Below, one piece after another: positions 1-64,000 of a stretch of 64,000 bases of DNA. The translations under genes and the position numbers were made by a program. The DNA comes from Oceanicola sp. 22II-s10i (lineage in GTDB: Bacteria > Pseudomonadota > Alphaproteobacteria > Rhodobacterales > Rhodobacteraceae): positions 1 through 64,000 of the forward strand of contig NZ_AQQU01000014.1 in the NCBI RefSeq assembly GCF_002210105.1, written 5' to 3'. Every line of letters starts with the position of its first letter. Within the stretch, counting starts at the first letter, position 1. The notes under the pieces were generated by a model. It was not told the DNA's origin and did not search any database. It saw only the letters and a list, made by a program, of their open reading frames with translations.

Positions 1-356
1 TGCCGGGGCTCGGACATCCGGTGCACAAACCGGTCGATCCGCGCACCCCGCGCCTGTTCCAGATCGCTGCCGAGAACGGCAAGTCCGGTGAATACATCGA
101 GTTGATCCAGAAAATTCAGGCCGTTGCCGAAGAAGAATCGGGTAAGATGCTGCCGATTAACGCCACTGGTGCGATCGGAGCGATCTGCTGTGAATTCGGC
201 TTTCCCTGGAAGATCGTGCGGGGCTTTGGCGTCATGGCTCGCGCCATCGGCCTGGTCGGTCATATCCTCGAAGAGAGCGAAAACCCGATCTCCTATGAAT
301 TGTGGCAGCGCGCCGAAGAGGAAATCCTCGAAACCTCCGGCCCGGGAGCGGCTTGA
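1..356 (+). CDS. Citryl-CoA lyase / citrate-synthase-like protein, C-terminal part (5' end outside window)
   Basis: The frame is open from the first base, so the gene starts upstream; about 117 C-terminal residues are visible. They begin with GLGHPVHKPVDPR, the His-containing active-site loop of the citrate synthase / citryl-CoA lyase superfamily, followed by a helical stretch (ATGAIGAICCEFGFPW, then GLVGHILEE) typical of the end of the citrate synthase fold. Members of this family cleave or form citryl-CoA-like thioesters. It ends 3 bases before the next start codon and is followed by an acyl-CoA dehydrogenase and a mesaconyl-CoA-hydratase-like gene, so it is probably the third- or later-last gene of an operon handling a branched C4-C6 acyl-CoA. 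True citrate synthase is less likely given this operon context. Substrate unknown. Confidence 0.8.
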   Translation, partial: PGLGHPVHKPVDPRTPRLFQIAAENGKSGEYIELIQKIQAVAEEESGKMLPINATGAIGAICCEFGFPWKIVRGFGVMARAIGLVGHILEESENPISYELWQRAEEEILETSGPGAA

Positions 357-359
357 ACG

Positions 360-1523
360 ATGCAGACGTCAGCCCCAGACACTCACACCGATCTGCGCGA
401 TGCCTTGCGCGCACTTTGCGCGCAGTTTCCGCCAGAGTATCATCGCAAGTTCGGCGAAGACGAAACCTACCCCGAGGAATTCGTCGATGCGCTGACCCGC
501 GAGGGCTGGCTTGCCGCGATGATCCCAGAGGAATACGGTGGCTCGGGTCTGGGGTTGACCGAAGCCTCGATCATCATGGAGGAGGTGAACCGCTGCGGCG
601 GAAACGCGGGCCATTGCCACGGGCAGATGTATAACATGGGCACGCTGCTGCGGCATGGTTCGGATGAGCAAAAGCAGACATACCTGCCCGGTATTGCCAG
701 CGGCGCGTTGCGCCTGCAATCCATGGCCGTGACCGAACCGACAACCGGGACCGACACCACCAAACTGAAGACCATCGCAGTCAAGAAGGGTGACCGGTAT
801 GAGATCAATGGCCAGAAGGTCTGGATCAGCCGTATCCAGCATTCTGACCTGATGATCTTGCTGGCCCGCACTACGCCGCTGAGCGAGGTCAAGAAAAAGT
901 CGCAGGGCCTGTCGATCTTTATGGTCGATCTGAAAGAGGCAATCGGCAACGGGATGGAGGTCCGCCCCATCGCCAACATGCCCGGCCACGAAACCAATGA
1001 AGTGTTTTTCGACAACCTGGAAATCCCCGCCGAGAACCTGATCGGCACCGAGGGGCGCGGGTTTTACCATATTCTTGACGGGCTGAACGCCGAACGGACC
1101 CTGATTGCGGCGGAATGCATCGGTGATGGATACTGGTTCGTTGACAAGGCCCGCGCCTATGCCGGCGACCGCGTGGTCTTTGACCGTCCCATCGGCCAGA
1201 ACCAAGGTGTGCAATTCCCTATCGCCAGGTCCTATGTGAACATCGAGGCCGCCAATCTGATGCGCTTTGAAGCCTGCAGGCGGTTCGATGCCGGACTGGA
1301 TTGTGGTGCACAGGCGAACATGGCCAAGCTGCTGGCTTCGGAAGCCAGCTGGGAAGCGGCCAATGCCTGCATCCAGACCCACGGCGGCTTCGGTTTCGCA
1401 CGGGAGTACGATGTTGAGCGCAAGTTTCGCGAGGCGCGCCTCTATCAGGTCGCCCCGATCTCGACCAACCTGATCCTCTCCTATGTCGGCGAACATATCC
1501 TCGGCATGCCCCGATCCTTCTGA
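360..1523 (+). CDS. Acyl-CoA dehydrogenase family protein
   Basis: A 387-residue flavoprotein of the usual ACAD length. It would oxidise an acyl-CoA to the 2-enoyl-CoA and pass electrons to ETF, which is encoded at 29,487-31,171. Visible marks are AVTEPTTGTDTT (about residues 123-134, FAD/substrate loop), NGQKVWIS (about 150-157) and GGFGFAREYDVER near the C terminus. The Glu of the usual C-terminal EGT motif is absent (the site reads VAPIST), but Glu245 in GLNAERTLIA lies where isovaleryl-CoA dehydrogenase has its catalytic base. The start is 3 bases after the previous stop. It resembles the ACAD at 41,990-43,156 along most of its length. Substrate not predictable; a branched short- or medium-chain acyl-CoA is a reasonable guess. 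Confidence 0.9.
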   Translation: MQTSAPDTHTDLRDALRALCAQFPPEYHRKFGEDETYPEEFVDALTREGWLAAMIPEEYGGSGLGLTEASIIMEEVNRCGGNAGHCHGQMYNMGTLLRHGSDEQKQTYLPGIASGALRLQSMAVTEPTTGTDTTKLKTIAVKKGDRYEINGQKVWISRIQHSDLMILLARTTPLSEVKKKSQGLSIFMVDLKEAIGNGMEVRPIANMPGHETNEVFFDNLEIPAENLIGTEGRGFYHILDGLNAERTLIAAECIGDGYWFVDKARAYAGDRVVFDRPIGQNQGVQFPIARSYVNIEAANLMRFEACRRFDAGLDCGAQANMAKLLASEASWEAANACIQTHGGFGFAREYDVERKFREARLYQVAPISTNLILSYVGEHILGMPRSF

Positions 1524-1533
1524 GGCCAGAAAC

Positions 1534-2373
1534 ATGGGTGAGATCGACCTTGACGCGCTGGCGCCCTGGCTGGGACGCACCGAGACCAAGGAAGATGTTC
1601 TGACGCAGGGGCTGATCGACAAATTCCGCGCCACGCTCGGTCCGCATCTTTGGGACGAAGCCGGCGATGTCCCGCTGGGGGTTCATTGGTGCCTTGCCCT
1701 TGATACCGTGCCAGCTGCCGCCCTGTCAGAAGATGGCCACGCCGCGAGGGGTGGATTTCTGCCCCCTGTTCTGCTGCCCGCCCGCATGTGGGCTGGCGGC
1801 GATGTTACGCATATCGCGCCGCTGAAAATCGGCGAAACCATCACCCGACGCTCTTCGATCAGGAATATTGTGGCCAAGCAGGGCCGTAGTGGACCATTGG
1901 TCTTTGTGACCGTCGAACATGAGTATCTGAGTGGCAACCGGCTTTGTATCCGGGAGCAGCAAACGATCGTTTATCGTGAGATTTCCACCCCCCGCACGGG
2001 CGAGAGCGCAGCTGACGCGGGTGACCCCAACACGCTTAGATCGACGCTGACACCGGATCCTGTTCTTCTGTTTCGCTATTCGGCGCTGACGTTCAATGCC
2101 CATCGCATTCACTATGATTACGTCTACGCCACCGAAACCGAAGCCTATTCCGGACTTGTTGTGCATGGCCCATTGCAGGCCACGCTGCTTCTGAATCTGG
2201 CGGCGGGTGCGTTGAAAACATCGCCCCACCGGTTTTCGTTCCGTGGCCTCGCGCCACTCACCCTGCCCTGCGAATTGCAACTGCACAATGAAGGGACCGG
2301 CACCTCCGGGACAGTCTGGTGTCAGGATCAAAAAGGTCTTCGAAGCTTTTCCGCAGAGTACGCGGCCGTCTGA
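1534..2373 (+). CDS. Mesaconyl-C4-CoA / itaconyl-CoA hydratase-like double hot-dog protein
   Basis: 279 residues from ATG 1534, chosen over an in-frame ATG at 1483 that lies inside the upstream ACAD gene. The N-terminal half looks like the FAS1/MaoC N-terminal hot-dog domain; the C-terminal half holds the hydratase signature FNAHRIHYDYVYA followed by GLVVHGPLQATLLL (about residues 188-218). These are typical of mesaconyl-C4-CoA and itaconyl-CoA hydratases, which add water to a CoA-bound unsaturated dicarboxylic acid. It lies 10 bases after the ACAD stop, so the three first genes read as one operon: dehydrogenate, hydrate, then cleave by the citryl-CoA-lyase-like enzyme. Family call is good; the exact substrate is inferred. 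Confidence 0.8.
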   Translation: MGEIDLDALAPWLGRTETKEDVLTQGLIDKFRATLGPHLWDEAGDVPLGVHWCLALDTVPAAALSEDGHAARGGFLPPVLLPARMWAGGDVTHIAPLKIGETITRRSSIRNIVAKQGRSGPLVFVTVEHEYLSGNRLCIREQQTIVYREISTPRTGESAADAGDPNTLRSTLTPDPVLLFRYSALTFNAHRIHYDYVYATETEAYSGLVVHGPLQATLLLNLAAGALKTSPHRFSFRGLAPLTLPCELQLHNEGTGTSGTVWCQDQKGLRSFSAEYAAV

Positions 2374-2402
2374 TCGGTCTTCTTCGGTAGCGAATTCAGT
2401 TG

Positions 2403-2432
2403 TTGACCAATTTTTCTAACATCTGTTAGGCT
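2403..2432 (+). promoter_or_regulatory. Promoter of transporter module A with overlapping palindromic operator (site 1)
   Basis: A -35-like TTGACC (2403-2408) and a weak -10-like TAGGCT (2427-2432) are 18 bases apart. CTAACATCTGTTAG (2416-2429) is a perfect 6-bp-arm palindrome covering the spacer and the -10. The same palindrome recurs upstream of five other operons in this window, so a shared, probably TetR-family, repressor is inferred. Confidence 0.6.
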
Positions 2433-2495
2433 TCGCGGAGAGACTTGGTAAATAAACCAGGCAAACCTCTGAATTTAGAGGTGGGAGGAGGAACA

Positions 2496-2588
2496 ATGCG
2501 AGGAAAACTCGTAACCAACGAAAAACCGTGCGGTCAGGCTATGCGCGCCTCCATGAGGTGTGGGGCAAAAGCACGGGCCGCAACATGA
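2496..2588 (+). CDS. Short leader ORF (30 codons) translationally coupled to the module A ATPase gene
   Basis: ATG 2496 sits just after a strong ribosome site (GGAGGAGGAAC, from 2484). The frame runs 30 codons to TGA 2586-2588, which overlaps the ATG of the transporter ATPase gene at 2585 as ATGA. The peptide is basic and Arg/Ala-rich, with no recognisable domain. The ATPase gene itself has no good ribosome site, so coupling through this small frame is plausible. It might instead be the misread 5' end of the ATPase gene after a frameshift. No function is claimed. Confidence 0.4.
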   Translation: MRGKLVTNEKPCGQAMRASMRCGAKARAAT

Positions 2589-3364
2589 CCACGAATAACG
2601 GGCACGTATCCTCACCGCTTGCGGTGCGTGGTGCAACTTTGAAATTTGGCGGTGTGACCGCGCTCGACGATGTGAGCATTTCTGTGGCCGACGATGAATT
2701 GCTTGCAATTATCGGACCGAACGGAGCCGGAAAAACATCACTTCTAAACGTGACTGCGGGCTTCTACCGTCCGCAGAAGGGCCGTGTCGAATTGTCCGGG
2801 CAGGACGTGACCGGCCTGCGTGTTGACCAGATCGCCCGGCGCGGTCTGGCGCGGACGTTTCAGGGCACCCATCTTTTTGCCGGGCAGACGGTGGTGGAAA
2901 ACATTATGATCGGCCGCCACATGCTGATGAAATCGAATGTAGTCCAGGCTTTTTTCCAGTTCGGTCCCGTGATGCGCGAGGAATCGGAACATCGTGAAGC
3001 CGCAGAGGAGATCATCGATTTTCTCGAGATCGAGGCAATCCGCAACCGGCCCGTGGGCACGTTGGGGTATGGGTTGCGCAAGCGTGTCGATCTGGGCCGT
3101 GCATTGGCGCAGGAACCGTCGATCCTGCTGATGGATGAACCGATGGCCGGCATGAACTCGGAGGAAAAAGAAGACCTGGCGCGCTTCATTCTCGATGTGC
3201 GCGAGGCGCGCAAGATTCCGGTAGTTCTGGTGGAGCACGACATGGGCGTCGTGATGGACCTTGCCGACCGGATCGTGGTGCTGGATTTCGGGCGGGTCAT
3301 CGCTGAAGGCACCCCGGAAGAAATCCAGAAGGACCCGGCTGTCATAAAGGCATATCTGGGGTAG
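2585..3364 (+). CDS. Liv-type ABC transporter ATP-binding protein (LivG-like), module A
   Basis: 259 residues from ATG 2585. An in-frame GTG at 2528 would add 19 residues that do not look like family sequence, and it lacks a ribosome site. Walker A is GPNGAGKT (about residues 44-51), the signature region reads LGYGLRKRVDL, and Walker B is LLMDEPMAGMN, where the PMAGMN form is typical of LivG. It would bind the inner face of the LivH/LivM-like permeases encoded downstream and drive uptake with ATP. It is the first full gene of module A (ATPase, acyl-CoA synthetase, two permeases, binding protein, second ATPase). The substrate is probably a carboxylic acid rather than leucine, because of the ligase gene inside the operon. 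Confidence 0.93.
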   Translation: MTTNNGHVSSPLAVRGATLKFGGVTALDDVSISVADDELLAIIGPNGAGKTSLLNVTAGFYRPQKGRVELSGQDVTGLRVDQIARRGLARTFQGTHLFAGQTVVENIMIGRHMLMKSNVVQAFFQFGPVMREESEHREAAEEIIDFLEIEAIRNRPVGTLGYGLRKRVDLGRALAQEPSILLMDEPMAGMNSEEKEDLARFILDVREARKIPVVLVEHDMGVVMDLADRIVVLDFGRVIAEGTPEEIQKDPAVIKAYLG

Positions 3365-3368
3365 CGGC

Positions 3369-5366
3369 ATGGTCAAACAACGGACAGCAATGGTCTTTTC
3401 GGACCCAGCAGTGACACATAGCGAAACCCTGCCGCAGGTTTTGCTCGCGCGAGCGACATCCACACCGACCAACCTCGCCGAACGGCACAAGCGCCTGGGC
3501 ATCTGGCGTGAATTCACCTGGGCCGATGTTCTTGACAGGGTTCGCGCCCTGGCTCTCGGGTTGGAGAACCTGGGCTTGTCGGCTGGCGAATCCGTCATGA
3601 TGATTGGCGAAAACGAACCCGAACATTTCTGGGCTGAATACGCCGTCCAGTCGTTAGGCGGCAAAGTCCTGTCTGTCTATCCGGATCAAAACGCTGAAGA
3701 GATTCTGTATCTGGCCGAAGACTCGCAAACGCGGATTTTTCTGGCACAGGATCAGGAGCAGGTCGATAAATGCATCGAGATTGCGGGCAAGTACTCGGGC
3801 GCCCTGGCGGTCGTTTACTGGGACGATTCCGGTCTGTGGGGCTATGATCATCCCCTGTTGCATTCGTTTGAAAGTGTGAGCGCGGCAGGGCGTCAGATCC
3901 ACGCCAAGGAACCCGCCAGATTTGAAGAACACGTAAAACGTGGACGGGCGGACGATACCGCCTTGCTGTCCTATACCTCGGGTACCACGGGAAAACCCAA
4001 GGGCGTTGTCATCAGCCATCGCTACCTGTTCGACAATTGCTCGCGGGTGATGGGGGCAATCGAAATCGCGCCGGGCACCGAATACCTGACCTACATTTCG
4101 CCGGCCTGGGTCACGGAACAGATTTTCGGCCTGTCGATCGGTTTGATCGCGCCCATGGTCGTCAACTTCCCCGAAGGCCCTGAAGACGTACTGACCAACA
4201 TTCGCGAACTGGCGGTCGACGCACTGGTGTTCAGCCCGCGCCAGTGGGAAAATCTCGCCTCCATCGTTCAGGCCCGGATGCTGGGGGCGGGTAAAATCCG
4301 CAATGCGATGTACAACTGGGGTATGAAGGTCGGCCACGACGTTTATGTGGAACGGCTGGAGGGGCGTAGCCCCAGCCTTGCCGCACGCCTGCAGCTTCCC
4401 TTTGCCGAAGCTCTGGTGCTGCATCACCTGCGCGACAATCTTGGCCTTGGTAAGGCCAAAAACGCAATGAGCGGCGGCGCCCTGATGGCACCTGACGTCT
4501 TTCGTATGTTCCACGCGATGGGGGTTAAGCTGCGCAACGTGTATGGCGCGACCGAAATCGGCCTTCTGACCGCGCATGTCGGCGAAAGCTATCAGCTGGA
4601 AACCAGCGGCAGCTGGATGCAAAGCAACACGAACTACGGCGAACCGCTGGAATACAGGGTCTCGGACGAAGGGGAGCTTCAGGTGCGTGGCGGATCGGGC
4701 TTCGGTGGCTATCACGGCAAGCCCGAAAAGACCGCAGAGGAATTGACCGAAGACGGTTGGTACAAGACCGGTGACGCGGTGTCGATGACCGACGACGGCG
4801 AGCTTTTGTTCTTTGACCGTGTCAAGGATATGCGCCGCCTGGCAAATGGGCACAGCTATCCGCCGCAATTCATCGAAACGCGGTTGCGGTATAGCCCCTT
4901 CATCAAGGATCTCATGACCTTGGGCGACGAAACCCGGAGCTTCGTCAGCGCGCTTATCAATATCGATATGGAAGTTCTCGGGCGTTGGGCGGAAGAGAAC
5001 AAGATCAGCTTTTCGACCTACACCGATCTCTCGCAGAAACCCAAAGTTCTGGACCTTATCAAAGGCGAAGTGGCGCGCATCAATGCGCTCCTGCCCGAAG
5101 GCTCGCGCGTGGCACGTTTTGCGAATTTTCCCAAGGAACTCGACCCGGATGAAGGCGAGTTGACCCGCAGCCGAAAGCTTCGCCGGGCCTTTCTGGAGGA
5201 ACGGTATGCCAAGCTCGTCGAGGCGATCTATGCTGGCGATGACGAGACAGATCTCGAAATCGCTGTGACCTATCAGGACGGCCGTCAAGGCGTTCTCAAG
5301 ACCACGGTTCGCGTGTCGGATGTTGAAAACGCATCGAAGGCTGCCAAGCGGCAGTCCAAATCTTAA
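3369..5366 (+). CDS. Long-chain acyl-CoA synthetase (AMP-binding), module A
   Basis: 665 residues, in the size range of large FadD/ACSBG-type ligases. It activates a carboxylic acid to its CoA thioester through an acyl-adenylate. The P-loop SYTSGTTGKPKG is near residue 200, the YGATE adenylate motif near 390, WYKTGD near 462, and a C-terminal RSRKLRR provides the lysine region. It sits 4 bases after the ATPase gene and before the permease genes, inside a transporter operon. That position suggests uptake and CoA activation are coupled, so the imported acid is trapped as its CoA ester. The ligase of module B (38,275-40,194) has the same design and a very similar C-terminal block, so the two are paralogues. 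Confidence 0.92.
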   Translation: MVKQRTAMVFSDPAVTHSETLPQVLLARATSTPTNLAERHKRLGIWREFTWADVLDRVRALALGLENLGLSAGESVMMIGENEPEHFWAEYAVQSLGGKVLSVYPDQNAEEILYLAEDSQTRIFLAQDQEQVDKCIEIAGKYSGALAVVYWDDSGLWGYDHPLLHSFESVSAAGRQIHAKEPARFEEHVKRGRADDTALLSYTSGTTGKPKGVVISHRYLFDNCSRVMGAIEIAPGTEYLTYISPAWVTEQIFGLSIGLIAPMVVNFPEGPEDVLTNIRELAVDALVFSPRQWENLASIVQARMLGAGKIRNAMYNWGMKVGHDVYVERLEGRSPSLAARLQLPFAEALVLHHLRDNLGLGKAKNAMSGGALMAPDVFRMFHAMGVKLRNVYGATEIGLLTAHVGESYQLETSGSWMQSNTNYGEPLEYRVSDEGELQVRGGSGFGGYHGKPEKTAEELTEDGWYKTGDAVSMTDDGELLFFDRVKDMRRLANGHSYPPQFIETRLRYSPFIKDLMTLGDETRSFVSALINIDMEVLGRWAEENKISFSTYTDLSQKPKVLDLIKGEVARINALLPEGSRVARFANFPKELDPDEGELTRSRKLRRAFLEERYAKLVEAIYAGDDETDLEIAVTYQDGRQGVLKTTVRVSDVENASKAAKRQSKS

Positions 5367-5381
5367 AGGAGGTCGGCGACA

Positions 5382-6266
5382 ATGGTCTATTTCATCAATG
5401 ACATCATTACCGGGGCTTTGATCGGCCTTCTGTATTCGCTGGTGGCCATGGGCTTTGTTGTGATTTACCGCGCCAGCAAGGTGTTCAACTTCGCGCAGGG
5501 CGAGCTTGTGATCATCGGCGGGTTCATCGTCTGGTTCACAACGATGCAAGCGGGGCTTAGCCTTTGGTTGTCGATACCCCTTTCGCTGGTTCTGGCCGGG
5601 CTGGTCGGGTACGCAATCGAACGGATTTTCCTGACAAAGCTGATCGGTGAATCGGTTTTCTCGATGGTCATGGTCACCGTCGGCCTTTTGATCCTGCTGC
5701 GCGGTTTGGTGCTGCTTGTGTTCGGTCCCGCGGTAAGACCCTTCCCGATCATTTTTCCGCTGAAACCCTTGTTCCTCGGCGATATGTTGATCCCGATGAA
5801 CCTCCTGATAGGTGGGATCATCACCATTGTCGCGGCCGTCGGCCTGTCGTGGTTCTTCAACCGGACCCGGTCCGGCCTCCGTATGACCGCTGTGGCGGAG
5901 GACCACGTCGTAGCTTCCTCGATGGGCATTTCGGTGAAAGGCTCGATTGCCGTTGCCTGGGTTCTCGGGGCAATCCTGTCCACAATTGGTGCGATGATCT
6001 TTCTCAGCGGCAAATCGCTGACCTTCCTGGCCTCGGATATCGGGTTCGCGGCCCTGCCGGTGGCGCTCTTTGCCGGGCTGGAATCCATCGGCGGGCTTAT
6101 CCTGGCAGGAATAATCATCGGCATCGCGCAGAGCTTGACCACCAACTACCTTGATCCGTTGATCGGTGGCTCGCTCGGCAGTGTCGTTCCATATATCATA
6201 ATGCTTGCCATTCTGCTGATCCGGCCGACCGGCCTGTTCGGCTGGCGCACAATCGAACGGGTGTAA
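5382..6266 (+). CDS. Liv-type ABC transporter permease (LivH-like), module A
   Basis: A 294-residue, strongly hydrophobic protein with about eight membrane segments. Family marks are LIGLLYSLVAMGFVVIY near the N terminus, FNFAQGELV (about residues 37-45) and a C-terminal PYIIMLAILLIRPTGLFG. It forms half of the inner-membrane channel with the LivM-like protein. A good ribosome site (AAAGGAGG) lies between the ligase stop and the ATG, 15 bases apart. It matches the LivH-like permease of module B in length and layout. Confidence 0.92.
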   Translation: MVYFINDIITGALIGLLYSLVAMGFVVIYRASKVFNFAQGELVIIGGFIVWFTTMQAGLSLWLSIPLSLVLAGLVGYAIERIFLTKLIGESVFSMVMVTVGLLILLRGLVLLVFGPAVRPFPIIFPLKPLFLGDMLIPMNLLIGGIITIVAAVGLSWFFNRTRSGLRMTAVAEDHVVASSMGISVKGSIAVAWVLGAILSTIGAMIFLSGKSLTFLASDIGFAALPVALFAGLESIGGLILAGIIIGIAQSLTTNYLDPLIGGSLGSVVPYIIMLAILLIRPTGLFGWRTIERV

Positions 6267-6269
6267 TCC

Positions 6270-7322
6270 ATGGATCCTTCTGGCGTATTCCCGACAAGCT
6301 ATCGCAGTGACAGACGTTTGATCCGAACGCGCTGGCAGTTTCTGGCCCTCGTCGTATTCATGGCTCTACTGCTGTTGGCGCCTTACCTGGTGAGCAGCCG
6401 TATCATCGCTATCCTGAATATGATGATGATCAGCGCCGTCATCGCCGTCGGGCTTCAGATCTGCACCGGCTATGCGGGCCAGATCAACCTGGGTCAGGCG
6501 GCGTTCATGGGGGTCGGCGCCTATACGGCCTCGATACTGGCCTCGAAGACCGGCCTTACGTTTCTGCTGACCATTCCTCTGGCCGGGCTCTCGGCTGCGC
6601 TGTTCGGCTTTCTCTTTGGCTTGACCGCGGCGCGGATCAAGGGGTTCTATCTGGCACTGACCACGATTGCAGCTCAGTTCCTGTTCCACTTTGCCGTATT
6701 GAACCTGCCGTCAACCTGGCTGGGTGGATCGAACGGTATCACCGTGCCCCCGGCCGAGCTTTTCGGGCAGCGATTTGTCAGCGAATCTTCGCAGTTCTAT
6801 CTGAATTTCGCCGTGACCGCGATCATGGTGGCGGGCGCGTTCGGGATCGTTCGGTCACGCTTCGGCCGTGCCTTCGTGGCGGTCAGGGATGATGACGTGG
6901 CCGCGGGTATAATGGGGATCAATGTCGCGGCCACAAAGGCAAATGCCTTCCTGATCGGCGCTTTCTATGCGGGCGTCGGCGGGGCGCTTTGGGCCTATCT
7001 GATCCGCTTCGTGGGGGTAGACCAGTTCACCCTGTTTCACTCGATCTTCTTCGTCGCGATGATCATCGTCGGCGGGATGGGTTCAATCGTGGGGGCCCTG
7101 ATCGGCGTCTTCATTATCCGCATCATCCAGGAAATTATCGCGACGGTCGGCCCCAATATCGCCGACTCGGTATCATTCCTTGGCGGTGACATCGTGTTCG
7201 CTGGCATGAATGTCGTTCTTGGCGGCGTGATCGCATTGTTTATGATCCTCGAACCCAAGGGGCTGATGCACCGCTGGAACATCCTGAAGTCGTCATACCG
7301 TATCTGGCCGTTTCCTTACTGA
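6270..7322 (+). CDS. Liv-type ABC transporter permease (LivM-like), module A
   Basis: 350 residues with about nine to ten membrane segments. TGYAGQINLGQAAFMGVGAY (about residues 68-87) is the LivM hallmark, and the C terminus ends EPKGLM as in family members. It pairs with the LivH-like permease whose stop lies 3 bases upstream. The last residues (about 330-350) are cytoplasmic and basic. The start is the ATG right after the upstream stop, and no better alternative is seen. Confidence 0.92.
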   Translation: MDPSGVFPTSYRSDRRLIRTRWQFLALVVFMALLLLAPYLVSSRIIAILNMMMISAVIAVGLQICTGYAGQINLGQAAFMGVGAYTASILASKTGLTFLLTIPLAGLSAALFGFLFGLTAARIKGFYLALTTIAAQFLFHFAVLNLPSTWLGGSNGITVPPAELFGQRFVSESSQFYLNFAVTAIMVAGAFGIVRSRFGRAFVAVRDDDVAAGIMGINVAATKANAFLIGAFYAGVGGALWAYLIRFVGVDQFTLFHSIFFVAMIIVGGMGSIVGALIGVFIIRIIQEIIATVGPNIADSVSFLGGDIVFAGMNVVLGGVIALFMILEPKGLMHRWNILKSSYRIWPFPY

Positions 7323-7356
7323 GAAATAGAGCGGCTCTAAACCTGGGAGGAAGAAT

Positions 7357-8595
7357 ATGACTTACCAATCGAATCGAGGTCTTCGCGGCTTACTGGCAGC
7401 GGCTGCCTTGGCGGCCGCGGCGACCATGCCTTTGAAGGCGCAGGCCGAAGAGACCTATAATCTGGCCCTGCTGTCGGACTTTTCCGGCCCTTATGCTGAC
7501 ATCATGCCCATCCTGGCAGGCGGACGCGAAGCTGTGTTCACCTGGTGGAATGAAACCCGCGGCAAGGAACTTGGCGTCACGCTGAACTACAAAAACTACG
7601 AAACCCGCTATGACGCGGCACAGGTGGCAAGTCTCTGGCCCGGGATCAAATCGGAACTGGACCCGATTGCGGTTGTCGGCCTCGGCGGGCCTGACGTCGC
7701 GGCCCTTTCCGAACGCCTGCCGGAAGACAAAATCCCGATGTTCATGGCCACAGCGGCCTACGGTTTTGCCTGGCAACCGGATGCCTGGATTTTCAACCCA
7801 CGCCCGACCTATTCGCACGAAAGTGTCGGCTTTCTAAACTGGATGCGTGAACAGCGCGGAGGAGACGAACCGCTCAAGGTTGCGATCCTCGCCTCCGAAG
7901 CATCGCCTGCCTATGTCGACATGGCAAAGGGCCTTGAACTCTATGCCGAAGAGCACCCCGAGGAGATCGACCTCGTCGAGGTCATCTATACCGAAGTTCA
8001 ACCCACCGATCTGACGGGGCAAATGCGCCGCGTTGTACGAGCCGGGGCCGAGGCGCTGGTAATCCAAACGAACACCTCTATCGTGGTTGCCGCGAAACGT
8101 GGGCTGCAGGCCAACGGGGCGAACATCCCGATCATGATGAGTTCGCATAACGGGCTTCCAGCCTCGGGTGGCGCGCTTGGCGGGCTTGAGCAAATGGAGG
8201 GGGACTTTGAAGCCTACGGCATGGCGATTGCGGCCGATGAGGACACTCCCGCGCGACAATTCTACGAGACATTGGTTGCCGATTACGGACTCGAAGCACC
8301 TTGGAACGTCGTGACCGCAATGGGCGTATCTCAGGGTCTCTATACCGTGACCGTGATCGATCACGCGATCGAGGCGAACGGCGCCGAGGGCCTGACCGGA
8401 GAGATGGTACGTGAGGCGCTTTTTGCCAAACCGATCACCACCGAAGAAACCCATGGGTTCCTGCCGACCTTGTCCTTTACGCCAGAAGCGCCGTTCCCAT
8501 TGGAAGGCCTCAAAGTGAATGTGGGCACCGTCAAAGATGGGAAAATCACCATCGCGGCAACGGGTGTCGACGTTCCGCAAGTTGAGAAATGGTGA
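7357..8595 (+). CDS. ABC transporter substrate-binding protein (LivK-like), module A
   Basis: 412 residues. The N terminus is a signal peptide: basic start, Ala/Leu core, likely cleavage after ALKAQA near residue 30, so the protein is periplasmic. It has the two-lobe type I binding fold of branched-chain amino acid / urea / aromatic acid receptors, opening with YNLALLSDFSGPYAD. It binds the substrate and delivers it to the module A permeases. It differs clearly from the two module B binding proteins, so the two modules probably take different substrates. A strong hairpin follows the stop codon (8604-8625). Confidence 0.9.
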   Translation: MTYQSNRGLRGLLAAAALAAAATMPLKAQAEETYNLALLSDFSGPYADIMPILAGGREAVFTWWNETRGKELGVTLNYKNYETRYDAAQVASLWPGIKSELDPIAVVGLGGPDVAALSERLPEDKIPMFMATAAYGFAWQPDAWIFNPRPTYSHESVGFLNWMREQRGGDEPLKVAILASEASPAYVDMAKGLELYAEEHPEEIDLVEVIYTEVQPTDLTGQMRRVVRAGAEALVIQTNTSIVVAAKRGLQANGANIPIMMSSHNGLPASGGALGGLEQMEGDFEAYGMAIAADEDTPARQFYETLVADYGLEAPWNVVTAMGVSQGLYTVTVIDHAIEANGAEGLTGEMVREALFAKPITTEETHGFLPTLSFTPEAPFPLEGLKVNVGTVKDGKITIAATGVDVPQVEKW

Positions 8596-8603
8596 ATTAA
8601 TCC

Positions 8604-8625
8604 GGGCGCCGCAGTCGCGGCGCCC
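8604..8625 (+). promoter_or_regulatory. Intra-operon hairpin after the module A binding-protein gene
   Basis: GGGCGCCGC (8604-8612) and GCGGCGCCC (8617-8625) form a perfect 9-bp GC-only stem with a 4-base loop, 8 bases after the stop codon. No T-run follows and the next gene continues on the same strand. It is therefore more likely a mRNA 3'-end stabiliser or partial terminator that raises binding-protein yield than a full terminator. Confidence 0.6.
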
Positions 8626-8650
8626 GTTCTGATCCTTAGCCCCGGGCAAT

Positions 8651-9448
8651 ATGACCATGCTGGAACTCAACAACGTAGAGGTGACATATTCCGACGTCAT
8701 CCTGGCGCTCAAAGGCGTGTCCATGACAGTCCGTGCGGGACAATGTGTTGCTCTGCTCGGTGGCAATGGCGCAGGAAAAAGCACGACGCTTAAAGCCATC
8801 TCGGGAACGCTCAAATCCGAGGATGGAACCGTTTCGGCGGGGTCCATCGTTCTGGACGGAACTCCCATTCAGAACATGGAAGCCTCGGAAGTCGTGAAGA
8901 ACGGTCTCATCCATGTGATGGAAGGGCGGCGCGTTTTGCGGCATCTGACGTCAGAGCAAAACCTGATCGTCGGCGGGCACATGGTGCCCAACTCCGCCGA
9001 GCTGAAAAAGCGCCTGGACCATGTTTACACCTTGATGCCCCGGCTTGCGGACCTGCGCAACCGCACCTCTGGCTTCATGTCTGGTGGCGAACAACAACTG
9101 CTGCTGATCGGCCGGGCCATGATGGCCAGCCCCAAGATCATCGCGATCGACGAACCGTCGTTGGGATTGGCCCCGATGATGATCCGGGATGTTTATGAAG
9201 TGCTCAAGCAGCTCAAGTCAGAAGGCACGACCTTCTTCCTGGTCGAACAAAACAGCGCCGCGGCGCTATCGATCGCCGACTATGCCTATGTGATGGAGAA
9301 CGGCCGGATCGTGATGGACGGCCCTGCCGACAAGCTCGCTGACAACGAGGACATCAAGGAATTCTATCTCGGCGTCACCGCATCGGGCGAGCGCAAAAGC
9401 TATCGAGATATCAAACACTATCGCCGCCGGAAGAGATGGCTGGGCTGA
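8651..9448 (+). CDS. Liv-type ABC transporter ATP-binding protein (LivF-like), module A
   Basis: 265 residues. Walker A is GGNGAGKST, the signature is MSGGEQQLLLIGRAM, and Walker B is IAIDEPSLGLAPMM, the LivF form. It is the second ATPase of the module A importer. The C-terminal tail SYRDIKHYRRRKRWLG is rich in basic residues; the module B LivF ends with a very similar tail (HNVKHYSRRKRWLS), so the tail is a shared feature of this transporter subgroup. The start could also be the second ATG, 6 bases further on. It lies 55 bases after the binding-protein gene, behind a hairpin. Confidence 0.92.
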   Translation: MTMLELNNVEVTYSDVILALKGVSMTVRAGQCVALLGGNGAGKSTTLKAISGTLKSEDGTVSAGSIVLDGTPIQNMEASEVVKNGLIHVMEGRRVLRHLTSEQNLIVGGHMVPNSAELKKRLDHVYTLMPRLADLRNRTSGFMSGGEQQLLLIGRAMMASPKIIAIDEPSLGLAPMMIRDVYEVLKQLKSEGTTFFLVEQNSAAALSIADYAYVMENGRIVMDGPADKLADNEDIKEFYLGVTASGERKSYRDIKHYRRRKRWLG

Positions 9449-9461
9449 GGAGAAGGAATTC

Positions 9462-10250
9462 ATGAGCACCATCCTGGATATCAAGGGCCGCACCGCGCTG
9501 GTGACCGGCGCCGGACAGGGCGTGGGCCGGCAGGTCGCGCTTTATCTGGCGGAACATGGCGCAGGCGCTGTTGTGATCAATGATTTTCACGCCGATCGGG
9601 CGGAAAGCGTTGCCGCAGAAGTTGAAGCAGCTGGCGCCAAGGCATTGCCAATCGCCTTTGACGTCTCGAACTTCGAGGCGGTCGGCGCAGCTTTCGCCGA
9701 GGCGCAATCCGCGTTCGGCGGCGTGGATATCCTGGTCAACAACGCCGGGAACGCGGGGCCGACCTCGCGGCTCGATGATCTGGTGCCCTTCTGGGACTCA
9801 GACCCATCGGAATGGAAGCGCTGGATGGCGACCAATTTCGACGGCGTGTTGAACTGCACCCGTCACGCAATGCCCCTGATGGTCAAGGGCGGCTATGGGC
9901 GCATCGTGACGGTCATCTCCGACGCGGGCCGCGTGGGCGAGCCGCATCTGGCGGTCTACTCCGGCGCCAAGGCCGGCGCGGCCGGCTTCATGCGGGCAAT
10001 TGCAAAAGCCGGTGGTCGGTTCGGGATCACCGCGAATTGCGTCGCCTTGGGGGGCACAAGAACTCCGGCTGTCGCCGACCTGATCCCGGATGCAGAGACC
10101 GAGAAGCGGGCATTGTCGCAATACGTGATCCGCCGTCTGGGCGAGCCGGAAGACCCCGCCGGAATGATCCTGTTCCTCTGCTCGGATGCTGCCAGCTGGA
10201 TCACCGGTCAAACTTATCCGGTGAATGGCGGGTATTCTTTTGCCTGCTAG
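9462..10250 (+). CDS. SDR family NAD(P)-dependent oxidoreductase
   Basis: 262 residues, a classical short-chain dehydrogenase. The nucleotide loop is TGAGQGVG (residues 15-22), LVNNAGN is near 95, the catalytic pair is in YSGAKAG (about residue 166), and the C terminus ends GQTYPVNGGYSFAC. All catalytic elements are present. In this setting it most likely oxidises a 3-hydroxyacyl-CoA or reduces a ketone of the imported acid. It follows the LivF-like gene by 13 bases with an AGGAG ribosome site, so it is the last gene of the module A operon. Its stop codon lies within an inverted repeat shared with the convergent CoA-transferase gene. Confidence 0.9.
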   Translation: MSTILDIKGRTALVTGAGQGVGRQVALYLAEHGAGAVVINDFHADRAESVAAEVEAAGAKALPIAFDVSNFEAVGAAFAEAQSAFGGVDILVNNAGNAGPTSRLDDLVPFWDSDPSEWKRWMATNFDGVLNCTRHAMPLMVKGGYGRIVTVISDAGRVGEPHLAVYSGAKAGAAGFMRAIAKAGGRFGITANCVALGGTRTPAVADLIPDAETEKRALSQYVIRRLGEPEDPAGMILFLCSDAASWITGQTYPVNGGYSFAC

Positions 10251-10279
10251 AGCCGCCATCGGACGGCTGCCGCCTCTAG
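10247..10279. terminator. Inverted repeat spanning two convergent stop codons (possible bidirectional terminator)
   Basis: CTAGAG at 10247-10252 pairs with CTCTAG at 10274-10279, with further GCCG/CGGC pairing inside. Both genes' TAG stop codons lie in the two arms, 25 bases apart. There is no T-run, so factor-independent termination would be weak. Confidence 0.4.
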
Positions 10280-11379
10280 TTGGAGCTGTCCGAAAAAACG
10301 CTGTCATTATCTGCCCCGAGCTCGGGGGGCAGATCCGGTATCGCGGTTTCGAAACCATCGAATTTCAACGGCTGGACAATAAAAGTCTCGGCCTTGCCGC
10401 CGTCATGCGTAATCTTGCGCAGCAGCTGGCGCGCACGCACATGGGGGTCGTCCAACGTTTCGACCAGGGAATTGACCGGACCCCATGGCACCCCCGCCTT
10501 ATCCAGAAGGTCGCCCCATTCGGCGCGCGTCTTGTTGACCAAAATCGCCGCGATTTCTTCGCGCAGCGCGGCCTTGCGGGCGACACGGTCGCGGCCTGTC
10601 AACGGCGCAAGATCCGCCCTGTTGATCACATCGCAGAACGGTTTCCAGAACCAGTCCTCATGCGCGATGGACAAGGTCAAGAGCTTGCCGTCTTTGCAGG
10701 TGAACACGCCATAGCCCGGCTCGGCGATAAATTCGCCCAGCGGTGTTCCATTGGCGGCGGGAACGAGGAATGCGGTCAACATCGAAACCACCGCATCCGA
10801 CATGGACACGTCCACGTAACGCCCCTGCCCTGTGCGCTGGCTCGACACGACCGCCGACAGGATTGCGATCGCCGCGAACAACGCCGCGCCAACATCCGCA
10901 AGGGGGATCGGCGGCACAGGGCCGGGCTGCTTTGCATCGGCCTGATCGGCCAGCAAACCGCCAACCCCTTCATAGCTCAGGTCATGGCCAGCCCTGTCAC
11001 GATAGGGGCCGTCCTGCCCGTAACCCGAAATCGATACATAAACCAGCCGCGAGTTGACACTACGCATGTCCTCGAAACCGGCACCCAAGGCCGCAAGCTT
11101 GCCAGGGCGGAACCCTTCGACGATGACATCCGATTCCTTGGCCAGTTCGCGAAACCGTGCCAGCCCCTCGGCCGATTTCAGATCCAACGCAACGCTGCGC
11201 TTGCCTCGGTTCAGTGCCCGGAACAAGGGCGGAAATTGCCGGGCCGGATCGCCGACACCCGGTCGTTCGATCATGATCACCTCGGCTCCCATGTCGGACA
11301 ACAGCATTGTGGCATAGGGACCGGGAAACTGTTCGGCAAGGCTGAGAATTTTCAGGCCGGCCAGGGGTGCAGTGCTCAT
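10276..11379 (-). CDS. CaiB/BaiF (family III) CoA-transferase
   Basis: 367 residues from ATG 11379; further upstream in-frame codons give no family-like sequence. Family III transferases move CoA between acyl-CoA and a free acid through an aspartyl-CoA intermediate. The N-terminal block (GLKILSLAEQFPGPYATMLL, then MGAEVIMIERPGVGD) is typical, and the likely catalytic Asp is in GHDLSYEG (about residue 150). It is divergent from the crotonase gene at 11,493, with 113 bases between the starts, and convergent with the module A operon. Five such transferases are in this window, each probably serving a different acyl group. Confidence 0.9.
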   Translation of the reverse strand: MSTAPLAGLKILSLAEQFPGPYATMLLSDMGAEVIMIERPGVGDPARQFPPLFRALNRGKRSVALDLKSAEGLARFRELAKESDVIVEGFRPGKLAALGAGFEDMRSVNSRLVYVSISGYGQDGPYRDRAGHDLSYEGVGGLLADQADAKQPGPVPPIPLADVGAALFAAIAILSAVVSSQRTGQGRYVDVSMSDAVVSMLTAFLVPAANGTPLGEFIAEPGYGVFTCKDGKLLTLSIAHEDWFWKPFCDVINRADLAPLTGRDRVARKAALREEIAAILVNKTRAEWGDLLDKAGVPWGPVNSLVETLDDPHVRARQLLRKITHDGGKAETFIVQPLKFDGFETAIPDLPPELGADNDSVFSDSSN

Positions 11380-11492
11380 ATCAATCTCCAGCTCTTTTGT
11401 TTTCCACGTGCGGGTCCGCCCGAGTGCAGCGCAAATCGCCGCAAAAGACAAGGCGAAAAACCAATAATATGTATAATTATCAGGAGCTTAGC

Positions 11493-12281
11493 ATGAGTGA
11501 AGCAAAGCAGACGCTATTCGTTGAGCGGGTCGCAAAAACTGAATGGATTACCTTCCAGCGCACCGAACAGCTCAACGCAATGTCAACGCAGATGCTGCGC
11601 GAGATGGCGGCAGCACTGGAATCGGCGCTGGCCGACGATGGGGTGCGTACAATTGTCCTGACCGGCTCTGGCCGGGCATTCTGCGCCGGTGCCGATCTGA
11701 AAGAAGTTGCTGGCGCCAAACATGCACCAGGCGAGCCGGATCTTCTGGATCTTGTCGATCACACGTTTGGGCTGATGCGACATGGCCCGAAACCGGTGAT
11801 CGCCGCAGTGAACGGGCTGGCGATGGCGGGCGGTTTGGAAATGGTGATGGCCTGCGATCTGGTCTTTGCCGCCGAAAGCGCGCAACTGGGCGACGCACAT
11901 TCCAACTTTGGCGTCTTTCCCGGGGCCGGCGGTGCGGCGATCCTGCCGCGTAGGATTGGCCTGAACCGCGCGAAATACCTGCTGTTCTCGGGCGAGAACG
12001 TTTCGGCACGGGACATGATGGACTGGGGACTGGTGAACAAGGTCATCGCGGACGAAGACCTGCGACAAGCGGTGCAGGCCTTTACCGACAGGCTGGCAGA
12101 AAAAAGCCCGGCGGTCTTACGCCGCATGAAGACGGTTGCCAATCGGTCGCTGGACGTGGACGAAACCGCCGCGCTTTCCGAAGAGATGCTGAACCTGCGC
12201 GCGCACATGCGATCCTGGGACATGCACGAGGGTCTGTCGGCGTTCAATGAAAAACGAAAACCGCAGTTTCGCGGATACTAG
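11493..12281 (+). CDS. Enoyl-CoA hydratase/isomerase family protein (crotonase fold)
   Basis: 262 residues from ATG 11493, chosen because CAGGAGC lies 7 bases before it; two upstream in-frame ATGs lack such a site. Crotonase marks are SGRAFCAGADLKE (oxyanion-hole strand) and NGLAMAGGLEMVMACD. The first catalytic Glu (in GGLEM) is kept, but the second Glu of classical hydratases is replaced (GDAHSNFGVFPGAGG, His at the site). It may therefore be a hydratase of unusual chemistry or an isomerase. It starts an operon with the thiolase and ACAD genes that follow. Confidence 0.88.
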   Translation: MSEAKQTLFVERVAKTEWITFQRTEQLNAMSTQMLREMAAALESALADDGVRTIVLTGSGRAFCAGADLKEVAGAKHAPGEPDLLDLVDHTFGLMRHGPKPVIAAVNGLAMAGGLEMVMACDLVFAAESAQLGDAHSNFGVFPGAGGAAILPRRIGLNRAKYLLFSGENVSARDMMDWGLVNKVIADEDLRQAVQAFTDRLAEKSPAVLRRMKTVANRSLDVDETAALSEEMLNLRAHMRSWDMHEGLSAFNEKRKPQFRGY

Positions 12282-12297
12282 GTCAGGAGGACAAACG

Positions 12298-13536
12298 ATG
12301 CAGGACATTTACATCGTTGGCATCGGGATGACGCCGTTCGGAAAGTTCCGGGACAAAACCATCAAGGACATGACCGGCGAGGCCGTCGCCGCCGCGCTTT
12401 CCGATGCCCGAGTGACGGCAGATCGTATCGACGGCGCATTCTTCTCGAACGCGGTGCAGGGCCACATGGAGGGCCAGCACATGATCCGCGGCGAAATCGC
12501 GCTGCGTGAAATGGGCATTCAGGGCATTCCGGTGGTGAATGTCGAAAACGCCTGCGCCAGCGCCTCGACCGGGTTCAAACTGGCAGTCGATTTCCTCAAG
12601 GCCGGCAATGGCGACTGCTGTCTCGCCGTGGGCGCCGAAAAGATGTATTCTGACGACCGTGCGTTGATGTTTTCGGCCTTCGACAGCGGCTGGGACGTCA
12701 GCAACAGCGAAGAAGTCGCGCAACGGCTGGCCGATCTGGGTGCAGGGGTCGAGGAACCCGAAGGATCGAAATCGCCCAAGCCCTACAGCGTGTTCATGGA
12801 TGTCTACGCAGGCTTCGCCCGGCTGCACATGAAGACCTTTGGCACAACTCAGGAACAGTTCGCCGCCGTCGCCGCCAAGAACCATGCGCATTCCGTGCAT
12901 AATCCACTGGCGCAATACCGAGAAGCCATGAGCGTCGATCGGGTATTGGCCGCGCCGCCGATCACCTATCCGCTGACCCTGCCGATGTGCGCCCCGATCT
13001 CGGACGGGGCCGCTGCGGCCGTTTTATGCACCGGCGAGGGGATAAAACGTCTGGGCCTAGATCCCGCGCGCGCGATCAAGGTCAAGGCCGCGATCCTGCG
13101 CTCGGGCACCGATCGTCCGCCGGAAGATTACAAGAACCACCTGACCCGGCTTGCCGCGCTTGAGGCCTATGAACAGGCCGGGATCGGCCCCGAGGATATA
13201 TCGGTGGCCGAAGTGCATGACGCCACGGCCGTGGGCGAAGTGATCCAGATCGAGAACCTCGGATTTGTCGAATTCGGCGAGGGCGGTCCCGCCAGTCTGC
13301 GCGGCGAGACAAAGATCGGTGGACGCATTCCGGTGAACCCCTCGGGCGGGTTGGAATCCAAGGGCCACCCGGTCGGTGCCACAGGGATAGGGCAGGTTTT
13401 CGAACTGGTCACGCAACTGCGCGGCGAAGCTGGCGCGCGTCAGGTCGAAGGGGCAAAGAACGCCATCGCCGAAAACGGCGGGGGGTTGCACGGGGTAGAA
13501 GAAGCGGCCGCCTGCGTCACCATTCTGGGCCGTTGA
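12298..13536 (+). CDS. Thiolase family protein (SCP-x-like acyl-CoA acyltransferase)
   Basis: 412 residues from ATG 12298, which has an AGGAGG ribosome site; an upstream in-frame ATG lies inside the crotonase gene. The nucleophile Cys86 is in ENACASAS and the His motif is SKGHPVGATG (about residue 359). The C-terminal Cys motif of degradative thiolases (CxGGG) reads ENGGGLHG instead, as in SCP-x / non-classical thiolases. It probably cleaves a 3-ketoacyl-CoA or a branched homologue with CoA. It lies 16 bases after the crotonase gene and 16 before the ACAD gene. Confidence 0.88.
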   Translation: MQDIYIVGIGMTPFGKFRDKTIKDMTGEAVAAALSDARVTADRIDGAFFSNAVQGHMEGQHMIRGEIALREMGIQGIPVVNVENACASASTGFKLAVDFLKAGNGDCCLAVGAEKMYSDDRALMFSAFDSGWDVSNSEEVAQRLADLGAGVEEPEGSKSPKPYSVFMDVYAGFARLHMKTFGTTQEQFAAVAAKNHAHSVHNPLAQYREAMSVDRVLAAPPITYPLTLPMCAPISDGAAAAVLCTGEGIKRLGLDPARAIKVKAAILRSGTDRPPEDYKNHLTRLAALEAYEQAGIGPEDISVAEVHDATAVGEVIQIENLGFVEFGEGGPASLRGETKIGGRIPVNPSGGLESKGHPVGATGIGQVFELVTQLRGEAGARQVEGAKNAIAENGGGLHGVEEAAACVTILGR

Positions 13537-13552
13537 AACAAGGAGACGAACC

Positions 13553-14719
13553 ATGGAAAACGTGATCGCCGCCGCTCAGGCAATCTATACAGATGAGCAA
13601 CGCATGTTGCTGGAAAACTTCCGCAAGATGGCCGAGGCAGAGTTCGCGCCGCTGGCCGAGAAATACGAGAACCTCGGCCACCCCCCCGATGCGAAAACCC
13701 TGAAGTCCCTGTTCGCCAAGGTCGAGGAATTCGGGCTGATCAGCGGCCTGATCCCCGAAGAGGACGGCGGTGCCGGAATCGACCGCATGACCTATGGCAT
13801 CCTATACGAGGAACTGGCCCGGATATGGGCCGATCTGGCAATCGCGGTGCTGATTCAGGGTCATGCCGTGTTCGCGGTCAACCTCTTGGGAAATGTGGCG
13901 CAGAAAGAGGCCTATCTGAAGCCGCTCCTGCGCAGCGAACGGATCTGTGCCACCTGTATTTCCGAACCAGAGGTCGGTTCGAACGTACGCGAGGTCAAGA
14001 CACGTGCGGACCGCGAGGGCGATAAGATTTTCGTCACTGGCCAGAAGCTCTGGATTTCCAATGGGGCCCAGTCGGATTTCGCCATCGTTGTCTGCAATCT
14101 GGACGACGGTATTTCCATGGTCATCGTCGACCGCGATACCGGCAACTACGAGAGCCGCGAATTGCGCAAGCTGGGGCTTGTCGGTGCATCGACCTGCGAA
14201 TTGTTTTTCGACCGTGCCGAAACCAGCGCTGACCATGTTCTGGGTAATGCAGGCGGCGGCCTGTTCCAGACATTGAAACTGTTTGAGAGCGCTCGCGTGT
14301 TTGTCGGCCTGACGAGCATTGGCATAGCGCAGGCGGCGTTGGAATGTGCCGTCAAATATGCGCAGGATCGCCAACAACATGGTAAGCCGATCGGCGGGCA
14401 CCAGTTGATTCAAGGCTACTTGGCCGACATGGCCACGCACCTGGATGCCGCGCGCCTGTTGTGCCAGCGCGGGCTGCAACTTCTGGACCTGGGCGTGCGC
14501 TGTGACACCCAGACCTCGATGGCGAAATGGTATGCAACCGAAATGGCCGTCGAAATCGCCGGCAAAGCGGTGCAGATCCACGGCGGCAACGGCATCACCA
14601 AAGAGTTCCCCGTTGAACGGCACTTCCGCAATGCAAAGGTCATGCCGATTCCCGATGGCACCACCGAAATCCAAAAACTGGTCATCGGGCGCAACCTGAC
14701 CGGGCTTAACGCGTTCTGA
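13553..14719 (+). CDS. Acyl-CoA dehydrogenase family protein
   Basis: 388 residues. ACAD marks are ATCISEPEVGSNVREVKT (about 140-157), TGQKLWISNGAQSD and IHGGNGITKEFPVERHFRNA. At the usual catalytic EGT position the protein has PDGTTEIQ, an Asp for Glu change; activity with Asp is possible but not certain. It is the third gene of the crotonase-thiolase-ACAD operon, with a clear AAGGAG ribosome site. The reaction would be 2,3-dehydrogenation of an acyl-CoA with ETF as acceptor. A decayed gene pair follows immediately. Confidence 0.9.
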   Translation: MENVIAAAQAIYTDEQRMLLENFRKMAEAEFAPLAEKYENLGHPPDAKTLKSLFAKVEEFGLISGLIPEEDGGAGIDRMTYGILYEELARIWADLAIAVLIQGHAVFAVNLLGNVAQKEAYLKPLLRSERICATCISEPEVGSNVREVKTRADREGDKIFVTGQKLWISNGAQSDFAIVVCNLDDGISMVIVDRDTGNYESRELRKLGLVGASTCELFFDRAETSADHVLGNAGGGLFQTLKLFESARVFVGLTSIGIAQAALECAVKYAQDRQQHGKPIGGHQLIQGYLADMATHLDAARLLCQRGLQLLDLGVRCDTQTSMAKWYATEMAVEIAGKAVQIHGGNGITKEFPVERHFRNAKVMPIPDGTTEIQKLVIGRNLTGLNAF

Positions 14720-14729
14720 AATCGTGACT

Positions 14730-15395
14730 CTAAGAATTGCGGCCGGGGATTCCCGGTCGCCTTATCGTAGGCCCCCGGTCCGGGGGGGCGGCCAACGGAT
14801 CATGCCCCAACCGGCGCTGCGGGACGCGTTTGATCAATGCCTGTCCCGCGTCAGTGGCAAAAAACTCACGGTTCAGGTCGGTTTCGATATAACCGGGGCA
14901 GATGGCATTCACCCGGATGCCATTCCGCGCCCATTCAAGCGCCAGAGACCGGGTCAGTTGAATCAGCCCTTCCTTGGACGCGGCATAGGCGGACACATGG
15001 CTGGCCACCCGTGTGCCCAGAATCGAGGCGACATTGACGATACAGCCCCCGCGTCCGGCATCAATCATCGCTTTGGCGGCGATACATGCGACATGAAATG
15101 CGCCCTTGAGATTTGTGTCTATGATCGCGTCGATTTCGGCCGGCCCGTGTTCCAATGCGGGAAGAGATGCCGTCGTTCCGGCATTGTTGATGACAGTGTC
15201 AAAGACCCGTCCCTTCAGCGCGGCTTCCACCGACTCCGGGTCCGCCACGTCCATCTCTATCACATCGGCCTGCCCCCCTTCCGCCGCTATCTTTGCGGAA
15301 AGCTCAGACAAGCGGGCGACGCGGCGGGCGGCCAATGTGACGTCGACATCCTGCCCCGCCAGCAGTTCGGCGAAATGCTCGCCCAATCCCGAAGA
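14730..15395 (-). pseudogene. Truncated SDR oxidoreductase (both ends lost)
   Basis: Reading on the minus strand, homology begins abruptly at SSGLGEHFAELLAG, the second half of a TGASSGLG nucleotide loop, and continues through VINNAG and SAYAASKEGLIQLTR (intact Tyr-x3-Lys) to NAICPGYIETDLN. After VPQRRLG the reading becomes unrelated Pro/Arg-rich sequence, so the C-terminal strand and helices are missing too. No start codon precedes the homologous part. The upstream break falls exactly where a PaaE-like reductase begins on the other strand. It is therefore a remnant, not a working enzyme. Confidence 0.8.
14771..14789. terminator. GC-rich hairpin after the ACAD gene
   Basis: GCCCCCG and CGGGGGGC-type arms fold around a short GTC loop within 19 bases, about 50 bases after the ACAD stop at 14719. 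There is no T-run. It may end that transcript or simply be part of the rearranged region. Confidence 0.3.
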
Positions 15396-16392
15396 TCTGG
15401 CGGACGACTATCAATTCATCCCGGGCCAGTACGTCACGCTGCGCCGTGCCGGTGATATCGATGGTGTGCGGCGATGCTATTCGGTCAGCTCCGGCCGAGA
15501 CGATGGCGAGTTGCGCGTTCTGGTCAAGCTGCTGGAAGGCGGAGCGTTTTCCTCTTTCGTTCATAGCGAACTGCCACCGGGCACCGAACTTGATGTCATG
15601 ACGCCCGAAGGCACATTCGGATCAAAGATACGACAAGGCGGACCACGCACCTATCTCGCCCTGGCCCCGGGCAGTGGAACTACTCCAATCATTTCGATCA
15701 TCCGCTCGGTGCTTGCCACCGAGGCCGGGGCCAACTTCATCCTTTTTTACGGCAGTCGAACGCTAAGTTCCATCATCTTCCGCGACGAATTGAACGATCT
15801 CAAGGATACCTATCCCGGACGGTTCTCTCTTTTTCATACACTGACGCGCGAAGGCACCGATTCCCCACTATTCTCGGGCCGGCTTGATGCGGAAAAGCTG
15901 CGCAAGTTCTCCGGTGCCCTGTTCGCTCCGGCAGAAATAGAAGATGCTTTTCTTTGCGGCCCCGCCGAGATGATTCAGGAACTCAAGACCGCGCTCCGCG
16001 ACCTCGGCGTTGAAGAGAACCGTTTTCATGACGAGCTGTTCGCTCCCGCCGATGCTGACAATACCGCCACCGTCACGCTTGCGCCGCTTACGGCGGAAGC
16101 CGCCACTGGAGAAGGAGTTCAGGTCACGGCGATCCTTGATGGCACCGCCCGCAGCTTTGTGATGACACCTGATCAGGAAAGCGTGGTCTCCGCCGCCGCA
16201 GCAGGTATCGAACTACCCTATTGCTGCAAGGGCGCAATGTGTTCCACCTGCCGCGCCAAAGTTATCGAAGGCGAGGCAGAGATGACGCTGAACTATGCTT
16301 TGGAGCCTCGGTAGTTGAAGGAGAACTTTGTCCTGACCTGCCAGGCCCGTCCGAAAACCAAAAAACTGACAGTCGATTTCGACCACGTTTGA
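15388..16392 (+). pseudogene. Decayed PaaE-like ferredoxin/flavin reductase (5' truncated, in-frame TAG)
   Basis: Homology starts at PEDLADDYQFIPGQYVTLR, inside the FAD domain, so roughly the first 25-30 residues are missing. It then runs through the NAD domain (LAPGSGTTPIISIIRS, FYGSRT, LCGPAEMIQ) into a plant-type 2Fe-2S domain with CCKGAMCSTC. A TAG at 16312-16314 interrupts the frame just after NYALEP. Downstream, in the same frame, the expected tail still reads FVLTCQARPKTKKLTVDFDHV up to TGA 16390-16392. The stop removes the fourth cysteine ligand (LTC). PaaE family members pass electrons to an oxygenase. An upstream in-frame start would read through antisense SDR sequence. Confidence 0.82.
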
Positions 16393-16439
16393 CCTGTGCC
16401 GCTTTCCGCGACACCCCACGGGCGCGCGGGGCCGGGATC

Positions 16440-16471
16440 CCCAAGACCTCCGCCAAGTTGAAAGTCTTGGG
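16440..16471. other. Inverted repeat between the PaaE-like remnant and the PaaK-like gene
   Basis: CCCAAGAC (16440-16447) and GTCTTGGG (16464-16471) are perfect 8-bp arms around a 16-base loop, between two convergent reading directions. It could be a weak terminator; no T-run is seen. Nothing else is recognisable in 16,393-16,539. Confidence 0.3.
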
Positions 16472-16539
16472 TCCACGAAAACCCGCGTGCCAGTGTCGGC
16501 TAAAAGGTCGGATTCAGGCAAAGCGCACAGAACCCGATC

Positions 16540-17736
16540 TCAGCGGTCTTTTTGGTTGACGATCAGTTCTGCATTTTCGGGTAGTTCCGAAACAATGTTC
16601 ACCTCGTCAGCACGAATTCGTGCATGCAGTTTGAAGGTATCAGCGGCGGCTGCTTCTGCGGCGGAAGCGTCGGCACCGTCTTCCAGCACAAGCGAGAGGC
16701 GGATCATGTCGCGATCGTTCTCGCGCGTTACCACGGCCTGCGCGGCCTTTGCGCCCGGCGTGCCGATGACAACTTCTTCAACCACGCGCGGATAAACGAA
16801 AATCTCGCGCACTTTGACCGCTGCCCCGACCCGTCCCTGCAATGCTGAAATCCGGCTGACGGTGCCATCCGCGTTGCTTTCCAGGGCAAAGGCGCTGTCG
16901 CCGGTGCCGAACCGGATCATCGGCCAGGTGGAATCGCGCGCGGTCACGACAACCTCGCCAGGATCGCCATGAGCGACCTGTTCGCCGCTGACCGGATCGC
17001 AGATCTGCACCACGCGGTCGGGATGAACCAGGTAGCCTTCGCCGCCATCCTCATAGGCGACAAGGCCCAGATCGGCGGTGGCATAGGCGGCCCAGGTGGA
17101 CACGCCGTATTCGGCCTCGATCCGGCGGCGCTTGGCCATCCAGTCGCCCATCTCACCGCCGAGGAAGGCTGTCTTCACCTTCCATGCGTCGCGGCCATAG
17201 GTTTCGATCACCTTGTCCGCCAGCGTCAGGAAAAACGCGGTCGAAGCGCAGATCGAAGTCACGCCGGTTTCGGCGATGATCTGTGCCTGAAGCTCCGTAT
17301 TGCCGACGCCTCCGGGGATCACCGTGGCGCCTGCGGCCTGTGCCGCTTCGTCGAACAAAAGCCCCGCGGGCACCAGATGATACATCCAGGTGTTCAGGAT
17401 GATATCCCCCGGCCCCACGCCTGCCGCCTTGAACAGCCGGTCAAGGCCGTGGCCGCCACCGTCCGAAAGGGCCGGTTCGAAAATCGGGCCGGGGGACACG
17501 TAGATCCGCCCGACATCCTTCAGATCCGAGGCCAGGAACCCGCCAAAGGGCGGGTTCTCGCGCTGGATCTTCAGAAGCTCTTCTTTTTTCATCACTGGAA
17601 GACGCGAGAGGTCCGCCACCGATGTGACAGCTGCCGGATCGAATCCGGCAGCCGTAAATCGCGATTTCAGGCCAGGAGCTTTTTCGGCCGCAGCGGCATA
17701 GGCTTGAGCTATATCTTTGTAGATATCATCAGACAT
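16540..17736 (-). CDS. Phenylacetate-CoA-ligase-like (PaaK family) protein with degenerate P-loop
   Basis: 398 residues from ATG 17736, which is 7 bases from AGGAGG; an ATG two codons earlier is too close to it. The fold signature of PaaK-type adenylate-forming enzymes is visible: a C-terminal GRVGAAVKVREIFVYP and ENAELIVNQK. The P-loop SSGTTGKP of active ligases is replaced by VSPGPIFEP (about residues 80-88), where the protein otherwise aligns well. Such homologues occur in ACAD gene clusters, and their chemistry is unclear. It may activate an acid by a modified mechanism, bind an acyl-adenylate or CoA ester, or be inactive. It is followed 27 bases downstream (minus strand) by remnants and preceded by a crotonase gene. 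Confidence 0.78.
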   Translation of the reverse strand: MSDDIYKDIAQAYAAAAEKAPGLKSRFTAAGFDPAAVTSVADLSRLPVMKKEELLKIQRENPPFGGFLASDLKDVGRIYVSPGPIFEPALSDGGGHGLDRLFKAAGVGPGDIILNTWMYHLVPAGLLFDEAAQAAGATVIPGGVGNTELQAQIIAETGVTSICASTAFFLTLADKVIETYGRDAWKVKTAFLGGEMGDWMAKRRRIEAEYGVSTWAAYATADLGLVAYEDGGEGYLVHPDRVVQICDPVSGEQVAHGDPGEVVVTARDSTWPMIRFGTGDSAFALESNADGTVSRISALQGRVGAAVKVREIFVYPRVVEEVVIGTPGAKAAQAVVTRENDRDMIRLSLVLEDGADASAAEAAAADTFKLHARIRADEVNIVSELPENAELIVNQKDR

Positions 17737-17763
17737 TTCCATGCCTCCTCGTCCAATCTGGTG

Positions 17764-18573
17764 TTAAAGCGGGCAGTCCTTACGGAAGTTCGGCGCGCGC
17801 TTCTCGCGGTGCGACAACACACCTTCCTTGACGTCCTCGCTCATGAAGCCAAGCATCTCCAGCGCGGTCGACGCATCAAAGATCGGCCCGGCCTGGCGCA
17901 GCCAGTTGTTCAGCGAATACTTGGTCCAGCGAATCGCGCTTTGCGAGCCGTTGGCCAGTTCGACGGCTGTATCCAGCGCGATCTGCTGCAGCTCGTCATC
18001 CTCGACGCACATTGATACCAGACCGATACGCTCGGCCTCTTCGCCCGACACCGGCTTGCAGGTCATCAGATAGTATTTCGCCTTGGCCATCGAGGTCAGC
18101 AGCGGCCAGATAATCGCCGCGACGTCACCGGCGGCAACACCAAGGCGGGGATGACCATCGACAATCTTGGCCTTCTTTCCGGCGATCGAGATGTCGGCCA
18201 GGATGGCAACCACAAGGCCTGCGCCGGCCGCAGGGCCATTGATCGCGGAAATGATCGGCTTGTTGCAGTTGATGATGTTATAGACGAGATCCTTGGCTTC
18301 TTTCCACGTCTTCATGATCTCGTGCGAATTGCCAATCATGTTTTCGATAAGGCTGAAATCACCCCCGGCGGAAAATGCCTTGCCCGCACCGGTCACGATG
18401 ACCGAATTGATGTCTGGGTCACGGTCGATATCGATCCACATGTCCGTCATCTGGGTGTGGGTTTCGGCATCGACCGAGTTGAATGTCTCGGGCCGGTCGA
18501 ACGTGATGCGCAGGACGCGATCCGCCGGGTAGTCAAATTTCAGTTTATCGTATTTTGCATAACGATCCGACAT
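17764..18573 (-). CDS. Enoyl-CoA hydratase/isomerase family protein
   Basis: 269 residues from ATG 18573 with GGAGGAAAT before it; a longer in-frame extension overlaps the neighbouring ACAD gene and is not family-like. Crotonase elements are AFSAGGDFS and NGPAAGAGLVVAILAD. Neither of the two catalytic Glu residues of classical hydratases is in place (Leu in GAGLVV; GHPRLGVAAGD at the second site), which places it in a distinct crotonase subfamily. It is inside the minus-strand operon that runs from 22,026 down to 16,540. Hydratase or isomerase function is inferred from the fold only. Confidence 0.87.
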   Translation of the reverse strand: MSDRYAKYDKLKFDYPADRVLRITFDRPETFNSVDAETHTQMTDMWIDIDRDPDINSVIVTGAGKAFSAGGDFSLIENMIGNSHEIMKTWKEAKDLVYNIINCNKPIISAINGPAAGAGLVVAILADISIAGKKAKIVDGHPRLGVAAGDVAAIIWPLLTSMAKAKYYLMTCKPVSGEEAERIGLVSMCVEDDELQQIALDTAVELANGSQSAIRWTKYSLNNWLRQAGPIFDASTALEMLGFMSEDVKEGVLSHREKRAPNFRKDCPL

Positions 18574-18601
18574 GGTTCTATTTCCTCCGTGGGGTATTGA
18601 G

Positions 18602-19753
18602 TCAGCCAGGCAGTCCCAGGACGGCCTTGGACAGGATGTTTCTTTGGATTTCGTTCGATCCACCGTAGATCGTGGTAGGTCTGGCCTTGTAGAAACTCGC
18701 CAGAACATCGACACTTACGTTGCCGACCTGAAGCGGCCCGATGGAGCCGCCATCGGGACCGGCTGCTTCGATCATCAGCTCGGTGATGCGCTGGAAGCAT
18801 TCAGTCACCCAAATCTTCAGCATGGACACATCCGCACCGAGCGTCTCGCCACGTTTGAGCTGATCTGCAAAACGGGCATAAAGCGCGGCATGATCTTCCA
18901 CATCCAGTGCCGCCTGGGCAAAGCGGTCACGGAACACCGGATCGTCAAACGCGCCACGGCCACGGGCAAAGCTTTCAAGCTGTCCCAGAGCGTTCTGGGC
19001 CAGACTTGGCGAACCGATGAAAATGCGTTCGAAGCTCAAGAGAGCCTTGGCCATCGTCCAACCCTTGTTCAGCTCGCCCACGAGGTTCTCGCGGGGCGTC
19101 CGTGCATTGTCAAAGAAGACCTCGCAAAACTCGGTCTCGCCCGACAGGGTCGTGATGGTGCGCACCTCGACTCCGGGTTGATCCATCGGAGCGAGCAGGA
19201 AACTGATGCCCTGCTGTTTCTTCGGCGCATCGGGATCGGTGCGCACCAGCATGAAAATATGCGTGGCGTCATGCGCCATCGTGGTCCAGATCTTCTGTCC
19301 GTTGATGACAAAGTCGTCGCCGTCAATCTCTGCGCGTGTGCGTAGGTTCGCCAGATCGGACCCGGCGCCGGGTTCCGAATAGCCCTGACACCAGATATCT
19401 TCGCAACTCAGGATACGCGGCAGCCAGTAATCTTTTTGTTCCTGGGTGCCGAATTTGATGATCAGCGGCCCGACCATCTGCACGCCCATGTCGCGGCCGC
19501 GATTGACGCCCCAGCGCTGCTGCTCTTCGTAAAAGATCAGCAACTTGGCGGCGTTCAGCCCCATACCGCCGAATTCAGCGGGCCAGGCTGGCGCGACCCA
19601 GCCCTTGGCGTGAAGCTTGCGGTGCCAATGTTCGATCTCGGCGAACTTCGGTCGGTGCGGCAGGTGACGCAGCTCCTCGGGATATTCCGCCTCGAAGAAC
19701 TGGCGCACTTCTTTGCGGAACTCTGCATCGGTCATAGCGCTCCAGTCGGTCAT
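18602..19753 (-). CDS. Acyl-CoA dehydrogenase, catalytic (alpha-type) subunit
   Basis: 383 residues from ATG 19753, whose ATGA overlaps the stop of the upstream ACAD gene; this overlap chose the start. FAD/substrate motifs are GYSEPGAGSDLANLRT and NGQKIWTTMAHDA. The likely base is Glu242 in LSFERIFIG, the isovaleryl-CoA-dehydrogenase position, while the C-terminal motif is YGGSNEIQRNI (Gly in place of Glu). This is the pattern of the larger partner in actinobacterial heteromeric steroid side-chain dehydrogenases (ChsE / FadE26-FadE34 group). Tight coupling with the next ACAD gene supports an alpha2-beta2 enzyme. Confidence 0.9.
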   Translation of the reverse strand: MTDWSAMTDAEFRKEVRQFFEAEYPEELRHLPHRPKFAEIEHWHRKLHAKGWVAPAWPAEFGGMGLNAAKLLIFYEEQQRWGVNRGRDMGVQMVGPLIIKFGTQEQKDYWLPRILSCEDIWCQGYSEPGAGSDLANLRTRAEIDGDDFVINGQKIWTTMAHDATHIFMLVRTDPDAPKKQQGISFLLAPMDQPGVEVRTITTLSGETEFCEVFFDNARTPRENLVGELNKGWTMAKALLSFERIFIGSPSLAQNALGQLESFARGRGAFDDPVFRDRFAQAALDVEDHAALYARFADQLKRGETLGADVSMLKIWVTECFQRITELMIEAAGPDGGSIGPLQVGNVSVDVLASFYKARPTTIYGGSNEIQRNILSKAVLGLPG

Positions 19754-20874
19754 TGTGCTGCCCCCTCTGCTTCGCGTGCCTCGAACCATATCCGCCTGTG
19801 ATAGGCATCGTCGCCCAACCAGGCCGACAGCACCAGCGCCCGGTTCAGGTAGAGCCCGATATCGAACTCATCCGTGTACCCGACGGCCCCGTGCAGCTGG
19901 ATGGCGTCGCGGGTGATTTTCTTGGCGGCCGTGACGGCGCGCGCTTTGGCGCGGCTGGCAATCGGGGCCCGAACCTTCGGATCGGTTTCGCTGTCCATCT
20001 GCGCAAGCGCCTCCCGCACTCCGGCCTGCGCGACCTCGCACATCACGTTGAGGTCGACGGCACGGTGCTGGATGACCTGGAATGATCCGATCGGCTTGTC
20101 GAACTGCTCCCGCGTCTTGATGTAGTCGAGCGTGATCTCGAAGGCGCGCTCGCTCAGGCCGACAAGCTCGGCCGCGGCAAGCGCCGTTGCATCGGCGACA
20201 GCCTCGGCCAGTGCAGTGAGAACCGCACCGCTGCTGGCCAATTCCGCGGCCGGAGTTCCCGAAAACGAAAGCTCGCCCAGAGAGCTGCCATCCGCCTGCG
20301 TCTGCTTGTCGATGACAAGCCCCTGCGCGTCTGCCTCAGCCAGAACCAGAACCGGACCATCATCCTGTTCGGCCACGACAAGGAACCCGTGCGAACCGAT
20401 CGCACCGACGACCCAGGCCTTGCCACCGGTCAGCTTTCCGTCCGCGTATCGGCAGGTCGCATCGGCAGGCGCCCCGTCGGGGCCGCGTTCCTGCCAGGCA
20501 ACCGCCAATGAAATTTCGCCGCCGATGAGCTGTGCCATCTTCGGATGATCCGGACAAAGGCGGCGCAGAAGGCCGAGGCTCAGACCGATCGTCGACACGA
20601 CCGGTTCCGGGGCAATCACACGGCCGACTTCCTCGGCGATGACACCCCCGGCGGCTAGGCCCATGCCAAGCCCGCCCTGATCTTCGGGCACCGCCACGCC
20701 GAAAACACCGGCCTCGGCGAGTTCCCGGACCATCTCCGCATCGAAACCGCCCCTGGCATCACGAAGTTTTCGGGCTCTGTCACTTCCGCCCGCCCGTTCA
20801 AACAACGTGCGCGCGCTCTCGCGCAACAGGCGAAGGTCTTCTTGTTCGCTGAAAAGGATATCAGTTTGTGTCAT
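19750..20874 (-). CDS. Acyl-CoA dehydrogenase, partner (beta-type) subunit
   Basis: 374 residues, more divergent than its neighbour. The ACAD fold is visible through VPEDQGGLGMGL, GKAWVVGA, and the C-terminal REQFDKPIGSFQVIQHRAVD and AVGYTDEFDIGLYLNRA. There is no EGT motif and no Glu at the isovaleryl position (VGLSERAFEI lies elsewhere in the fold), so it may not be catalytic by itself. In steroid-type heteromeric dehydrogenases one subunit supplies the base and the other part of the FAD site. Its stop overlaps the start of the catalytic subunit by 4 bases, and its own start overlaps the upstream MaoC gene by 14. Confidence 0.87.
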   Translation of the reverse strand: MTQTDILFSEQEDLRLLRESARTLFERAGGSDRARKLRDARGGFDAEMVRELAEAGVFGVAVPEDQGGLGMGLAAGGVIAEEVGRVIAPEPVVSTIGLSLGLLRRLCPDHPKMAQLIGGEISLAVAWQERGPDGAPADATCRYADGKLTGGKAWVVGAIGSHGFLVVAEQDDGPVLVLAEADAQGLVIDKQTQADGSSLGELSFSGTPAAELASSGAVLTALAEAVADATALAAAELVGLSERAFEITLDYIKTREQFDKPIGSFQVIQHRAVDLNVMCEVAQAGVREALAQMDSETDPKVRAPIASRAKARAVTAAKKITRDAIQLHGAVGYTDEFDIGLYLNRALVLSAWLGDDAYHRRIWFEAREAEGAAQ

Positions 20875-21310
20875 TTTGTTTTCGCTGGATCATCACGGGG
20901 GTGTCGGTCGAAAAAACGACCTCGCCCTCGGGGTTTTTGGCGCTGAGCGTATAGTGCAAAACACCTCTGTCGGGCTTGCTTTTTGACGGTGTGACCGAGT
21001 TGACCGTCAGTTCGACATCAAGGGGTTCGTTCGGGTGCACAGGCCGCAGCCAGCGCAAATTGTCAAAGCCCATGCCGCCGATATTGGCAACATCGACCAT
21101 CATCTCGGTCATGACCGGCTTGAACACCTCAAGCATGGTCTGAAAGCCCGAGGCGATCAGGCTGCCATGTATGGCGGTTGCATAGTCTTCATCGGTGTGC
21201 AGCCGCTGCGGATCCCATTCCTTGGCAAAGGCCTTTATTGAATCCGCGCTCATCGGAGCGCTGCGAAAGCGATAGACTTGGCCCGGCGAGAAGTCTTCCA
21301 GATACCTCAA
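20861..21310 (-). CDS. MaoC-family dehydratase (single hot-dog)
   Basis: 149 residues. It carries a hydratase-2 motif, FAKEWDPQRLHTDEDYA (about residues 28-44), with the Asp33/His38 pair that activates water on a 2-enoyl-CoA. The later stretch MGFDNLRWLRPV is also typical. It overlaps the ACAD gene downstream by 14 bases and the transglutaminase-like gene upstream by 4, so all three are translated as a coupled unit. It would take the product of the ACAD pair. Single hot-dog proteins of this type may pair with another hot-dog protein, and the double hot-dog at 23,237 is nearby. Confidence 0.87.
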   Translation of the reverse strand: MRYLEDFSPGQVYRFRSAPMSADSIKAFAKEWDPQRLHTDEDYATAIHGSLIASGFQTMLEVFKPVMTEMMVDVANIGGMGFDNLRWLRPVHPNEPLDVELTVNSVTPSKSKPDRGVLHYTLSAKNPEGEVVFSTDTPVMIQRKQNDTN

Positions 21311-22026
21311 GAGGCACCCTCCTTTGCGAAACCGTCATCGTATCCGCTCGCATCCTTGGATATCCGGATGCGGTTGAATTCTTCCAGCTTCGGATAGGTT
21401 TCCTTGAACGCCACCAGGAACTCACCCATCGGCGCGTCGAAATAGAGACCACGGTCGTTCACATATTCCATGTGCCGGTGATTCTGTTCGTCGAACTCAT
21501 GAAAGAGCGCGTCGTGATAGCCGTCGAAGACCAGGGGTTTGACCCCGAATCTTTCACACAGTTCCATGTTGAATGCAGGTGTCACCTTGTAGGCCTCATT
21601 CCCCAACCACAGCTGAACATAGCCGTGGTAGATAAAGAGATCGGTCCCCATCAACTCCTGCAACTTGGGTGTATTCAGGTGGTTGCGCACATCCGCGAAC
21701 CCCAGAGCGGCGGGGATACCCACAGCACGCAAACAAGCCGCCAGAAGAATTGCCTTGGGAACGCAAAACGCCGCTTCCGCCCCAGCGATACGGCTGGCAC
21801 GGTAAGAGTCCTCATCCAGCGCAAAACAATAGGGATCATAGCGAATATCGTCGCGCACCGCTTCGAACAGGCGGATCGCCTTGTCGCGATTGGTTGCGCC
21901 CACAGGGAGATCACGCAAAGCCGATGTCACGAAACCCTGCACTTCCAAGCTATCGCTTTCCACAAAGCGCGATGGCATGACATAACGCTCAGCTTCAGTC
22001 GGCAGGTTATCGTCAGACTTGTCCAT
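21307..22026 (-). CDS. Transglutaminase-like domain protein in acyl-CoA operon
   Basis: 239 residues with a transglutaminase/protease-like core. Cys88 is in FCVPKAILLAACLRAVGIPA, His134 in YHGYVQLWLG, and the third site reads KVTPAFN, so Thr149 stands where the usual catalytic Asp would be. The C-terminal part holds HMEYVNDRG. There is no signal peptide, so it is cytosolic. It opens the minus-strand operon just downstream of promoter site 2 and is coupled by ATGA to the MaoC gene. What a transglutaminase fold does in acyl-CoA breakdown is not known to me; amide or thioester hydrolysis or transfer is conceivable. I believe the Thr variant is common in this subfamily. Confidence 0.8.
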   Translation of the reverse strand: MDKSDDNLPTEAERYVMPSRFVESDSLEVQGFVTSALRDLPVGATNRDKAIRLFEAVRDDIRYDPYCFALDEDSYRASRIAGAEAAFCVPKAILLAACLRAVGIPAALGFADVRNHLNTPKLQELMGTDLFIYHGYVQLWLGNEAYKVTPAFNMELCERFGVKPLVFDGYHDALFHEFDEQNHRHMEYVNDRGLYFDAPMGEFLVAFKETYPKLEEFNRIRISKDASGYDDGFAKEGAS

Positions 22027-22039
22027 TGGCCCCTCCTTT

Positions 22040-22069
22040 TTTCTAACAAATGTTAGATTACCGATTCAA
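22040..22069 (-). promoter_or_regulatory. Promoter of the transglutaminase-MaoC-ACAD operon with overlapping operator (site 2)
   Basis: On the minus strand TTGAAT (22069-22064) and TAGAAA (22045-22040) are 18 bases apart. TCTAACAAATGTTAGA (22042-22057) is a perfect 7-bp-arm palindrome that covers the -10. A GGAGG ribosome site and the ATG at 22026 follow closely. This is the same operator as sites 1 and 3-6. Confidence 0.65.
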
Positions 22070-22089
22070 AACCTGCCCGTCAACGGGAT

Positions 22090-23226
22090 TTACTCTGTCT
22101 TTGGTTGGTCCACGCCATAACGCGTATTGTCTTCGCCCAGAGTGGCTGCAACTCCGACCGAATTTCCGGAAGAACGGAACTCCGGCGCAATTGGCAGCGG
22201 TAAAGCAGGCGCGTCCCGGCCGGAGATTTTTACTGTCCGCCCGAACACGTCACGCGCTTTGAAATGCGGGTCATGTGCCGCCTCGGCGGGCGTTTTCACG
22301 ACCGAACAGCAGCAATCTGCCGCTGCCAGCAAAGGCTCCCAATGGGTCGAGGGATGTTCCCTCAGACGACGTGCAACCTCCGCGGCACAGGCATTTGGAT
22401 CGGACCAGTCATCGCGAAGGGCCACCGGCAAACCAATGACATCGCAGAACAACTGCCAAAACTTTTCTTCCAACGCGCCGACGGCGATCTGACGCCCATC
22501 CGCAGCCGAATAAAGCCGATACCGGGCCAGGCCACCCGTCAGACGGCTGCCACCGCTTTCGATGTTCTGCCCGGCAATCACACCTTCGGCATGGGCCCAA
22601 TAGGCAAAGGCGAACGCCCCCTCGGCCATTGCGATATCCAGATGCGTCCCCTGCCCGCTTGCCTGGCGCGCAATCAGGGCCAGCAGGATATTCATCACCG
22701 CAGGATAGGTTCCGCCTCCGATATCGGCGACCAGCCCGAACGGGGCCGTTGGCTGGTCATCCGGTCCGCGACTGAGCGACAGGTTACCCGCATCACCGAC
22801 GTAGTTGAGATCGTGGCCGGCGGCGCTGGCCTTTGGTCCGGTCTGGCCATAGCCGGTGATCGAACAATAGATGAGACCGGGATTGATCTTTCGCACCGCT
22901 TCATAACCAAGCCCCAGCCGGTCCATCACGCCGGGACGGAACTGCTCTACCAGAACATCGGCCCTCTCGATCAAGGGGCGCAGACGTTCCACTGCGCCCC
23001 TTGACTTGAGGTCGATGGCCACCGATCGCTTGCCGTGGTTCAACACGGCAAATCCGATGCTCTCTCCGTCGATCTTGGGCTCGGTTTGGCGCGCGTCCTC
23101 GCCGACTCCGGGACGCTCGAACTTGATCACTTCGGCGCCAGCCTCGGACAGCATGAGCGTCGCCATCGGACCGGGAAGAAGTGTGCTGAAATCCAGCACC
23201 AGGATATCCTTGAGCGGTTGAGCCAT
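22090..23226 (-). CDS. CaiB/BaiF (family III) CoA-transferase
   Basis: 378 residues from ATG 23226; a GTG two codons earlier is possible. Family marks are LKDILVLDFSTLLPGPMATL, GAEVIKFERPG and AGHDLNYVGDAG, with the likely nucleophile Asp near residue 147. It would transfer CoA from a donor acyl-CoA to the acid handled by this operon. It is 10 bases after the double hot-dog hydratase gene on the same strand, so it belongs to the minus-strand unit that starts at 25,650. The C-terminal residues lie close to the palindromic promoter of the next operon. Confidence 0.9.
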   Translation of the reverse strand: MAQPLKDILVLDFSTLLPGPMATLMLSEAGAEVIKFERPGVGEDARQTEPKIDGESIGFAVLNHGKRSVAIDLKSRGAVERLRPLIERADVLVEQFRPGVMDRLGLGYEAVRKINPGLIYCSITGYGQTGPKASAAGHDLNYVGDAGNLSLSRGPDDQPTAPFGLVADIGGGTYPAVMNILLALIARQASGQGTHLDIAMAEGAFAFAYWAHAEGVIAGQNIESGGSRLTGGLARYRLYSAADGRQIAVGALEEKFWQLFCDVIGLPVALRDDWSDPNACAAEVARRLREHPSTHWEPLLAAADCCCSVVKTPAEAAHDPHFKARDVFGRTVKISGRDAPALPLPIAPEFRSSGNSVGVAATLGEDNTRYGVDQPKTE

Positions 23227-23236
23227 CTTCACTGCC

Positions 23237-24094
23237 TCAGGCGAAGCGCGCCGCGCCGTTGTTCAGAACAACCACGTCGCGTGCCGGAATAGATGCTCGA
23301 AACCGGGCCTCGCCGTCCTCTTCCCAGATTTCGAACCGCACGGTTTCGCCGGGATAGACCGGAGCTGAGAACCGAACATCCAGACCGACAAGCCGGGCAG
23401 AATCATAGTCAAGCAACGTCTTTAGAATCGCCCGGGCCGCCAGCCCATAGGTCGCCAGACCATGCAGGATCGGGCGGTCGAACCCGACAGAACGGGCCAC
23501 ATCCGGGTCAGCGTGAAGCGGATTGAAATCACCGCTGAGACGATAAATAAGGGCTTGGCGCGGCAGGGTATCGATATCACATATATGATCAGGCGCCCGA
23601 TCAGGCAGCACTGCGGGTGCCGGACCCGCCTGGTTTTCACCGCCAAACCCCCCATCACCGCGACAGAAAGCCGACATCGCCACGCGCGCTAGTTTTTCGC
23701 CGCTGTCCGCGTCGATAATATCGCGGCTTTGGTAAATGACGGCTCCCTTGCCCTCGCCCTTGTCGGCGATGAAGTCGATCTTGCTACGGCCGACAAGCCG
23801 GGCATGTGTCGGCAGCGGCTTGTAGATGTCGAGCCACTGTTCGCCGTGCAGCACTTTCTGCCAGTTTACGCCGGTCTTGGGATCGCGCAGCCAGAAGCCG
23901 GGATACCCCAAAATAACCGCCATCGAGGGAACTGCCTTCAGCCCGTCTTCATAGACATAGGCCAGCTCCTTTTTGTCGGTCGGATCCTCACCGAACCCAA
24001 GGCCGAGTGCATACAGGATGGTATCCCGCTCGGTTAGCGTCTGTTCGATTTCCTCAAAGTCCCAGTTCGACAGTGCATCGAAATCCAATGGCAT
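23237..24094 (-). CDS. Double hot-dog enoyl-CoA hydratase (MaoC / hydratase 2 type)
   Basis: 285 residues made of two hot-dog domains. The N-terminal one lacks catalytic residues; the C-terminal one carries YRLSGDFNPLHADPDVAR (about residues 182-199), the classical hydratase 2 motif with Asp and His, followed by RPILHGLATYG. This is the layout of eukaryotic MFE-2 and of bacterial hydratases acting on bulky or branched 2-enoyl-CoAs. It lies 23 bases downstream of the Ltp2-like gene. Hydration of the ACAD product followed by cleavage at the next gene would be a logical order. Confidence 0.9.
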   Translation of the reverse strand: MPLDFDALSNWDFEEIEQTLTERDTILYALGLGFGEDPTDKKELAYVYEDGLKAVPSMAVILGYPGFWLRDPKTGVNWQKVLHGEQWLDIYKPLPTHARLVGRSKIDFIADKGEGKGAVIYQSRDIIDADSGEKLARVAMSAFCRGDGGFGGENQAGPAPAVLPDRAPDHICDIDTLPRQALIYRLSGDFNPLHADPDVARSVGFDRPILHGLATYGLAARAILKTLLDYDSARLVGLDVRFSAPVYPGETVRFEIWEEDGEARFRASIPARDVVVLNNGAARFA

Positions 24095-24117
24095 TTGCTT
24101 TCCTCCCTTAGTTGCCG

Positions 24118-25269
24118 TCAGAGCGTGTTTTGAGATCCAAGTATGGCCGTGACCTGACTGGACAGCACACCGCCGTTGCCATGCGCCAGCGCCAGATCAA
24201 TATCCTTCAACTGAATGCCTGGCGCGTCGCCACGGATCTGGCGGGCAGCCTCGATCACTGTGAAGATGCCGTACATCCCGGGGTGCACACAGGACAGGCC
24301 GCCGCCATTCGTGTTCACCGGCAAGACGCCGCCAGGCGCGATGCGTCCGCCCTCGACAAAGGCCCCTCCCTCGCCCTTGGCGCAGAACCCCAGATCTTCA
24401 AGAAACAGGATGGTATTGATGGTGAAGGCATCATAAAGCTCGACCGCCTGGATGACCGCAGGGGTCACGCCGGCCGCAGCAAAAGCGCGCGCGCCCGAGG
24501 CGCGGGCGGCGGTCACGGTGAAATCCTTCATTTGCGAAATCTGCCGGTGCGAGCTTTCCGCAGCACTGCCCAGCACATAGACAGGCGCCTTCGGGAAATC
24601 CCGGGCGCGGTCCGCGTGGACCATTACGATCGCGCCGCCACCGTCGGTGACAAGACAACAGTCGCGCACGGTCAATGGATCGCCCACCATGCGCGCACCC
24701 AGCACGTCCTCGCGGGTCAGCGGGCCGCGCTCGAACGCTTCGGGGTTGCGCTGCGCCCAGGCCCGCGCGGCAACGGCCACGTCGGCCAGCTGTTCGCGGG
24801 TGGTGCCGTATTCATGCATGTGCCGCGCCGCGGCCATCGCGTAGGCCGAGATCGGATAGCGCGGATTATACGGCGCCTCGTAGGCCGGCGGACGTGAAGC
24901 GGTCACCAGTCTGCCCGATGCGGTGCGCTGGTTGGAGCCATAAACAATCAGCGCGACATCACACAGACCGGCATCAAGGGCCATGGTCGCGGACGTCAGG
25001 TAGTTTACGAAGGACGAACCGCCCGACATTGTGCCATCAATGAAACGGGGCTGGATGCCCAGATACTCCGCCGCCATAAGCGCCGGCATGCTGTCTTCCA
25101 TCATGGTGCACAACAGCCCGTCGACGTCGGACAGGTTCAGCCCGGCATCGCCAAGCGCCGCAAGCGCGGATTGCGCCATGACATCATAGGCCGTCAGGCC
25201 ATGGGCTTCTCCGAAACCGGCATGACCGGTTCCCACGATGGCGGATTTTCCCCGAAGTTCAGTGGTCAT
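24118..25269 (-). CDS. Thiolase-superfamily protein lacking the nucleophile Cys (Ltp2 / SCP2-type, possible retro-aldolase)
   Basis: 383 residues with the thiolase fold. Where degradative thiolases have the nucleophilic Cys, this protein reads DGTMSGGSSFVNYL (about 79-92): Ser, no Cys. The later motif is NGGGLSCVHPGMYG, and the C terminus is shortened as in lipid-transfer-protein-type thiolases. In steroid degraders, Ltp2 has this type of active site and works as a retro-aldolase only together with a DUF35 protein. Here a DUF35 gene is the immediate upstream neighbour (3 bases away). By analogy the pair may cleave a tertiary 3-hydroxyacyl-CoA. Analogy only; the fold call is firm, the reaction inferred. 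Confidence 0.85.
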   Translation of the reverse strand: MTTELRGKSAIVGTGHAGFGEAHGLTAYDVMAQSALAALGDAGLNLSDVDGLLCTMMEDSMPALMAAEYLGIQPRFIDGTMSGGSSFVNYLTSATMALDAGLCDVALIVYGSNQRTASGRLVTASRPPAYEAPYNPRYPISAYAMAAARHMHEYGTTREQLADVAVAARAWAQRNPEAFERGPLTREDVLGARMVGDPLTVRDCCLVTDGGGAIVMVHADRARDFPKAPVYVLGSAAESSHRQISQMKDFTVTAARASGARAFAAAGVTPAVIQAVELYDAFTINTILFLEDLGFCAKGEGGAFVEGGRIAPGGVLPVNTNGGGLSCVHPGMYGIFTVIEAARQIRGDAPGIQLKDIDLALAHGNGGVLSSQVTAILGSQNTL

Positions 25270-25272
25270 GGC

Positions 25273-25650
25273 TTATCCCTCCGACGGCTTGAAAAGCACG
25301 GCCGGAACACCCTCGGCCTCGCCCACGAAGGCGGTTACGGGCATGTCGATGGCGACCTCACCCGGAGCAATGCCCTCGACCCGGCTCATCATCCGGACAC
25401 CCTCATCCAGCTCGACGACGCATACGTTGTAATCGCCGCCCCGTTCGGGCTTTCGGCGCACAACTGTTGTGGTGTGGACCCGTCCCTTGCCGCTAGCCTT
25501 CTTCCAAGAAATCGCGCTGCCATGACAATGGGGACACAGGACTCTCGGGAAAAAGTGATATGCCCCGCAATCATCGCACTTGGGCAGCAGGATCTCTCCC
25601 TCTGCCAGCGCGCGTTGGAAAAACTGGTCTGGTCGTTTGGCGTCCTGCAC
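25273..25650 (-). CDS. DUF35 / Zn-ribbon OB-fold acyl-CoA-associated protein
   Basis: 125 residues. The N-terminal zinc ribbon has Cys25, Cys28, Cys39 and Cys42 (KCDDCGAYHF and VLCPHCHGS), and the remainder is an OB-fold that in the family binds CoA esters. These proteins are obligate partners of Ltp2-type aldolases or of thiolases. It is the first gene of the minus-strand unit DUF35 - thiolase homologue - hydratase - CoA-transferase. Its start is 53 bases from the shared palindrome at 25,704-25,717, which lies in the divergent intergenic region and may control both directions. Confidence 0.9.
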   Translation of the reverse strand: MQDAKRPDQFFQRALAEGEILLPKCDDCGAYHFFPRVLCPHCHGSAISWKKASGKGRVHTTTVVRRKPERGGDYNVCVVELDEGVRMMSRVEGIAPGEVAIDMPVTAFVGEAEGVPAVLFKPSEG

Positions 25651-25691
25651 CGGCGTTCTCCTTCAAGCGATCCAGTCTTTGTCTAATCGTA

Positions 25692-25720
25692 TTGATTATG
25701 TTTCTAACAATTGTTAGATT
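25692..25720 (+). promoter_or_regulatory. Divergent-region promoter with perfect palindromic operator (site 3)
   Basis: TTGATT (25692-25697), 17 bases, then TAGATT (25715-25720), reading toward the CoA-transferase gene at 25,755. TCTAACAATTGTTAGA (25703-25718) is a perfect 16-base palindrome, the best copy in the window. Being in a divergent gap, it may also control the DUF35 operon on the minus strand. Confidence 0.65.
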
Positions 25721-25754
25721 TAGTCAACCTTTCAGGATCAATTGAGAGAAACTC

Positions 25755-26900
25755 ATGTCAGGTTCAGACTTAGCCCCCCTTTCCGGCAAACTCGTCGTTG
25801 CGTTGGAACAGGCAGTCGCCGCGCCTTTTTGCTCCTCGCGGCTGGCCGATGCCGGCGCGCGTGTGATTAAGATCGAACGCAAGGGAGCCGGCGATTTCGC
25901 CCGCGCCTACGATACCGCCGCCAACGGCGAAAGCGCCTATTTCACATGGTTGAACCGGGGAAAGGAATCGGTGGCGCTGGACATTAAAGCCGACGAAGAC
26001 CGTGAAATCCTGCTCAGGATGCTGGAAAACGCGGATGTGTTTATTCAGAACCTGCTGCCGGGCGCGCTGGCCAAGCTCGGGCTCGATTCCGCAAGTCTGC
26101 GAGAGAGGTTCCCGCGTCTCGTGACCTGCGACATCACCGGATATGGCGAAGACGGCCCGATGCGCAACGCCAAGGCCTATGACCTTCTGGTGCAATGCGA
26201 GAGCGGTCTGGCATCAGTGACCGGCACTGCGGACGGACCGGGACGGGTTGGAGTGTCGGTCTGCGATATCGCAACCGGTATGACAGCCCATGCCGGAATC
26301 TGCGAAGCACTGGTCGGGCGAGATCGCACCGGCAAGGGCAGCGGCGTTTCCGTGGCAATGTTTGATGTGATGGCCGACTGGATGTCGGTTCCGCTGCTAT
26401 ATCACGATTACCTTGGCAAGCCGACACCCCGTGTCGGACTGAACCACACGGTCATCTGCCCGTACGGGGCCTATGAATGCAAGGACGGTCAGCTTGTCGT
26501 CATTACCGTGCAGCACAGCGGCGAATGGCAAAGGTTCTGTGAACACATACTGGGCGACGCGGCTCTGGCAACCGACCCCCGTTTTCAGGACAACACATCG
26601 CGCATCAACAACAAACCCGCGCTCGAAGTGCTCATCAAGGCCGTGTTCGCCTCGCATGACCGCGCCGAGATGCTGAAGCGGCTTGACGCTGCGGGCATTG
26701 CCTCGGGCGCGGTGAACGACGTGGCGACCCTGTCCGGTCACCCCCAGCTTGACCGATCCGTGATAGGCACACCCTCGGGCGAGATCAACGTCCCGACACC
26801 CCCGATCCGGCGCAGCGTCGGCGAAACGACACTGCGCCCCTGCCCGGCCTTCGATGCGCAAGGTAAAGCCATTCGCGCCGAATTCGGACCCCGTTCATGA
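25755..26900 (+). CDS. CaiB/BaiF (family III) CoA-transferase
   Basis: 381 residues. Family marks are LSGKLVVALEQAVAAPFCSS, GARVIKIERKGAGDFAR and KAYDLLVQCESGLASVTG, which contains the probable catalytic Asp near residue 140. It lies directly behind promoter site 3 and is followed by a second family III gene 33 bases later. The second is diverged in sequence, so the two may act on different acids or form a mixed dimer. Reaction: CoA transfer from an acyl-CoA donor to a carboxylic acid. Confidence 0.9.
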   Translation: MSGSDLAPLSGKLVVALEQAVAAPFCSSRLADAGARVIKIERKGAGDFARAYDTAANGESAYFTWLNRGKESVALDIKADEDREILLRMLENADVFIQNLLPGALAKLGLDSASLRERFPRLVTCDITGYGEDGPMRNAKAYDLLVQCESGLASVTGTADGPGRVGVSVCDIATGMTAHAGICEALVGRDRTGKGSGVSVAMFDVMADWMSVPLLYHDYLGKPTPRVGLNHTVICPYGAYECKDGQLVVITVQHSGEWQRFCEHILGDAALATDPRFQDNTSRINNKPALEVLIKAVFASHDRAEMLKRLDAAGIASGAVNDVATLSGHPQLDRSVIGTPSGEINVPTPPIRRSVGETTLRPCPAFDAQGKAIRAEFGPRS

Positions 26901-26933
26901 AAACGGTGGACAACCAAAAGGGTGGACAATCAA

Positions 26934-28100
26934 ATGACCGCTGAGAACAAACCGGCGATCCTTCAAGGCGTGAAGATCGTCGATCTGACTTCTGTGGTTT
27001 TCGGACCTTTGGCGACGCAGATGCTGGGCGATCTGGGGGCCGATGTGATCAAGGTGGAAGGCCCCGAGGGCGATCTTCTTCGCCAGGTCCAGCCATCGCG
27101 CAACAAGCTGATGGGGGCCGCTTTTCTGGGGACCAACCGTAACAAGCGCAGTGTCGTACTCGACCTCAAAACACAAACTGGTCGCGATCAGTTGCGCAAA
27201 CTGCTCATCGATGCCGATGTGATGATTTCGAGCATCCGGCCTGCGGCGCTGGCCAGATTGTCTTTGGATCCCGAAACTCTACGCCAGGAAAACCCGAACC
27301 TGATCACGGTATCCGCCACCGGTTTCGGGCAGGACGGGCCCTATGCCGCCAAGCCTGCATTCGACGATTCCGTCCAGTCGGTGTCGGGATTGGCCAGCCT
27401 GGCAACCTTGCGCGACCCCGAGGCACCGCCCGCTTATGCCCCGACAATTCTGGCCGACAAGCTTGGCGGCGTGACCGCCGCCTATGCCGTGATGGGCGCC
27501 CTGTTCCACCGCGAGCGTACGGGACAGGCCCAGCATGTCGAAGTTCCGATGTTTGAGACGCTGGCCGCCTTCCTGCTGGCCGAACACATGGATGGCGCCA
27601 CCTTCGAGGAGACTCCGCAGGATTTCGGCTATGCCCGCATGCTGGTTCCGCACCGGCGTCCGGTTCAGACCGCAGATGGCTACATCACCATTCTGCCCTA
27701 CACCAACGTGCAATGGGCGCGGTTCTTTCAGGCGGTCGGGCGCGACGACATGATCGACCATGTCTGGGTCACTGACATGGATGCCCGAAGCCGCAACATC
27801 GGCGCAGTATACGATATGGTGGCGCAGATTGCGCTGACCCGGACCACGGATGAGTGGCTTGACCTCATGGAGCAGGCCGACATACCCGCCATGCCAGTGC
27901 GCAACCTGTCAGATTTGCCGAACGATCCCCATCTTGCCGCAACCGGGTTCTTTCAACGGATTGATCACCCGACCGAAGGTGCGATCTGGACGACACGCCC
28001 GCCGGCTCGATTTTCGGCGACCCCTGCGCGACATGATCATCGCCCGGCCCCGCGACTTGGGGAACACAGCGACGAAATTCTGGGGCCGGGCAGGGAGTAG
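26934..28100 (+). CDS. CaiB/BaiF (family III) CoA-transferase
   Basis: 388 residues from ATG 26934. An in-frame GTG at 26922 is possible, but AGGGTGG lies at the right distance from the ATG. Family marks are VKIVDLTSVVFGPLATQML, GADVIKVEGPEGDLLR and KPAFDDSVQSVSGLASL with the likely catalytic Asp. It forms an operon with the preceding transferase under the site 3 promoter. It is convergent with the ACAD gene at 28,122, with only 21 bases between stops and no clear terminator. Confidence 0.9.
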   Translation: MTAENKPAILQGVKIVDLTSVVFGPLATQMLGDLGADVIKVEGPEGDLLRQVQPSRNKLMGAAFLGTNRNKRSVVLDLKTQTGRDQLRKLLIDADVMISSIRPAALARLSLDPETLRQENPNLITVSATGFGQDGPYAAKPAFDDSVQSVSGLASLATLRDPEAPPAYAPTILADKLGGVTAAYAVMGALFHRERTGQAQHVEVPMFETLAAFLLAEHMDGATFEETPQDFGYARMLVPHRRPVQTADGYITILPYTNVQWARFFQAVGRDDMIDHVWVTDMDARSRNIGAVYDMVAQIALTRTTDEWLDLMEQADIPAMPVRNLSDLPNDPHLAATGFFQRIDHPTEGAIWTTRPPARFSATPARHDHRPAPRLGEHSDEILGPGRE

Positions 28101-28121
28101 CCCCACCCGGCACCGGACGGA

Positions 28122-29279
28122 TCAAACATCCATCGAGCGTGCGATCAGTTCCTTCATGATCTCGTTGGTGCCGCCATAGATCATCTGGACCCTGCTGTCG
28201 GCATAAAGTCGCGCGATGGGGTATTCCATCATGAAACCGTAACCGCCGTGCAGTTGCAGGCATTCATGCATGACCTCGTTCTGCGTCTGGCTGCCCCACC
28301 ATTTCACCATCGAAGCCGTGGCCGCATCAAGTTCGCCCGCTTCAAGACGCGCGAGCCCGTCATTTACGAAGGAACGTAGCAATTCGGCCTTGGTTTTGCA
28401 TTCCGCCAGTTTGAAGCGTGTATTCTGGAAGTCCATGATCCGGCTTCCAAATGCCTTGCGGTCCTGAACATATTTCACCGTTTCATCGATCGCAAAATCA
28501 ATAAAACCGAGCGCGGTAATGCCGATCATCAGCCGCTCCCAAGGCAGCTGCTTCATCAGCTGGTAGAACCCCTGCCCCTCTTCCGGACCAAGCAGGTTCG
28601 CCGTGGGCACGCGCACATCCTCGAAGAACAGCTCAGCAGTATCCGAACCTTTCATACCCAGTTTCTTCAGGTTCCGTCCCCGGCGAAAGCCCTCGGCGCC
28701 CTCGGTTTCCAGAACGATCAACGAAACGCCCTTGGCGCCGGCGTTGCGATCGGTCTTTGCCACGATAACAACGAGATCCGCCGTGTGCCCGTTTGTGATA
28801 AAGATCTTCGAACCGTTGATCTTGTAGTGGTTGCCATCCTTTTCCGCGTAGGTTTGTACGTTCTGGAGGTCAGAGCCCGTTCCAGGCTCGGTCATGGCAA
28901 TCGCCGCAACGCTGTCGCCGCTGACCAGTTTCGGCAACCACTTTTTCTTCTGTTCCTCACTGCCATATGCGTTGAGATAATGGATTACGATGGACTGAAT
29001 CCCATAGCCCCAACCCGTATCACCGGTGCGCCCCTGCTCGTAGACGGTAATCGCGTCGAACCCGATGCCGCCACCGAACCCACCATATTCTTCGGCAATC
29101 GAGCCACCCATGACACCCTGCTGACCGACTGTTTTCCAGAAGTCGCGGTCAACAATTCCCTGCTCCGCCCATTTTTCAATCTTCGGAGCCATCTCTGCAT
29201 CGAAAAGCCTGCGTGTACTATCGGCGAACATCTTGTGTTCATCCACTGCCCAACTCGGGGAGTTCTTGATCAGAGACAT
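28122..29279 (-). CDS. Acyl-CoA dehydrogenase family protein
   Basis: 385 residues. Motifs are AIAMTEPGTGSDLQNVQT (about 132-149), INGSKIFITNGHTADL and LHGGYGFMMEYPIAR. The likely base is the Glu in LPWERLMIGITALG, the isovaleryl position; the C-terminal motif is YGGTNEIMKEL with Gly at the usual Glu site. This pattern is common in long-chain and branched-chain ACADs of Rhodobacterales. It is transcribed alone from promoter site 5, whose palindrome is 39 bases upstream of the ATG. Electrons would go to the ETF encoded just upstream. Confidence 0.92.
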   Translation of the reverse strand: MSLIKNSPSWAVDEHKMFADSTRRLFDAEMAPKIEKWAEQGIVDRDFWKTVGQQGVMGGSIAEEYGGFGGGIGFDAITVYEQGRTGDTGWGYGIQSIVIHYLNAYGSEEQKKKWLPKLVSGDSVAAIAMTEPGTGSDLQNVQTYAEKDGNHYKINGSKIFITNGHTADLVVIVAKTDRNAGAKGVSLIVLETEGAEGFRRGRNLKKLGMKGSDTAELFFEDVRVPTANLLGPEEGQGFYQLMKQLPWERLMIGITALGFIDFAIDETVKYVQDRKAFGSRIMDFQNTRFKLAECKTKAELLRSFVNDGLARLEAGELDAATASMVKWWGSQTQNEVMHECLQLHGGYGFMMEYPIARLYADSRVQMIYGGTNEIMKELIARSMDV

Positions 29280-29314
29280 GTTTTATTCCTATCGGTTCAT
29301 GCTTGCATTGAAGA

Positions 29315-29343
29315 AATCTAACAAGTGTTTTATTTCCTGGCAA
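29315..29343 (-). promoter_or_regulatory. Promoter of the ACAD gene at 28,122 with degenerate operator (site 5)
   Basis: On the minus strand TTGCCA (29343-29338), 17 bases, TAGATT (29320-29315). The overlapping CTAACAAGTGTTTT (29318-29331, plus strand) keeps one full arm and most of the other. The geometry is the same as in sites 3 and 4. Confidence 0.55.
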
Positions 29344-29434
29344 TGAACCCGAGGCGTTCTGACGGGGCGTCACAAGGCTTCGGACCGTGCGCATCCGGAT
29401 TTATCCAATCACGCGCCGCCCATTCGGCTCGTAC

Positions 29435-29467
29435 AAAAAAGGCCCGCCAAAACAGGCGGGCCTTTTT
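29435..29467. terminator. Bidirectional rho-independent terminator after etfBA
   Basis: GGCCCGCC (29441-29448) and GGCGGGCC (29455-29462) form a perfect 8-bp stem with loop AAAACA. A6 precedes it and T5 follows it, so it has a U-run in both directions. It lies 20 bases after the etfA stop and ends the minus-strand etfBA transcript. Confidence 0.9.
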
Positions 29468-29486
29468 GTAATTTTTTCGCAATGAC

Positions 29487-30413
29487 TTACAGCCTGTCGG
29501 TCAGTTCGGGCACGGCGTCGAACAGGTCGGCAACCAGACCGTAATCGGCAACCTGGAAGATCGGGGCTTCTTCGTCCTTGTTGATCGCGACGATGATCTT
29601 GCTGTCCTTCATGCCGGCCAGGTGTTGGATCGCACCCGAGATGCCAACGGCGATATACAGGTCAGGCGCGACCACCTTGCCGGTCTGGCCAACCTGCCAG
29701 TCGTTCGGTGCAAAGCCCGAGTCGACGGCGGCGCGGGATGCGCCAACGGCGGCGCCCAGCTTGTCGGCCAGTTTCTCGATCAGGGCAAAGTTCTCTTCGG
29801 AGCCGACGCCGCGCCCACCGGACACGACCACACCGGCCGAGGTCAGTTCGGGACGATCCGATGCGGCGACCTTGTCTTCGACCCATTCCGACAGGCCGGG
29901 GTTGTCCCCGGCACCGATGCTTTCGACCGAGGCAGACCCGCCTTCGCCAGCGGCATCAAAGGTCGAGGTGCGGAAGGTGATGACCTTTTTCGCATCCGAC
30001 GATTTGACGGTTTGAATCGCGTTCCCGGCATAGATCGGGCGCTCGAACGTTTTGCCATCGACAACGCCGGACACGTCCGACAGGACCATCACGTCCAGCA
30101 GCGCGGCAACGCGCGGCATGACGTTCTTGGCGTCCGTGGTGGCCGGGGCGACGATATGTTCATAATCACCGGCCAGCGATGCGATCAGCGCGGCGGTCGG
30201 TTCGGCCAGGCGGTGACCCAGCGATGCGTCTTCGGCGACCAGAACCTTGGCCACACCGTCGATCTTGGCGGCGGCGTCGCCTGCGGCAGCAGCAGAGGCG
30301 CCCGCGCACAGAACGGTCACATCGCCCAGGGCCTTGGCCGCGGTCACGGCCTTGGCGGTTGCGTCGATTGCCAGTTCACCATCGGTGACTTCTGCGAGAA
30401 GAAGAACAGCCAT
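29487..30413 (-). CDS. etfA: Electron transfer flavoprotein subunit alpha
   Basis: 308 residues, the normal length. The C-terminal FAD-binding part is clear: [12 protein letters not shown] (about 199-210), [20 protein letters not shown] and [23 protein letters not shown]. With EtfB it accepts electrons from the acyl-CoA dehydrogenases and passes them to ETF-ubiquinone oxidoreductase in the inner membrane. Its start overlaps the etfB stop by one base. Its placement in the middle of six ACAD genes suggests this is the electron sink for the whole region, although the genome may hold only this one copy. Confidence 0.96.
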
Positions 30414-31171
30414 TATACAGCCCCCGCTTCTTTGAGTTTTGCGACCAGCTCGTCCACCGAGCCGACCATGATACCGGCCGCGCGTGCCACGGGCTCGGAG
30501 GTTTTGACGATTTCCAGACGCGGCGTGACATCAACGCCGTAATCATCGGCGGTTTTCTCATCCAGCGGCTTTTTCTTGGCCTTCATAATGTTGGGCAGCG
30601 ACGCATAGCGCGGCTCGTTCAGGCGCAGGTCCACGGTGACGATCGCGGGCATCTTGACCTTGATGGTCTGCAGGCCGCCGTCAACTTCCCGGGTCACGAC
30701 GGCACTGTCACCGTCGATGTCCAGTTCCGAGGCAAAGGTACCCTGCGACCAGCCCAGCAGGGCTGACAGCATCTGGCCGGTGGCATTCATGTCGTTGTCG
30801 ATCGCCTGCTTGCCGCAGAGAATCAGACCAGGCTGTTCCTCTTCCACGACCTTGGCAAGGATTTTGGCCACTGCCAGCGGCTCGATATCATGGTGCACGT
30901 CATCCGCTGCAACGACCAGAATGGCGCGGTCGGCACCCATGGCCAGTGCGGTGCGCAGGGTTTCCTGCGCCTGTTTGACGCCGATGGATACCGCGACCAC
31001 CTCTTCGGCCTTGCCGGCCTCTTTCAGGCGTATCGCCTCTTCGACGGCGATTTCGTCGAAAGGGTTCATCGACATCTTAACGTTGGCCAGATCGACACCG
31101 CTTCCGTCCGCTTTGACACGAACCTTCACGTTGTAGTCGATCACGCGTTTCACAGGCACGAGTACCTTCAT
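30413..31171 (-). CDS. etfB: Electron transfer flavoprotein subunit beta
   Basis: 252 residues opening with [20 protein letters not shown], the EtfB N terminus. [17 protein letters not shown] and the AMP-binding, recognition-loop region around [14 protein letters not shown] are also visible. It forms the ETF heterodimer with EtfA and binds AMP structurally. A good ribosome site (AAGGAGA) precedes the ATG. The 42-base gap from the crotonase gene downstream of 31,214 makes co-transcription with the hydratases upstream likely. Confidence 0.96.
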
Positions 31172-31213
31172 TGGCGTGGTCTCCTTGAGTTTTGCGATAA
31201 GGTTTCAACCGAG

Positions 31214-31996
31214 CTAACGGTCTTTGAATTCTGGAGTTCTTTTTTCCGAAAACGCTTTCATGGCCTCAGGAAAGTCATGCGCGCACAGCAAAACGCTTTG
31301 GGCATCGCGCTCGATATCCAGCGCCTCGAGATAGCTGCACTCGGCTGCGGCGCGCATCACACGCTTGGCGGTCTGAACGCCAAACATCGGGTGCGTTGCA
31401 ATCTCGCGGGCAATTTCCAGCGCCCGTACCTCGACCTGGTTGGCCGGCACGCATTCTTCGACAACGCGCAGGTCCCTGGCGGTGCGCCCGTCGATTTCAC
31501 GGCCCGTGAGCACAAGCATCCGGGCAACGCCCGCACCGGCGCGCTGCTGAAGCAGCCAGCTTGATCCCGTGTCGGGACAACCGCCGACGCGTGCAAATAC
31601 TTCGCACAGCCGGGCATCTTCGGCGGCAACGACAATGTCCGCCGACAAGGCCAGGCTGAGGCCCGCGCCAAAAGCCACGCCGCATACCGCGGAAATCAGA
31701 GGTTTGCGAAACAGATAGGCCGCGCGTCCGCCATCGTGAACCAGGTCCACCATTTCCGACGTCGCCCGCGCGCCTTTGGCGATCTCGGACTGAAACCCGA
31801 CAAGATCGCCGCCGCTGCTGAAATGATTGCCACCGGTCATAACAACGACACGGATCGTAGCGTCCCGTTCGGCTTCGCGCAGAAGCGCCACCAGTTCTTC
31901 GACGAACCCGATGCTGTAAGGGTTGCGTTTTGTCGGCTGAAGAAAACGCAGGATTCCGACAGGGCCTTCCCTGTCCAGGCGAATAAGCTCAGTCAT
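31214..31996 (-). CDS. Enoyl-CoA hydratase/isomerase family protein (PaaG-like)
   Basis: 260 residues. Crotonase marks are HFSSGGDLVG and SAVCGVAFGAGLSLALSADIV. The stretch RVGGCPDTGSSWLLQQRAG resembles the PaaG/isomerase form, in which an Asp in CPDTG replaces the second Glu, so an enoyl-CoA isomerase or oxepin-type isomerase is as likely as a hydratase. It lies between another crotonase gene (11 bases) and etfB (42 bases), all on the minus strand and probably in one transcript. Confidence 0.87.
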   Translation of the reverse strand: MTELIRLDREGPVGILRFLQPTKRNPYSIGFVEELVALLREAERDATIRVVVMTGGNHFSSGGDLVGFQSEIAKGARATSEMVDLVHDGGRAAYLFRKPLISAVCGVAFGAGLSLALSADIVVAAEDARLCEVFARVGGCPDTGSSWLLQQRAGAGVARMLVLTGREIDGRTARDLRVVEECVPANQVEVRALEIAREIATHPMFGVQTAKRVMRAAAECSYLEALDIERDAQSVLLCAHDFPEAMKAFSEKRTPEFKDR

Positions 31997-32007
31997 TCAA
32001 GTCTCCA

Positions 32008-32784
32008 TCAGGTCCCGGTCCAGACGGGTGCCCGCTTTTCAGCAAAGGCCTTTGGGCCTTCAATCGCGTCGTTGCTGGCGTAAACCACCTCGTGAAGGCG
32101 CTTGCCCTCTTTCAGGCCACCCGCACAGCCCAGGTCCATGGTCGCGCGAACGCCGCCTTTCGCGGCAACAACCGACAGCGGGGCCGCGCTGGCAATGCGT
32201 TTGGCAAGGTCAAATGCCCTTGCGCGGACAGCATCGGGAGTGTCTTCGATATAGTTGGTGAACCCGTATTCGTGCAGGCGCTCGATCGGCATCAAGTCGC
32301 CGGTCAGAACGATTTCCATAAGGATGGGCTGCGGTAGCATGGACAGTGCCGGCGATGCCCAGGGCGATCCACGACCGATCTTTACTTCGGTGATACCGAC
32401 CTTGGTCCCCTTGAGACCGACCCGCAGATCGCAATTCAAGGTCAGCATCATGCCGCCCGCCATCAGCGACCCTGTCATCGCCGCGATGATCGGTTTCTTG
32501 CAGGCGCGCATGGTCTCGTGAAACGGGTCGCGCATCTTGGTCAGAATATCGACACCCTCGTCGCGTGCGATTTGTGTGGCTTCCTTCAGATCCAGTCCGG
32601 CGCTGAAAACGCCGCAATCGGCAGAAGTCAGAATGGCCACACGAACGCTGTCATCCGCCTCGATCTTCTCCCAAGCGTCGGTCAGCCCGTTCGTCGCCGC
32701 CACGGAAAGCGCGTTTTTACGTTCTGGCCGGTTGATACAGACGGTCGCAATTCCGTCTTCGATCTTCACGTCAATGGGGCTCAT
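32008..32784 (-). CDS. Enoyl-CoA hydratase/isomerase family protein
   Basis: 258 residues from ATG 32784; a longer in-frame reading runs back into the transporter binding-protein gene and through a hairpin, so it is rejected. Crotonase marks are CGVFSAGLDLKEA and AMTGSLMAGGMMLTLNCDLRVG. The first catalytic Glu site is Met, while the second region ITEVKIGRG keeps a Glu. Hydratase, isomerase or hydrolase activity cannot be told apart by eye. It follows the module B binding-protein genes on the same strand behind a 12-bp-stem hairpin. Confidence 0.87.
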   Translation of the reverse strand: MSPIDVKIEDGIATVCINRPERKNALSVAATNGLTDAWEKIEADDSVRVAILTSADCGVFSAGLDLKEATQIARDEGVDILTKMRDPFHETMRACKKPIIAAMTGSLMAGGMMLTLNCDLRVGLKGTKVGITEVKIGRGSPWASPALSMLPQPILMEIVLTGDLMPIERLHEYGFTNYIEDTPDAVRARAFDLAKRIASAAPLSVVAAKGGVRATMDLGCAGGLKEGKRLHEVVYASNDAIEGPKAFAEKRAPVWTGT

Positions 32785-32824
32785 GATACCTGCTTCGCTT
32801 TCTCGGGACAATCTAACTGCGGAA

Positions 32825-32858
32825 AGCTTCCCCGCGACATGTCTGCCGCGGGGAAGCT
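32825..32858 (-). promoter_or_regulatory. Strong hairpin after the module B binding-protein gene
   Basis: AGCTTCCCCGCG (32825-32836) and CGCGGGGAAGCT (32847-32858) are perfect 12-bp arms with a 10-base loop, 5 bases after the stop of the binding-protein gene. Only a short T-run (TTT) follows on the minus strand. It is probably a partial terminator or mRNA stabiliser separating the transporter from the crotonase genes. Confidence 0.65.
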
Positions 32859-32863
32859 CTGTC

Positions 32864-34114
32864 TTATTCGACGGTGAACGTCGCGGAGCTGTGCTTGATG
32901 ACATCCCAAACAACGTCAAGATAGTCGGCGCTCCAGTCGGTCAGCGGAACCCAGGTTTCGCCATTCCACTGCTCGACCCGGGTCTTGCCGCCACCACCGT
33001 GGTCTTTGTCGGTCAGTGTAACCGGGGCCATGATGCCGTTTCCATCGAAGTTCTCGATCGATTCATAGGCATTCTTCATGCTTTCCGGTGTGATCGGCCA
33101 ACCGTTTTCAGTAATTGCGATCCGCGCGGCTTCGAAACCGGCCGAGTAGATCGCCATGCCCGTGTTGTAGTACACGTCGCGCACCAGGCTCTCGGGACCG
33201 CTGCCCTTGCCATTGGCATAGTAGGTGTCCAGCATCGTCTTGACGATCGGAACTTCCTGGCCACCGGCCACGTTGGTCCCGCGCAGGATGCCTTTCGCCT
33301 CTTGTGCGCCGATATTGGCGATATCGACTTCGTTCAGCCAGTTCACCGACAGATAGCGGTCGATCGGGAAACGGTTGCGGCGCATTTCCTTCGAGGCGAC
33401 CACATGCCCGCCCGCCAGCAGCCAGCTGATCACGTAGTCAGGCTTGTCGCGGCGGATTTTGCTCCATGCGCCGGCCTGATCCGACCCGGGAAGCGGTACG
33501 GGATACAGCTCCAACTCGAACCCTTCCTTTTCGGAAAGCGTTTTCAGGATCTCGATCGGTTCCTGGCCAAAGGGGTAATCCAGATAGATGAACCCGATCT
33601 TCGCCTTGCTCAAGTCACCGCCCATCTGACCCTTGATGAAGGCAACGTCATTTGCCGCCTGCTGCCAGTACGTCGGACCGACCGGGAAAACCCATTCGAA
33701 CACTTCGCCGTCCACCGCGTCTCCGCGGCCAACAAAAGACTGCATCAACAAGTTCCCGTCCTTCATCGCACGCGGCAGAACCGCGTTCGTGACCGGCGTG
33801 GACAGAAAATTGAATAGGAACACACCTTCGCGCTTGAGCTGCTCATAGCATTCCACACCACGCTGGGGTTCGTTGCCATGATCGCGAATGATGATTTCAA
33901 CCGGATGACCTTCGATACCGCCATTTTCGTTGGTGTACATCGCCAGATCCTGGGCGGCCTGAGCCACCTGCGGCGAAATGAAAGTGTAGGATTTGCTAAG
34001 GTCGAAGCAGAGTCCGAAGCGGATCGGCTCCTTGTCCTGCGCTGCGGCCACAGTCGCGCTTGCTGCCAGCGCGGCAGTCAGTGCCACCGCCCTTATGTGC
34101 TGTTTGACTTTCAT
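32864..34114 (-). CDS. ABC transporter substrate-binding protein (LivK-like), module B copy 1
   Basis: 416 residues. Signal peptide with a likely cut after SATVAAA near residue 24; periplasmic. Type I binding fold opening RFGLCFDLSKSYTF. It is closely similar over its whole length to the copy encoded directly upstream (34,217-35,455), including an almost identical block near EKEGFELELYPVPLPGSDQA. The two arose by tandem duplication. Shared features such as IRDHGNEPQRG suggest the same class of ligand. It is distinct from the module A binding protein. Confidence 0.9.
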   Translation of the reverse strand: MKVKQHIRAVALTAALAASATVAAAQDKEPIRFGLCFDLSKSYTFISPQVAQAAQDLAMYTNENGGIEGHPVEIIIRDHGNEPQRGVECYEQLKREGVFLFNFLSTPVTNAVLPRAMKDGNLLMQSFVGRGDAVDGEVFEWVFPVGPTYWQQAANDVAFIKGQMGGDLSKAKIGFIYLDYPFGQEPIEILKTLSEKEGFELELYPVPLPGSDQAGAWSKIRRDKPDYVISWLLAGGHVVASKEMRRNRFPIDRYLSVNWLNEVDIANIGAQEAKGILRGTNVAGGQEVPIVKTMLDTYYANGKGSGPESLVRDVYYNTGMAIYSAGFEAARIAITENGWPITPESMKNAYESIENFDGNGIMAPVTLTDKDHGGGGKTRVEQWNGETWVPLTDWSADYLDVVWDVIKHSSATFTVE

Positions 34115-34216
34115 GTTCTCTCACTCCCGTTGGTTTGGTTTGGTTTGGGGCTGTGATACCGCTTTGCAAACGCCGCTGCCGCCCCGCGTAGCGTCGCCCT
34201 TCCTGCTACCAGTCTT

Positions 34217-35455
34217 TCACTGCTCGTATTTTGAGGAACTTTTTTTCACCACGTCCCACACGACGTCCGTGTACTCAGAGATCCAGTCGGTTTGCGGCAC
34301 CCAAGTCTCCCCGTCCCACATCTCGATCCGGGTCTTGCCACCGCCGCCATGATCTTCGGCCGTCACCGTAATGGGGGCCATCAGCCCGTTCGCGTCGAAT
34401 CCCTCAAGCGACTCCAGTCCGGCCTTGTAGGATGTCGGAGTGATCGGCAGCCCCTCGGCTTCCGCCGCCTTGCGCGCGGCTTCGAACATGATCGAATACA
34501 TGGCCAGCCCGGTGTTGTAGAAAACGTCCTGCGTCTTCTCGATCGGGCCGGATCCCTCGCCCTTGTCATAAAGCTCGGCCATGATTTCCTGATACAGGGC
34601 AATATCCTGACCGCCCACGACATTGGTCCCGCGCTTGATACCTTTGGCGGCCTCTTTACCGATGTTGGCGATATCGACTTCGTTCAGCCAGTTGACCGAG
34701 ATGTATTTGTCCATCGGAATGCGATTGCGCTGCATCTCTTTCGAGGCAACCACATGGGCACCGCCCAGCATCCAGACAATCACATGATCTGGGTTGTCCC
34801 GGCGCACCTTGGACCACACACCGGCCTGGTCGCTGCCAGGCAGTGGCACGGGGTACAGTTCAAGCTCGAAACCCTCTTTCTCGGACAGGGTTTCCAGGAT
34901 CTCGATCGGCTCCTGCCCGAAGGGATAATCGAAATACACAAACCCGACCTTCACATCTGACAGATCGCCGTCATGCAATTGCTTGATGTAGGCGACATCG
35001 TTGGCGGCCTGTCCCCAATAGGTCGGCCCGATCGGATAGACCCAATCGAAGACGGTGCCATCAACGGCATCGCCGCGCCCGACAAGCGACTGCATCAGGA
35101 TACGCCCGTCTTCCATGGCCCGCGGCAGGATAGCCAGAGACACCGGAGTGGACAGGGTATCGAAAACAAAGACGCCCTCGCGGCTGAGTTTCGAGTAGCA
35201 CTCGATTCCGCGCTGCGGTTCGTTCCCGTGGTCACGCACGATGACTTCGACCGGTTCCCCACCGATGCCGCCCTTCATGTTGATGAGCTTGGCAAGGTCC
35301 ATCGCGGCCTGCGAAACCTGCGGCGTGGCAAAGGTATAGGCCTTGCTGAGATCGTAGCAGATGCCGATCTTGAATGGCTCGGCCAGCGCCTGGGTGCCGA
35401 ACAGCGCCCCGCCAACCATTGAAAATACAGCCAGCGCTTTGGTAAGTTTCTTCAT
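34217..35455 (-). CDS. ABC transporter substrate-binding protein (LivK-like), module B copy 2
   Basis: 412 residues with a signal peptide ending near GTQALA (about residue 25). It has the same fold and nearly the same blocks as copy 1, such as VRDHGNEPQRG and VGRGDAVDG. It lies 33 bases downstream of the LivF-like gene and about 100 bases upstream of copy 1, the gap carrying a short TTTGG repeat. Two binding proteins feeding one importer can broaden substrate range. Which copy is dominant is not visible from the sequence. Confidence 0.9.
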   Translation of the reverse strand: MKKLTKALAVFSMVGGALFGTQALAEPFKIGICYDLSKAYTFATPQVSQAAMDLAKLINMKGGIGGEPVEVIVRDHGNEPQRGIECYSKLSREGVFVFDTLSTPVSLAILPRAMEDGRILMQSLVGRGDAVDGTVFDWVYPIGPTYWGQAANDVAYIKQLHDGDLSDVKVGFVYFDYPFGQEPIEILETLSEKEGFELELYPVPLPGSDQAGVWSKVRRDNPDHVIVWMLGGAHVVASKEMQRNRIPMDKYISVNWLNEVDIANIGKEAAKGIKRGTNVVGGQDIALYQEIMAELYDKGEGSGPIEKTQDVFYNTGLAMYSIMFEAARKAAEAEGLPITPTSYKAGLESLEGFDANGLMAPITVTAEDHGGGGKTRIEMWDGETWVPQTDWISEYTDVVWDVVKKSSSKYEQ

Positions 35456-35488
35456 TTTTTCCTCCCTGAACAGTTTTCGAATAGTACG

Positions 35489-36304
35489 TTAGCTCAGCCA
35501 ACGTTTGCGTCGGCTGTAGTGCTTGACGTTGTGAAAATCGGTCTCTCCGCCGCCTAGATAGAACTCCTGAATGTCGGAGTTGGATTTGAGCGCCTCGGCC
35601 GTGCCGTGCATAACGACGCGGCCGTTTTCGATAAGATACCCTTGCGAAACGATCTCCAGAGCTGCCAGGGCGTTCTGTTCCACCAGCAGGACGGACAGCC
35701 CCTCATCCTTATTGATCTTTTGCAGGATGCCGAAGATTTCCTCGACCAGGAACGGAGCAAGCCCGAGACTTGGTTCATCAAGCATCAAAAGCTTCGGCTG
35801 GGTCACGAGGGCCCGCCCAATGGCAAGCATCTGTTGCTCACCACCCGACAAATAGCCTGCTTGCGAATTTTTGCGTTCGGCAAGCCGTGGAAAATAGGCG
35901 TAAATCTTGTCCTTTTCCGCATTCAGCGTCGATCGGGACATTCCGCGCGGCGCGGCGGCGGTCAGGTTCTCGTCGGGGGTCAGATGTTCAAAGACCCGCC
36001 GCCCTTCGATGACATGACAGATGCCCATCTCGACGCGTTTTTGCGCGAGCGCTTCGGTAATGTCCGTTCCTTGGAACGTTATCTCACCTCGGCTGATGCG
36101 TCCGCGCTCGGCTTTCAAAAGACCGCTGATCGCTTTCAACGTGGTGCTTTTTCCCGCTCCGTTCGACCCCAAAAGCGCGATCATCTCGCCTTTTGGAACC
36201 TGGACCGATACACCTTTGATCGCCAGCATTACATTGTCGTACAGCACCTCGACACTGTTCATGGACAGAATGTTCTGGGCTTCAACTTTTTCTTGCATCG
36301 GCAT
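35489..36304 (-). CDS. Liv-type ABC transporter ATP-binding protein (LivF-like), module B
   Basis: 271 residues. Walker A is GSNGAGKST, the signature is LSGGEQQMLAIGRAL, and Walker B is LMLDEPSLGLAPFL. The tail HNVKHYSRRKRWLS parallels the basic tail of the module A LivF. It lies 5 bases after the LivM-like gene. Starts at ATG 36304; a second ATG further in (MNSVEVLYD) would also give a complete ATPase domain. Confidence 0.92.
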   Translation of the reverse strand: MPMQEKVEAQNILSMNSVEVLYDNVMLAIKGVSVQVPKGEMIALLGSNGAGKSTTLKAISGLLKAERGRISRGEITFQGTDITEALAQKRVEMGICHVIEGRRVFEHLTPDENLTAAAPRGMSRSTLNAEKDKIYAYFPRLAERKNSQAGYLSGGEQQMLAIGRALVTQPKLLMLDEPSLGLAPFLVEEIFGILQKINKDEGLSVLLVEQNALAALEIVSQGYLIENGRVVMHGTAEALKSNSDIQEFYLGGGETDFHNVKHYSRRKRWLS

Positions 36305-36309
36305 TTCCC

Positions 36310-37383
36310 TTATTTCTTGAACTGATCGAAGGGCCAGACCATCAGGTAGTCTCTGATGTTGCCGTAGAGTTTTCCCAAACCAAGCGGTTCGATCAGAAGG
36401 ATAATGACGATCAGCGCGCCATAGACCGCGTTGGGGATGTGGGCGAGCGTTTCAACGTTGATCTGCATGCCAAGCCCGTCACTCAGCGTGACGACGAGAC
36501 CGTTCACGATACCCGGAACAAGAAGGATCAGGGCAACACCGAAATAGGAACCGATAATGCTGCCAAGGCCGCCAACAATCACCATCGCAAGAACCTGGAT
36601 CGAAACGGCAACCGAGAATTGCTCGGGTGCGGCGAGAAAGAAAAAGGTGGCAACAAGCAACGCACCGCTGACGCCTGCGATGAACGAAGAAGTCGCGAAT
36701 GCGAGGATTTTGTAGTAGAAACTGTTCACACCCAGGATCGCGGCGGCAAAGTCTTTTTCCCGGACAGCGACCAAGGCGCGACCGAGTCCAGTACGCTTGA
36801 GATTAAGCATGAAGATCGTCACCAACACACACCAGCCGAAGGCGACATAGTAGAAGCCAGTATCAGTGGTAATCTCTTGCCCCAACAACGCCAGCGTCGG
36901 CGACTGGAGCGATGCGTGTGAGCCCCCCGAGATCGCCGGCGAGTGGGTCAGAACCCAGTCCATCACGAACTGCATCGCAAGAGTGGTAAGGGCGAGATAG
37001 AGGCCCTTGACCCGCAAAGCGGCAAAAGCGAACAGGCTGCCGATCACGGATGACGTCAACCCGCCAATGATCAGGGCGAATTCCCACGGCACCCCGAAAC
37101 GCGCGGCATGGATAGACGAATACGCTCCGACGGCCATGACCGCAGCATAGCCCAAGTGCAGTTGGCCGGCCCAACCTGTCACCAGGTTCAGCCCCAAAGC
37201 GGCGGCCGTCCAGATCAGCCAGGGAAGCATGTAGCTGTTCAGATAAAGCGACGGGATGATGAATGGCGCGGCAAGGCCGATCAGAAAGATGAAAGCTGTC
37301 AGATTTCTGTCGGCAGGCACCTTGAAGATACGGCTGTCCGAAACGTAGTCGGCGTGATGGACGCCGGAAAGTCTGTAAAACAT
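36310..37383 (-). CDS. Liv-type ABC transporter permease (LivM-like), module B
   Basis: 357 residues with about ten membrane segments. The hallmark VTGWAGQLHLGYAAVMAVGAY is a variant of the LivM loop, and the C terminus contains LIEPLGLGKLYGN. It pairs with the LivH-like protein, whose gene ends 3 bases before this start. The roughly 25 residues before the first membrane segment (HHADYVSDSRIFKVPADRN) are hydrophilic. Confidence 0.92.
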   Translation of the reverse strand: MFYRLSGVHHADYVSDSRIFKVPADRNLTAFIFLIGLAAPFIIPSLYLNSYMLPWLIWTAAALGLNLVTGWAGQLHLGYAAVMAVGAYSSIHAARFGVPWEFALIIGGLTSSVIGSLFAFAALRVKGLYLALTTLAMQFVMDWVLTHSPAISGGSHASLQSPTLALLGQEITTDTGFYYVAFGWCVLVTIFMLNLKRTGLGRALVAVREKDFAAAILGVNSFYYKILAFATSSFIAGVSGALLVATFFFLAAPEQFSVAVSIQVLAMVIVGGLGSIIGSYFGVALILLVPGIVNGLVVTLSDGLGMQINVETLAHIPNAVYGALIVIILLIEPLGLGKLYGNIRDYLMVWPFDQFKK

Positions 37384-37386
37384 GCC

Positions 37387-38274
37387 TTACACCCTTTCGA
37401 TGTCGTGACGACCGAACAGCCCGTGCGGACGGATCATGACGGTAAGAATGAGCACGGCGGCGACGATAAGCTCACGGCTTCCGCCTCCGACAAGCGGATC
37501 GAGGAAATCAGCGCCAACGTTTTCGACGACGCCCAGGATGATGCCTGCGATCACGGCGCCAAGGATACTGTCGAGACCACCGAGAACGGCAACCGTCAGA
37601 CCTTTGAGAAGCAACAGCGACAGCGCCTGATCGACACCCTGAATCTCACCCCAGATGACGCCAGCGGCGACGGCAACAACGGATGCCAATGCCCAGGATA
37701 ACCCAACGCCGCGCTCAACCGAGATACCTACCGACCACGAAGCCATGTAATCATCCGCGATCGCCCGCAACTTGATCCCGGTCCGGGTTTGGAAGAACAG
37801 CATGAAGCCGACAAACAAGGCAAGCGCGACACCGGCACCGACCAGATGGATGCGGCTGATGAAGATGTCGCCCAGGAACAGCGGATCATAGCTGACGCCC
37901 AGTTCCATCGAACGCGACGTTCCGCCCCAGATGGCAAGTGTCGTACCCCGCAGGAATATGTCGAGGCCAAGTGTCAGCATCAGGATCATGACGACCGGGC
38001 GACCCGCGAGACGACGCAGGGCAACACGCTCGATGCCGAACCCAAGGCCGAACATGACAACCGCAGCCAGAGGAATGGCCAGCCACAAGGGCAAACCCAC
38101 ATCGCGCGCCAGCGCCAGGACCACATAGGCACCCACCATGGTCAGCCCACCCTGCGCCAGATTGGGCACCGAGGACGCTTTGTAAATCAGCACGAGGCCG
38201 ATGGCGAAAAGCGAATATAACAGACCCGTCAAGGCTCCGTTGATCGCAAGCTCTGATAGAAAGACCCAGTCCAT
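37387..38274 (-). CDS. Liv-type ABC transporter permease (LivH-like), module B
   Basis: 295 residues, about eight membrane segments. Marks are NGALTGLLYSLFAIGLVLIY, VPNLAQGGLTMVGAY and a C-terminal LILTVMIRPHGLFG. The ATG directly follows the TAA of the ligase gene (no gap), with an AGGGAGG ribosome site inside the ligase end, so translation is coupled. It is parallel to the module A LivH-like gene, which also follows its ligase directly. Confidence 0.92.
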   Translation of the reverse strand: MDWVFLSELAINGALTGLLYSLFAIGLVLIYKASSVPNLAQGGLTMVGAYVVLALARDVGLPLWLAIPLAAVVMFGLGFGIERVALRRLAGRPVVMILMLTLGLDIFLRGTTLAIWGGTSRSMELGVSYDPLFLGDIFISRIHLVGAGVALALFVGFMLFFQTRTGIKLRAIADDYMASWSVGISVERGVGLSWALASVVAVAAGVIWGEIQGVDQALSLLLLKGLTVAVLGGLDSILGAVIAGIILGVVENVGADFLDPLVGGGSRELIVAAVLILTVMIRPHGLFGRHDIERV

Positions 38275-40194
38275 TTATACCTCCCTGACGGGAAGGCTTC
38301 TTTCGACCTTCCCTACTTCCCCGGTCTCGTAAGTCACCTGCGCGCTTACGTGGACCTCTTTTGAACCGTCGTAGAGCGCCGCGATCACGTCAGCATAGCG
38401 TTCCTGAACGACCTTGCGCCGCAGTTTTCGTGTCCGTGTGATTTCACCATCGTCCGGGTCGAATTCTTTCGGCAGACTGACAAAGCGTTGCAGGCGCAAT
38501 GGCTCGGTGACGGCCTTGTTGACCCGTTGGAACGCCTCGCGAAGCAACGTCGCGACCTCTTCACGCTGAGAAAGATCGGCATATGACACGTAAGGTACGC
38601 CGTTCACTTCGGCCCAGTGCCCCACGGCCTCGAAATCCACGCAGACCATCGCCGTCAGTTCCTTCAGCCCGGCGCCAATCACGGCCGCATCCTTGATATA
38701 CGGGCTGAATTTCAACCGGTTCTCGATGTAGTTTGGAACGTAACGTTCACCGTCGGCGGTGTGCATGACCTCGGATACACGCCCAAGAACAACCAGGTGT
38801 CCGTCGTCCTCCAGATAGCCGGCATCACCTGTATGCAGCCACCCGCCGTCAAGGGCTTCGGCGGTCGCTTCGGGTTTGTTGAAGTACCCTTCAAACACGC
38901 TGTCCGAGCGCACCAGGATCTCACCGTCTTCGGCAATGCTGACCTCGACGCCAGGCGCGGGTTTGCCAACCGTATGAAGACGGACCTCGCCCGGAGCCTG
39001 AATCGCGTTGATCGCGCTGTTCTCGGTCTGGCCGTAGAGCTGACGCAACTTGATCCCCAGGGCGCGGTAGAACACAAAGGTGTCTTCCCCGATCGCTTCA
39101 CCGCCGGTGAACGCATTCTTGAGGCGGCTCATCCCGAACTGGTCCTTGATCGGACCGAAAACAATCGCCTCGCCCAGAAGCCGGCCCAATGGCTCAAGAA
39201 CACCGCCGCTTTTGCCATTCAGCTTGCGCGTTTCCGCCGCGATGGCCCGATCCATGAAAAAATGGTACAGCCATTTCTTTAAAGGGGTCGAATTTTCGAT
39301 ACCAACCTGGATTGTCGTCAGCATCTGGTCCCAGCTTCTTGGCGCCGCCAGATAGAATGTCGGAGCGATCTCGCGCATGTCGCGCACGACCGTTTCCTGG
39401 CGCTCAGGCACATTCACGGTGAAACGCCAAAGGAGTGCCGCGGCAACGGTTATGGCGTAGTCTCCCACCCAGGCCATCGGCAAGTACGCGAGGATCTCCT
39501 CATTTTCGCCGAAGGCACCCGCCGCATGTCCATTCCGAGCAGCAGCAAGAACGTTCTTCTGACTCAGTACGATGCCCTTCGGCGCGCCCGTCGTTCCGGA
39601 GGAGTGCAGAAAAATGGCCGGATCTTCCGGCTTCGCACGACTAAGCAGTTCCTCACTCAGGCCCGGGGTTTCGTTCAGATCGTGCTGACCAACTTCGATC
39701 AGGTGATCCCAGGACAACAGCCCTTCAACCTCGTAGAAGCCAAGACCGCGCGCTTCATCATAAATGATGTGGTCGATGCCCTCGGCGCCCGCGTCCTTCA
39801 GTTCCAGGATCTTGTCAACCTGTTCCTGATCTTCGGCGATGGCCGCGACGATTTCGACTTCGCCAAGAAAGTGCCGGAGTTCTTCGAGCGTCGCGCCGGG
39901 ATAGGCAGGCATTGCATAGGCACCCAGCAACGAAATAGCCAGCATTCCGCCATACAGCCGCGCCCGGTTGTCGCCCAGGATAAGCACCGCCTTGCCCGGT
40001 GTTACGCCGATTTTCTCAAGCCCGGCCGCGCAGGCCAGCACCTCTTCGGCGTATTCCGCCCATGTGGTTTCCTTCCAGATCCCACGCTCTTTTTCGCGAA
40101 GCGCGATTTCCGAACCGTGTTTCGAGGCGTTCCGCGCCAGAATTGCGCCGATCGTGTCGCCGCCCGAAGACTGTTTCTTCGTCAAATCAGTCAT
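38275..40194 (-). CDS. Long-chain acyl-CoA synthetase (AMP-binding), module B
   Basis: 639 residues. The P-loop HSSGTTGAPKG is near residue 196, followed by YGQTENSA and LHTGDAGYLEDDGHLVVLGR. The C-terminal DDGEITRTRKLRRKVVQERY is nearly the same as the matching block of the module A ligase. It activates the imported acid to its CoA thioester. It starts 8 bases inside the LivG-like gene and is followed without gap by the LivH-like gene, so ligase and transporter are made as one unit. Confidence 0.92.
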   Translation of the reverse strand: MTDLTKKQSSGGDTIGAILARNASKHGSEIALREKERGIWKETTWAEYAEEVLACAAGLEKIGVTPGKAVLILGDNRARLYGGMLAISLLGAYAMPAYPGATLEELRHFLGEVEIVAAIAEDQEQVDKILELKDAGAEGIDHIIYDEARGLGFYEVEGLLSWDHLIEVGQHDLNETPGLSEELLSRAKPEDPAIFLHSSGTTGAPKGIVLSQKNVLAAARNGHAAGAFGENEEILAYLPMAWVGDYAITVAAALLWRFTVNVPERQETVVRDMREIAPTFYLAAPRSWDQMLTTIQVGIENSTPLKKWLYHFFMDRAIAAETRKLNGKSGGVLEPLGRLLGEAIVFGPIKDQFGMSRLKNAFTGGEAIGEDTFVFYRALGIKLRQLYGQTENSAINAIQAPGEVRLHTVGKPAPGVEVSIAEDGEILVRSDSVFEGYFNKPEATAEALDGGWLHTGDAGYLEDDGHLVVLGRVSEVMHTADGERYVPNYIENRLKFSPYIKDAAVIGAGLKELTAMVCVDFEAVGHWAEVNGVPYVSYADLSQREEVATLLREAFQRVNKAVTEPLRLQRFVSLPKEFDPDDGEITRTRKLRRKVVQERYADVIAALYDGSKEVHVSAQVTYETGEVGKVERSLPVREV

Positions 40195-40993
40195 GCGACC
40201 CTCCGATATATGCCTCGATGACCCGCGGGTCCTTCACAACCTCCTTGGGGATGCCACTGGCGATCATTTCACCATAATTCAGGGCCAGCATCCGATCACA
40301 AATGCCGGTGATGACATCCATATGGTGTTCGATCAGCAGAACGCTGACGCCGCGTTCGGCACGGGCATCCAGAATGAAACGGGACATATACCCTTTCTCT
40401 TCCTGGTTCATGCCGGCCATCGGTTCATCGAGAATCAGCATCTGTGGCTCGGCCACCAATGCCCGCGCCAGCTCGACCCGTTTTTTCAACCCGATCGGAA
40501 GGCCATCGACCAACTCATGCCGGATGCTCTCGAGTTGTAGAAACTCGATCACCTCTTCGACGATCTTGCGGTTTTCGATTTCTTCACGCTGTGCTGCCCA
40601 CCAGTAAAGCGCGGTGCGCAGAACGCCCGGTTTCATGTGGATGTGCCGCCCCAGCAGGATGTTGTCCAGAACGCTCATCCCGTTGAACAAGGCAAGATTC
40701 TGGAACGTCCGGGCGACGCCGAGCTTGGCAACCTTGTGAGGTGCCGTACCCGTGATTTCCTTTCCTGCCAACCGCACAGTCCCCACATTCGGTGGGTAGA
40801 ACCCGGTAATTGCGTTCGTCAGTGTTGTCTTGCCGCTGCCGTTCGGGCCGACAAGTCCAAAGATTTCCCCCTGCCGAATGACGAGGTCCACACCGGTGAC
40901 AGCGACGATGCCGCCGAACCGTCGCTCGACCCCGCTGCACTCCAGTATCGCCCCATCATCGGCTCCGATTGCTGTTTTAATCTTAGTCGTCAT
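40187..40993 (-). CDS. Liv-type ABC transporter ATP-binding protein (LivG-like), module B
   Basis: 268 residues. Walker A is GPNGSGKTT, the signature region is LPIGLKKRVELARAL, and Walker B is LILDEPMAGMN. It is the first gene of the module B operon and is followed by the ligase, two permeases, LivF and two binding proteins. Its N-terminal 20 residues (through GADDGAILECSG) are a leader before the ATPase fold. No member of the shared palindrome family is seen upstream; 37 bases separate it from the SDR stop, so it may be co-transcribed with that gene from promoter site 4. Confidence 0.93.
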   Translation of the reverse strand: MTTKIKTAIGADDGAILECSGVERRFGGIVAVTGVDLVIRQGEIFGLVGPNGSGKTTLTNAITGFYPPNVGTVRLAGKEITGTAPHKVAKLGVARTFQNLALFNGMSVLDNILLGRHIHMKPGVLRTALYWWAAQREEIENRKIVEEVIEFLQLESIRHELVDGLPIGLKKRVELARALVAEPQMLILDEPMAGMNQEEKGYMSRFILDARAERGVSVLLIEHHMDVITGICDRMLALNYGEMIASGIPKEVVKDPRVIEAYIGGSHD

Positions 40994-41030
40994 CTAGATA
41001 TCATTGTCCCCCTAAGGTTCACGGCCAACA

Positions 41031-41885
41031 TCAGGTAATCCGGAAGTAGTCCGGCCGCCCCGTTGGCCATGGATCCCCCCACAATTGCTGCCCACCGTCG
41101 ATGTTCAGAACTTCTCCGGTTACGAATTTCCCTGAATTCGCCGCCATATAGACAACCCCTTCAGCGACATCCCATTCGTCCCCGGCGTGCCGCATCGGGT
41201 TGGAGTCCTGAAAGGTCGCAGAACCCTCCGGAGGGTAGTTCCCGAAACCGTTGCTTTCGCAGCAACCCGGCGCCACGCAGTTCACTCGGATACCGTGCGG
41301 GGCCCACTCCACCGCAACCGACTTGGACAGGTAAACTACTCCTGCCCGGGCCGCACAGGTATGCGCGATGCCGGGCATGCCGCGCCAGATATCGGCCACG
41401 ATGTTGACGATGGAGCCCGATTGCTTGTTGGCAACCCAGTGGCGCGCCGTGGATTGCATCATCCACCACGTGCCGTTCAGGTTGGTGTCTATGACCGCAT
41501 TCCAGCCCTTTGGACTAAACTCCAACGCTGCTTGCGGAAACTGACCCCCAGCATTGTTCACCAATACGTCAATCGCCCCGAACTCCTGGTTCGTCTTGGC
41601 GACAAAATCCTCGACCTGCTCAGGCTCCCGGATGGTCATAGGCACAGCGAAAACTTCGCCCCCGAAACTTTCAAGGAACTCCTTGGCCAAAGCCAGTTTC
41701 TCTTCGTTGCGTCCATTGATCGCCAGATTGGCCCCGAGCCTTGCGAACAAGGTCGCAATTGCCAGCCCCAATCCGCCTCCGGCCCCGGTCACCACAACGA
41801 CTTTGCCGGTGAATAAACCGCTTGCGTAAACGGTTGCACGTTTTGATAGGTCCTCCCTCGAAGACCCAAACTGCGTCTTATTCAC
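41031..41885 (-). CDS. SDR family protein of the 2,4-dienoyl-CoA reductase type (no Tyr-x3-Lys)
   Basis: 284 residues from GTG 41885, which follows GGGAGGAGG at the right distance; ATGs at 41906 and 41900 would place that site inside the coding part. TGAGGGLG (about 33-40) and LVNNAGG are clear. At the usual Tyr-x3-Lys site the protein reads IAHTCAARAGV, so both residues are changed, as in peroxisomal-type 2,4-dienoyl-CoA reductases and some trans-2-enoyl-CoA reductases. The C terminus is GEVLNIDGGQQLWG. It is the first gene after promoter site 4 and precedes the module B LivG gene. Confidence 0.85.
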   Translation of the reverse strand: MNKTQFGSSREDLSKRATVYASGLFTGKVVVVTGAGGGLGLAIATLFARLGANLAINGRNEEKLALAKEFLESFGGEVFAVPMTIREPEQVEDFVAKTNQEFGAIDVLVNNAGGQFPQAALEFSPKGWNAVIDTNLNGTWWMMQSTARHWVANKQSGSIVNIVADIWRGMPGIAHTCAARAGVVYLSKSVAVEWAPHGIRVNCVAPGCCESNGFGNYPPEGSATFQDSNPMRHAGDEWDVAEGVVYMAANSGKFVTGEVLNIDGGQQLWGDPWPTGRPDYFRIT

Positions 41886-41923
41886 GACGCCTCCTCCCAT
41901 TCCCATTAGGGGCAGCTGCCAGT

Positions 41924-41952
41924 AATCTAACGGGTGTTAGAAAATTGGTCAA
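41924..41952 (-). promoter_or_regulatory. Promoter of the SDR - module B unit with overlapping operator (site 4)
   Basis: On the minus strand TTGACC (41952-41947), 17 bases, TAGATT (41929-41924), the best promoter match of the set. CTAACGGGTGTTAG (41927-41940) has one mismatch in the palindrome arms. The 15 bases around TTGACCAATTTT are nearly the same as at site 1, in front of module A. Confidence 0.65.
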
Positions 41953-41989
41953 GACAACTTTTCCCACCAGCCCCGCCCGTTATCTCCGA

Positions 41990-43156
41990 TCAGTAAGACT
42001 TTGGAAGTCCAAGGGCTTTTTCTGCTATGAACGACAGAAGCATCTGCGGTGTCACCGGTACGATGCGGAACAGCAGAGCTTCACGTACCAGTCGCTCCAC
42101 GTGATATTCCTTAGCATATCCGAATCCGCCAAACGTAATTTGCGCGGCTTCGGTCGCCTCGACCGCGGCGTCGGCGGCCAAAAGCTTGGCGGCGTTCGCC
42201 TCGACGCCGCAGGGTTCTCCCGCATCGTAGAGGGCTGCAGCGTGCATCACCATGAGATTGGCAGATTCCACTCGCGCCCAGGCTTTGGCGAGTGGATGCT
42301 GAACACCCTGATTTTGGCCGATCGGGCGGTCAAAAATCACACGTTCGTTTGCATAATGCGCCGCTCGCGCCAGTGCGTTGCGCGCAATACCGATGCATTC
42401 ACCGGCCACCAGGATGCGTTCGGGATTCAACCCGTGCAAAATTTGCCTAAAGCCTTTGCCCTCCTCCCCGATCAGGTCCTCAGCCGGAATCGGCAATCCA
42501 TCGATGAAGACTTCGTTCGAATCGACAGCCTTTCGACCCATCTTTTCGATCTCTCGCACGTCAACGAAATTTCGGTCGAGATCTGTATAGAACAGGCTCA
42601 GCCCTTCGGTCGGGCTGCTCACATCCTCTAGCCGCGTTGTTCTGGCCAGAAGCAACATCTTGTCCGCCACCTGCGCGGTAGAAATCCAGACTTTTTGTCC
42701 GTGCACGACATATCTGTCCCCCTGCCGCACCGCCATGGTCTTCAGCTTTGTGGTGTCTAACCCGGTCGTCGGTTCGGTTACGGCGAAACAGGCCTTTTCA
42801 TCGCCTGCTATTAGAGGGCCAAGCATACGCGCGCGCTGCTCATCGGTCCCAAACTTCACCACCGGGTTGAGCCCGAAAATGTTCATGTGGATGGCCGAGG
42901 CTCCGCTTGCGCCGGCCCCCGACTCGGCAATTGCTTGCATCATTATGGTCGCCTCGGTGATCCCCAGACCGGCGCCGCCGACAGCTTCTGGCATGGCGAT
43001 ACCTAGCCAGCCGCCATCGGCCATTGCCCTGTGCAGATCATGGGGAAAACCACCGTTGCGATCCCGATCCAGCCAATAGTCGTCGTCGAACCCTGCGCAA
43101 ATCCGCAGAATCTGGTCGCGAATCTCTTGTTGGTCGGCGGTCAATCGCAATGTCAT
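41990..43156 (-). CDS. Acyl-CoA dehydrogenase family protein
   Basis: 388 residues. Motifs are CFAVTEPTTGLDTTKLKT and HGQKVWISTAQVAD, as in the ACAD at 360-1523, with the likely base Glu246 in HGLNPERILVA. The C-terminal EGT motif is absent (FRIVPVTPQ). It overlaps the CoA-transferase gene by 4 bases (ATGA), so the two are coupled. Together they would activate an acid by CoA transfer and then dehydrogenate it. The gene's end faces promoter site 4, about 38 bases away. Confidence 0.92.
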   Translation of the reverse strand: MTLRLTADQQEIRDQILRICAGFDDDYWLDRDRNGGFPHDLHRAMADGGWLGIAMPEAVGGAGLGITEATIMMQAIAESGAGASGASAIHMNIFGLNPVVKFGTDEQRARMLGPLIAGDEKACFAVTEPTTGLDTTKLKTMAVRQGDRYVVHGQKVWISTAQVADKMLLLARTTRLEDVSSPTEGLSLFYTDLDRNFVDVREIEKMGRKAVDSNEVFIDGLPIPAEDLIGEEGKGFRQILHGLNPERILVAGECIGIARNALARAAHYANERVIFDRPIGQNQGVQHPLAKAWARVESANLMVMHAAALYDAGEPCGVEANAAKLLAADAAVEATEAAQITFGGFGYAKEYHVERLVREALLFRIVPVTPQMLLSFIAEKALGLPKSY

Positions 43157-44364
43157 AGCGCGCGCCCTCCCTCCAATCTTACGAGCCCAGCCTCACATAG
43201 GGCAGCGATCCGCTCATCGTTAAAACCAAGATCACGCAGAATGCTTTGGCTGTCTGCGCTAGGCGGTCGTCCCAGCCAACGAAGCTGACCGGGCGTCGCG
43301 CTGAGATGAGGGACCGGACCAATGACCTGGGTCTGTTCGCCGTCGACCGACACGATGTCCCCACGATGGCGTATCTGCTCGTTCGTCATGATCTCTTCGA
43401 CGCTCAACACACGCGAGGCAACCGCATCATGGCGGGCGAATACCGCTTCCACTTCCTTAGCCGTGTGCTGCGTGACGAAATCATTGATCGCGTCAAAGAC
43501 CACCGTCATGTGCCGCGACATCTCGCCCAATGTCGCGAACCGCGGGTCATCGGCGAGGGCATCGCCTCCGACCGCCCGCAACAGGCGCTGCGCGGTTTCC
43601 GCGCTCCCTGCCGAAACGCTCAGCCACACCCCATCGGACGTTCGGAACATCCCCCCCGGAGCAAAGTCCATCGGCTGGCGCAGCCCATTGCGTCGCGGCG
43701 AGAGGTTCGCGCCAGTCAATGCGGGAACAGGATAATCCATCAACCGAAGCAGGGCCTCGAATACTGCAATATCGACGACCTGACCGCGTACTATCCCCTT
43801 TTCGCGAGCAAATAGCGCGATCATGATTCCCAAAGCGCCCATTAGCCCTGTCGTGCTGTCAGCCGCCGGAAAGCCGGGGTGCATCGGCGGCCCGTCGGGA
43901 AAACCGGTCAGATGCGCTAATCCACTCATGGCCTCCGCAGCACGCCCAAACGCTGGCAGGTCGCGCATCGGACCGTCCTGTCCGTAACCTGAAACCCGCA
44001 AGACAACCAAGTCCGGGTTCCAATCGTGCAAGACGTCTGGCCCAACACCAGCACGTTCCAGCACACCCGGTCGGAAATTCTCGATCAGCACGTCGGCATC
44101 TTCGACCAACTTTCGCAGGATGTCCCGGCCCTCGTCGGACTTCCAGTCCAGACCTAGTGTTTTCTTGTTACGGCCCAAAGTCTTCCACCAGACGCCCACC
44201 CCATCCTCTGCCTTGGGTCCAAGGTCGCGCATCATATCCGTCCGGTTGGGGGCTTCGATCTTGATGACATCTGCACCAAAATCCGAGAGTAAAGCTGCCG
44301 CAAGTGGTCCGGCAATTACGTGACCAAGTTCTATAATCTTCAGTTGATCAAGGGGTCCAGACAT
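43153..44364 (-). CDS. CaiB/BaiF family protein lacking the usual catalytic Asp
   Basis: 403 residues from ATG 44364; a longer in-frame reading would cross promoter site 6. Family fold marks are LKIIELGHVIAGPLAAALLS, GADVIKIEAPN and a CoA-transferase core, but the nucleophile segment reads LPAFGRAAEAMSGLAHLTG, with Gly where the family III Asp usually lies. A subgroup with PGFGR or similar exists, so this may be a normal state for that subgroup. CoA-transferase activity by the usual aspartyl-CoA route is therefore doubtful. It is coupled by ATGA to the ACAD gene. Confidence 0.82.
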   Translation of the reverse strand: MSGPLDQLKIIELGHVIAGPLAAALLSDFGADVIKIEAPNRTDMMRDLGPKAEDGVGVWWKTLGRNKKTLGLDWKSDEGRDILRKLVEDADVLIENFRPGVLERAGVGPDVLHDWNPDLVVLRVSGYGQDGPMRDLPAFGRAAEAMSGLAHLTGFPDGPPMHPGFPAADSTTGLMGALGIMIALFAREKGIVRGQVVDIAVFEALLRLMDYPVPALTGANLSPRRNGLRQPMDFAPGGMFRTSDGVWLSVSAGSAETAQRLLRAVGGDALADDPRFATLGEMSRHMTVVFDAINDFVTQHTAKEVEAVFARHDAVASRVLSVEEIMTNEQIRHRGDIVSVDGEQTQVIGPVPHLSATPGQLRWLGRPPSADSQSILRDLGFNDERIAALCEAGLVRLEGGRAL

Positions 44365-44386
44365 CTGCACTTTCGACTTTGCTAAT

Positions 44387-44414
44387 TTTCTAATGGTTGT
44401 TCGATTCCTAGCAA
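44387..44414 (-). promoter_or_regulatory. Promoter of the CaiB-ACAD operon with weak operator (site 6)
   Basis: On the minus strand TTGCTA (44414-44409), 16 bases, TAGAAA (44392-44387). The overlapping TCTAATGGTTGTTCGA (44389-44404) matches 11 of 14 defined positions of the palindrome. It is the weakest of the six sites. Confidence 0.4.
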
Positions 44415-44487
44415 AGGCGAAGTCGGATCTCAAGATTCAAAGGTAATCACCTCCCCGAAAACGTAACCGCCCGGTTGTTACCATGGA

Positions 44488-44935
44488 TCAGTTCATTGGC
44501 GTCCAGTTCCATGGAAGCGGTTCGTTGAGCGGGTTGGTCATGTGATTGTGGATGCGGTCGAGGATTTCGGCCAGCCAGGCTTGCCGATCGAGGCCGTTCA
44601 TCTTGGCTGTCTCGACAAGGGACATCGCCCGGGACAGCGTTTCGCCACCGCTGTCGGAGCCTGCAAAAAGCCAGTTTTTTCGCCCGATGCTGATCGGGCG
44701 CATGACGCGCTCGGCGGTGTTGTCGTCGATGCCGACGCGGCCATCTCCAAGGAAGAGCTCGAATGACGGCCAGCAGCTGAGACCATAGCGGAAGGCCTTC
44801 GCGAGATCGCCCTTGCCGGGAATGCGTAGCAGTTGGGCCTCGGTCCATGCCTTGAAGGCCTAGACCATGGAGCGGGAGTGCGCCTGGCCTGCTGCCAGCC
44901 GCAGTTCCGCTGTATTTCGTGCCCTCACGAATTAT
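44488..44935 (-). pseudogene. IS66 family transposase (TnpC), C-terminal remnant
   Basis: Reading on the minus strand, homology runs from about AELRLAAGQAHSRSM through AFKAWTEAQLLRIPGKG and DNTAERVMRPISIGRKNW to the normal end PWNWTPMN at 44488. The stretch GRKNWLFAGSDSGGE is diagnostic for IS66. An in-frame TAG at 44860-44862 interrupts it and the N-terminal part is gone. It marks a past insertion at the edge of the acyl-CoA region. Confidence 0.85.
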
Positions 44936-44953
44936 GGCCAGCCGTGCGTTCTT

Positions 44954-45100
44954 TTAGGCCTGCGGGACGAAGCGCTCGTCTTTGGCGGCACCGAAGTGGC
45001 TCCGACATTCGGCGGTTTTCCCGAAGGCGCGCTTGAGGCGGCGGAATATGCCTACACCGTCCTTAAGATGGGTCGAGGGCGCTCAGAGAAGCGCTTATAA
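44954..45100 (+). pseudogene. Flavin amine oxidase, C-terminal remnant
   Basis: LRDEALVFGGTEVAPTFGGF followed by EGALEAAEYA is the characteristic end of FAD-dependent monoamine oxidases (the GTE/A-x-GALEAAE block near the flavin). Only about 40 family-like residues remain; the upstream side joins the antisense IS66 remnant. It is probably the tail of a gene cut by the insertion element. No start codon belongs to it. Confidence 0.65.
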
Positions 45101-45112
45101 CTGCATCTGCGT

Positions 45113-48100
45113 TCAGGCTGTCGCTGGGGAACCTGAAGGAGCGTTTTCTTTTTTGGGCGGCTTGATCCGGAAGAACAGTGCATAAAATACCGGAACCGCG
45201 ACCAGCGTCAGGATCGAGGCGAACGCGAGGCCACCCATGATCGTCACGGCCATCGATGCGAAGAAGGCGTCTGGTAAGAGCGGAATCATACCGAAAATCG
45301 TTGTGCCCGCAGCCAGCACGACGGGCCTCAAACGGCTGACCGAGCCATCGATCACCGCCTGATAGTCCTCGACACCTTCGGCGCGTTGCTGATCGATTTC
45401 TTCCACCAGCACAATGGCATTCTTCATCAGCATCCCGGAAAGGGACAAGAAGCCGAGAAGCGCCGTGAACGTGAACGGGAGCCCCGTGAACAGCAGACCG
45501 AGAACCATGCCTGTGACCGACATTGGTACGACGAGCCACAATATCAGCGGCTGGCGCACCTTGTTGAACATCAGGATCGAGATCGTCAGCATCACGATGA
45601 GGCTGATCGGAAGCTGCTTGCCGAGACTTTCATTGGCCATCTGCTGGCTTTCGTATTCGCCACCCCACTCCATCGAATAGCCGTCGGGGAGCCGCATCGC
45701 TTCGATGTCGTCGCGCACGCTGTTGAAGGCTTCGTTCGCAGTCAGATCCGGTCGCGCACCGCCGAGGACCGTTATCGTACGCTCACGGTCGCGGCGGTGG
45801 ATAAGGGCCTCGACGAGGCGGGGCTCAAAGCCGGAGACGAGGTTGGCCATCGGCACGTAATCATTTGCACCCGGCGACCAGACGGAGAGATCGCGCAAAC
45901 GATCCAGCCCGTCGCGCTCGACCTCGGGAAGCCGCAGATACATCGGGATTTCGGCATCGCCTTCGCGCAGGGTGCCGACCCGCAGGCCCGAGGTGCCGTA
46001 TTGCACGGTGTCGGCGATCGAAGCGCGAGTCGAACCGGCCAACCGCATGCGAGCCTCGTCGACGATGGGTTCGACGAGAATTTCGCGCTGCCGCCAGTCT
46101 GTGCGCGAGTTTGTGATCGTGCCGGCCTCGTCGAAGATCGCAAGCGCGTTATCCGATAGCTGCCGAAGGACCACCGGATCGGGTCCGGAAAATCGCACGG
46201 CGACATCGGCCCCGGCAGGAGGACCGAAGACGATCTCCTCGACGCGGATAAGAGCATTGGAGAATTGCGCCGGCAGTTCGCGATTGAGACGCGCCGCAAC
46301 ATCGGGGATGAGTGTGGCATCGGTCGCACGCACGATCAGCTGACCGTAGCTCGCATCGGCCTGCTCAGGGTTGTAGGTCAGCATGAAGCGGCTGGCCCCT
46401 CGCCCGACCAGTGATGTCACGTCCGTCACGATCTCCTCGCCTAAGAGGATCGCCTCCAGCCGAGCGATTTCTTCATTCGTGACTCGAATGTCCGTGCCTT
46501 GCGGCATCTGGAATTCGACGTAGAATATCGGGGTGTTCGACGCCGGAAAAAAAGCCTGTTTGACCTGACCAAAGGCCATGACCGACCAGACCGTGATTCC
46601 GACGATCGTCAGGACGACGAGCACGCGGGCGCGCAGCGCCAGCCAGAGGAAACCGCGATAGGCCGAATAGATGAAGCCGCGATAGGGGTCCTTGGAGGTG
46701 TCTTTCGGTGCCTTCAGAAGGAGCTTACCCAAATAGGGCGTGACGGTCACGGCGAGTATCCAGCTCATCAGCAGCGAAATCGCGATGACCGCGAAAAGCG
46801 AGAACAGGAACTCGCCGGTGGCATCTGGCGACAGTCCAATTCCAGAGAACGCCATGATCCCGATCACGGTGGCCCCGAGCAGGGGAAACGCTGTCGCGGT
46901 CTCGGTATCGGCGGCGGCGTCTTCGGCGGACTTGCCCCGCGCCATGCCGATCAGCATGCCTTCGGCGATCACGATAGCGTTGTCGACCAGCATACCCATG
47001 GCGATGATCAGCGCCCCGAGACTGATCCGTTCCATCTCGATGCCGAAGACAGACATGAAAAACAGCGTGGAAAACACCGTTAGGCCCAGCGTGGCACCCA
47101 CGACCAAACCCGCGCGCCAACCCATGGTCAGCATCAGCGCCCCGATGACGATGGCCACGGATTGACCGAGGCCGACGAGAAAGCTCGAGACCGCTTCGTC
47201 GACGACCTTATGCTGTTCATAGATTGGTACGATCTCGACGCCGTCCGGCAATTCGGTCTTCAGCTGGTCCAGCCGTGCCTCGACCGATCTGCCGACCTCG
47301 ACAACGTTACGGTCCACGAGCGCCGAGACCCCGAGGGTGAAGGCCCGCGTGCCATTGTGACGCACGATCTGGCTCGGCCGCTCCGTCTCCTCTCGGACCA
47401 CGCGGGCAATGTCGTAGAGCGCAATCTGCCCGACCTCTCCGGGGGCGCCGAGCCGCAGCGCCTCTATGCCCTCGACGCTGACAAAACCCGGCGGAACGGA
47501 CACACCTAGCCGAGAAAGCCCCTCGCTGATCTCGCCGTTGGAGAAAACCTGGTTCTCGTCAGCGATGATACCGAGGATCTGGTCAGGCGGCAGACCCAGT
47601 TCGGTCAGTCGCGCCGAAGGGATCGAAATGATGATCTCCTCTTCAGCCAGTCCCCGAACCTCGATCTTGGCCACCCCGTCGACGGTGACAAGTCCGCGAC
47701 GCAATTTGGTCGCGAGGTCTCGCTGTTCCGTGGCGCTCAACCCATCGGCCGTCACGGCATAGAACATGCCGTAGACGTCGCCGAAATCGTCATTGATAAT
47801 CGGAGACTGCGCACCGGAGGGAAGCTCTCCTTCGATGTCGCGGATACGGCGGCGCATCTCGTCCCAGACCTGCGGGATCTCGTCGGGCCCATAGGTCATC
47901 TCGATCTCGACCGTGATCTGGGCCATGCCCGGCATGGATTTCGATTCCACCCGGTCGAGCTGCTTCATCTGTTGGAGTGCGCTTTCCACGACATCGGTGA
48001 CTTCCTCTTCCACCTCCATCGCCGTCGCGCCCGGATAGGGCACGAAAACGAGCGCCGTCTTGAGCGTGAAACTCGGGTCTTCGAGGCGTCCGACCGTGTT

Positions 48101-48193
48101 CAGCCCCCACAAACCGCCGAGAAGGCAAAAGATAATTGCCAGCCAAACGGCGACCGGACGTCGGATGCTTGCGCGGGAAATACTCATTGTCAT
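45113..48193 (-). CDS. RND multidrug efflux transporter, inner-membrane component (AcrB/HAE1-like)
   Basis: 1026 residues, the normal RND length, with twelve membrane segments in two halves and two large periplasmic domains. GMLVDNAIVIAEGM (about residues 395-408) holds the proton-relay Asp of TM4, and the C-terminal half ends AFASILTLVAVPVFYALFFR. It expels hydrophobic compounds by proton antiport together with the membrane fusion protein encoded upstream (27 bases). No outer-membrane channel gene is in this operon, so a TolC homologue elsewhere is implied. It belongs to a separate transcription unit from the catabolic region and follows the IS66 scar. Confidence 0.95.
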   Translation of the reverse strand: MTMSISRASIRRPVAVWLAIIFCLLGGLWGLNTVGRLEDPSFTLKTALVFVPYPGATAMEVEEEVTDVVESALQQMKQLDRVESKSMPGMAQITVEIEMTYGPDEIPQVWDEMRRRIRDIEGELPSGAQSPIINDDFGDVYGMFYAVTADGLSATEQRDLATKLRRGLVTVDGVAKIEVRGLAEEEIIISIPSARLTELGLPPDQILGIIADENQVFSNGEISEGLSRLGVSVPPGFVSVEGIEALRLGAPGEVGQIALYDIARVVREETERPSQIVRHNGTRAFTLGVSALVDRNVVEVGRSVEARLDQLKTELPDGVEIVPIYEQHKVVDEAVSSFLVGLGQSVAIVIGALMLTMGWRAGLVVGATLGLTVFSTLFFMSVFGIEMERISLGALIIAMGMLVDNAIVIAEGMLIGMARGKSAEDAAADTETATAFPLLGATVIGIMAFSGIGLSPDATGEFLFSLFAVIAISLLMSWILAVTVTPYLGKLLLKAPKDTSKDPYRGFIYSAYRGFLWLALRARVLVVLTIVGITVWSVMAFGQVKQAFFPASNTPIFYVEFQMPQGTDIRVTNEEIARLEAILLGEEIVTDVTSLVGRGASRFMLTYNPEQADASYGQLIVRATDATLIPDVAARLNRELPAQFSNALIRVEEIVFGPPAGADVAVRFSGPDPVVLRQLSDNALAIFDEAGTITNSRTDWRQREILVEPIVDEARMRLAGSTRASIADTVQYGTSGLRVGTLREGDAEIPMYLRLPEVERDGLDRLRDLSVWSPGANDYVPMANLVSGFEPRLVEALIHRRDRERTITVLGGARPDLTANEAFNSVRDDIEAMRLPDGYSMEWGGEYESQQMANESLGKQLPISLIVMLTISILMFNKVRQPLILWLVVPMSVTGMVLGLLFTGLPFTFTALLGFLSLSGMLMKNAIVLVEEIDQQRAEGVEDYQAVIDGSVSRLRPVVLAAGTTIFGMIPLLPDAFFASMAVTIMGGLAFASILTLVAVPVFYALFFRIKPPKKENAPSGSPATA

Positions 48194-48220
48194 GGTTTCG
48201 GTTTTCCGGTCCAGGATCGT

Positions 48221-49369
48221 TCAGAGGCCGCGAACCGCGACTGTTTCGTTTTCCTTCAGGCGCCACCACCCGCCGGACACAACCAGTTCGTCTCCGGAGA
48301 GCCCCTCAAGCACGACGATTTCGTCGTCGTTTGGCAGCCCCAGGCGGATCGTCTTACGGGACACCCGGCCGGTCCCCTCGTCATACAGCCAGATGGACGG
48401 CTCGCTCCGGCTCGTCGTGTCGATCGCTGAGACCGGGACGACTACCAACCGCGATTGCGCACCCTCCGCGGCGGCGGCTACGCGCACATTCGCCGTCATT
48501 CCGGGCAGCAATCTCGGGTCGATGGCGCCCTCGATTGCAAACTCGACGTCATAGGTTTGGGCTGTGGGGTCTGCATCGGTCACGAATGTCCGCAGATACA
48601 GAGTTGCGTCATATCCCGGCACAGCGGGGAAAGAGGCGGTTACCCTGAATGCATCGGGCTGGGCCCGTGCGATCGCGGCGAGTTCCTCGGGCAGCGAAAT
48701 CCGCACCCGCATTTCACTGATGTCCTGCAACCTGGCAATCGGAGCCGCAGGGGTGACGTTCGAAAACTCCTCCAGAAAGATGCGCGCGACAATGGCCTCG
48801 AAGGGCGCCGAGATCGTGGCTTGAGCCAGACGACGCTTCGCTTCACGGAGGGCGACTTCTGCCTGGGCAAGCTGCGCGCGGTTCGTTTCAAGTCGGGCGT
48901 CGGTCGCCACCCCCCTCTCGGTCAGACTCAACGCACGATCGTATTCGGATTTTGCGAGGTCGAAAGAGGCCTGTGCCCGGTCCAGAGCCAATTCGAAATC
49001 TACCGGGTCGAGCGCGGCGATTAAATCGCCTTTCTCGACCCGAGTCCCAGCATCTACCGCGAGGTCGGAAAGCTGACCCGAAACCTGAAAGGCAATATCC
49101 ACGGTCCGGGCGGGCTCCACGCGGCCTGCCAGGCTGCGCGCCCTATCGCTATCGCGAAGCTCGGCACGCGATACTTCGACCGTGACCGGTTGGGCGATGT
49201 CTTGCTCGGCGCTCCCTTGCGCATCGGCACCGGAAACCTCATCCGTAGTCTGCGCGAAGACCTTGGATGCGAGGTTCGGGCCGAATTGCACGAGAAGGAC
49301 AATGGCGAGAAGGAGGGCGACCAATCCGGCGACACCTCCTCGGAAGTATCTGGTTCTATTCGAGCTCAT
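48221..49369 (-). CDS. RND efflux membrane fusion protein
   Basis: 382 residues. An N-terminal membrane anchor (GLVALLLAIVLLVQFG, about residues 13-28) is followed by biotinyl-lipoyl and beta-barrel domains: RVEPARTVDIAFQVSGQL and GDLIAALDPVDFELALD, a central alpha-helical hairpin, then IEGAIDPRLLPGMTANVRV. It bridges the RND pump and an outer-membrane channel. It is translated from the same transcript as the pump, 27 bases apart, and its start lies 14 bases inside the end of the TetR gene. Confidence 0.94.
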   Translation of the reverse strand: MSSNRTRYFRGGVAGLVALLLAIVLLVQFGPNLASKVFAQTTDEVSGADAQGSAEQDIAQPVTVEVSRAELRDSDRARSLAGRVEPARTVDIAFQVSGQLSDLAVDAGTRVEKGDLIAALDPVDFELALDRAQASFDLAKSEYDRALSLTERGVATDARLETNRAQLAQAEVALREAKRRLAQATISAPFEAIVARIFLEEFSNVTPAAPIARLQDISEMRVRISLPEELAAIARAQPDAFRVTASFPAVPGYDATLYLRTFVTDADPTAQTYDVEFAIEGAIDPRLLPGMTANVRVAAAAEGAQSRLVVVPVSAIDTTSRSEPSIWLYDEGTGRVSRKTIRLGLPNDDEIVVLEGLSGDELVVSGGWWRLKENETVAVRGL

Positions 49370-49907
49370 CGATCATGTCCTTGAATCTGTCGATGGTGGC
49401 GTCTTGCTGATCGGCATCACCATCCGCGAGGCGAAGGAGCCTCTGGAAACGAAGACCCTGGATCGCCAAAAAGAGAACCATCGCCGCAGTGTCGTCCTGC
49501 GCGTCCGAACGGATGCGCTCGACATCACGGGACAGTTCTTTTCTCAGCGGGTCCAGAAGATTCGGATCCGACGCCGAAACCGCGAGAATAGCCATCGAAA
49601 GGTCATCATCGGTGCTTCCGGCTTGCAGAACTGTCTCGAGATGACCGCGCAGGGTGCGGGAACTGTGCCCTTCCGGGACCGACGCCAGACGTTCGCGGTG
49701 CTCCGCGAGCATTTCGTCGAGCAGCCCGGCCAGAAGCGCTTTCTTGGTGGCGAAGTTGTACAACACCCCACCCTTGCTGAGGCCGGATTCCCGAGCGACG
49801 GCGTCGATCGTGATCCTTCCCGCGCCTTCTCGCAGCGCAATCGCCCGCGCAGCGCCGAGAATCTTCGGCGAGGCGTTCTTCGGTTGCTTTTCCACTTGTG
49901 CAGTCAC
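49356..49907 (-). CDS. TetR family transcriptional regulator (RND operon)
   Basis: 183 residues. The helix-turn-helix is at about residues 32-52 (ITIDAVARESGLSKGGVLYNF), and the remaining part is a helical ligand-binding domain (LLRLADGDADQQD near the end). It overlaps the fusion-protein gene by 14 bases, so regulator, adaptor and pump form one operon. An almost perfect palindrome (49,913-49,926) sits just in front of the start, and autorepression relieved by a pump substrate is the likely scheme. Confidence 0.92.
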   Translation of the reverse strand: MTAQVEKQPKNASPKILGAARAIALREGAGRITIDAVARESGLSKGGVLYNFATKKALLAGLLDEMLAEHRERLASVPEGHSSRTLRGHLETVLQAGSTDDDLSMAILAVSASDPNLLDPLRKELSRDVERIRSDAQDDTAAMVLFLAIQGLRFQRLLRLADGDADQQDATIDRFKDMIDELE

Positions 49908-49912
49908 CCTGT

Positions 49913-49926
49913 ACCGTCCGGTCGGT
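49913..49926. promoter_or_regulatory. Palindrome in front of the tetR-mfp-rnd operon (probable operator)
   Basis: ACCGTCC and GGTCGGT (49913-49926) form a 7+7 palindrome with a single mismatch pair, 6 bases upstream of the TetR gene. Its position and form resemble operators of TetR repressors of RND pumps. Confidence 0.55.
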
Positions 49927-49974
49927 TAAGTCATTGGGCGAGCTAATGCGCTGCCCCGTATTTGGCAAGCGAGC

Positions 49975-50583
49975 TCAATCTGAAAATTTGTCTCTGTGGC
50001 CGCTACCGTAAAGTCGCAGGAATGCAGCGACCGCTTCGCGCGCATGTTGCTCGCGGTGGACAGCTCGTTTCACTGCGAGAAGGCGCGGCATAAGTAGCCC
50101 CGAAACGCAAAGGTGTATGAAGTGATCGGACGCGCGCCGGTCGTCATCGACATCGAGCGCGCCTTCGCGCGTAAGGCGCTCCAGAATCCTACCGACGAGT
50201 TCGCGAGCAGGTTTCGGGCCTGCGCGAAAATAAACCTCACCCACTTCGGGCAGTGCCTCGGAGGCGCCAACGCACGTTCGCAGGAGACGGATGTAGGTGT
50301 CGTCCAAGGTGAGGTCGACCATGCGAAGGGCGAGTTCTTCCAACTGGGCGCGCGGCTCCAAAGACGCGATCAAGGGCCGGAGGATTTCGTCCGCAAGCCG
50401 ACCGCATTCGGATTCAACCACGCTCAGGAACAGTTGCTCCTTGGTCGGGTAATACGAATACATGGTTGCCTTCGACACTTTTCCTTCAGCGGCAATCGCA
50501 TCGACCGTGGCTCCTTCGTAACCGCATCGGAAGAAAACCTCGCGCGCACCAATCATGACGTCGGCCATTTTTCTCACGGGCAT
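49975..50583 (-). CDS. TetR family transcriptional regulator
   Basis: 202 residues. The HTH region is GATVDAIAAEGKVSKATMYSYYPTK (split here as GATVDAIAAEG and KVSKATMYSYYPTK, about residues 24-49), and the C-terminal part is a larger helical domain (AcrR-C / TetR_C_7-like). It reads away from its own upstream inverted repeat and toward the other TetR gene, with a 67-base gap that contains the operator above. Which genes it controls is unknown; autoregulation and possible cross-control of the RND operon are inferred. The two TetR proteins are not close paralogues. Confidence 0.9.
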   Translation of the reverse strand: MPVRKMADVMIGAREVFFRCGYEGATVDAIAAEGKVSKATMYSYYPTKEQLFLSVVESECGRLADEILRPLIASLEPRAQLEELALRMVDLTLDDTYIRLLRTCVGASEALPEVGEVYFRAGPKPARELVGRILERLTREGALDVDDDRRASDHFIHLCVSGLLMPRLLAVKRAVHREQHAREAVAAFLRLYGSGHRDKFSD

Positions 50584-50607
50584 CTCGTTCTCTCTATCCC
50601 AGGCAGG

Positions 50608-50642
50608 ACTAGGCGGTTACAAGCTTTACTGTACCGTCTAGT
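50608..50642. promoter_or_regulatory. Inverted repeat upstream of the second TetR gene (probable operator)
   Basis: ACTAGGCGGT (50608-50617) and ACCGTCTAGT (50633-50642) are 10-bp arms with one mismatch, 15 bases apart. It lies 25 bases before the ATG of the TetR gene. The CGGT/ACCG core resembles the operator in front of the RND operon. Confidence 0.5.
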
Positions 50643-50820
50643 GAGTATAGTAGATAGAAGTTGATTTAGCAGCAAAACGTAAAGCTGTGCGGATCTACCC
50701 CACCAAGCGCCGCTTGGCGGCTTTTTCTAGCGCCGTTTTCAATTCGTCATGGGCTTCGGGTCTGATTCTGCCTGAGTTGTTCTCGGGCGAGGGATTATCC
50801 CGCGAACAGGAGGGGTACCG

Positions 50821-51174
50821 TCATTCTGCCGCGCTTGCGGTCCCGACAAAGGCACCCTCGGCCTCCCAGCGGCGTGCGATCGAGCCAAGCTTGTCCAGCA
50901 CGCCGCGCAGTTCCGCGCCGCGCTCAGTCAGCCCGTAGGTGACAGCGGGTGGGATGGTCATGGCCTGCTCGCGCCATACAACGCCAGCATGTTCCAGCAT
51001 TCTCAGCCTCTCGGTCAGGACCCGGGTGGAAATGCCGGGCACCAAACGCTTGAGCGCGCCGAAACGCTGCGGTCCCTGCTCGGACAGAACCCAGAGTATA
51101 TAGATCGTCCAAGGGCCTGTGATGACACGCAGAAGCGCCTCCATCGGGCATGAGGGGGGCTGGACGCTCTTCAT
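50821..51174 (-). CDS. HxlR family winged-helix regulator
   Basis: 117 residues. The family opening CPMEALLRVITGPWTIYIL has Cys9, the conserved cysteine of redox- and electrophile-sensing HxlR/DUF24 proteins. The winged helix includes FGALKRLVPGISTRVLTERLRMLEHAG. It is divergent from the DoxX-LigB-DUF5519-NmrA-GST group, the normal layout for an HxlR sensor that represses a quinone or electrophile detoxification set. A palindrome in the intergenic region (51,195-51,213) is a good candidate operator. Confidence 0.9.
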   Translation of the reverse strand: MKSVQPPSCPMEALLRVITGPWTIYILWVLSEQGPQRFGALKRLVPGISTRVLTERLRMLEHAGVVWREQAMTIPPAVTYGLTERGAELRGVLDKLGSIARRWEAEGAFVGTASAAE

Positions 51175-51194
51175 CGTGGATTATCCTCGCGGTT

Positions 51195-51213
51195 AAAGTA
51201 ATCTAGTTACTTT
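51195..51213. promoter_or_regulatory. Palindrome between HxlR gene and DoxX group (probable HxlR operator)
   Basis: AAAGTAA (51195-51201), TCTAG, TTACTTT (51207-51213): perfect 7-bp arms around a 5-base spacer, about 21 bases from the HxlR start and 95 from the DoxX start. A further half-like ACTTTC lies about 20 bases on. Confidence 0.6.
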
Positions 51214-51307
51214 TAAGTGCCTACTTTCACGGACGATGCAAGACACCTAAAGGTACTTAGAGCGGAAACTGCGGCTGAACAAGCCCTTGCAAACAGGGAG
51301 TGCGGTG

Positions 51308-51714
51308 ATGAGTGACAACGTGGCAAAGTATGTCTACTGGATCGCGACCGGCCTTGTGGCGCTGGTCTATCTGGGTGGGCGACTTTCTACATCTCATCCC
51401 ACGATATGGTCGCGGGCATGTATCGCGAGGTGTTGAGCTATCCCACATACATCATCTGGCCGCTCGCGATTTTGAAGATTGTCGGCGCGGTGGTGATTCT
51501 TTGGCGCCCTTCGGCGATGCTGGCGGACTGGGCTTACGCGGCGATGTTCTGGCATCTGGTGTTGGCGTTCGGGGCGCATGTGGGCGCGGGCGATCCAGGC
51601 TGGCCACCGGCTCTTGCGACCTGGGTGCTCCTGATCGCCTCGTGGATGACAGCCAATCGCGTGCGTGCGGTAAAGTCGGCATATGCGCCGACGTTTCCGA
51701 CAGAGACGAATTAA
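51308..51714 (+). pseudogene. DoxX-like membrane protein, frameshifted
   Basis: ATG 51308, with a CAGGGAG ribosome site, reads MSDNVAKYVYWIATGLVALVYLGG and then leaves the family sequence. From about 51,378 the family continues in another frame as ATFYISSHDMVAGMYREVL and IIWPLAILKIVGAVVILWRP to TAA 51,714. The switch is at the GGTGGGCG run near 51,375-51,382 and equals one missing base. Four membrane segments would be rebuilt by restoring it. It could be a true pseudogene or an assembly/sequencing error in a G-run. DoxX-like proteins belong to a small membrane redox family. Confidence 0.8.
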
Positions 51715-51780
51715 TCCGATGCGGAGTTGCCACGGCGCTGGCCATCCACCCTCGGGCTTGGGGTTCAAAAGGACGACAGA

Positions 51781-52596
51781 ATGACCGAAAGGCAGCCGAC
51801 AGTGTTTGTTCCCCAAGGAGGCGGCCCTTGCTTCTTCATGGACTGGAACCCGCCTGACACCTGGGACAGGCACCGCAGCTTCCTTGAGGCTTTGCCTGCG
51901 AGCCTGCCGGCAAAGCCCAAGGCGCTTCTCGTGATCTCAGGCCATTGGGAGGAACGGGTGTTTACCGTGCAGACCAACTCCGCGCCGCCGCTGCTGTTCG
52001 ACTATCAGGGGTTTCCCCCCCATACTTATCAGCTGACCTGGCCCGCGCTAGGCGATCCTACGCTGGCGGCCCGTGCAAGCGAGCTATTGAATGGCGCGGG
52101 TTTTGAAACCCGGGCCGACGCCACGCGTGGCTTCGATCATGGGGTGTTTGTTCCGCTAAAGGTGGCTTTGCCTGAGGCCGACATACCTACCGTCCAACTG
52201 AGCCTGCGCGACGATCTCGACGCTGAGGCGCATCTTGCTGCTGGTCGCGCGTTGGCGCCCTTGCGAGACGAAGGTGTTCTGATCATCGGGTCCGGCAACA
52301 CCTATCACAACATGGGCAAGATGATGCGGGCGATGAGGGGCGGACCCGATGGCCCGGTGAACGGCGGCGACTTTGACCGATGGCTCACGGGTGCGGTGAC
52401 CCATGAAGACCCCGGGGCGCGCCGCGCCATGCTGGCTGCTTGGGATCGGGCACTCGGCGCACGCGACGCCAATCCGCGCGAGGAACATCTAATTCCATTG
52501 CACGTCGTGGCCGGCGCCGCGCTTGCGGATCGGGGGGAAAAGACCCTCGAGGATCACGTATTGGGCGCGGTCGAAAGCGCGTTCAGATTTGGATAG
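51781..52596 (+). CDS. LigB/DODA-type extradiol dioxygenase homologue with a changed metal ligand
   Basis: 271 residues from ATG 51781; an upstream in-frame ATG (51,727) lies in non-family sequence. Class III extradiol dioxygenase marks are LVISGHWEE (His55), RGFDHGVFVPL and IGSGNTYHNM. The first metal ligand His of the family (PHGGGP) is Gln12 here (VPQGGGPCFFMDW), a single-base difference, CAA instead of CAC/CAT. Without it iron binding and ring cleavage are doubtful. It lies in the HxlR-controlled group after the frameshifted DoxX. Family members open 4,5-DOPA or other catechols. Confidence 0.85.
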   Translation: MTERQPTVFVPQGGGPCFFMDWNPPDTWDRHRSFLEALPASLPAKPKALLVISGHWEERVFTVQTNSAPPLLFDYQGFPPHTYQLTWPALGDPTLAARASELLNGAGFETRADATRGFDHGVFVPLKVALPEADIPTVQLSLRDDLDAEAHLAAGRALAPLRDEGVLIIGSGNTYHNMGKMMRAMRGGPDGPVNGGDFDRWLTGAVTHEDPGARRAMLAAWDRALGARDANPREEHLIPLHVVAGAALADRGEKTLEDHVLGAVESAFRFG

Positions 52597-52604
52597 GACC
52601 AGAT

Positions 52605-53102
52605 ATGTGCTTCGAACTTCCCTTGCGGCAGGGTCCGCGCCCCGAAGCCACCGAGTGCGCCCCGCATGAGCAAGTGTCGCAGAACTCCTCGGCCGAGATT
52701 CACGCATTGTTCAAGCAGAAGGCCTTCGCCCTGCCCTTCGTCGAGCGTTGCCGATCGGGTATTTCGGTCCCCGGCGCCGAGGCATTAGTCCTGCCGCGGC
52801 CGCATGCCTGCGGCCCGCGCGAAGCCTTCATGATCGGACGCGAATTTGAGCATGTGCATCCCGCCTATGACGGTTCGTCGCACATGATGCTGCCGCTGCC
52901 GGCGATTGAGGAACTCATCGCGAAGGGATGGGGCGAACAGCACCCGATGGCCTCGGCCGGATACATCCCGGCCAATGCGATCATGGCCTTTGCTCCACGC
53001 GATGAGGCAGAGGTCGATGTGATGATCAAAATCCTGACCACAAGCTGGGGTTTCGCGCGCGGCAAGCTGGCGAATCCCGCCCCCACCCAAATCCACGATT
53101 GA
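52605..53102 (+). CDS. Luciferase-domain / DUF5519-like protein
   Basis: 165 residues from ATG 52605. Recognisable family stretches are FMIGREFEHVHPAYDGSSHM, LIAKGWGEQHPMA and NAIMAFAPRDEAEVDVMI, as in small DUF5519 (luciferase-domain) proteins often found with HxlR/LigB genes. No enzymatic function is established that I can assign. It follows the LigB-like gene by 8 bases and ends 42 bases before the NmrA-like gene, so it belongs to the same operon. Confidence 0.75.
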   Translation: MCFELPLRQGPRPEATECAPHEQVSQNSSAEIHALFKQKAFALPFVERCRSGISVPGAEALVLPRPHACGPREAFMIGREFEHVHPAYDGSSHMMLPLPAIEELIAKGWGEQHPMASAGYIPANAIMAFAPRDEAEVDVMIKILTTSWGFARGKLANPAPTQIHD

Positions 53103-53144
53103 TCGCAAGCGCGCTTGCAGAAACATCAAGATAAGAGAGATACC

Positions 53145-54047
53145 ATGTCCAACATCCAGAACGGCCCCTTCATCGTGACCGGCGCGTCCGGACAACTTGG
53201 CCGGCAGGTGGTCGACCTGCTGGTTCAGGCAGGTGCCGGGCCGGTCATCGCGATCTCGCGCACTCCCGACAAGCTTGCCGATCTGGCGGGAAAAAGAGTC
53301 GAGGCGCGCGAGGGCGATTTCAACGACCCGGCTTCTCTTGAAGCAGCCTTCGCGGGCGGCAAGCGTCTCCTCATCATCTCTACCGACGATCTGGAGCCGG
53401 GCAAGCGGCTCGCAGCTCATTCCAATGCGATTGCTGCGGCCAAGACGGTAGGTATCGACCACATCGTCTATACCTCCTTCGCAGGCCCAGTCGCGGAAAG
53501 TCCAATCGGATTCGCTCAAGACCACGAAGGGACCGAGAAGCTGATCACGGAAAGTGGGGCGGATCATTCGATCCTGCGCAACAATATGTACACCGACTTT
53601 CTGTTGATGGGCGGCCAGCAGAGCGTCGCCATGGGCACGCATTTCTCCGCCGCAGCAGATGGCAAGACCGGATATGTGACACGCGCGGATTGCGCCCGTG
53701 CCGCAGCCGCGGCGCTAATGAAAGCTACGGGAAGGAAGACCCTCGATATCACCGGGCCGGAGACGGTCAGCCAGGCCGAGGTCGCGGCGATCTTGTCCGA
53801 AATTGCGGGTAAGGAAATCCCCTATGTCGCCCTGCCCGCCGAGGATCTGGTGCAGGCGATGATCGCAAATGGACTGCCGGAGTTCATGGCGAGGGTCTTT
53901 GCCTCCTTCGACGAAGCAATCGCGCAGGGCTATCTCGATGTGGCCAGCGGCGATCTCGAATCGCTCACCGGCAAGCCCGGACAGTCGGTGGCCGATTTCC
54001 TGGCCGCTAACCGCGCGGCGCTTCTTCAGGCGCCGCAGGAACAATAA
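53145..54047 (+). CDS. NmrA-like NAD(P)-binding oxidoreductase (quinone oxidoreductase 2 type)
   Basis: 300 residues from ATG 53145, with AGAGAGA before it; an upstream ATG is in-frame but has poor context. The nucleotide loop is VTGASGQLGRQVV (about 10-22), followed by EGDFNDPASLEAAF and IVYTSFAG as in SDR_a5 / QOR2 proteins. It probably reduces quinones or related electrophiles with NADPH. It sits before the GST gene, whose start overlaps its stop (TAATG). Confidence 0.88.
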   Translation: MSNIQNGPFIVTGASGQLGRQVVDLLVQAGAGPVIAISRTPDKLADLAGKRVEAREGDFNDPASLEAAFAGGKRLLIISTDDLEPGKRLAAHSNAIAAAKTVGIDHIVYTSFAGPVAESPIGFAQDHEGTEKLITESGADHSILRNNMYTDFLLMGGQQSVAMGTHFSAAADGKTGYVTRADCARAAAAALMKATGRKTLDITGPETVSQAEVAAILSEIAGKEIPYVALPAEDLVQAMIANGLPEFMARVFASFDEAIAQGYLDVASGDLESLTGKPGQSVADFLAANRAALLQAPQEQ

Positions 54048-54694
54048 TGCTGGAAAATGTCATGAGGCTTTACAACGCGAACTTCTCACCGAATGCGCTG
54101 CGTGTACGGGCGGTGGCGCACGAACTGGGCGTGGAACTCGAAATCGTCGAGGTCGACATCCGTGCCGGGGACAACCGCGCGGCGGAATTTCTTGCCCGCA
54201 ATTCAAATGCAAAGGTGCCTGTTTTGGAGGACGGGAATTTCGTGCTCTGGGAGTCCCGGGCGATCTGTGCCTATCTGGCCGGGATCCGGCCCGAGGCAGG
54301 GCTCTATCCTGATGGCCTCAAGACGCGGGCCCTCGTCGATCAGTGGGCCTGGTGGCAAGCCATCCACCTTGGCCCGGCGATGCAGAAGTTGTCCTTTGAG
54401 CTGTTCCTCAAAGAGAAATTCGGCATGGGCGATCCTGATCCTACTGTGGTCGAAGTGGAACGGAAAGCCACCGATCAGTTCCTTGCCGTTCTGGAAACCG
54501 GACTCGACGATAAGGATTGGATTGCAGGCGCACTCAGCCTTGCCGACTTCTATCTGGCGACCACATTCATGTATCGCGACCAAGCGGGGATTTCGCTGGA
54601 CGAATTCCCCAGAATCGCGGGCTGGATCGGACGGCTTGAAGCGCGTGACAGCTGGCAGAAGGCCGTAGCACCGCTTCTTGCGCTCTTCGCCTGA
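54047..54694 (+). CDS. Glutathione S-transferase family protein
   Basis: 215 residues from ATG 54047, with an AGGA ribosome site 8 bases before it; an ATG five codons in (MRLYNANFSP) is the alternative. The N-terminal thioredoxin-like domain shows SPNALRVRAVAHELG and VPVLEDGNFVLWESRAICAYL (Glu-Ser for glutathione binding), and the C-terminal helical domain has AGALSLADFYLATTF. It conjugates or transfers glutathione to electrophiles, which fits a quinone/electrophile detoxification group controlled by HxlR. It is the last gene of that operon; the region that follows is non-coding. Confidence 0.92.
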   Translation: MLENVMRLYNANFSPNALRVRAVAHELGVELEIVEVDIRAGDNRAAEFLARNSNAKVPVLEDGNFVLWESRAICAYLAGIRPEAGLYPDGLKTRALVDQWAWWQAIHLGPAMQKLSFELFLKEKFGMGDPDPTVVEVERKATDQFLAVLETGLDDKDWIAGALSLADFYLATTFMYRDQAGISLDEFPRIAGWIGRLEARDSWQKAVAPLLALFA

Positions 54695-55269
54695 CATCGC
54701 GCTCGCCGCGATGATTGAACGATCTGCATCACGTCCGGCGATCGGCCCGCTATCAGATTTAGACATGAGCAGGAAGCGTCGCATGACAGAAATTAGCCGC
54801 AGACAGCCGCGACAACCAACCTGACAAGAGTTCCTCCGGAAGCAATGCGGCGGTTTTGGGATGTAAATGCTGTGTCTCATCCCGATCTTTAGAGTTTTCG
54901 CGCGGGGTGTATTCATCAGGTCCGATAACTCAGCATCCGTCGCGCCAATGGAGCACGTGCCGTTCGTCCAAGACAAAGACTGATCTCACAGCCTCCGCGA
55001 GCGGGATGCCGAGCACAGTGTAACCGTGCAGGACAGCTATGCGGGTGTCACTGTTCCCTTAATTCTTGGACGCTGATGTATGTGACCGTTCAGAACGCGG
55101 GGTCATGCTGCCCTGAGCAAGGGTGGTGTAGGACTTATGAAGCTCGCAATGTTGCCTGCAATAGGCTGCTTCGGGGCTTCATATTTCGTTCGTTCGGACA
55201 GGTCCCCGTTCAGCACGGAAGCCAAAACAGTGAGCTGCTCCCCAACGCTTGGACAGTTTCCTGGGTGAT
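54695..55269. other. 575-bp stretch without a recognisable intact gene
   Basis: No convincing complete reading frame on either strand. On the minus strand around 54,790-54,870 one frame reads LPEELLSGWLSRLSAANF, which loosely recalls TniQ-like transposition proteins, but the frame is broken. Around 55,080-55,270 several short frames are open with no recognisable family. The stretch is probably decayed mobile DNA between the GST gene and the IS remnants. Confidence 0.5.
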
Positions 55270-55515
55270 TTAAGCTACTCTCTGCCCCTGCTGGTCGGTT
55301 TTGATTTGGTTGAAGTAGACCACGGCGGGTGGCTGTCCGCCATGGGCGGCGTGGGGCCGCTGGTGGTTGTAGAAGGTGATCCATCGGCCAACGCCGGCCT
55401 TGGCTTGCGAACCGGTCTCCCAGGCGTGAAGGTAGACGCACTCATACTTCAGCGATCGCCAGAGGCGCTCGATGAAGATGTTGTCGAGGCAGCGCCCCTT
55501 GCCGTCCAGGGAGTG
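55270..55515 (-). pseudogene. IS3 family transposase (OrfB), C-terminal remnant
   Basis: About 81 residues to the natural TAA at 55,270: HSLDGKGRCLDNIFIERLWR, then KYECVYLHAWE, WITFYNHQRPHAAHGG and PPAVVYFNQ. These are the catalytic-Glu region and the end of an IS3-type DDE transposase. Everything upstream is lost, cut by the IS256-type end near 55,510. Confidence 0.85.
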
Positions 55516-55531
55516 TCCTGAACTCTGTGTA
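55510..55531. repeat. Probable terminal inverted repeat of an IS256-family element
   Basis: GGAGTGTCCTGAACTCTGTG (from 55510) lies 30 bases beyond the transposase stop and exactly where IS3 homology begins on the other side, as expected for an IS256-type end inserted into an IS3 copy. The partner end was not found. Confidence 0.35.
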
Positions 55532-55560
55532 TCTGGCCCGGTCCATGCGGTTTCAGATAC

Positions 55561-55914
55561 TCAAGCGTCGAAGCGCTCGCCGAACATTATGGCGAACTGG
55601 TTGCGGGATGCAAACCATTCCCGGACATTTCGGCCATCCTTCTCGAATTTGCGGATTGCCAGGTAGATCAGCTTGGTTGCGGCCTCGTCGGTCGGGAACG
55701 AGCCGCGCGTCTTGATCGATTTTCGGATCACGCGGTTCAGACTTTCTATGGCATTCGTCGTGTAGATGATTTTCCGGATCGCCGGATCGAAGCCAAAGAA
55801 CGGGATCACCTCGGCCCACGCCCGGCGCCAGGCCGGGGCGATGGAGGCGTATTTCCCGGCCCATTTTTCCTCGAAGCCATCGAGCTCGGCCTCGGCCAAA
55901 TCGGCGGTCGGGGC
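55561..55914 (-). pseudogene. IS256 family transposase, C-terminal remnant
   Basis: About 117 residues ending at 55,561: AELDGFEEKWAGKYASIAPA, RAWAEVIPFFGFDPAIRK, IYTTNAIESLNRVIRK and ASRNQFAIMFGERFDA. IYTTNAIESLNR is diagnostic for IS256. The N-terminal two thirds are missing and the frame runs upstream into 3-hydroxyacyl-CoA dehydrogenase sequence at about 55,914. It cannot be an active transposase. Confidence 0.88.
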
Positions 55915-56168
55915 GTAAAACCCGAGTTTGGTCCTTTGTCCGAGCCAGCGGACTTCGACGTATTTCACCAATAGCGGACAGGGTCGGTATTTGCTGGCGG
56001 CGAGCCCGTCGTTAAGCACGCCCATGGAGAGTCCGGGTCCGATGGACCCCATGATCGAGACCATGTCGCCAATGATCAGGTTCGAGCCCATCAGCTGACT
56101 GAGCTGGGCGATCGGCGTGGCCAGAACAACCCCGTAGCCATCGGCAAGCGTGTTCAAAAGCGGCACGT
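55915..56168 (-). pseudogene. 3-hydroxyacyl-CoA dehydrogenase, C-terminal remnant (fused in frame to IS256 remnant)
   Basis: SKYRPCPLLVKYVEVRWLGQ and then RTKLGFY match the end of 3-hydroxybutyryl-CoA dehydrogenase-type proteins (KYRPCPLLVKYV..G.LGRKT..GFY), with Val-Arg and Gln-Arg changes in otherwise conserved places. The frame is open from before the thiolase stop, but upstream of about 56,040 the similarity is poor. It is on the same strand as the thiolase gene and directly behind it. A thiolase-dehydrogenase pair that lost its second gene is a natural reading. Confidence 0.65.
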
Positions 56169-57356
56169 TTACGTCGAAGGCCTGATAGCTTCCATAGCAA
56201 CCGCGATGCCCTGCCCACCACCAATGCACATGGTTACCAGAGCCCGTTTCAAACCTGTACGCTCTAGCTCGTAGAGCGCCTTTAGAAAGATTATAACCCC
56301 CGATGCCCCGATCGGGTGTCCAAGAGCTATTGCGCCACCATTGGGATTCACCTTGTTATTGTCCAAACCAAGAGTCTTGCTCACAGCTAAAGCTTGCGCC
56401 GCAAAAGCCTCATTCGACTCGATCACATCAAAATCTGAAATTGTCAGTCCTGTTCTCTTTAGAAGACCTGATACCGCTGGAATTGGCCCAATCCCCATGA
56501 TGTCCGGACGCACGCCTGCTATATGATAGCCGAGCAGCCTTGCTCGCGGTATCAATCCCGCTCTGGCTGCAGTATCTGCAGTCGCTAATACAACTGCGGC
56601 GGCCCCGTCATTTAGGCCCGAAGCATTTCCCGCCGTGACGGTACCATCCTTCTGGAAGGCTGGGCGCAGGTTTCCAAGCGATTCCAGTGTACTTGCCTTA
56701 GGATGTTCATCAGTATCAAAAGACACCATGTTGCGTTTGACCTTCACCTCGACGGGAACAATCTGGGATTTGAAATACCCGTTATTGATCGCGTTCAGGG
56801 CGCGCTCCTGACTTTGCAGTGCAAACTCGTCTTGAACCTCGCGGGTAATTGCATATTCTGAGGCAACATTTTCCGCCGTGACCCCCATATGCCCTGTGCC
56901 AAACGGACAATTGAGTGCGCCGAGCATCATGTCGGTTGCACCAGTGTCGCCCATTTTTTGCCCCCAGCGGATGGCCGGCATGATATACGGCGAGCGGCTC
57001 ATGCTTTCGCTGCCACCGGCAAGTGCTATGGCCGCATCTCCCTGAATCAACGACTGCGCCGCAGACACGATGGCTTGAAGCCCAGAACCGCAGAGCCGGT
57101 TTACGTTCATTGCAGGCGCTTCTTCTGGCACTCCGGACCCAATTGCGACCGCGCGGCTAAGATACATATCACGCGGCTCAGTATTAATAACATGACCAAA
57201 CACCACATTTTCAATTTGCCTGCCATCGATGCCAGAGCGAGCAATCGCCTCTTTCGCCACGATCTCCCCAAGCTCGATGGGCGGCGTGTTGGCAAGAGCC
57301 CCTCCAAAGGTTCCGATGGCTGTTCGCGCACCGTCCAATACTACGATATCTTTCAT
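56169..57356 (-). CDS. Acetyl-CoA acetyltransferase (degradative-type thiolase)
   Basis: 395 residues, complete. The nucleophile Cys is in NVNRLCGSGLQAIVSAAQ (about residue 88), the His motif is ALGHPIGASGV, and the second Cys is in TMCIGGGQGIA. It condenses or cleaves acetoacetyl-CoA or longer 3-ketoacyl-CoA. It reads on from alkL with a 143-base gap containing an inverted repeat. In base composition it is A+T-richer than the first 55 kb, like alkL, so it probably came with the alk block. The C terminus is followed by the dehydrogenase/IS256 remnant. This gene could complete beta-oxidation of alkane-derived fatty acids. Confidence 0.94.
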   Translation of the reverse strand: MKDIVVLDGARTAIGTFGGALANTPPIELGEIVAKEAIARSGIDGRQIENVVFGHVINTEPRDMYLSRAVAIGSGVPEEAPAMNVNRLCGSGLQAIVSAAQSLIQGDAAIALAGGSESMSRSPYIMPAIRWGQKMGDTGATDMMLGALNCPFGTGHMGVTAENVASEYAITREVQDEFALQSQERALNAINNGYFKSQIVPVEVKVKRNMVSFDTDEHPKASTLESLGNLRPAFQKDGTVTAGNASGLNDGAAAVVLATADTAARAGLIPRARLLGYHIAGVRPDIMGIGPIPAVSGLLKRTGLTISDFDVIESNEAFAAQALAVSKTLGLDNNKVNPNGGAIALGHPIGASGVIIFLKALYELERTGLKRALVTMCIGGGQGIAVAMEAIRPST

Positions 57357-57436
57357 TTTTTCACCGTTGCTTCGTTCTGCATCAAAAAGACCGCGTTGGT
57401 CCGTTGCCCAGTACAGAAATCATTTTTCAAGAAGTT

Positions 57437-57485
57437 CGGAAGTAAATGTTCCGAGGCGCGACACGCGCGCTCCGGGTTACTTCCG
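57437..57485. terminator. Nested inverted repeat between alkL and the thiolase gene
   Basis: CGGAAGTAA (57437-57445) and TTACTTCCG (57477-57485) are perfect 9-bp arms, with a second GC-rich stem (GCGCG/CGCGC) inside. Little T-run follows. It may end most alk transcripts or protect their 3' ends. Confidence 0.5.
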
Positions 57486-57499
57486 TCAGAAACGACACC

Positions 57500-58186
57500 T
57501 TAAAACCGGTAGGCAACACCGATATTCAAGATTGTTGGGTCCACCGAAACTTTGCCTCTGACCGGCGCCCCGCCGAGTGTCCCAGAGATATCTGTTTCGA
57601 ATGGGGTATAACGTATATCAGCATTGGCAAACCAATTGTCGCTCATTTGATAGCGCATTCCAACTTGGAGAGCAGGCGCCCAGGCGTCTTTCAAGTCGAA
57701 GTCCGCGAGAGCATCCCCTTGTTCTTCCAGAAACAAGATTCGAGCGATACCGGCACCAACATAAGGGCTAACGGATGAACTAGTCGAAAAGTGGTATTGA
57801 AGGGACAATATGGCAGGGCCGTATTTTGTCTCTCCGACGGTCATCCCCCCCAAGCTGCCGGTTCCTGTAAGATCGGCGGTTGCAGGAAAACCACCAAAAA
57901 AATTCAATGCCAAAGATGAATTCAAGAAATAAGAAACATCGAAACTCAGTGTGGTGTCATCGGAGATATCGATACCAGACCCCGGTATTGGCGCACCGCC
58001 CGCGCTGATTGAATCCAACGTTTCGTTCGTGAATACTTTCGCCGCATTCAGGCCAAAAAGCCAGTCGCCTTTGGAGTAAAGCGGTTCCGCATTTGCGACG
58101 CTGAACGACGAAAAGCAACCAAGCATCGTGATCAACACAAACTTCGAGGCAAAAGACCCCTTGGATTTTACCTTATATTGTTTCAT
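57500..58186 (-). CDS. alkL: OmpW/AlkL-family outer-membrane protein (alkane import)
   Basis: 228 residues, close to the 230 of GPo1 AlkL. Signal peptide with a likely cut after SVANA near residue 33, then an eight-strand beta-barrel ending in Phe (VAYRF). Stretches such as YGPAILSLQYHF, LKDAWAPALQVGMRYQM and DIRYTPFETDISGTLGG closely resemble AlkL. AlkL forms a passage for alkanes and esters through the outer membrane. It is the last alk gene, 93 bases after alkK. The A+T-rich composition is unlike that of the catabolic region. Confidence 0.88.
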   Translation of the reverse strand: MKQYKVKSKGSFASKFVLITMLGCFSSFSVANAEPLYSKGDWLFGLNAAKVFTNETLDSISAGGAPIPGSGIDISDDTTLSFDVSYFLNSSLALNFFGGFPATADLTGTGSLGGMTVGETKYGPAILSLQYHFSTSSSVSPYVGAGIARILFLEEQGDALADFDLKDAWAPALQVGMRYQMSDNWFANADIRYTPFETDISGTLGGAPVRGKVSVDPTILNIGVAYRF

Positions 58187-58279
58187 TTATTCCTCCCTTT
58201 TGGTCGTTTTTCCGCGCATTTTGCTCGGTCTCAAGGAGGCGGAACATGCGATCTGCAAATCCGCCTGCCTGTTTTCAGG

Positions 58280-59902
58280 CTACGCCAGAAGCACGTCTCC
58301 ATATGCTTCCCGCAGCTTGTTCTTCAGCACCTTGCCAGTTGCGTTTCGTGGAAGTTCATCCACAAAAACGACCGCATCCGGGATCTGCCATTTGGCGACT
58401 TTGTCGGAGAAGAAGGAAATCACATCCTTCTCTGACACTCTTGCTCCTGGAGCCTTTACAGCGACAAGGACCGGCCGTTCGTCCCATTTTACATGCTTCG
58501 CTGCAATTGCTGCGGCATCTGCAATACCGGGATGACCGACCGCGATTCCTTCAAGTTCGACGGTGGAAATCCATTCCCCGCCCGATTTGATGATGTCCTT
58601 GGAGCGGTCTCGAATCGTCATGAACCCATCAGCATCAATCGAGGCCACATCGCCGGTTTCAAACCATCCATCGGATTCCAAAGTCGTGCCCGGTTCCACA
58701 CCGAAATAGCTGTCTACGACCCAATGGCCGCGAATGCGAAGATTGCCTTGCGCCGCCCCATCCTCGGGAATTGTACTGCCTGCATCGTCGACGATCTTGA
58801 GTTCCACACCGTAGGGCGGGCGGCCCTGGCTTTCGCGCACTTTCGCCTGTTCTTCCACGGTCATGCCCGCATGGCGTTCCAGCAAGGCATTCGCAGTCCC
58901 CAGAGGCGAGGTTTCTGTCATGCCCCAGGCGTGCACGACTTCGGTGCCATATTTGTCGCGGAATTCAGCGATCATTGACGGGGGACAAGCCGACCCACCG
59001 ACCACCGTCCGTGTGAGGGTCTCGGCTTTGGAGCCAAGCTTGTCGAGCGATGCAAGCAGCCCCTGCCAGATTGTAGGAACACCAAGCGCGACCGTCACGC
59101 CTTCGTCGTCGATCAGCCTTGCGAGGCTGTCACCATCAAGCCCCGGACCGGGCAAGACCAGCTTGGCGCCGACCATCGCGGCGGCATAGGGGATGCCCCA
59201 GGCATTGACGTGGAACATCGGAACCACCGGCATCATCACTTCGCGCGCTGAAATGTTCAGCGTATCGGGAAGAGCCGCGCCCAAGGAATGCAAAACCGTA
59301 GAGCGGTGCGAATAAAGAACGCCCTTGGGATTTCCGGTGGTGCCGGAGGTATAGCAAAGGCTGGAGGCGTCATTTTCGTCGACATCCACCCAATCGGCGT
59401 TTTCGTCCCCCGTGGCCAGGAAGTCCTCGTAGAATATAAGTCCGGGGATCTTGCTGGCTGCCTTTTCGTCACGCGCGGACATGAGAACGAAGGTGTCGAC
59501 AGTTGTCAGCTTCTCTCTGATCCCTTCGATGATCGGCAGGAACGTCTCGTCAAAAAATATGACCCGGTCTTCCGCGTGGTTGATGATATAGACAAGCTGT
59601 TCGGGGAAGAGGCGCGGATTGATCGTGTGGCACACCAGTCCACCGCAGGAAATGCCGAAGTAGCATTCCAGATGCCGCGCGTTGTTCCACGCGATCGTCG
59701 CCACGCGATCCCCTTTGAAGAGCCCCAGCTTTGTCAGCGCGGAGCCGAGCTGACGGGCTCTATCCGAAATCCCTTTCCAGTTCGTCTTTGTCTTTGTGCC
59801 ATCTGTTTCCACCGACACGATCTCGGTGTTGCCATGATAGCGAGCGCCGTGATCAATGAGTGAGTGTATTGTGAGGGGCATCGCCATCATTTGTCCGCGC
59901 AT
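58280..59902 (-). CDS. alkK: Medium/long-chain fatty acid-CoA ligase (AlkK-like)
   Basis: 540 residues (AlkK of GPo1 about 546). Motifs in order are [17 protein letters not shown] (about residues 187-203), [41 protein letters not shown] and [17 protein letters not shown] with the catalytic Lys. It activates the alkanoic acid produced by AlkB, AlkJ and AlkH to its CoA ester for beta-oxidation. The start is ATG 59902, preceded by AAAGGAAG. It lies between alkJ and alkL, the GPo1 order. Confidence 0.9.
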
Positions 59903-60052
59903 TTAGCTTCCTTTCCGGATTTGTGTTTGGGAGCGGCTATTTGGTCGGTCTGGTAGGCTCGCAAGCCGCTAGTCGCGGCTTGCAGTTTCTTACAACAAAT
60001 CCCATCGCATCCTTGGCAACTGGCTGTTTTTTCATGATTTTCGTAAGATTTT

Positions 60053-61681
60053 TTAGGCAACAGACCGGCTCCTGTTAATAATACGCACCTGCCCCAGAAT
60101 GATCTCGGCCGCATTCTCAGCGATGACCATGGTCGGGGCGTTGGTGTTTCCAGCGACAAGGCTTGGCATGATGGATGCGTCCACCACTCGCAGCCCTGAT
60201 ACACCGCGAACCTTAAGCTCGGGGTCGACCACAGAATCCTTGTCCGCACCCATTCGGCATGTACCAACCGGATGATAGATTGTTTCTGCGCTTTCCCGAA
60301 TGAATGCCGCGATCTCATCGTCGGTCTGTACAGATTTACCGGGGTGCACTTCGTATTTGCTGTGCACAGACATTGCCGGCGCTTCGAGTATCCTGCGCCC
60401 AGCTTTGAAGGCTGCAATCATCGTTCCCATATCTTCCGGATCGCTAAGATAATTCGGCTGAATCAGAGGATCGTCCATCGGATCCGGGCTTTTGAGGCCG
60501 ATATAGCCGCGGCTCTTGGGCAAAAGATCGCAGATGTGAAGCGTATAGCCATAACCAAAAGCGATCTTGCGGCCATGATCTTTCAGATATGTGGGCAGGA
60601 AGTGAAACTGAACATTCGGCCTATCGCGTTCAGGGGACGACTTAATGAACCCACCGCTTTCCGCAACATTTGACGTGAGAAACCCTTTACGTCTGAAGAT
60701 GTAGGAAAACAAACCACCAATGCCACGCGGCAGAAAGCTGGGCGCGACACCGATCGGGCGCCGTGAGCTAGCAGCATGCATAATCGTTACATCGAGGTGG
60801 TCGGCCATGTTCTTGCCAACCTCGGGAAGGTCGTGAACGACGGCTAGACCATGCCGTTTAATTTCTTGGGCATCCCCGATACCCGACAGAAGGAGGAGTT
60901 GAGGCGAATTCACGGCCCCGCCAGACAGGATCACTTCGCCTCCGTCGTTGAGACGCAGTTGGCGATATTCGCCACTTTTCTGTAAGGTGACACCGGTTGC
61001 CGTCTTTTCCTCCATGACAACGCGGGTCACGCGGGCGTCGGTGAAAATCTCAAGGTTGGACCGGGCTTCAGCCCCGCGCAGGAAAGCTTGCGCCGAGCTC
61101 CAACGCCGACCGTCCTTTTGCGTGACCTGATACATGCCCAGGCCCTCTTGTTCGGCGCTGTTGAAATCGCCGTTGTGGGGGATCTGCAGTTCGCGCCCAG
61201 CCTGTACGAAATCACGGCTCAGAGGGTTCACGGTTTTCAGCTCACTCACGGAGAGCTCGCCGCCCCTACCGTGGGTTTCGGTTGCACCGAACCGATGGTT
61301 GTCTTCGATGCGCTTGAACAGGTCGGTCATGCGGTCCCAGCCCCAGACATCCGTGCCTGCCTCGGACGCCCAGTAGTCGTAATCGGCCTTGTGGCCACGA
61401 ATATATACCATGGCGTTGATGGACGACGACCCGCCCAGCGTCTTGCCGCGTGGCCAGAACAGTTTGCGGCCATTCAGGTGCTCTTGCGGTTCGGTGTCGA
61501 ATGCCCAGTTCAGCTTTTTGCTGTTGGCCAGCAAGGCGATCCCCAATGGCATGTGGATCAGGGGGCTCTTGTCCTTTGGGCCTGCTTCGATAAGCGCGAC
61601 GCGTTTTGCCGGGTTTGCCGACAGCCGGTTGGCCAGAACGCAACCAGCGGATCCGGCGCCGACGATGATATAGTCGTACAT
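60053..61681 (-). CDS. alkJ: GMC-family alcohol dehydrogenase (AlkJ-like)
   Basis: 542 residues (GPo1 AlkJ 558). An FAD-binding GMC oxidoreductase with [19 protein letters not shown] (about 3-21), [35 protein letters not shown] and C-terminal [10 protein letters not shown] plus [19 protein letters not shown]. It oxidises alkanols to aldehydes and passes electrons to the respiratory chain. It stands between alkH (31 bases) and alkK. A choline dehydrogenase is the main alternative by sequence, but the neighbours decide for AlkJ. Confidence 0.88.
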
Positions 61682-61712
61682 TTCTTCTCTCCCTATTGGT
61701 TACGGGCGGCTG

Positions 61713-63158
61713 TTATCCAAGCACCCGGACCACGATGTTGATAAGACGGCGTACAAAGCCCGTGTAAGGCGGGAAAAGCATATGCGTGATCGAATGCTTT
61801 TCCTCCAGAACGGCTTTTTCATGGGAAAAGGCCTTGAAGCCGTATTCGCCATGGGCCGCCCCAATGCCGGAGTTGTTGACGCCGCCAAATGGAAGGTTCG
61901 GGTGCAGGAAATGCACCACTGTAAGGTTTACGCCCACCGCGCCCGAAGAGGTGCGCGTGATGATCTGATCAGCGAAGCCCTTGCTTTTGTCGAAGATATA
62001 CAGGGCAAGCGGCTTGGGGTTTGCGTTGATCTTGTCGATAACTTTATCCAGATCGACATATTCGATGATCGGCAAGATCGGCCCAAACAGTTCTTCCTGA
62101 GTGATTTCCATATCGTCCGAAACCTCGGAGATCAGCGTCGGGGCAACGAAATTCTGGGCCGCGTCTGTCTGCCCGCCCTGAAGGATGCTTGCGCCTTTGG
62201 CACGGGCATCCTCGATCAGGTTGCGAACCCTGTCAAAGTGACGTTCGTTCACAATCCGGCAATAGTCGGGCGTTGCTTTTTGAGCCTCGGGCGTCTTTCC
62301 ATAGACCCGGCCGATCTCGGCCTGAAGCGCAGCCTTGAACGCAGTCGAAACATCGCGATGTACATACACATGATCCGGTGCGATACAGGTCTGACCGTTG
62401 TTTGCGAACTTACCCCAGACGATGTTGCGCGCGGCCTTCTTGATATTGGCGTTGGGCCCGACGATTGTGGGCGACTTACCACCAAGTTCCAGAGTGACCG
62501 ATGTCAGGTTTTTTGCCGCCGCCTCCATCACGACCTTGCCGATTGCCGGGCTGCCCGTGAAGAAAATGTGGTCAAACGGAAGCGACAGTAGCTCTTGGGA
62601 AACCGTGGCGTCGCCTTCGATGACCCTGACCAGATCCGGTGTGAACGCCTCTTCCACGATGTCGATGATGACACGGGACGCATTTGGCGTCATTTCTGAC
62701 GGCTTGATGATGGCACTGTTGCCGGCCGCGATTGCCGAAACCAACGGCCCGAGCGAAAGATTCACTGGATAGTTCCAGGGCGCGATGATCAGGCACACAC
62801 CCTTGGCCTCGGGGCGAACCCGTGCCTTGGTGCCAAACACCCCCAAAGTGGCGGGCGCCCGTTTGGAGCGCATCCACGACTTCAGATGGTGTTTGGTGTG
62901 CCGGATTTCCTGAAGCACAGGAAAGATCTCGGTAAGTTTAACTTCTTCGGCGGGTTTACGAAAATCAGCGGCGCAGGCCGCGATGATTCTCTCCTCGTTC
63001 CGCTTGACGGCCTCTGCCAGCCGGTCTAGCTGTGCGATGCGTGCCTTGCGGTCAAAACTGGCCCGCCGGGCAAGTTGTGCCCGAATCTGGGTGTCAAACG
63101 CCGCTCGGATGTCATCGGCACTGGCTGTTTTGACGTGAAATGATGCAACCTGATTCAT
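61713..63158 (-). CDS. alkH: Aldehyde dehydrogenase (AlkH-like)
   Basis: 481 residues from ATG 63158 (GPo1 AlkH 483); a longer in-frame reading crosses the rubredoxin gene and is rejected. The catalytic Glu is in TLELGGKSP (about residue 212) and the Cys in [14 protein letters not shown] (about 246). The C-terminal end [17 protein letters not shown] is hydrophobic, as in membrane-bound fatty aldehyde dehydrogenases. It turns the alkanal made by AlkJ into a fatty acid with NAD. It starts 10 bases after alkG. Confidence 0.92.
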
Positions 63159-63168
63159 GTTCACGCTC

Positions 63169-63633
63169 CTACTTCTCTTCGTAGAGGACATAGTCCTCTT
63201 TCGTGGCGCCACAGTCCGGACAGCACCAATCATCGGGGATCTGACTGAACAGAGTTCCCGGCGGGAAACCTTCGTGTTCGTCGCCAAGAGCTTCGTCGTA
63301 GATATGACCGCATGTGATGCAAAGCCATTTCCGGTAGGCAGTTCCGGCGGCGGGGGTCGCCTGTACCACCGGAGTAGGCTGCGGCGCAGGCGCTTGCGGT
63401 GCGGCGGTAGGAGCGGCAACCGCCACGGGTTCGGGTGCCGGTGCCGGGGTTGGTGCTGGCGCTGCGGCTTCGCCGATCAGCACAAAGTCCTCTTTGTCGC
63501 GGACCGCGCAATCGGGGCACGCAAAGTCTTCGGGCACTTGCGACCACGGCGTTCCCGGCGGGAAACCTTCATGCGGGTGGCCCTGGATTTCATCGTAGGT
63601 GTAACCGCAATCCGGGCATTGATATTTAGCCAT
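63169..63633 (-). CDS. alkG: Two-domain rubredoxin (AlkG-type)
   Basis: 154 residues with two rubredoxin domains. Domain 1 has [10 protein letters not shown] (Cys6, Cys9) and [13 protein letters not shown]; domain 2 has [10 protein letters not shown] and [12 protein letters not shown]. They are joined by an Ala/Pro-rich linker of about 40 residues. GPo1 AlkG (about 173 residues) also has two domains. It carries electrons from rubredoxin reductase to the AlkB membrane hydroxylase. The reductase (AlkT) gene is not in the window. Confidence 0.93.
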
Positions 63634-63756
63634 TGTTCATTCCTCCCTTACACACGTGCGTTGACAGGCAAGCACATGCGTCGTTCCAGATTTTCTCTCG
63701 GTTGTGTCTGCGGCCCCGTCATCGAGTGAGAGCAAGGGGCTGTTTGTCAGGCCAGT

Positions 63757-63777
63757 GTTGGCCCCATCGGGGCCAAC
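63757..63777 (-). promoter_or_regulatory. Hairpin between alkB and alkG
   Basis: GTTGGCCCC (63757-63765) and GGGGCCAAC (63769-63777) form a perfect 9-bp stem with a 3-base loop, 30 bases after the alkB stop. No T-run. It could stabilise the alkB message or reduce transcription into alkG. Confidence 0.55.
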
Positions 63778-63806
63778 TCCTTAGTCTGAGGCGCCATGCG
63801 AGGGTT

Positions 63807-63998
63807 TTATTCGGCAGGCATGGCGGCAGGTTGTGCAGGTGCGACCGACCCGAATTTACGGTCATAGTACTCACGCATGCCAGGCTCGATCTGAATCTTG
63901 TTCAGGTCACCTTTGGCCCAGTCCAAGACACGATGATCCATGATCGATCGGAACCACGAGGGGACCAGCGCCGCAAAGAACATCCCGGGATAGCCCGA
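63807..63998 (-). CDS. alkB: Alkane 1-monooxygenase (AlkB), C-terminal part (gene continues past window end)
   Basis: Only the last 63 residues are visible, in frame up to the window edge: SGYPGMFFAALVPSWFRSIM, then DHRVLDWAKGDLNKIQIEPG and a short Ala/Pro-rich tail. The PxLWRRVMDPRVLxW-like pattern is the end of AlkB-type non-haem di-iron membrane hydroxylases. The His boxes lie outside the window. AlkB hydroxylates terminal methyl groups of alkanes, and the order with alkG, alkH, alkJ, alkK and alkL supports the call. It is the first alk gene visible on this strand. Confidence 0.85.
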   Translation of the reverse strand, partial: SGYPGMFFAALVPSWFRSIMDHRVLDWAKGDLNKIQIEPGMREYYDRKFGSVAPAQPAAMPAE

Positions 63999-64000
63999 AG

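Follow-up and report, generated by a model that had tools for sequence, protein, structure and literature searches.

A probable palindromic operator common to a plasmid-borne catabolic gene set and its likely regulator, a tandem TetR

To determine which regulator, if any, the catabolic operons of a 64,000-nucleotide stretch of the Oceanicola sp. 22II-s10i genome (the window) have in common, we investigated six palindromes of the form TCTAACA-N2-TGTTAGA that lie ahead of these operons. On sequence grounds, all six are very probably operators of one TetR-family repressor, namely a 440-aa tandem TetR, which a pathway CoA thioester would release. The original prediction of a common operator for one TetR-type regulator of a CoA-thioester pathway is thereby supported, with the regulator encoded on another contig.

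Six palindromic sites in the window

The original prediction had reported six sites, and all six were found at their positions. They are given here without strand, with their scores in the weight matrix described below:

S1, TCTAACATCTGTTAGG, 2415..2430, upstream of the plus-strand operon 2585-10250, score 20.5
S2, TCTAACAAATGTTAGA, 22042..22057, 15 bp ahead of the start of the minus-strand operon 22026-16540, score 33.0
S3, TCTAACAATTGTTAGA, 25703..25718, between divergent operons (DUF35 side, minus; CoA-transferases, plus), score 28.4
S4, TCTAACAAGTGTTTTA, 29317..29332, upstream of the minus-strand acyl-CoA dehydrogenase (ACAD) 28122-29279, score 27.1
S5, TCTAACGGGTGTTAGA, 41926..41941, upstream of the minus-strand run 41885-29487, score 28.4
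S6, TCTAATGGTTGTTCGA, 44389..44404, weak, upstream of CaiB 43153-44364 and ACAD 41990-43156 (both minus), score 13.0

The genes behind these sites are as follows:

S1 operon, 2585..10250, plus: LivG-like ATPase, acyl-CoA ligase, LivH, LivM, binding protein, ATPase and SDR (Liv-type ABC transporter A, together with the ligase and the SDR)
S2 operon, 16540..22026, minus: transglutaminase-like protein, MaoC, two ACADs, ECH and a PaaK-like ligase (named from the Sulfitobacter faviae annotation only, with no Pfam match)
S3 left operon, 22090..25650, minus: CaiB, MaoC, thiolase and a ChsH2/DUF35-like OB-fold protein
S3 right operon, 25755..28100, plus: two family III CoA-transferases
S4 gene, 28122..29279, minus: acyl-CoA dehydrogenase
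S5 operon, 29487..41885, minus: SDR, a second Liv-type ABC transporter (B) with ligase, two ECH and ETF beta/alpha
S6 operon, 41990..44364, minus: CaiB and ACAD

The core CTAAC-N4-GTTAG is exact at 2416, 22043, 25704, and 41927, and carries two mismatches at 29318 and 44390. The complete 16-mer is perfect at 22042 and 25703, and has one mismatch at 2415 and 41926, two at 29317, and three at 44389 (the last counted on the identical counterpart in an S. faviae plasmid), so that the three perfect pairs of arms described earlier become two.

That these palindromes are a chance likeness among intergenic inverted repeats is a practically negligible prospect, even though the 14-mer, with up to three mismatches, occurs in the window at chance level (93 found versus 97.8 expected from shuffled sequence). 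Because of this count, the two weak sites are not established by mismatch counting alone, and we therefore adopted an independent weight matrix, trained only on the tandem tetR promoters of relatives, with the window never in training. The matrix ranked the six sites 1 to 6 (33.0, 28.4, 28.4, 27.1, 20.5, and 13.0), with the next window position scoring 8.6; at this level, the earlier statement that no other intergenic region of the window carries the motif is true. Top scores in 20 simulated 64-kb sequences (first-order Markov) ranged from 0.5 to 13.6, which leaves S6 marginal when taken alone (exceeded in 2 of 20 simulations), with a perfect counterpart in the relative G189. Across the whole genome (5.11 Mb), the 16-mer with up to two mismatches occurs at 12 places, and its reversed version, used as a control, at three. 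Of these 12 places, 10 fall on two contigs, namely the window's own contig (C6) and C11, with five each. The motif thus exceeds its chance frequency both by this control and by the matrix ranking. Sites at C34:301278 (∼240 bp upstream of a curlin-repeat gene) and C38:22195 (inside a predicted ORF) were discarded as chance occurrences.

Conservation upstream of orthologous operons, which the original prediction had called for, also argues against chance, and sites are present at such operons in five other genera. S2 is perfect in five of five relatives, as is S3 upstream of the DUF35 ortholog (the CaiB-side comparison for G153 was left out because of a stretch edge, and the DUF35 comparison covers the same site). 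Among the relatives with an ortholog in the compared stretches, S4 appears with three mismatches at the matching place in 4/4 and S5 with one to two mismatches in 4/4. S1 has one and two mismatches upstream of the two orthologs found (G153 and G189), the ∼46% matches in G138 and G161 having been set aside as paralogs. The place orthologous to S6 holds a perfect site in G189 and three mismatches in G138, G153, and G161. Chance is already refuted for S1 to S5, and for S6 the answer rests on the G189 counterpart.

A tandem TetR on a second contig

The search proposed originally, for the motif at the promoter of a TetR gene itself, led to C11:21463-22785 of the same genome, outside the window. This gene encodes the tandem TetR, with two TetR units per 440-aa chain, and a perfect 16-mer lies in the promoter region that it has in common with an SDR gene. 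C11 carries four further sites, and in the matrix scan it adds five sites plus a sixth, variant site to the six of the window. The TetR genes of the window itself (49356-49895 and 49975-50583) were rejected as the regulator; they adjoin an RND pump and carry no site of this motif.

The tandem TetR matches PF00440 and PF17932 (TetR_C_24) in two stretches each, with whole-protein scores above the cut-off. Its predicted model has a two-unit fold (pTM 0.83), for which the best PDB match is Mce3R (9b7y; Foldseek, 423 columns, 16% identity, rmsd 6.7); for one unit, the top fold matches include AibR (PDB 5k7z) and FadR of Bacillus. In a set of 35 homologs, from which the near-duplicates L020 and L079 were dropped and to which further sequences were added, the recognition-helix residues AGS(I/V/L)YYHF are nearly invariant in both halves.

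A site with up to two mismatches accompanies tandem tetR in 78 of the 79 homologs with upstream DNA (80 loci, less L069), either across the aligned start or no more than 350 bp ahead of it; many of these homologs are not independent, being 97 to 100% identical. In Acidocella (L080), no site lies within 350 bp of tandem tetR, and a perfect one lies 2.5 kb off. Of the 198 family genomes, seven encode a tandem TetR (E≤1e-60), and six of these have at least four perfect sites, a number that none of the other 191 reaches; all six multi-site genomes carry a close tandem TetR. The 55% homolog in G061 has no perfect site in its genome, and a site with one core mismatch adjoins the gene. For 16 genomes whose tandem TetRs are divergent, the count at up to two mismatches exceeded the reversed control in only six, among the matches listed, so that the whole-genome count is not discriminating for these proteins.

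A single perfect 16-mer also occurs in each of three family genomes that lack a tandem TetR, and in two of them (G001 and G167) it adjoins an apparent efflux adaptor (read by eye) and a different TetR. The regulator is consequently not identified by sequence alone, and the palindromes could in principle belong to another TetR or a global regulator, with tandem tetR merely among its targets. We consider this highly improbable, given that the multi-site genomes co-occur with the tandem TetR and that the site stays at tandem tetR even in hosts whose homolog is only about 54% identical.

What the computation shows is the sites and how they are conserved, together with a regulator gene that co-occurs with them; from this we infer how binding, repression, ligand, and substrate would fit together. 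The recognition helices of the two units are almost alike, so that one chain by itself probably forms a pseudo-dimer, which would set a helix on either half of TCTAACA-N2-TGTTAGA. The protein would repress its own gene as well as the other site-bearing promoters, namely those of transporters, CoA-transferases, acyl-CoA dehydrogenases, hydratases, thiolases, and carboxylases, and would be released by a pathway CoA thioester, probably that of a β-methyl-branched isoprenoid acid.

The paralog TetR2

The main competing explanation is that TetR2, a paralogous single TetR (C11:37284-37910; 35 to 38% identical to the tandem TetR halves), regulates the sites, alone or jointly with the tandem TetR, which would then control only part of the set. 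Its recognition helix is near-identical to those of the tandem TetR, the two proteins are found together in the same six family genomes, and at 18/18 ortholog loci (L129-L135 and L158-L168; a partial match, L169, with no site found, was dropped from the count) an exact CTAAC-N4-GTTAG core closely precedes the TetR2 gene; some sites might thus be shared or be TetR2's own. However, when read toward the gene, the TetR2 sites begin with C in 16/18 and never with T, and end with T in 15/18, whereas the outer bases of tandem TetR sites are mostly T (first) and A (last). The own-genome TetR2 site scores only 9.7 with the tandem matrix, versus 13.0 to 38.1 for the eleven others. Moreover, at E≤1e-25 neither Bradyrhizobium G211 nor Acidocella G207 showed a match of its own to TetR2, and G211 still keeps a one-mismatch site at tandem tetR (L089). 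We therefore regard a role for TetR2 at these sites as unlikely and favor the tandem TetR.

The tandem TetR may have arisen by duplication and fusion of a TetR2-like regulator, with the palindrome core kept and the outer bases changed. The ligand-domain signature TSAN[I/V]R is retained in each half, so that the protein might sense two CoA thioesters simultaneously and switch a plasmid-borne isoprenoid pathway in response to two inputs; we offer this scenario tentatively, as one that may well prove wrong.

Plasmid context, pathway, and known systems

A complete S. faviae plasmid carries both parts of the gene set, that of the window and that of C11, with 100% identity over the compared 8.4 kb. 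Eleven sites are spread over about 80 kb of this plasmid, all of them intergenic; with the TetR2 variant included, 12/12 cluster sites fall outside annotated genes, whereas only 5.8% of the 89-kb region does. The operators therefore span about 80 kb, where the original prediction had put ∼40 kb. Thirty-six of 40 listed tandem-TetR plasmids are also among the 40 listed window-segment matches; near-identical records of Pseudosulfitobacter pseudonitzschiae make up about half of the plasmids. Carriers of the module are roseobacters and rhizobial relatives, several of them from diatom, dinoflagellate, coccolithophore, or coral cultures.

The C11 half encodes (i) three carboxylases of methylcrotonyl-CoA type, (ii) an HMG-CoA-lyase homolog, and (iii) an AtuA homolog (PF07287, 483.7 bits, ORF L006:8693-10492). 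For each of the three carboxyltransferases, the methylcrotonyl-CoA carboxylase beta chain is the best or second-best PDB match, above the geranyl-CoA carboxylase GCC 5ikl. Together, these homologs suggest β-methyl-branched (isoprenoid) acids as substrate, and this plasmid-borne gene set of marine bacteria probably degrades branched, terpene-like acids. A large catabolic plasmid module is hereby assigned a likely regulator and operator, the latter being a searchable tag for pathway promoters that should aid in finding the substrate.

Among the literature matches listed, no publication was recognized as describing this operator or regulon. AtuR is a single-unit TetR. The AtuR and RdmA systems of Pseudomonas (acyclic terpene utilization and DSF degradation, respectively) resemble the system proposed here in that a TetR represses a cluster with AtuA, carboxylase subunits, and dehydrogenases; the AtuR cluster comprises eight genes (A-H), and AtuR was rejected on its operator, the printed sites AGCAAGCGCTTGG and CCAAGCGCTTGCT differing from the one here (PMC9973270). 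For CrgA, the heptamers occur, within the accessible text, only in an oligonucleotide table (PMC6422896). LiuQ is a TetR regulator of branched-chain amino acid utilization and was rejected on taxon, being reported as unique to betaproteobacteria (PMC5343134). In the mycobacterial KstR regulon, as proposed here, a TetR regulates its own gene, and many promoters of lipid catabolism carry a palindrome (14 bp, TnnAACnnGTTnnA); KstR, which binds as a dimer, was rejected on half-site spacing, which is AAC-N2-GTT there and AAC-N4-GTT here (PMC1995591). AibR (in complex with isovaleryl-CoA, PDB 5k7z) and FadR of Bacillus are, by their entry titles, TetR structures with acyl-CoA ligands, but are single-unit chains, unlike the tandem TetR. 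Mce3R of Mycobacterium tuberculosis resembles the tandem TetR in its two TetR units per chain and, presumably, in autoregulation and lipid-related targets. The two HTHs of Mce3R are nonidentical, it has only one ligand-binding domain, and its operators are 25 bp long and nonpalindromic (PMC11667970). In contrast, both HTHs of the tandem TetR are alike and its putative operator is palindromic. The tandem TetR offers a natural system for asking why a repressor dimer would be fused into one chain.

Palindromic sites in the window and genome

The original prediction placed a shared palindrome before six sets of catabolic operons (sites S1-S6, given here by the 16-mer positions 2415, 22042, 25703, 29317, 41926 and 44389), and all six sites are present. 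The 14-bp core CTAAC-N4-GTTAG is exact in four and carries two mismatches in two, and the 16-mer TCTAACA-N2-TGTTAGA is perfect in two, with one mismatch in two others, two in one and three in one. S2-S6 lie 15-52 bp, and S1 about 154 bp, upstream of annotated start codons, a placement that would fit repression. Across the 5.11-Mb genome, the 16-mer occurs at ≤2 mismatches in 12 places (five each in the window and on contig C11, which is 44.8 kb long, plus two elsewhere), versus 3 for the reversed control pattern.

A weight matrix built from 32 distinct 22-mers in tandem tetR promoters of homologues (consensus AATTCTAACAATTGTTAGAATT), with no window sequence in its training, placed the six sites at ranks 1-6 in the window (scores 33.0, 28.4, 28.4, 27.1, 20.5 and 13.0; next best, 8.6). 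Maxima in 20 simulated 64-kb sequences ranged from 0.5 to 13.6, and because two exceeded 13.0, the site at 44389 (13.0) is marginal when taken alone.

Matrix matches on contig C11 (position, score)
9792, 36.5
21360, 38.1; non-independent, because close relatives in the training set have the same promoter
27794, 27.7
34994, 26.0
34912, 20.9
37242, 9.7; weaker, TetR2 promoter

The tandem TetR and its single-unit paralogue

A TetR gene with the motif in its own promoter was also found: C11:21463-22785 encodes a 440-aa protein (the tandem TetR) in which TetR_N and TetR_C_24 each match two stretches, preceded by a perfect site (C11:21360-21375) in the promoter region common to this gene and a divergent SDR gene. 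A search of genome contigs (best 80 of 170 relatives) yielded loci mainly from roseobacters, but also from Hoeflea, Paracoccus, Labrenzia, Bradyrhizobium, Acidocella and one Marinobacter. Leaving out L069, which has no upstream DNA, 78 of 79 loci have a site with ≤2 mismatches no more than 350 bp ahead of the aligned start; they are not independent, as many are 97-100% identical and they collapse to 32 distinct 22-mers. In three of these (Paracoccus) the site overlaps the aligned start; the single exception, Acidocella L080, has a perfect site 2.5 kb off. At four loci (L083-L085 and L087), the tblastn match covers about 1950 bp and the ORF is 416 aa, so that more TetR-like sequence may lie beyond it.

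The two halves are 41.5% identical to each other, and the recognition-helix segment AGS(I/V/L)YYHF is near-invariant in both (35 homologues), which fits a mechanism whereby one chain would read the whole palindrome through matched helices in its two halves. The best PDB match of the AlphaFold model (mean pLDDT 84.9, pTM 0.83) is Mce3R (423 columns, rmsd 6.7), followed by single-unit TetRs, e.g. PfmR, KstR2, AibR and FadR.

The main rival regulator is TetR2 (C11:37284-37910). Since it shares 35% and 38% identity with the two tandem halves and the exact core stands in the promoters of 18/18 orthologue loci examined (L129-L135 and L158-L168, dropping the partial match L169), the two proteins possibly use a shared or overlapping operator code; however, Bradyrhizobium G211 and Acidocella G207 gave no separate TetR2 match at E≤1e-25. 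When the TetR2 promoter sites are oriented towards the gene, their first outer base is C in 16/18 and G in 2/18, and the last is T in 15/18. The variant is mostly CCTAAC....GTTAGT.

Two further TetR loci were observed. C12:351286-352548 of the same genome (L178:2787-4049, minus strand) has a 420-aa ORF for another tandem TetR-like protein, with two TetR_N matches; it stands divergent from an ORF resembling, by eye, an SDR, and is absent from the matches of the TetR2 search. Window 45113-50583 contains the permease and adaptor genes of an RND efflux system plus two genes for single TetRs, without a regulon site.

Conservation and plasmid carriage

As predicted for a conserved regulon, sites recur at orthologous operons for S1-S6 in the relatives examined: S2 and S3 are perfect in 5/5, and S1 recurs in 2/2. 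S4 (3 mismatches), S5 (1-2 mismatches) and S6 (perfect in G189, 3 mismatches in the other three) are each kept in 4/4 of those whose fetched stretches include the orthologue.

The perfect 16-mer is present in 9 of 198 family genomes, and four genomes contain a single copy of the reversed control. Six genomes have at least four copies of the 16-mer, all among the seven in which a tandem TetR matched at E≤1e-60 (up to 8 first-look candidates were scored in each genome). The last of the seven, G061, whose 55% homologue sits at the edge of a contig, falls outside the multi-copy set. The remaining three of the nine carry one copy. In two of them (L092/G001 and L096/G167, position 1501), which are without a tandem TetR, the perfect 16-mer TCTAACATATGTTAGA lies between an apparent efflux adaptor gene (by eye) and a different TetR, in one case inside a 38-bp palindrome; another regulator perhaps has the same operator there. 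Among 16 more distant tandem-TetR genomes, the ≤2-mismatch count was above the reversed control in only 6, a result against the pattern, as this count has no discriminating power there; many of the better places, among the matches listed, are on the contig holding the tandem TetR or TetR2.

In Sulfitobacter faviae, a complete plasmid (287,790 bp) matches window 20861-29300 at 100% identity and encodes the tandem tetR at 99.8%. Its eleven tandem-type sites span about 80 kb, running from 243386 through the origin as far as 35754, and a TetR2 site lies at 241138; all 12 cluster sites lie outside annotated genes, unannotated DNA making up 5.8% of the 89.3-kb region. Outside the cluster are four more 3-mismatch places; the control pattern matches at 6. 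The tandem TetR was found on 42 plasmid records, and 36 of the best 40 are also among the best 40 of 47 window-segment matches, about half of the plasmids being near-identical Pseudosulfitobacter pseudonitzschiae and one of the 36 (Nitratireductor) having only 12% segment coverage. In many roseobacter genera (L011-L031) tandem tetR shows about 96-100% identity, and its plasmids, among the matches listed, are typed conjugative, mobilizable or non-mobilizable; this identity and the presence on all three types suggest recent spread.

Pathway content and known regulators

The window operons encode two ABC transporters of the Liv type together with acyl-CoA ligases. Their other products are CoA-transferases of family III, ACADs, hydratases of the MaoC and crotonase kinds, ETF and a thiolase paired with a ChsH2-like OB protein. 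C11 adds an AtuA homologue (PF07287), biotin carboxylases, an HMG-CoA-lyase homologue, an OYE-type reductase, ligases and three carboxyltransferases; for each of these three, an MCC beta chain ranks first or second among the PDB matches. A beta-methyl branch is known to be bypassed by carboxylation and then cleavage by a lyase, as in the Atu and Liu pathways, so a beta-methyl-branched isoprenoid acid is a fairly likely substrate. Among the papers listed in our literature search, none was recognised as describing a plasmid regulon of this sort under a tandem TetR that acts on a palindrome through matched HTHs; regulators of such a kind are already known in AtuR, KstR, LiuQ and Mce3R.
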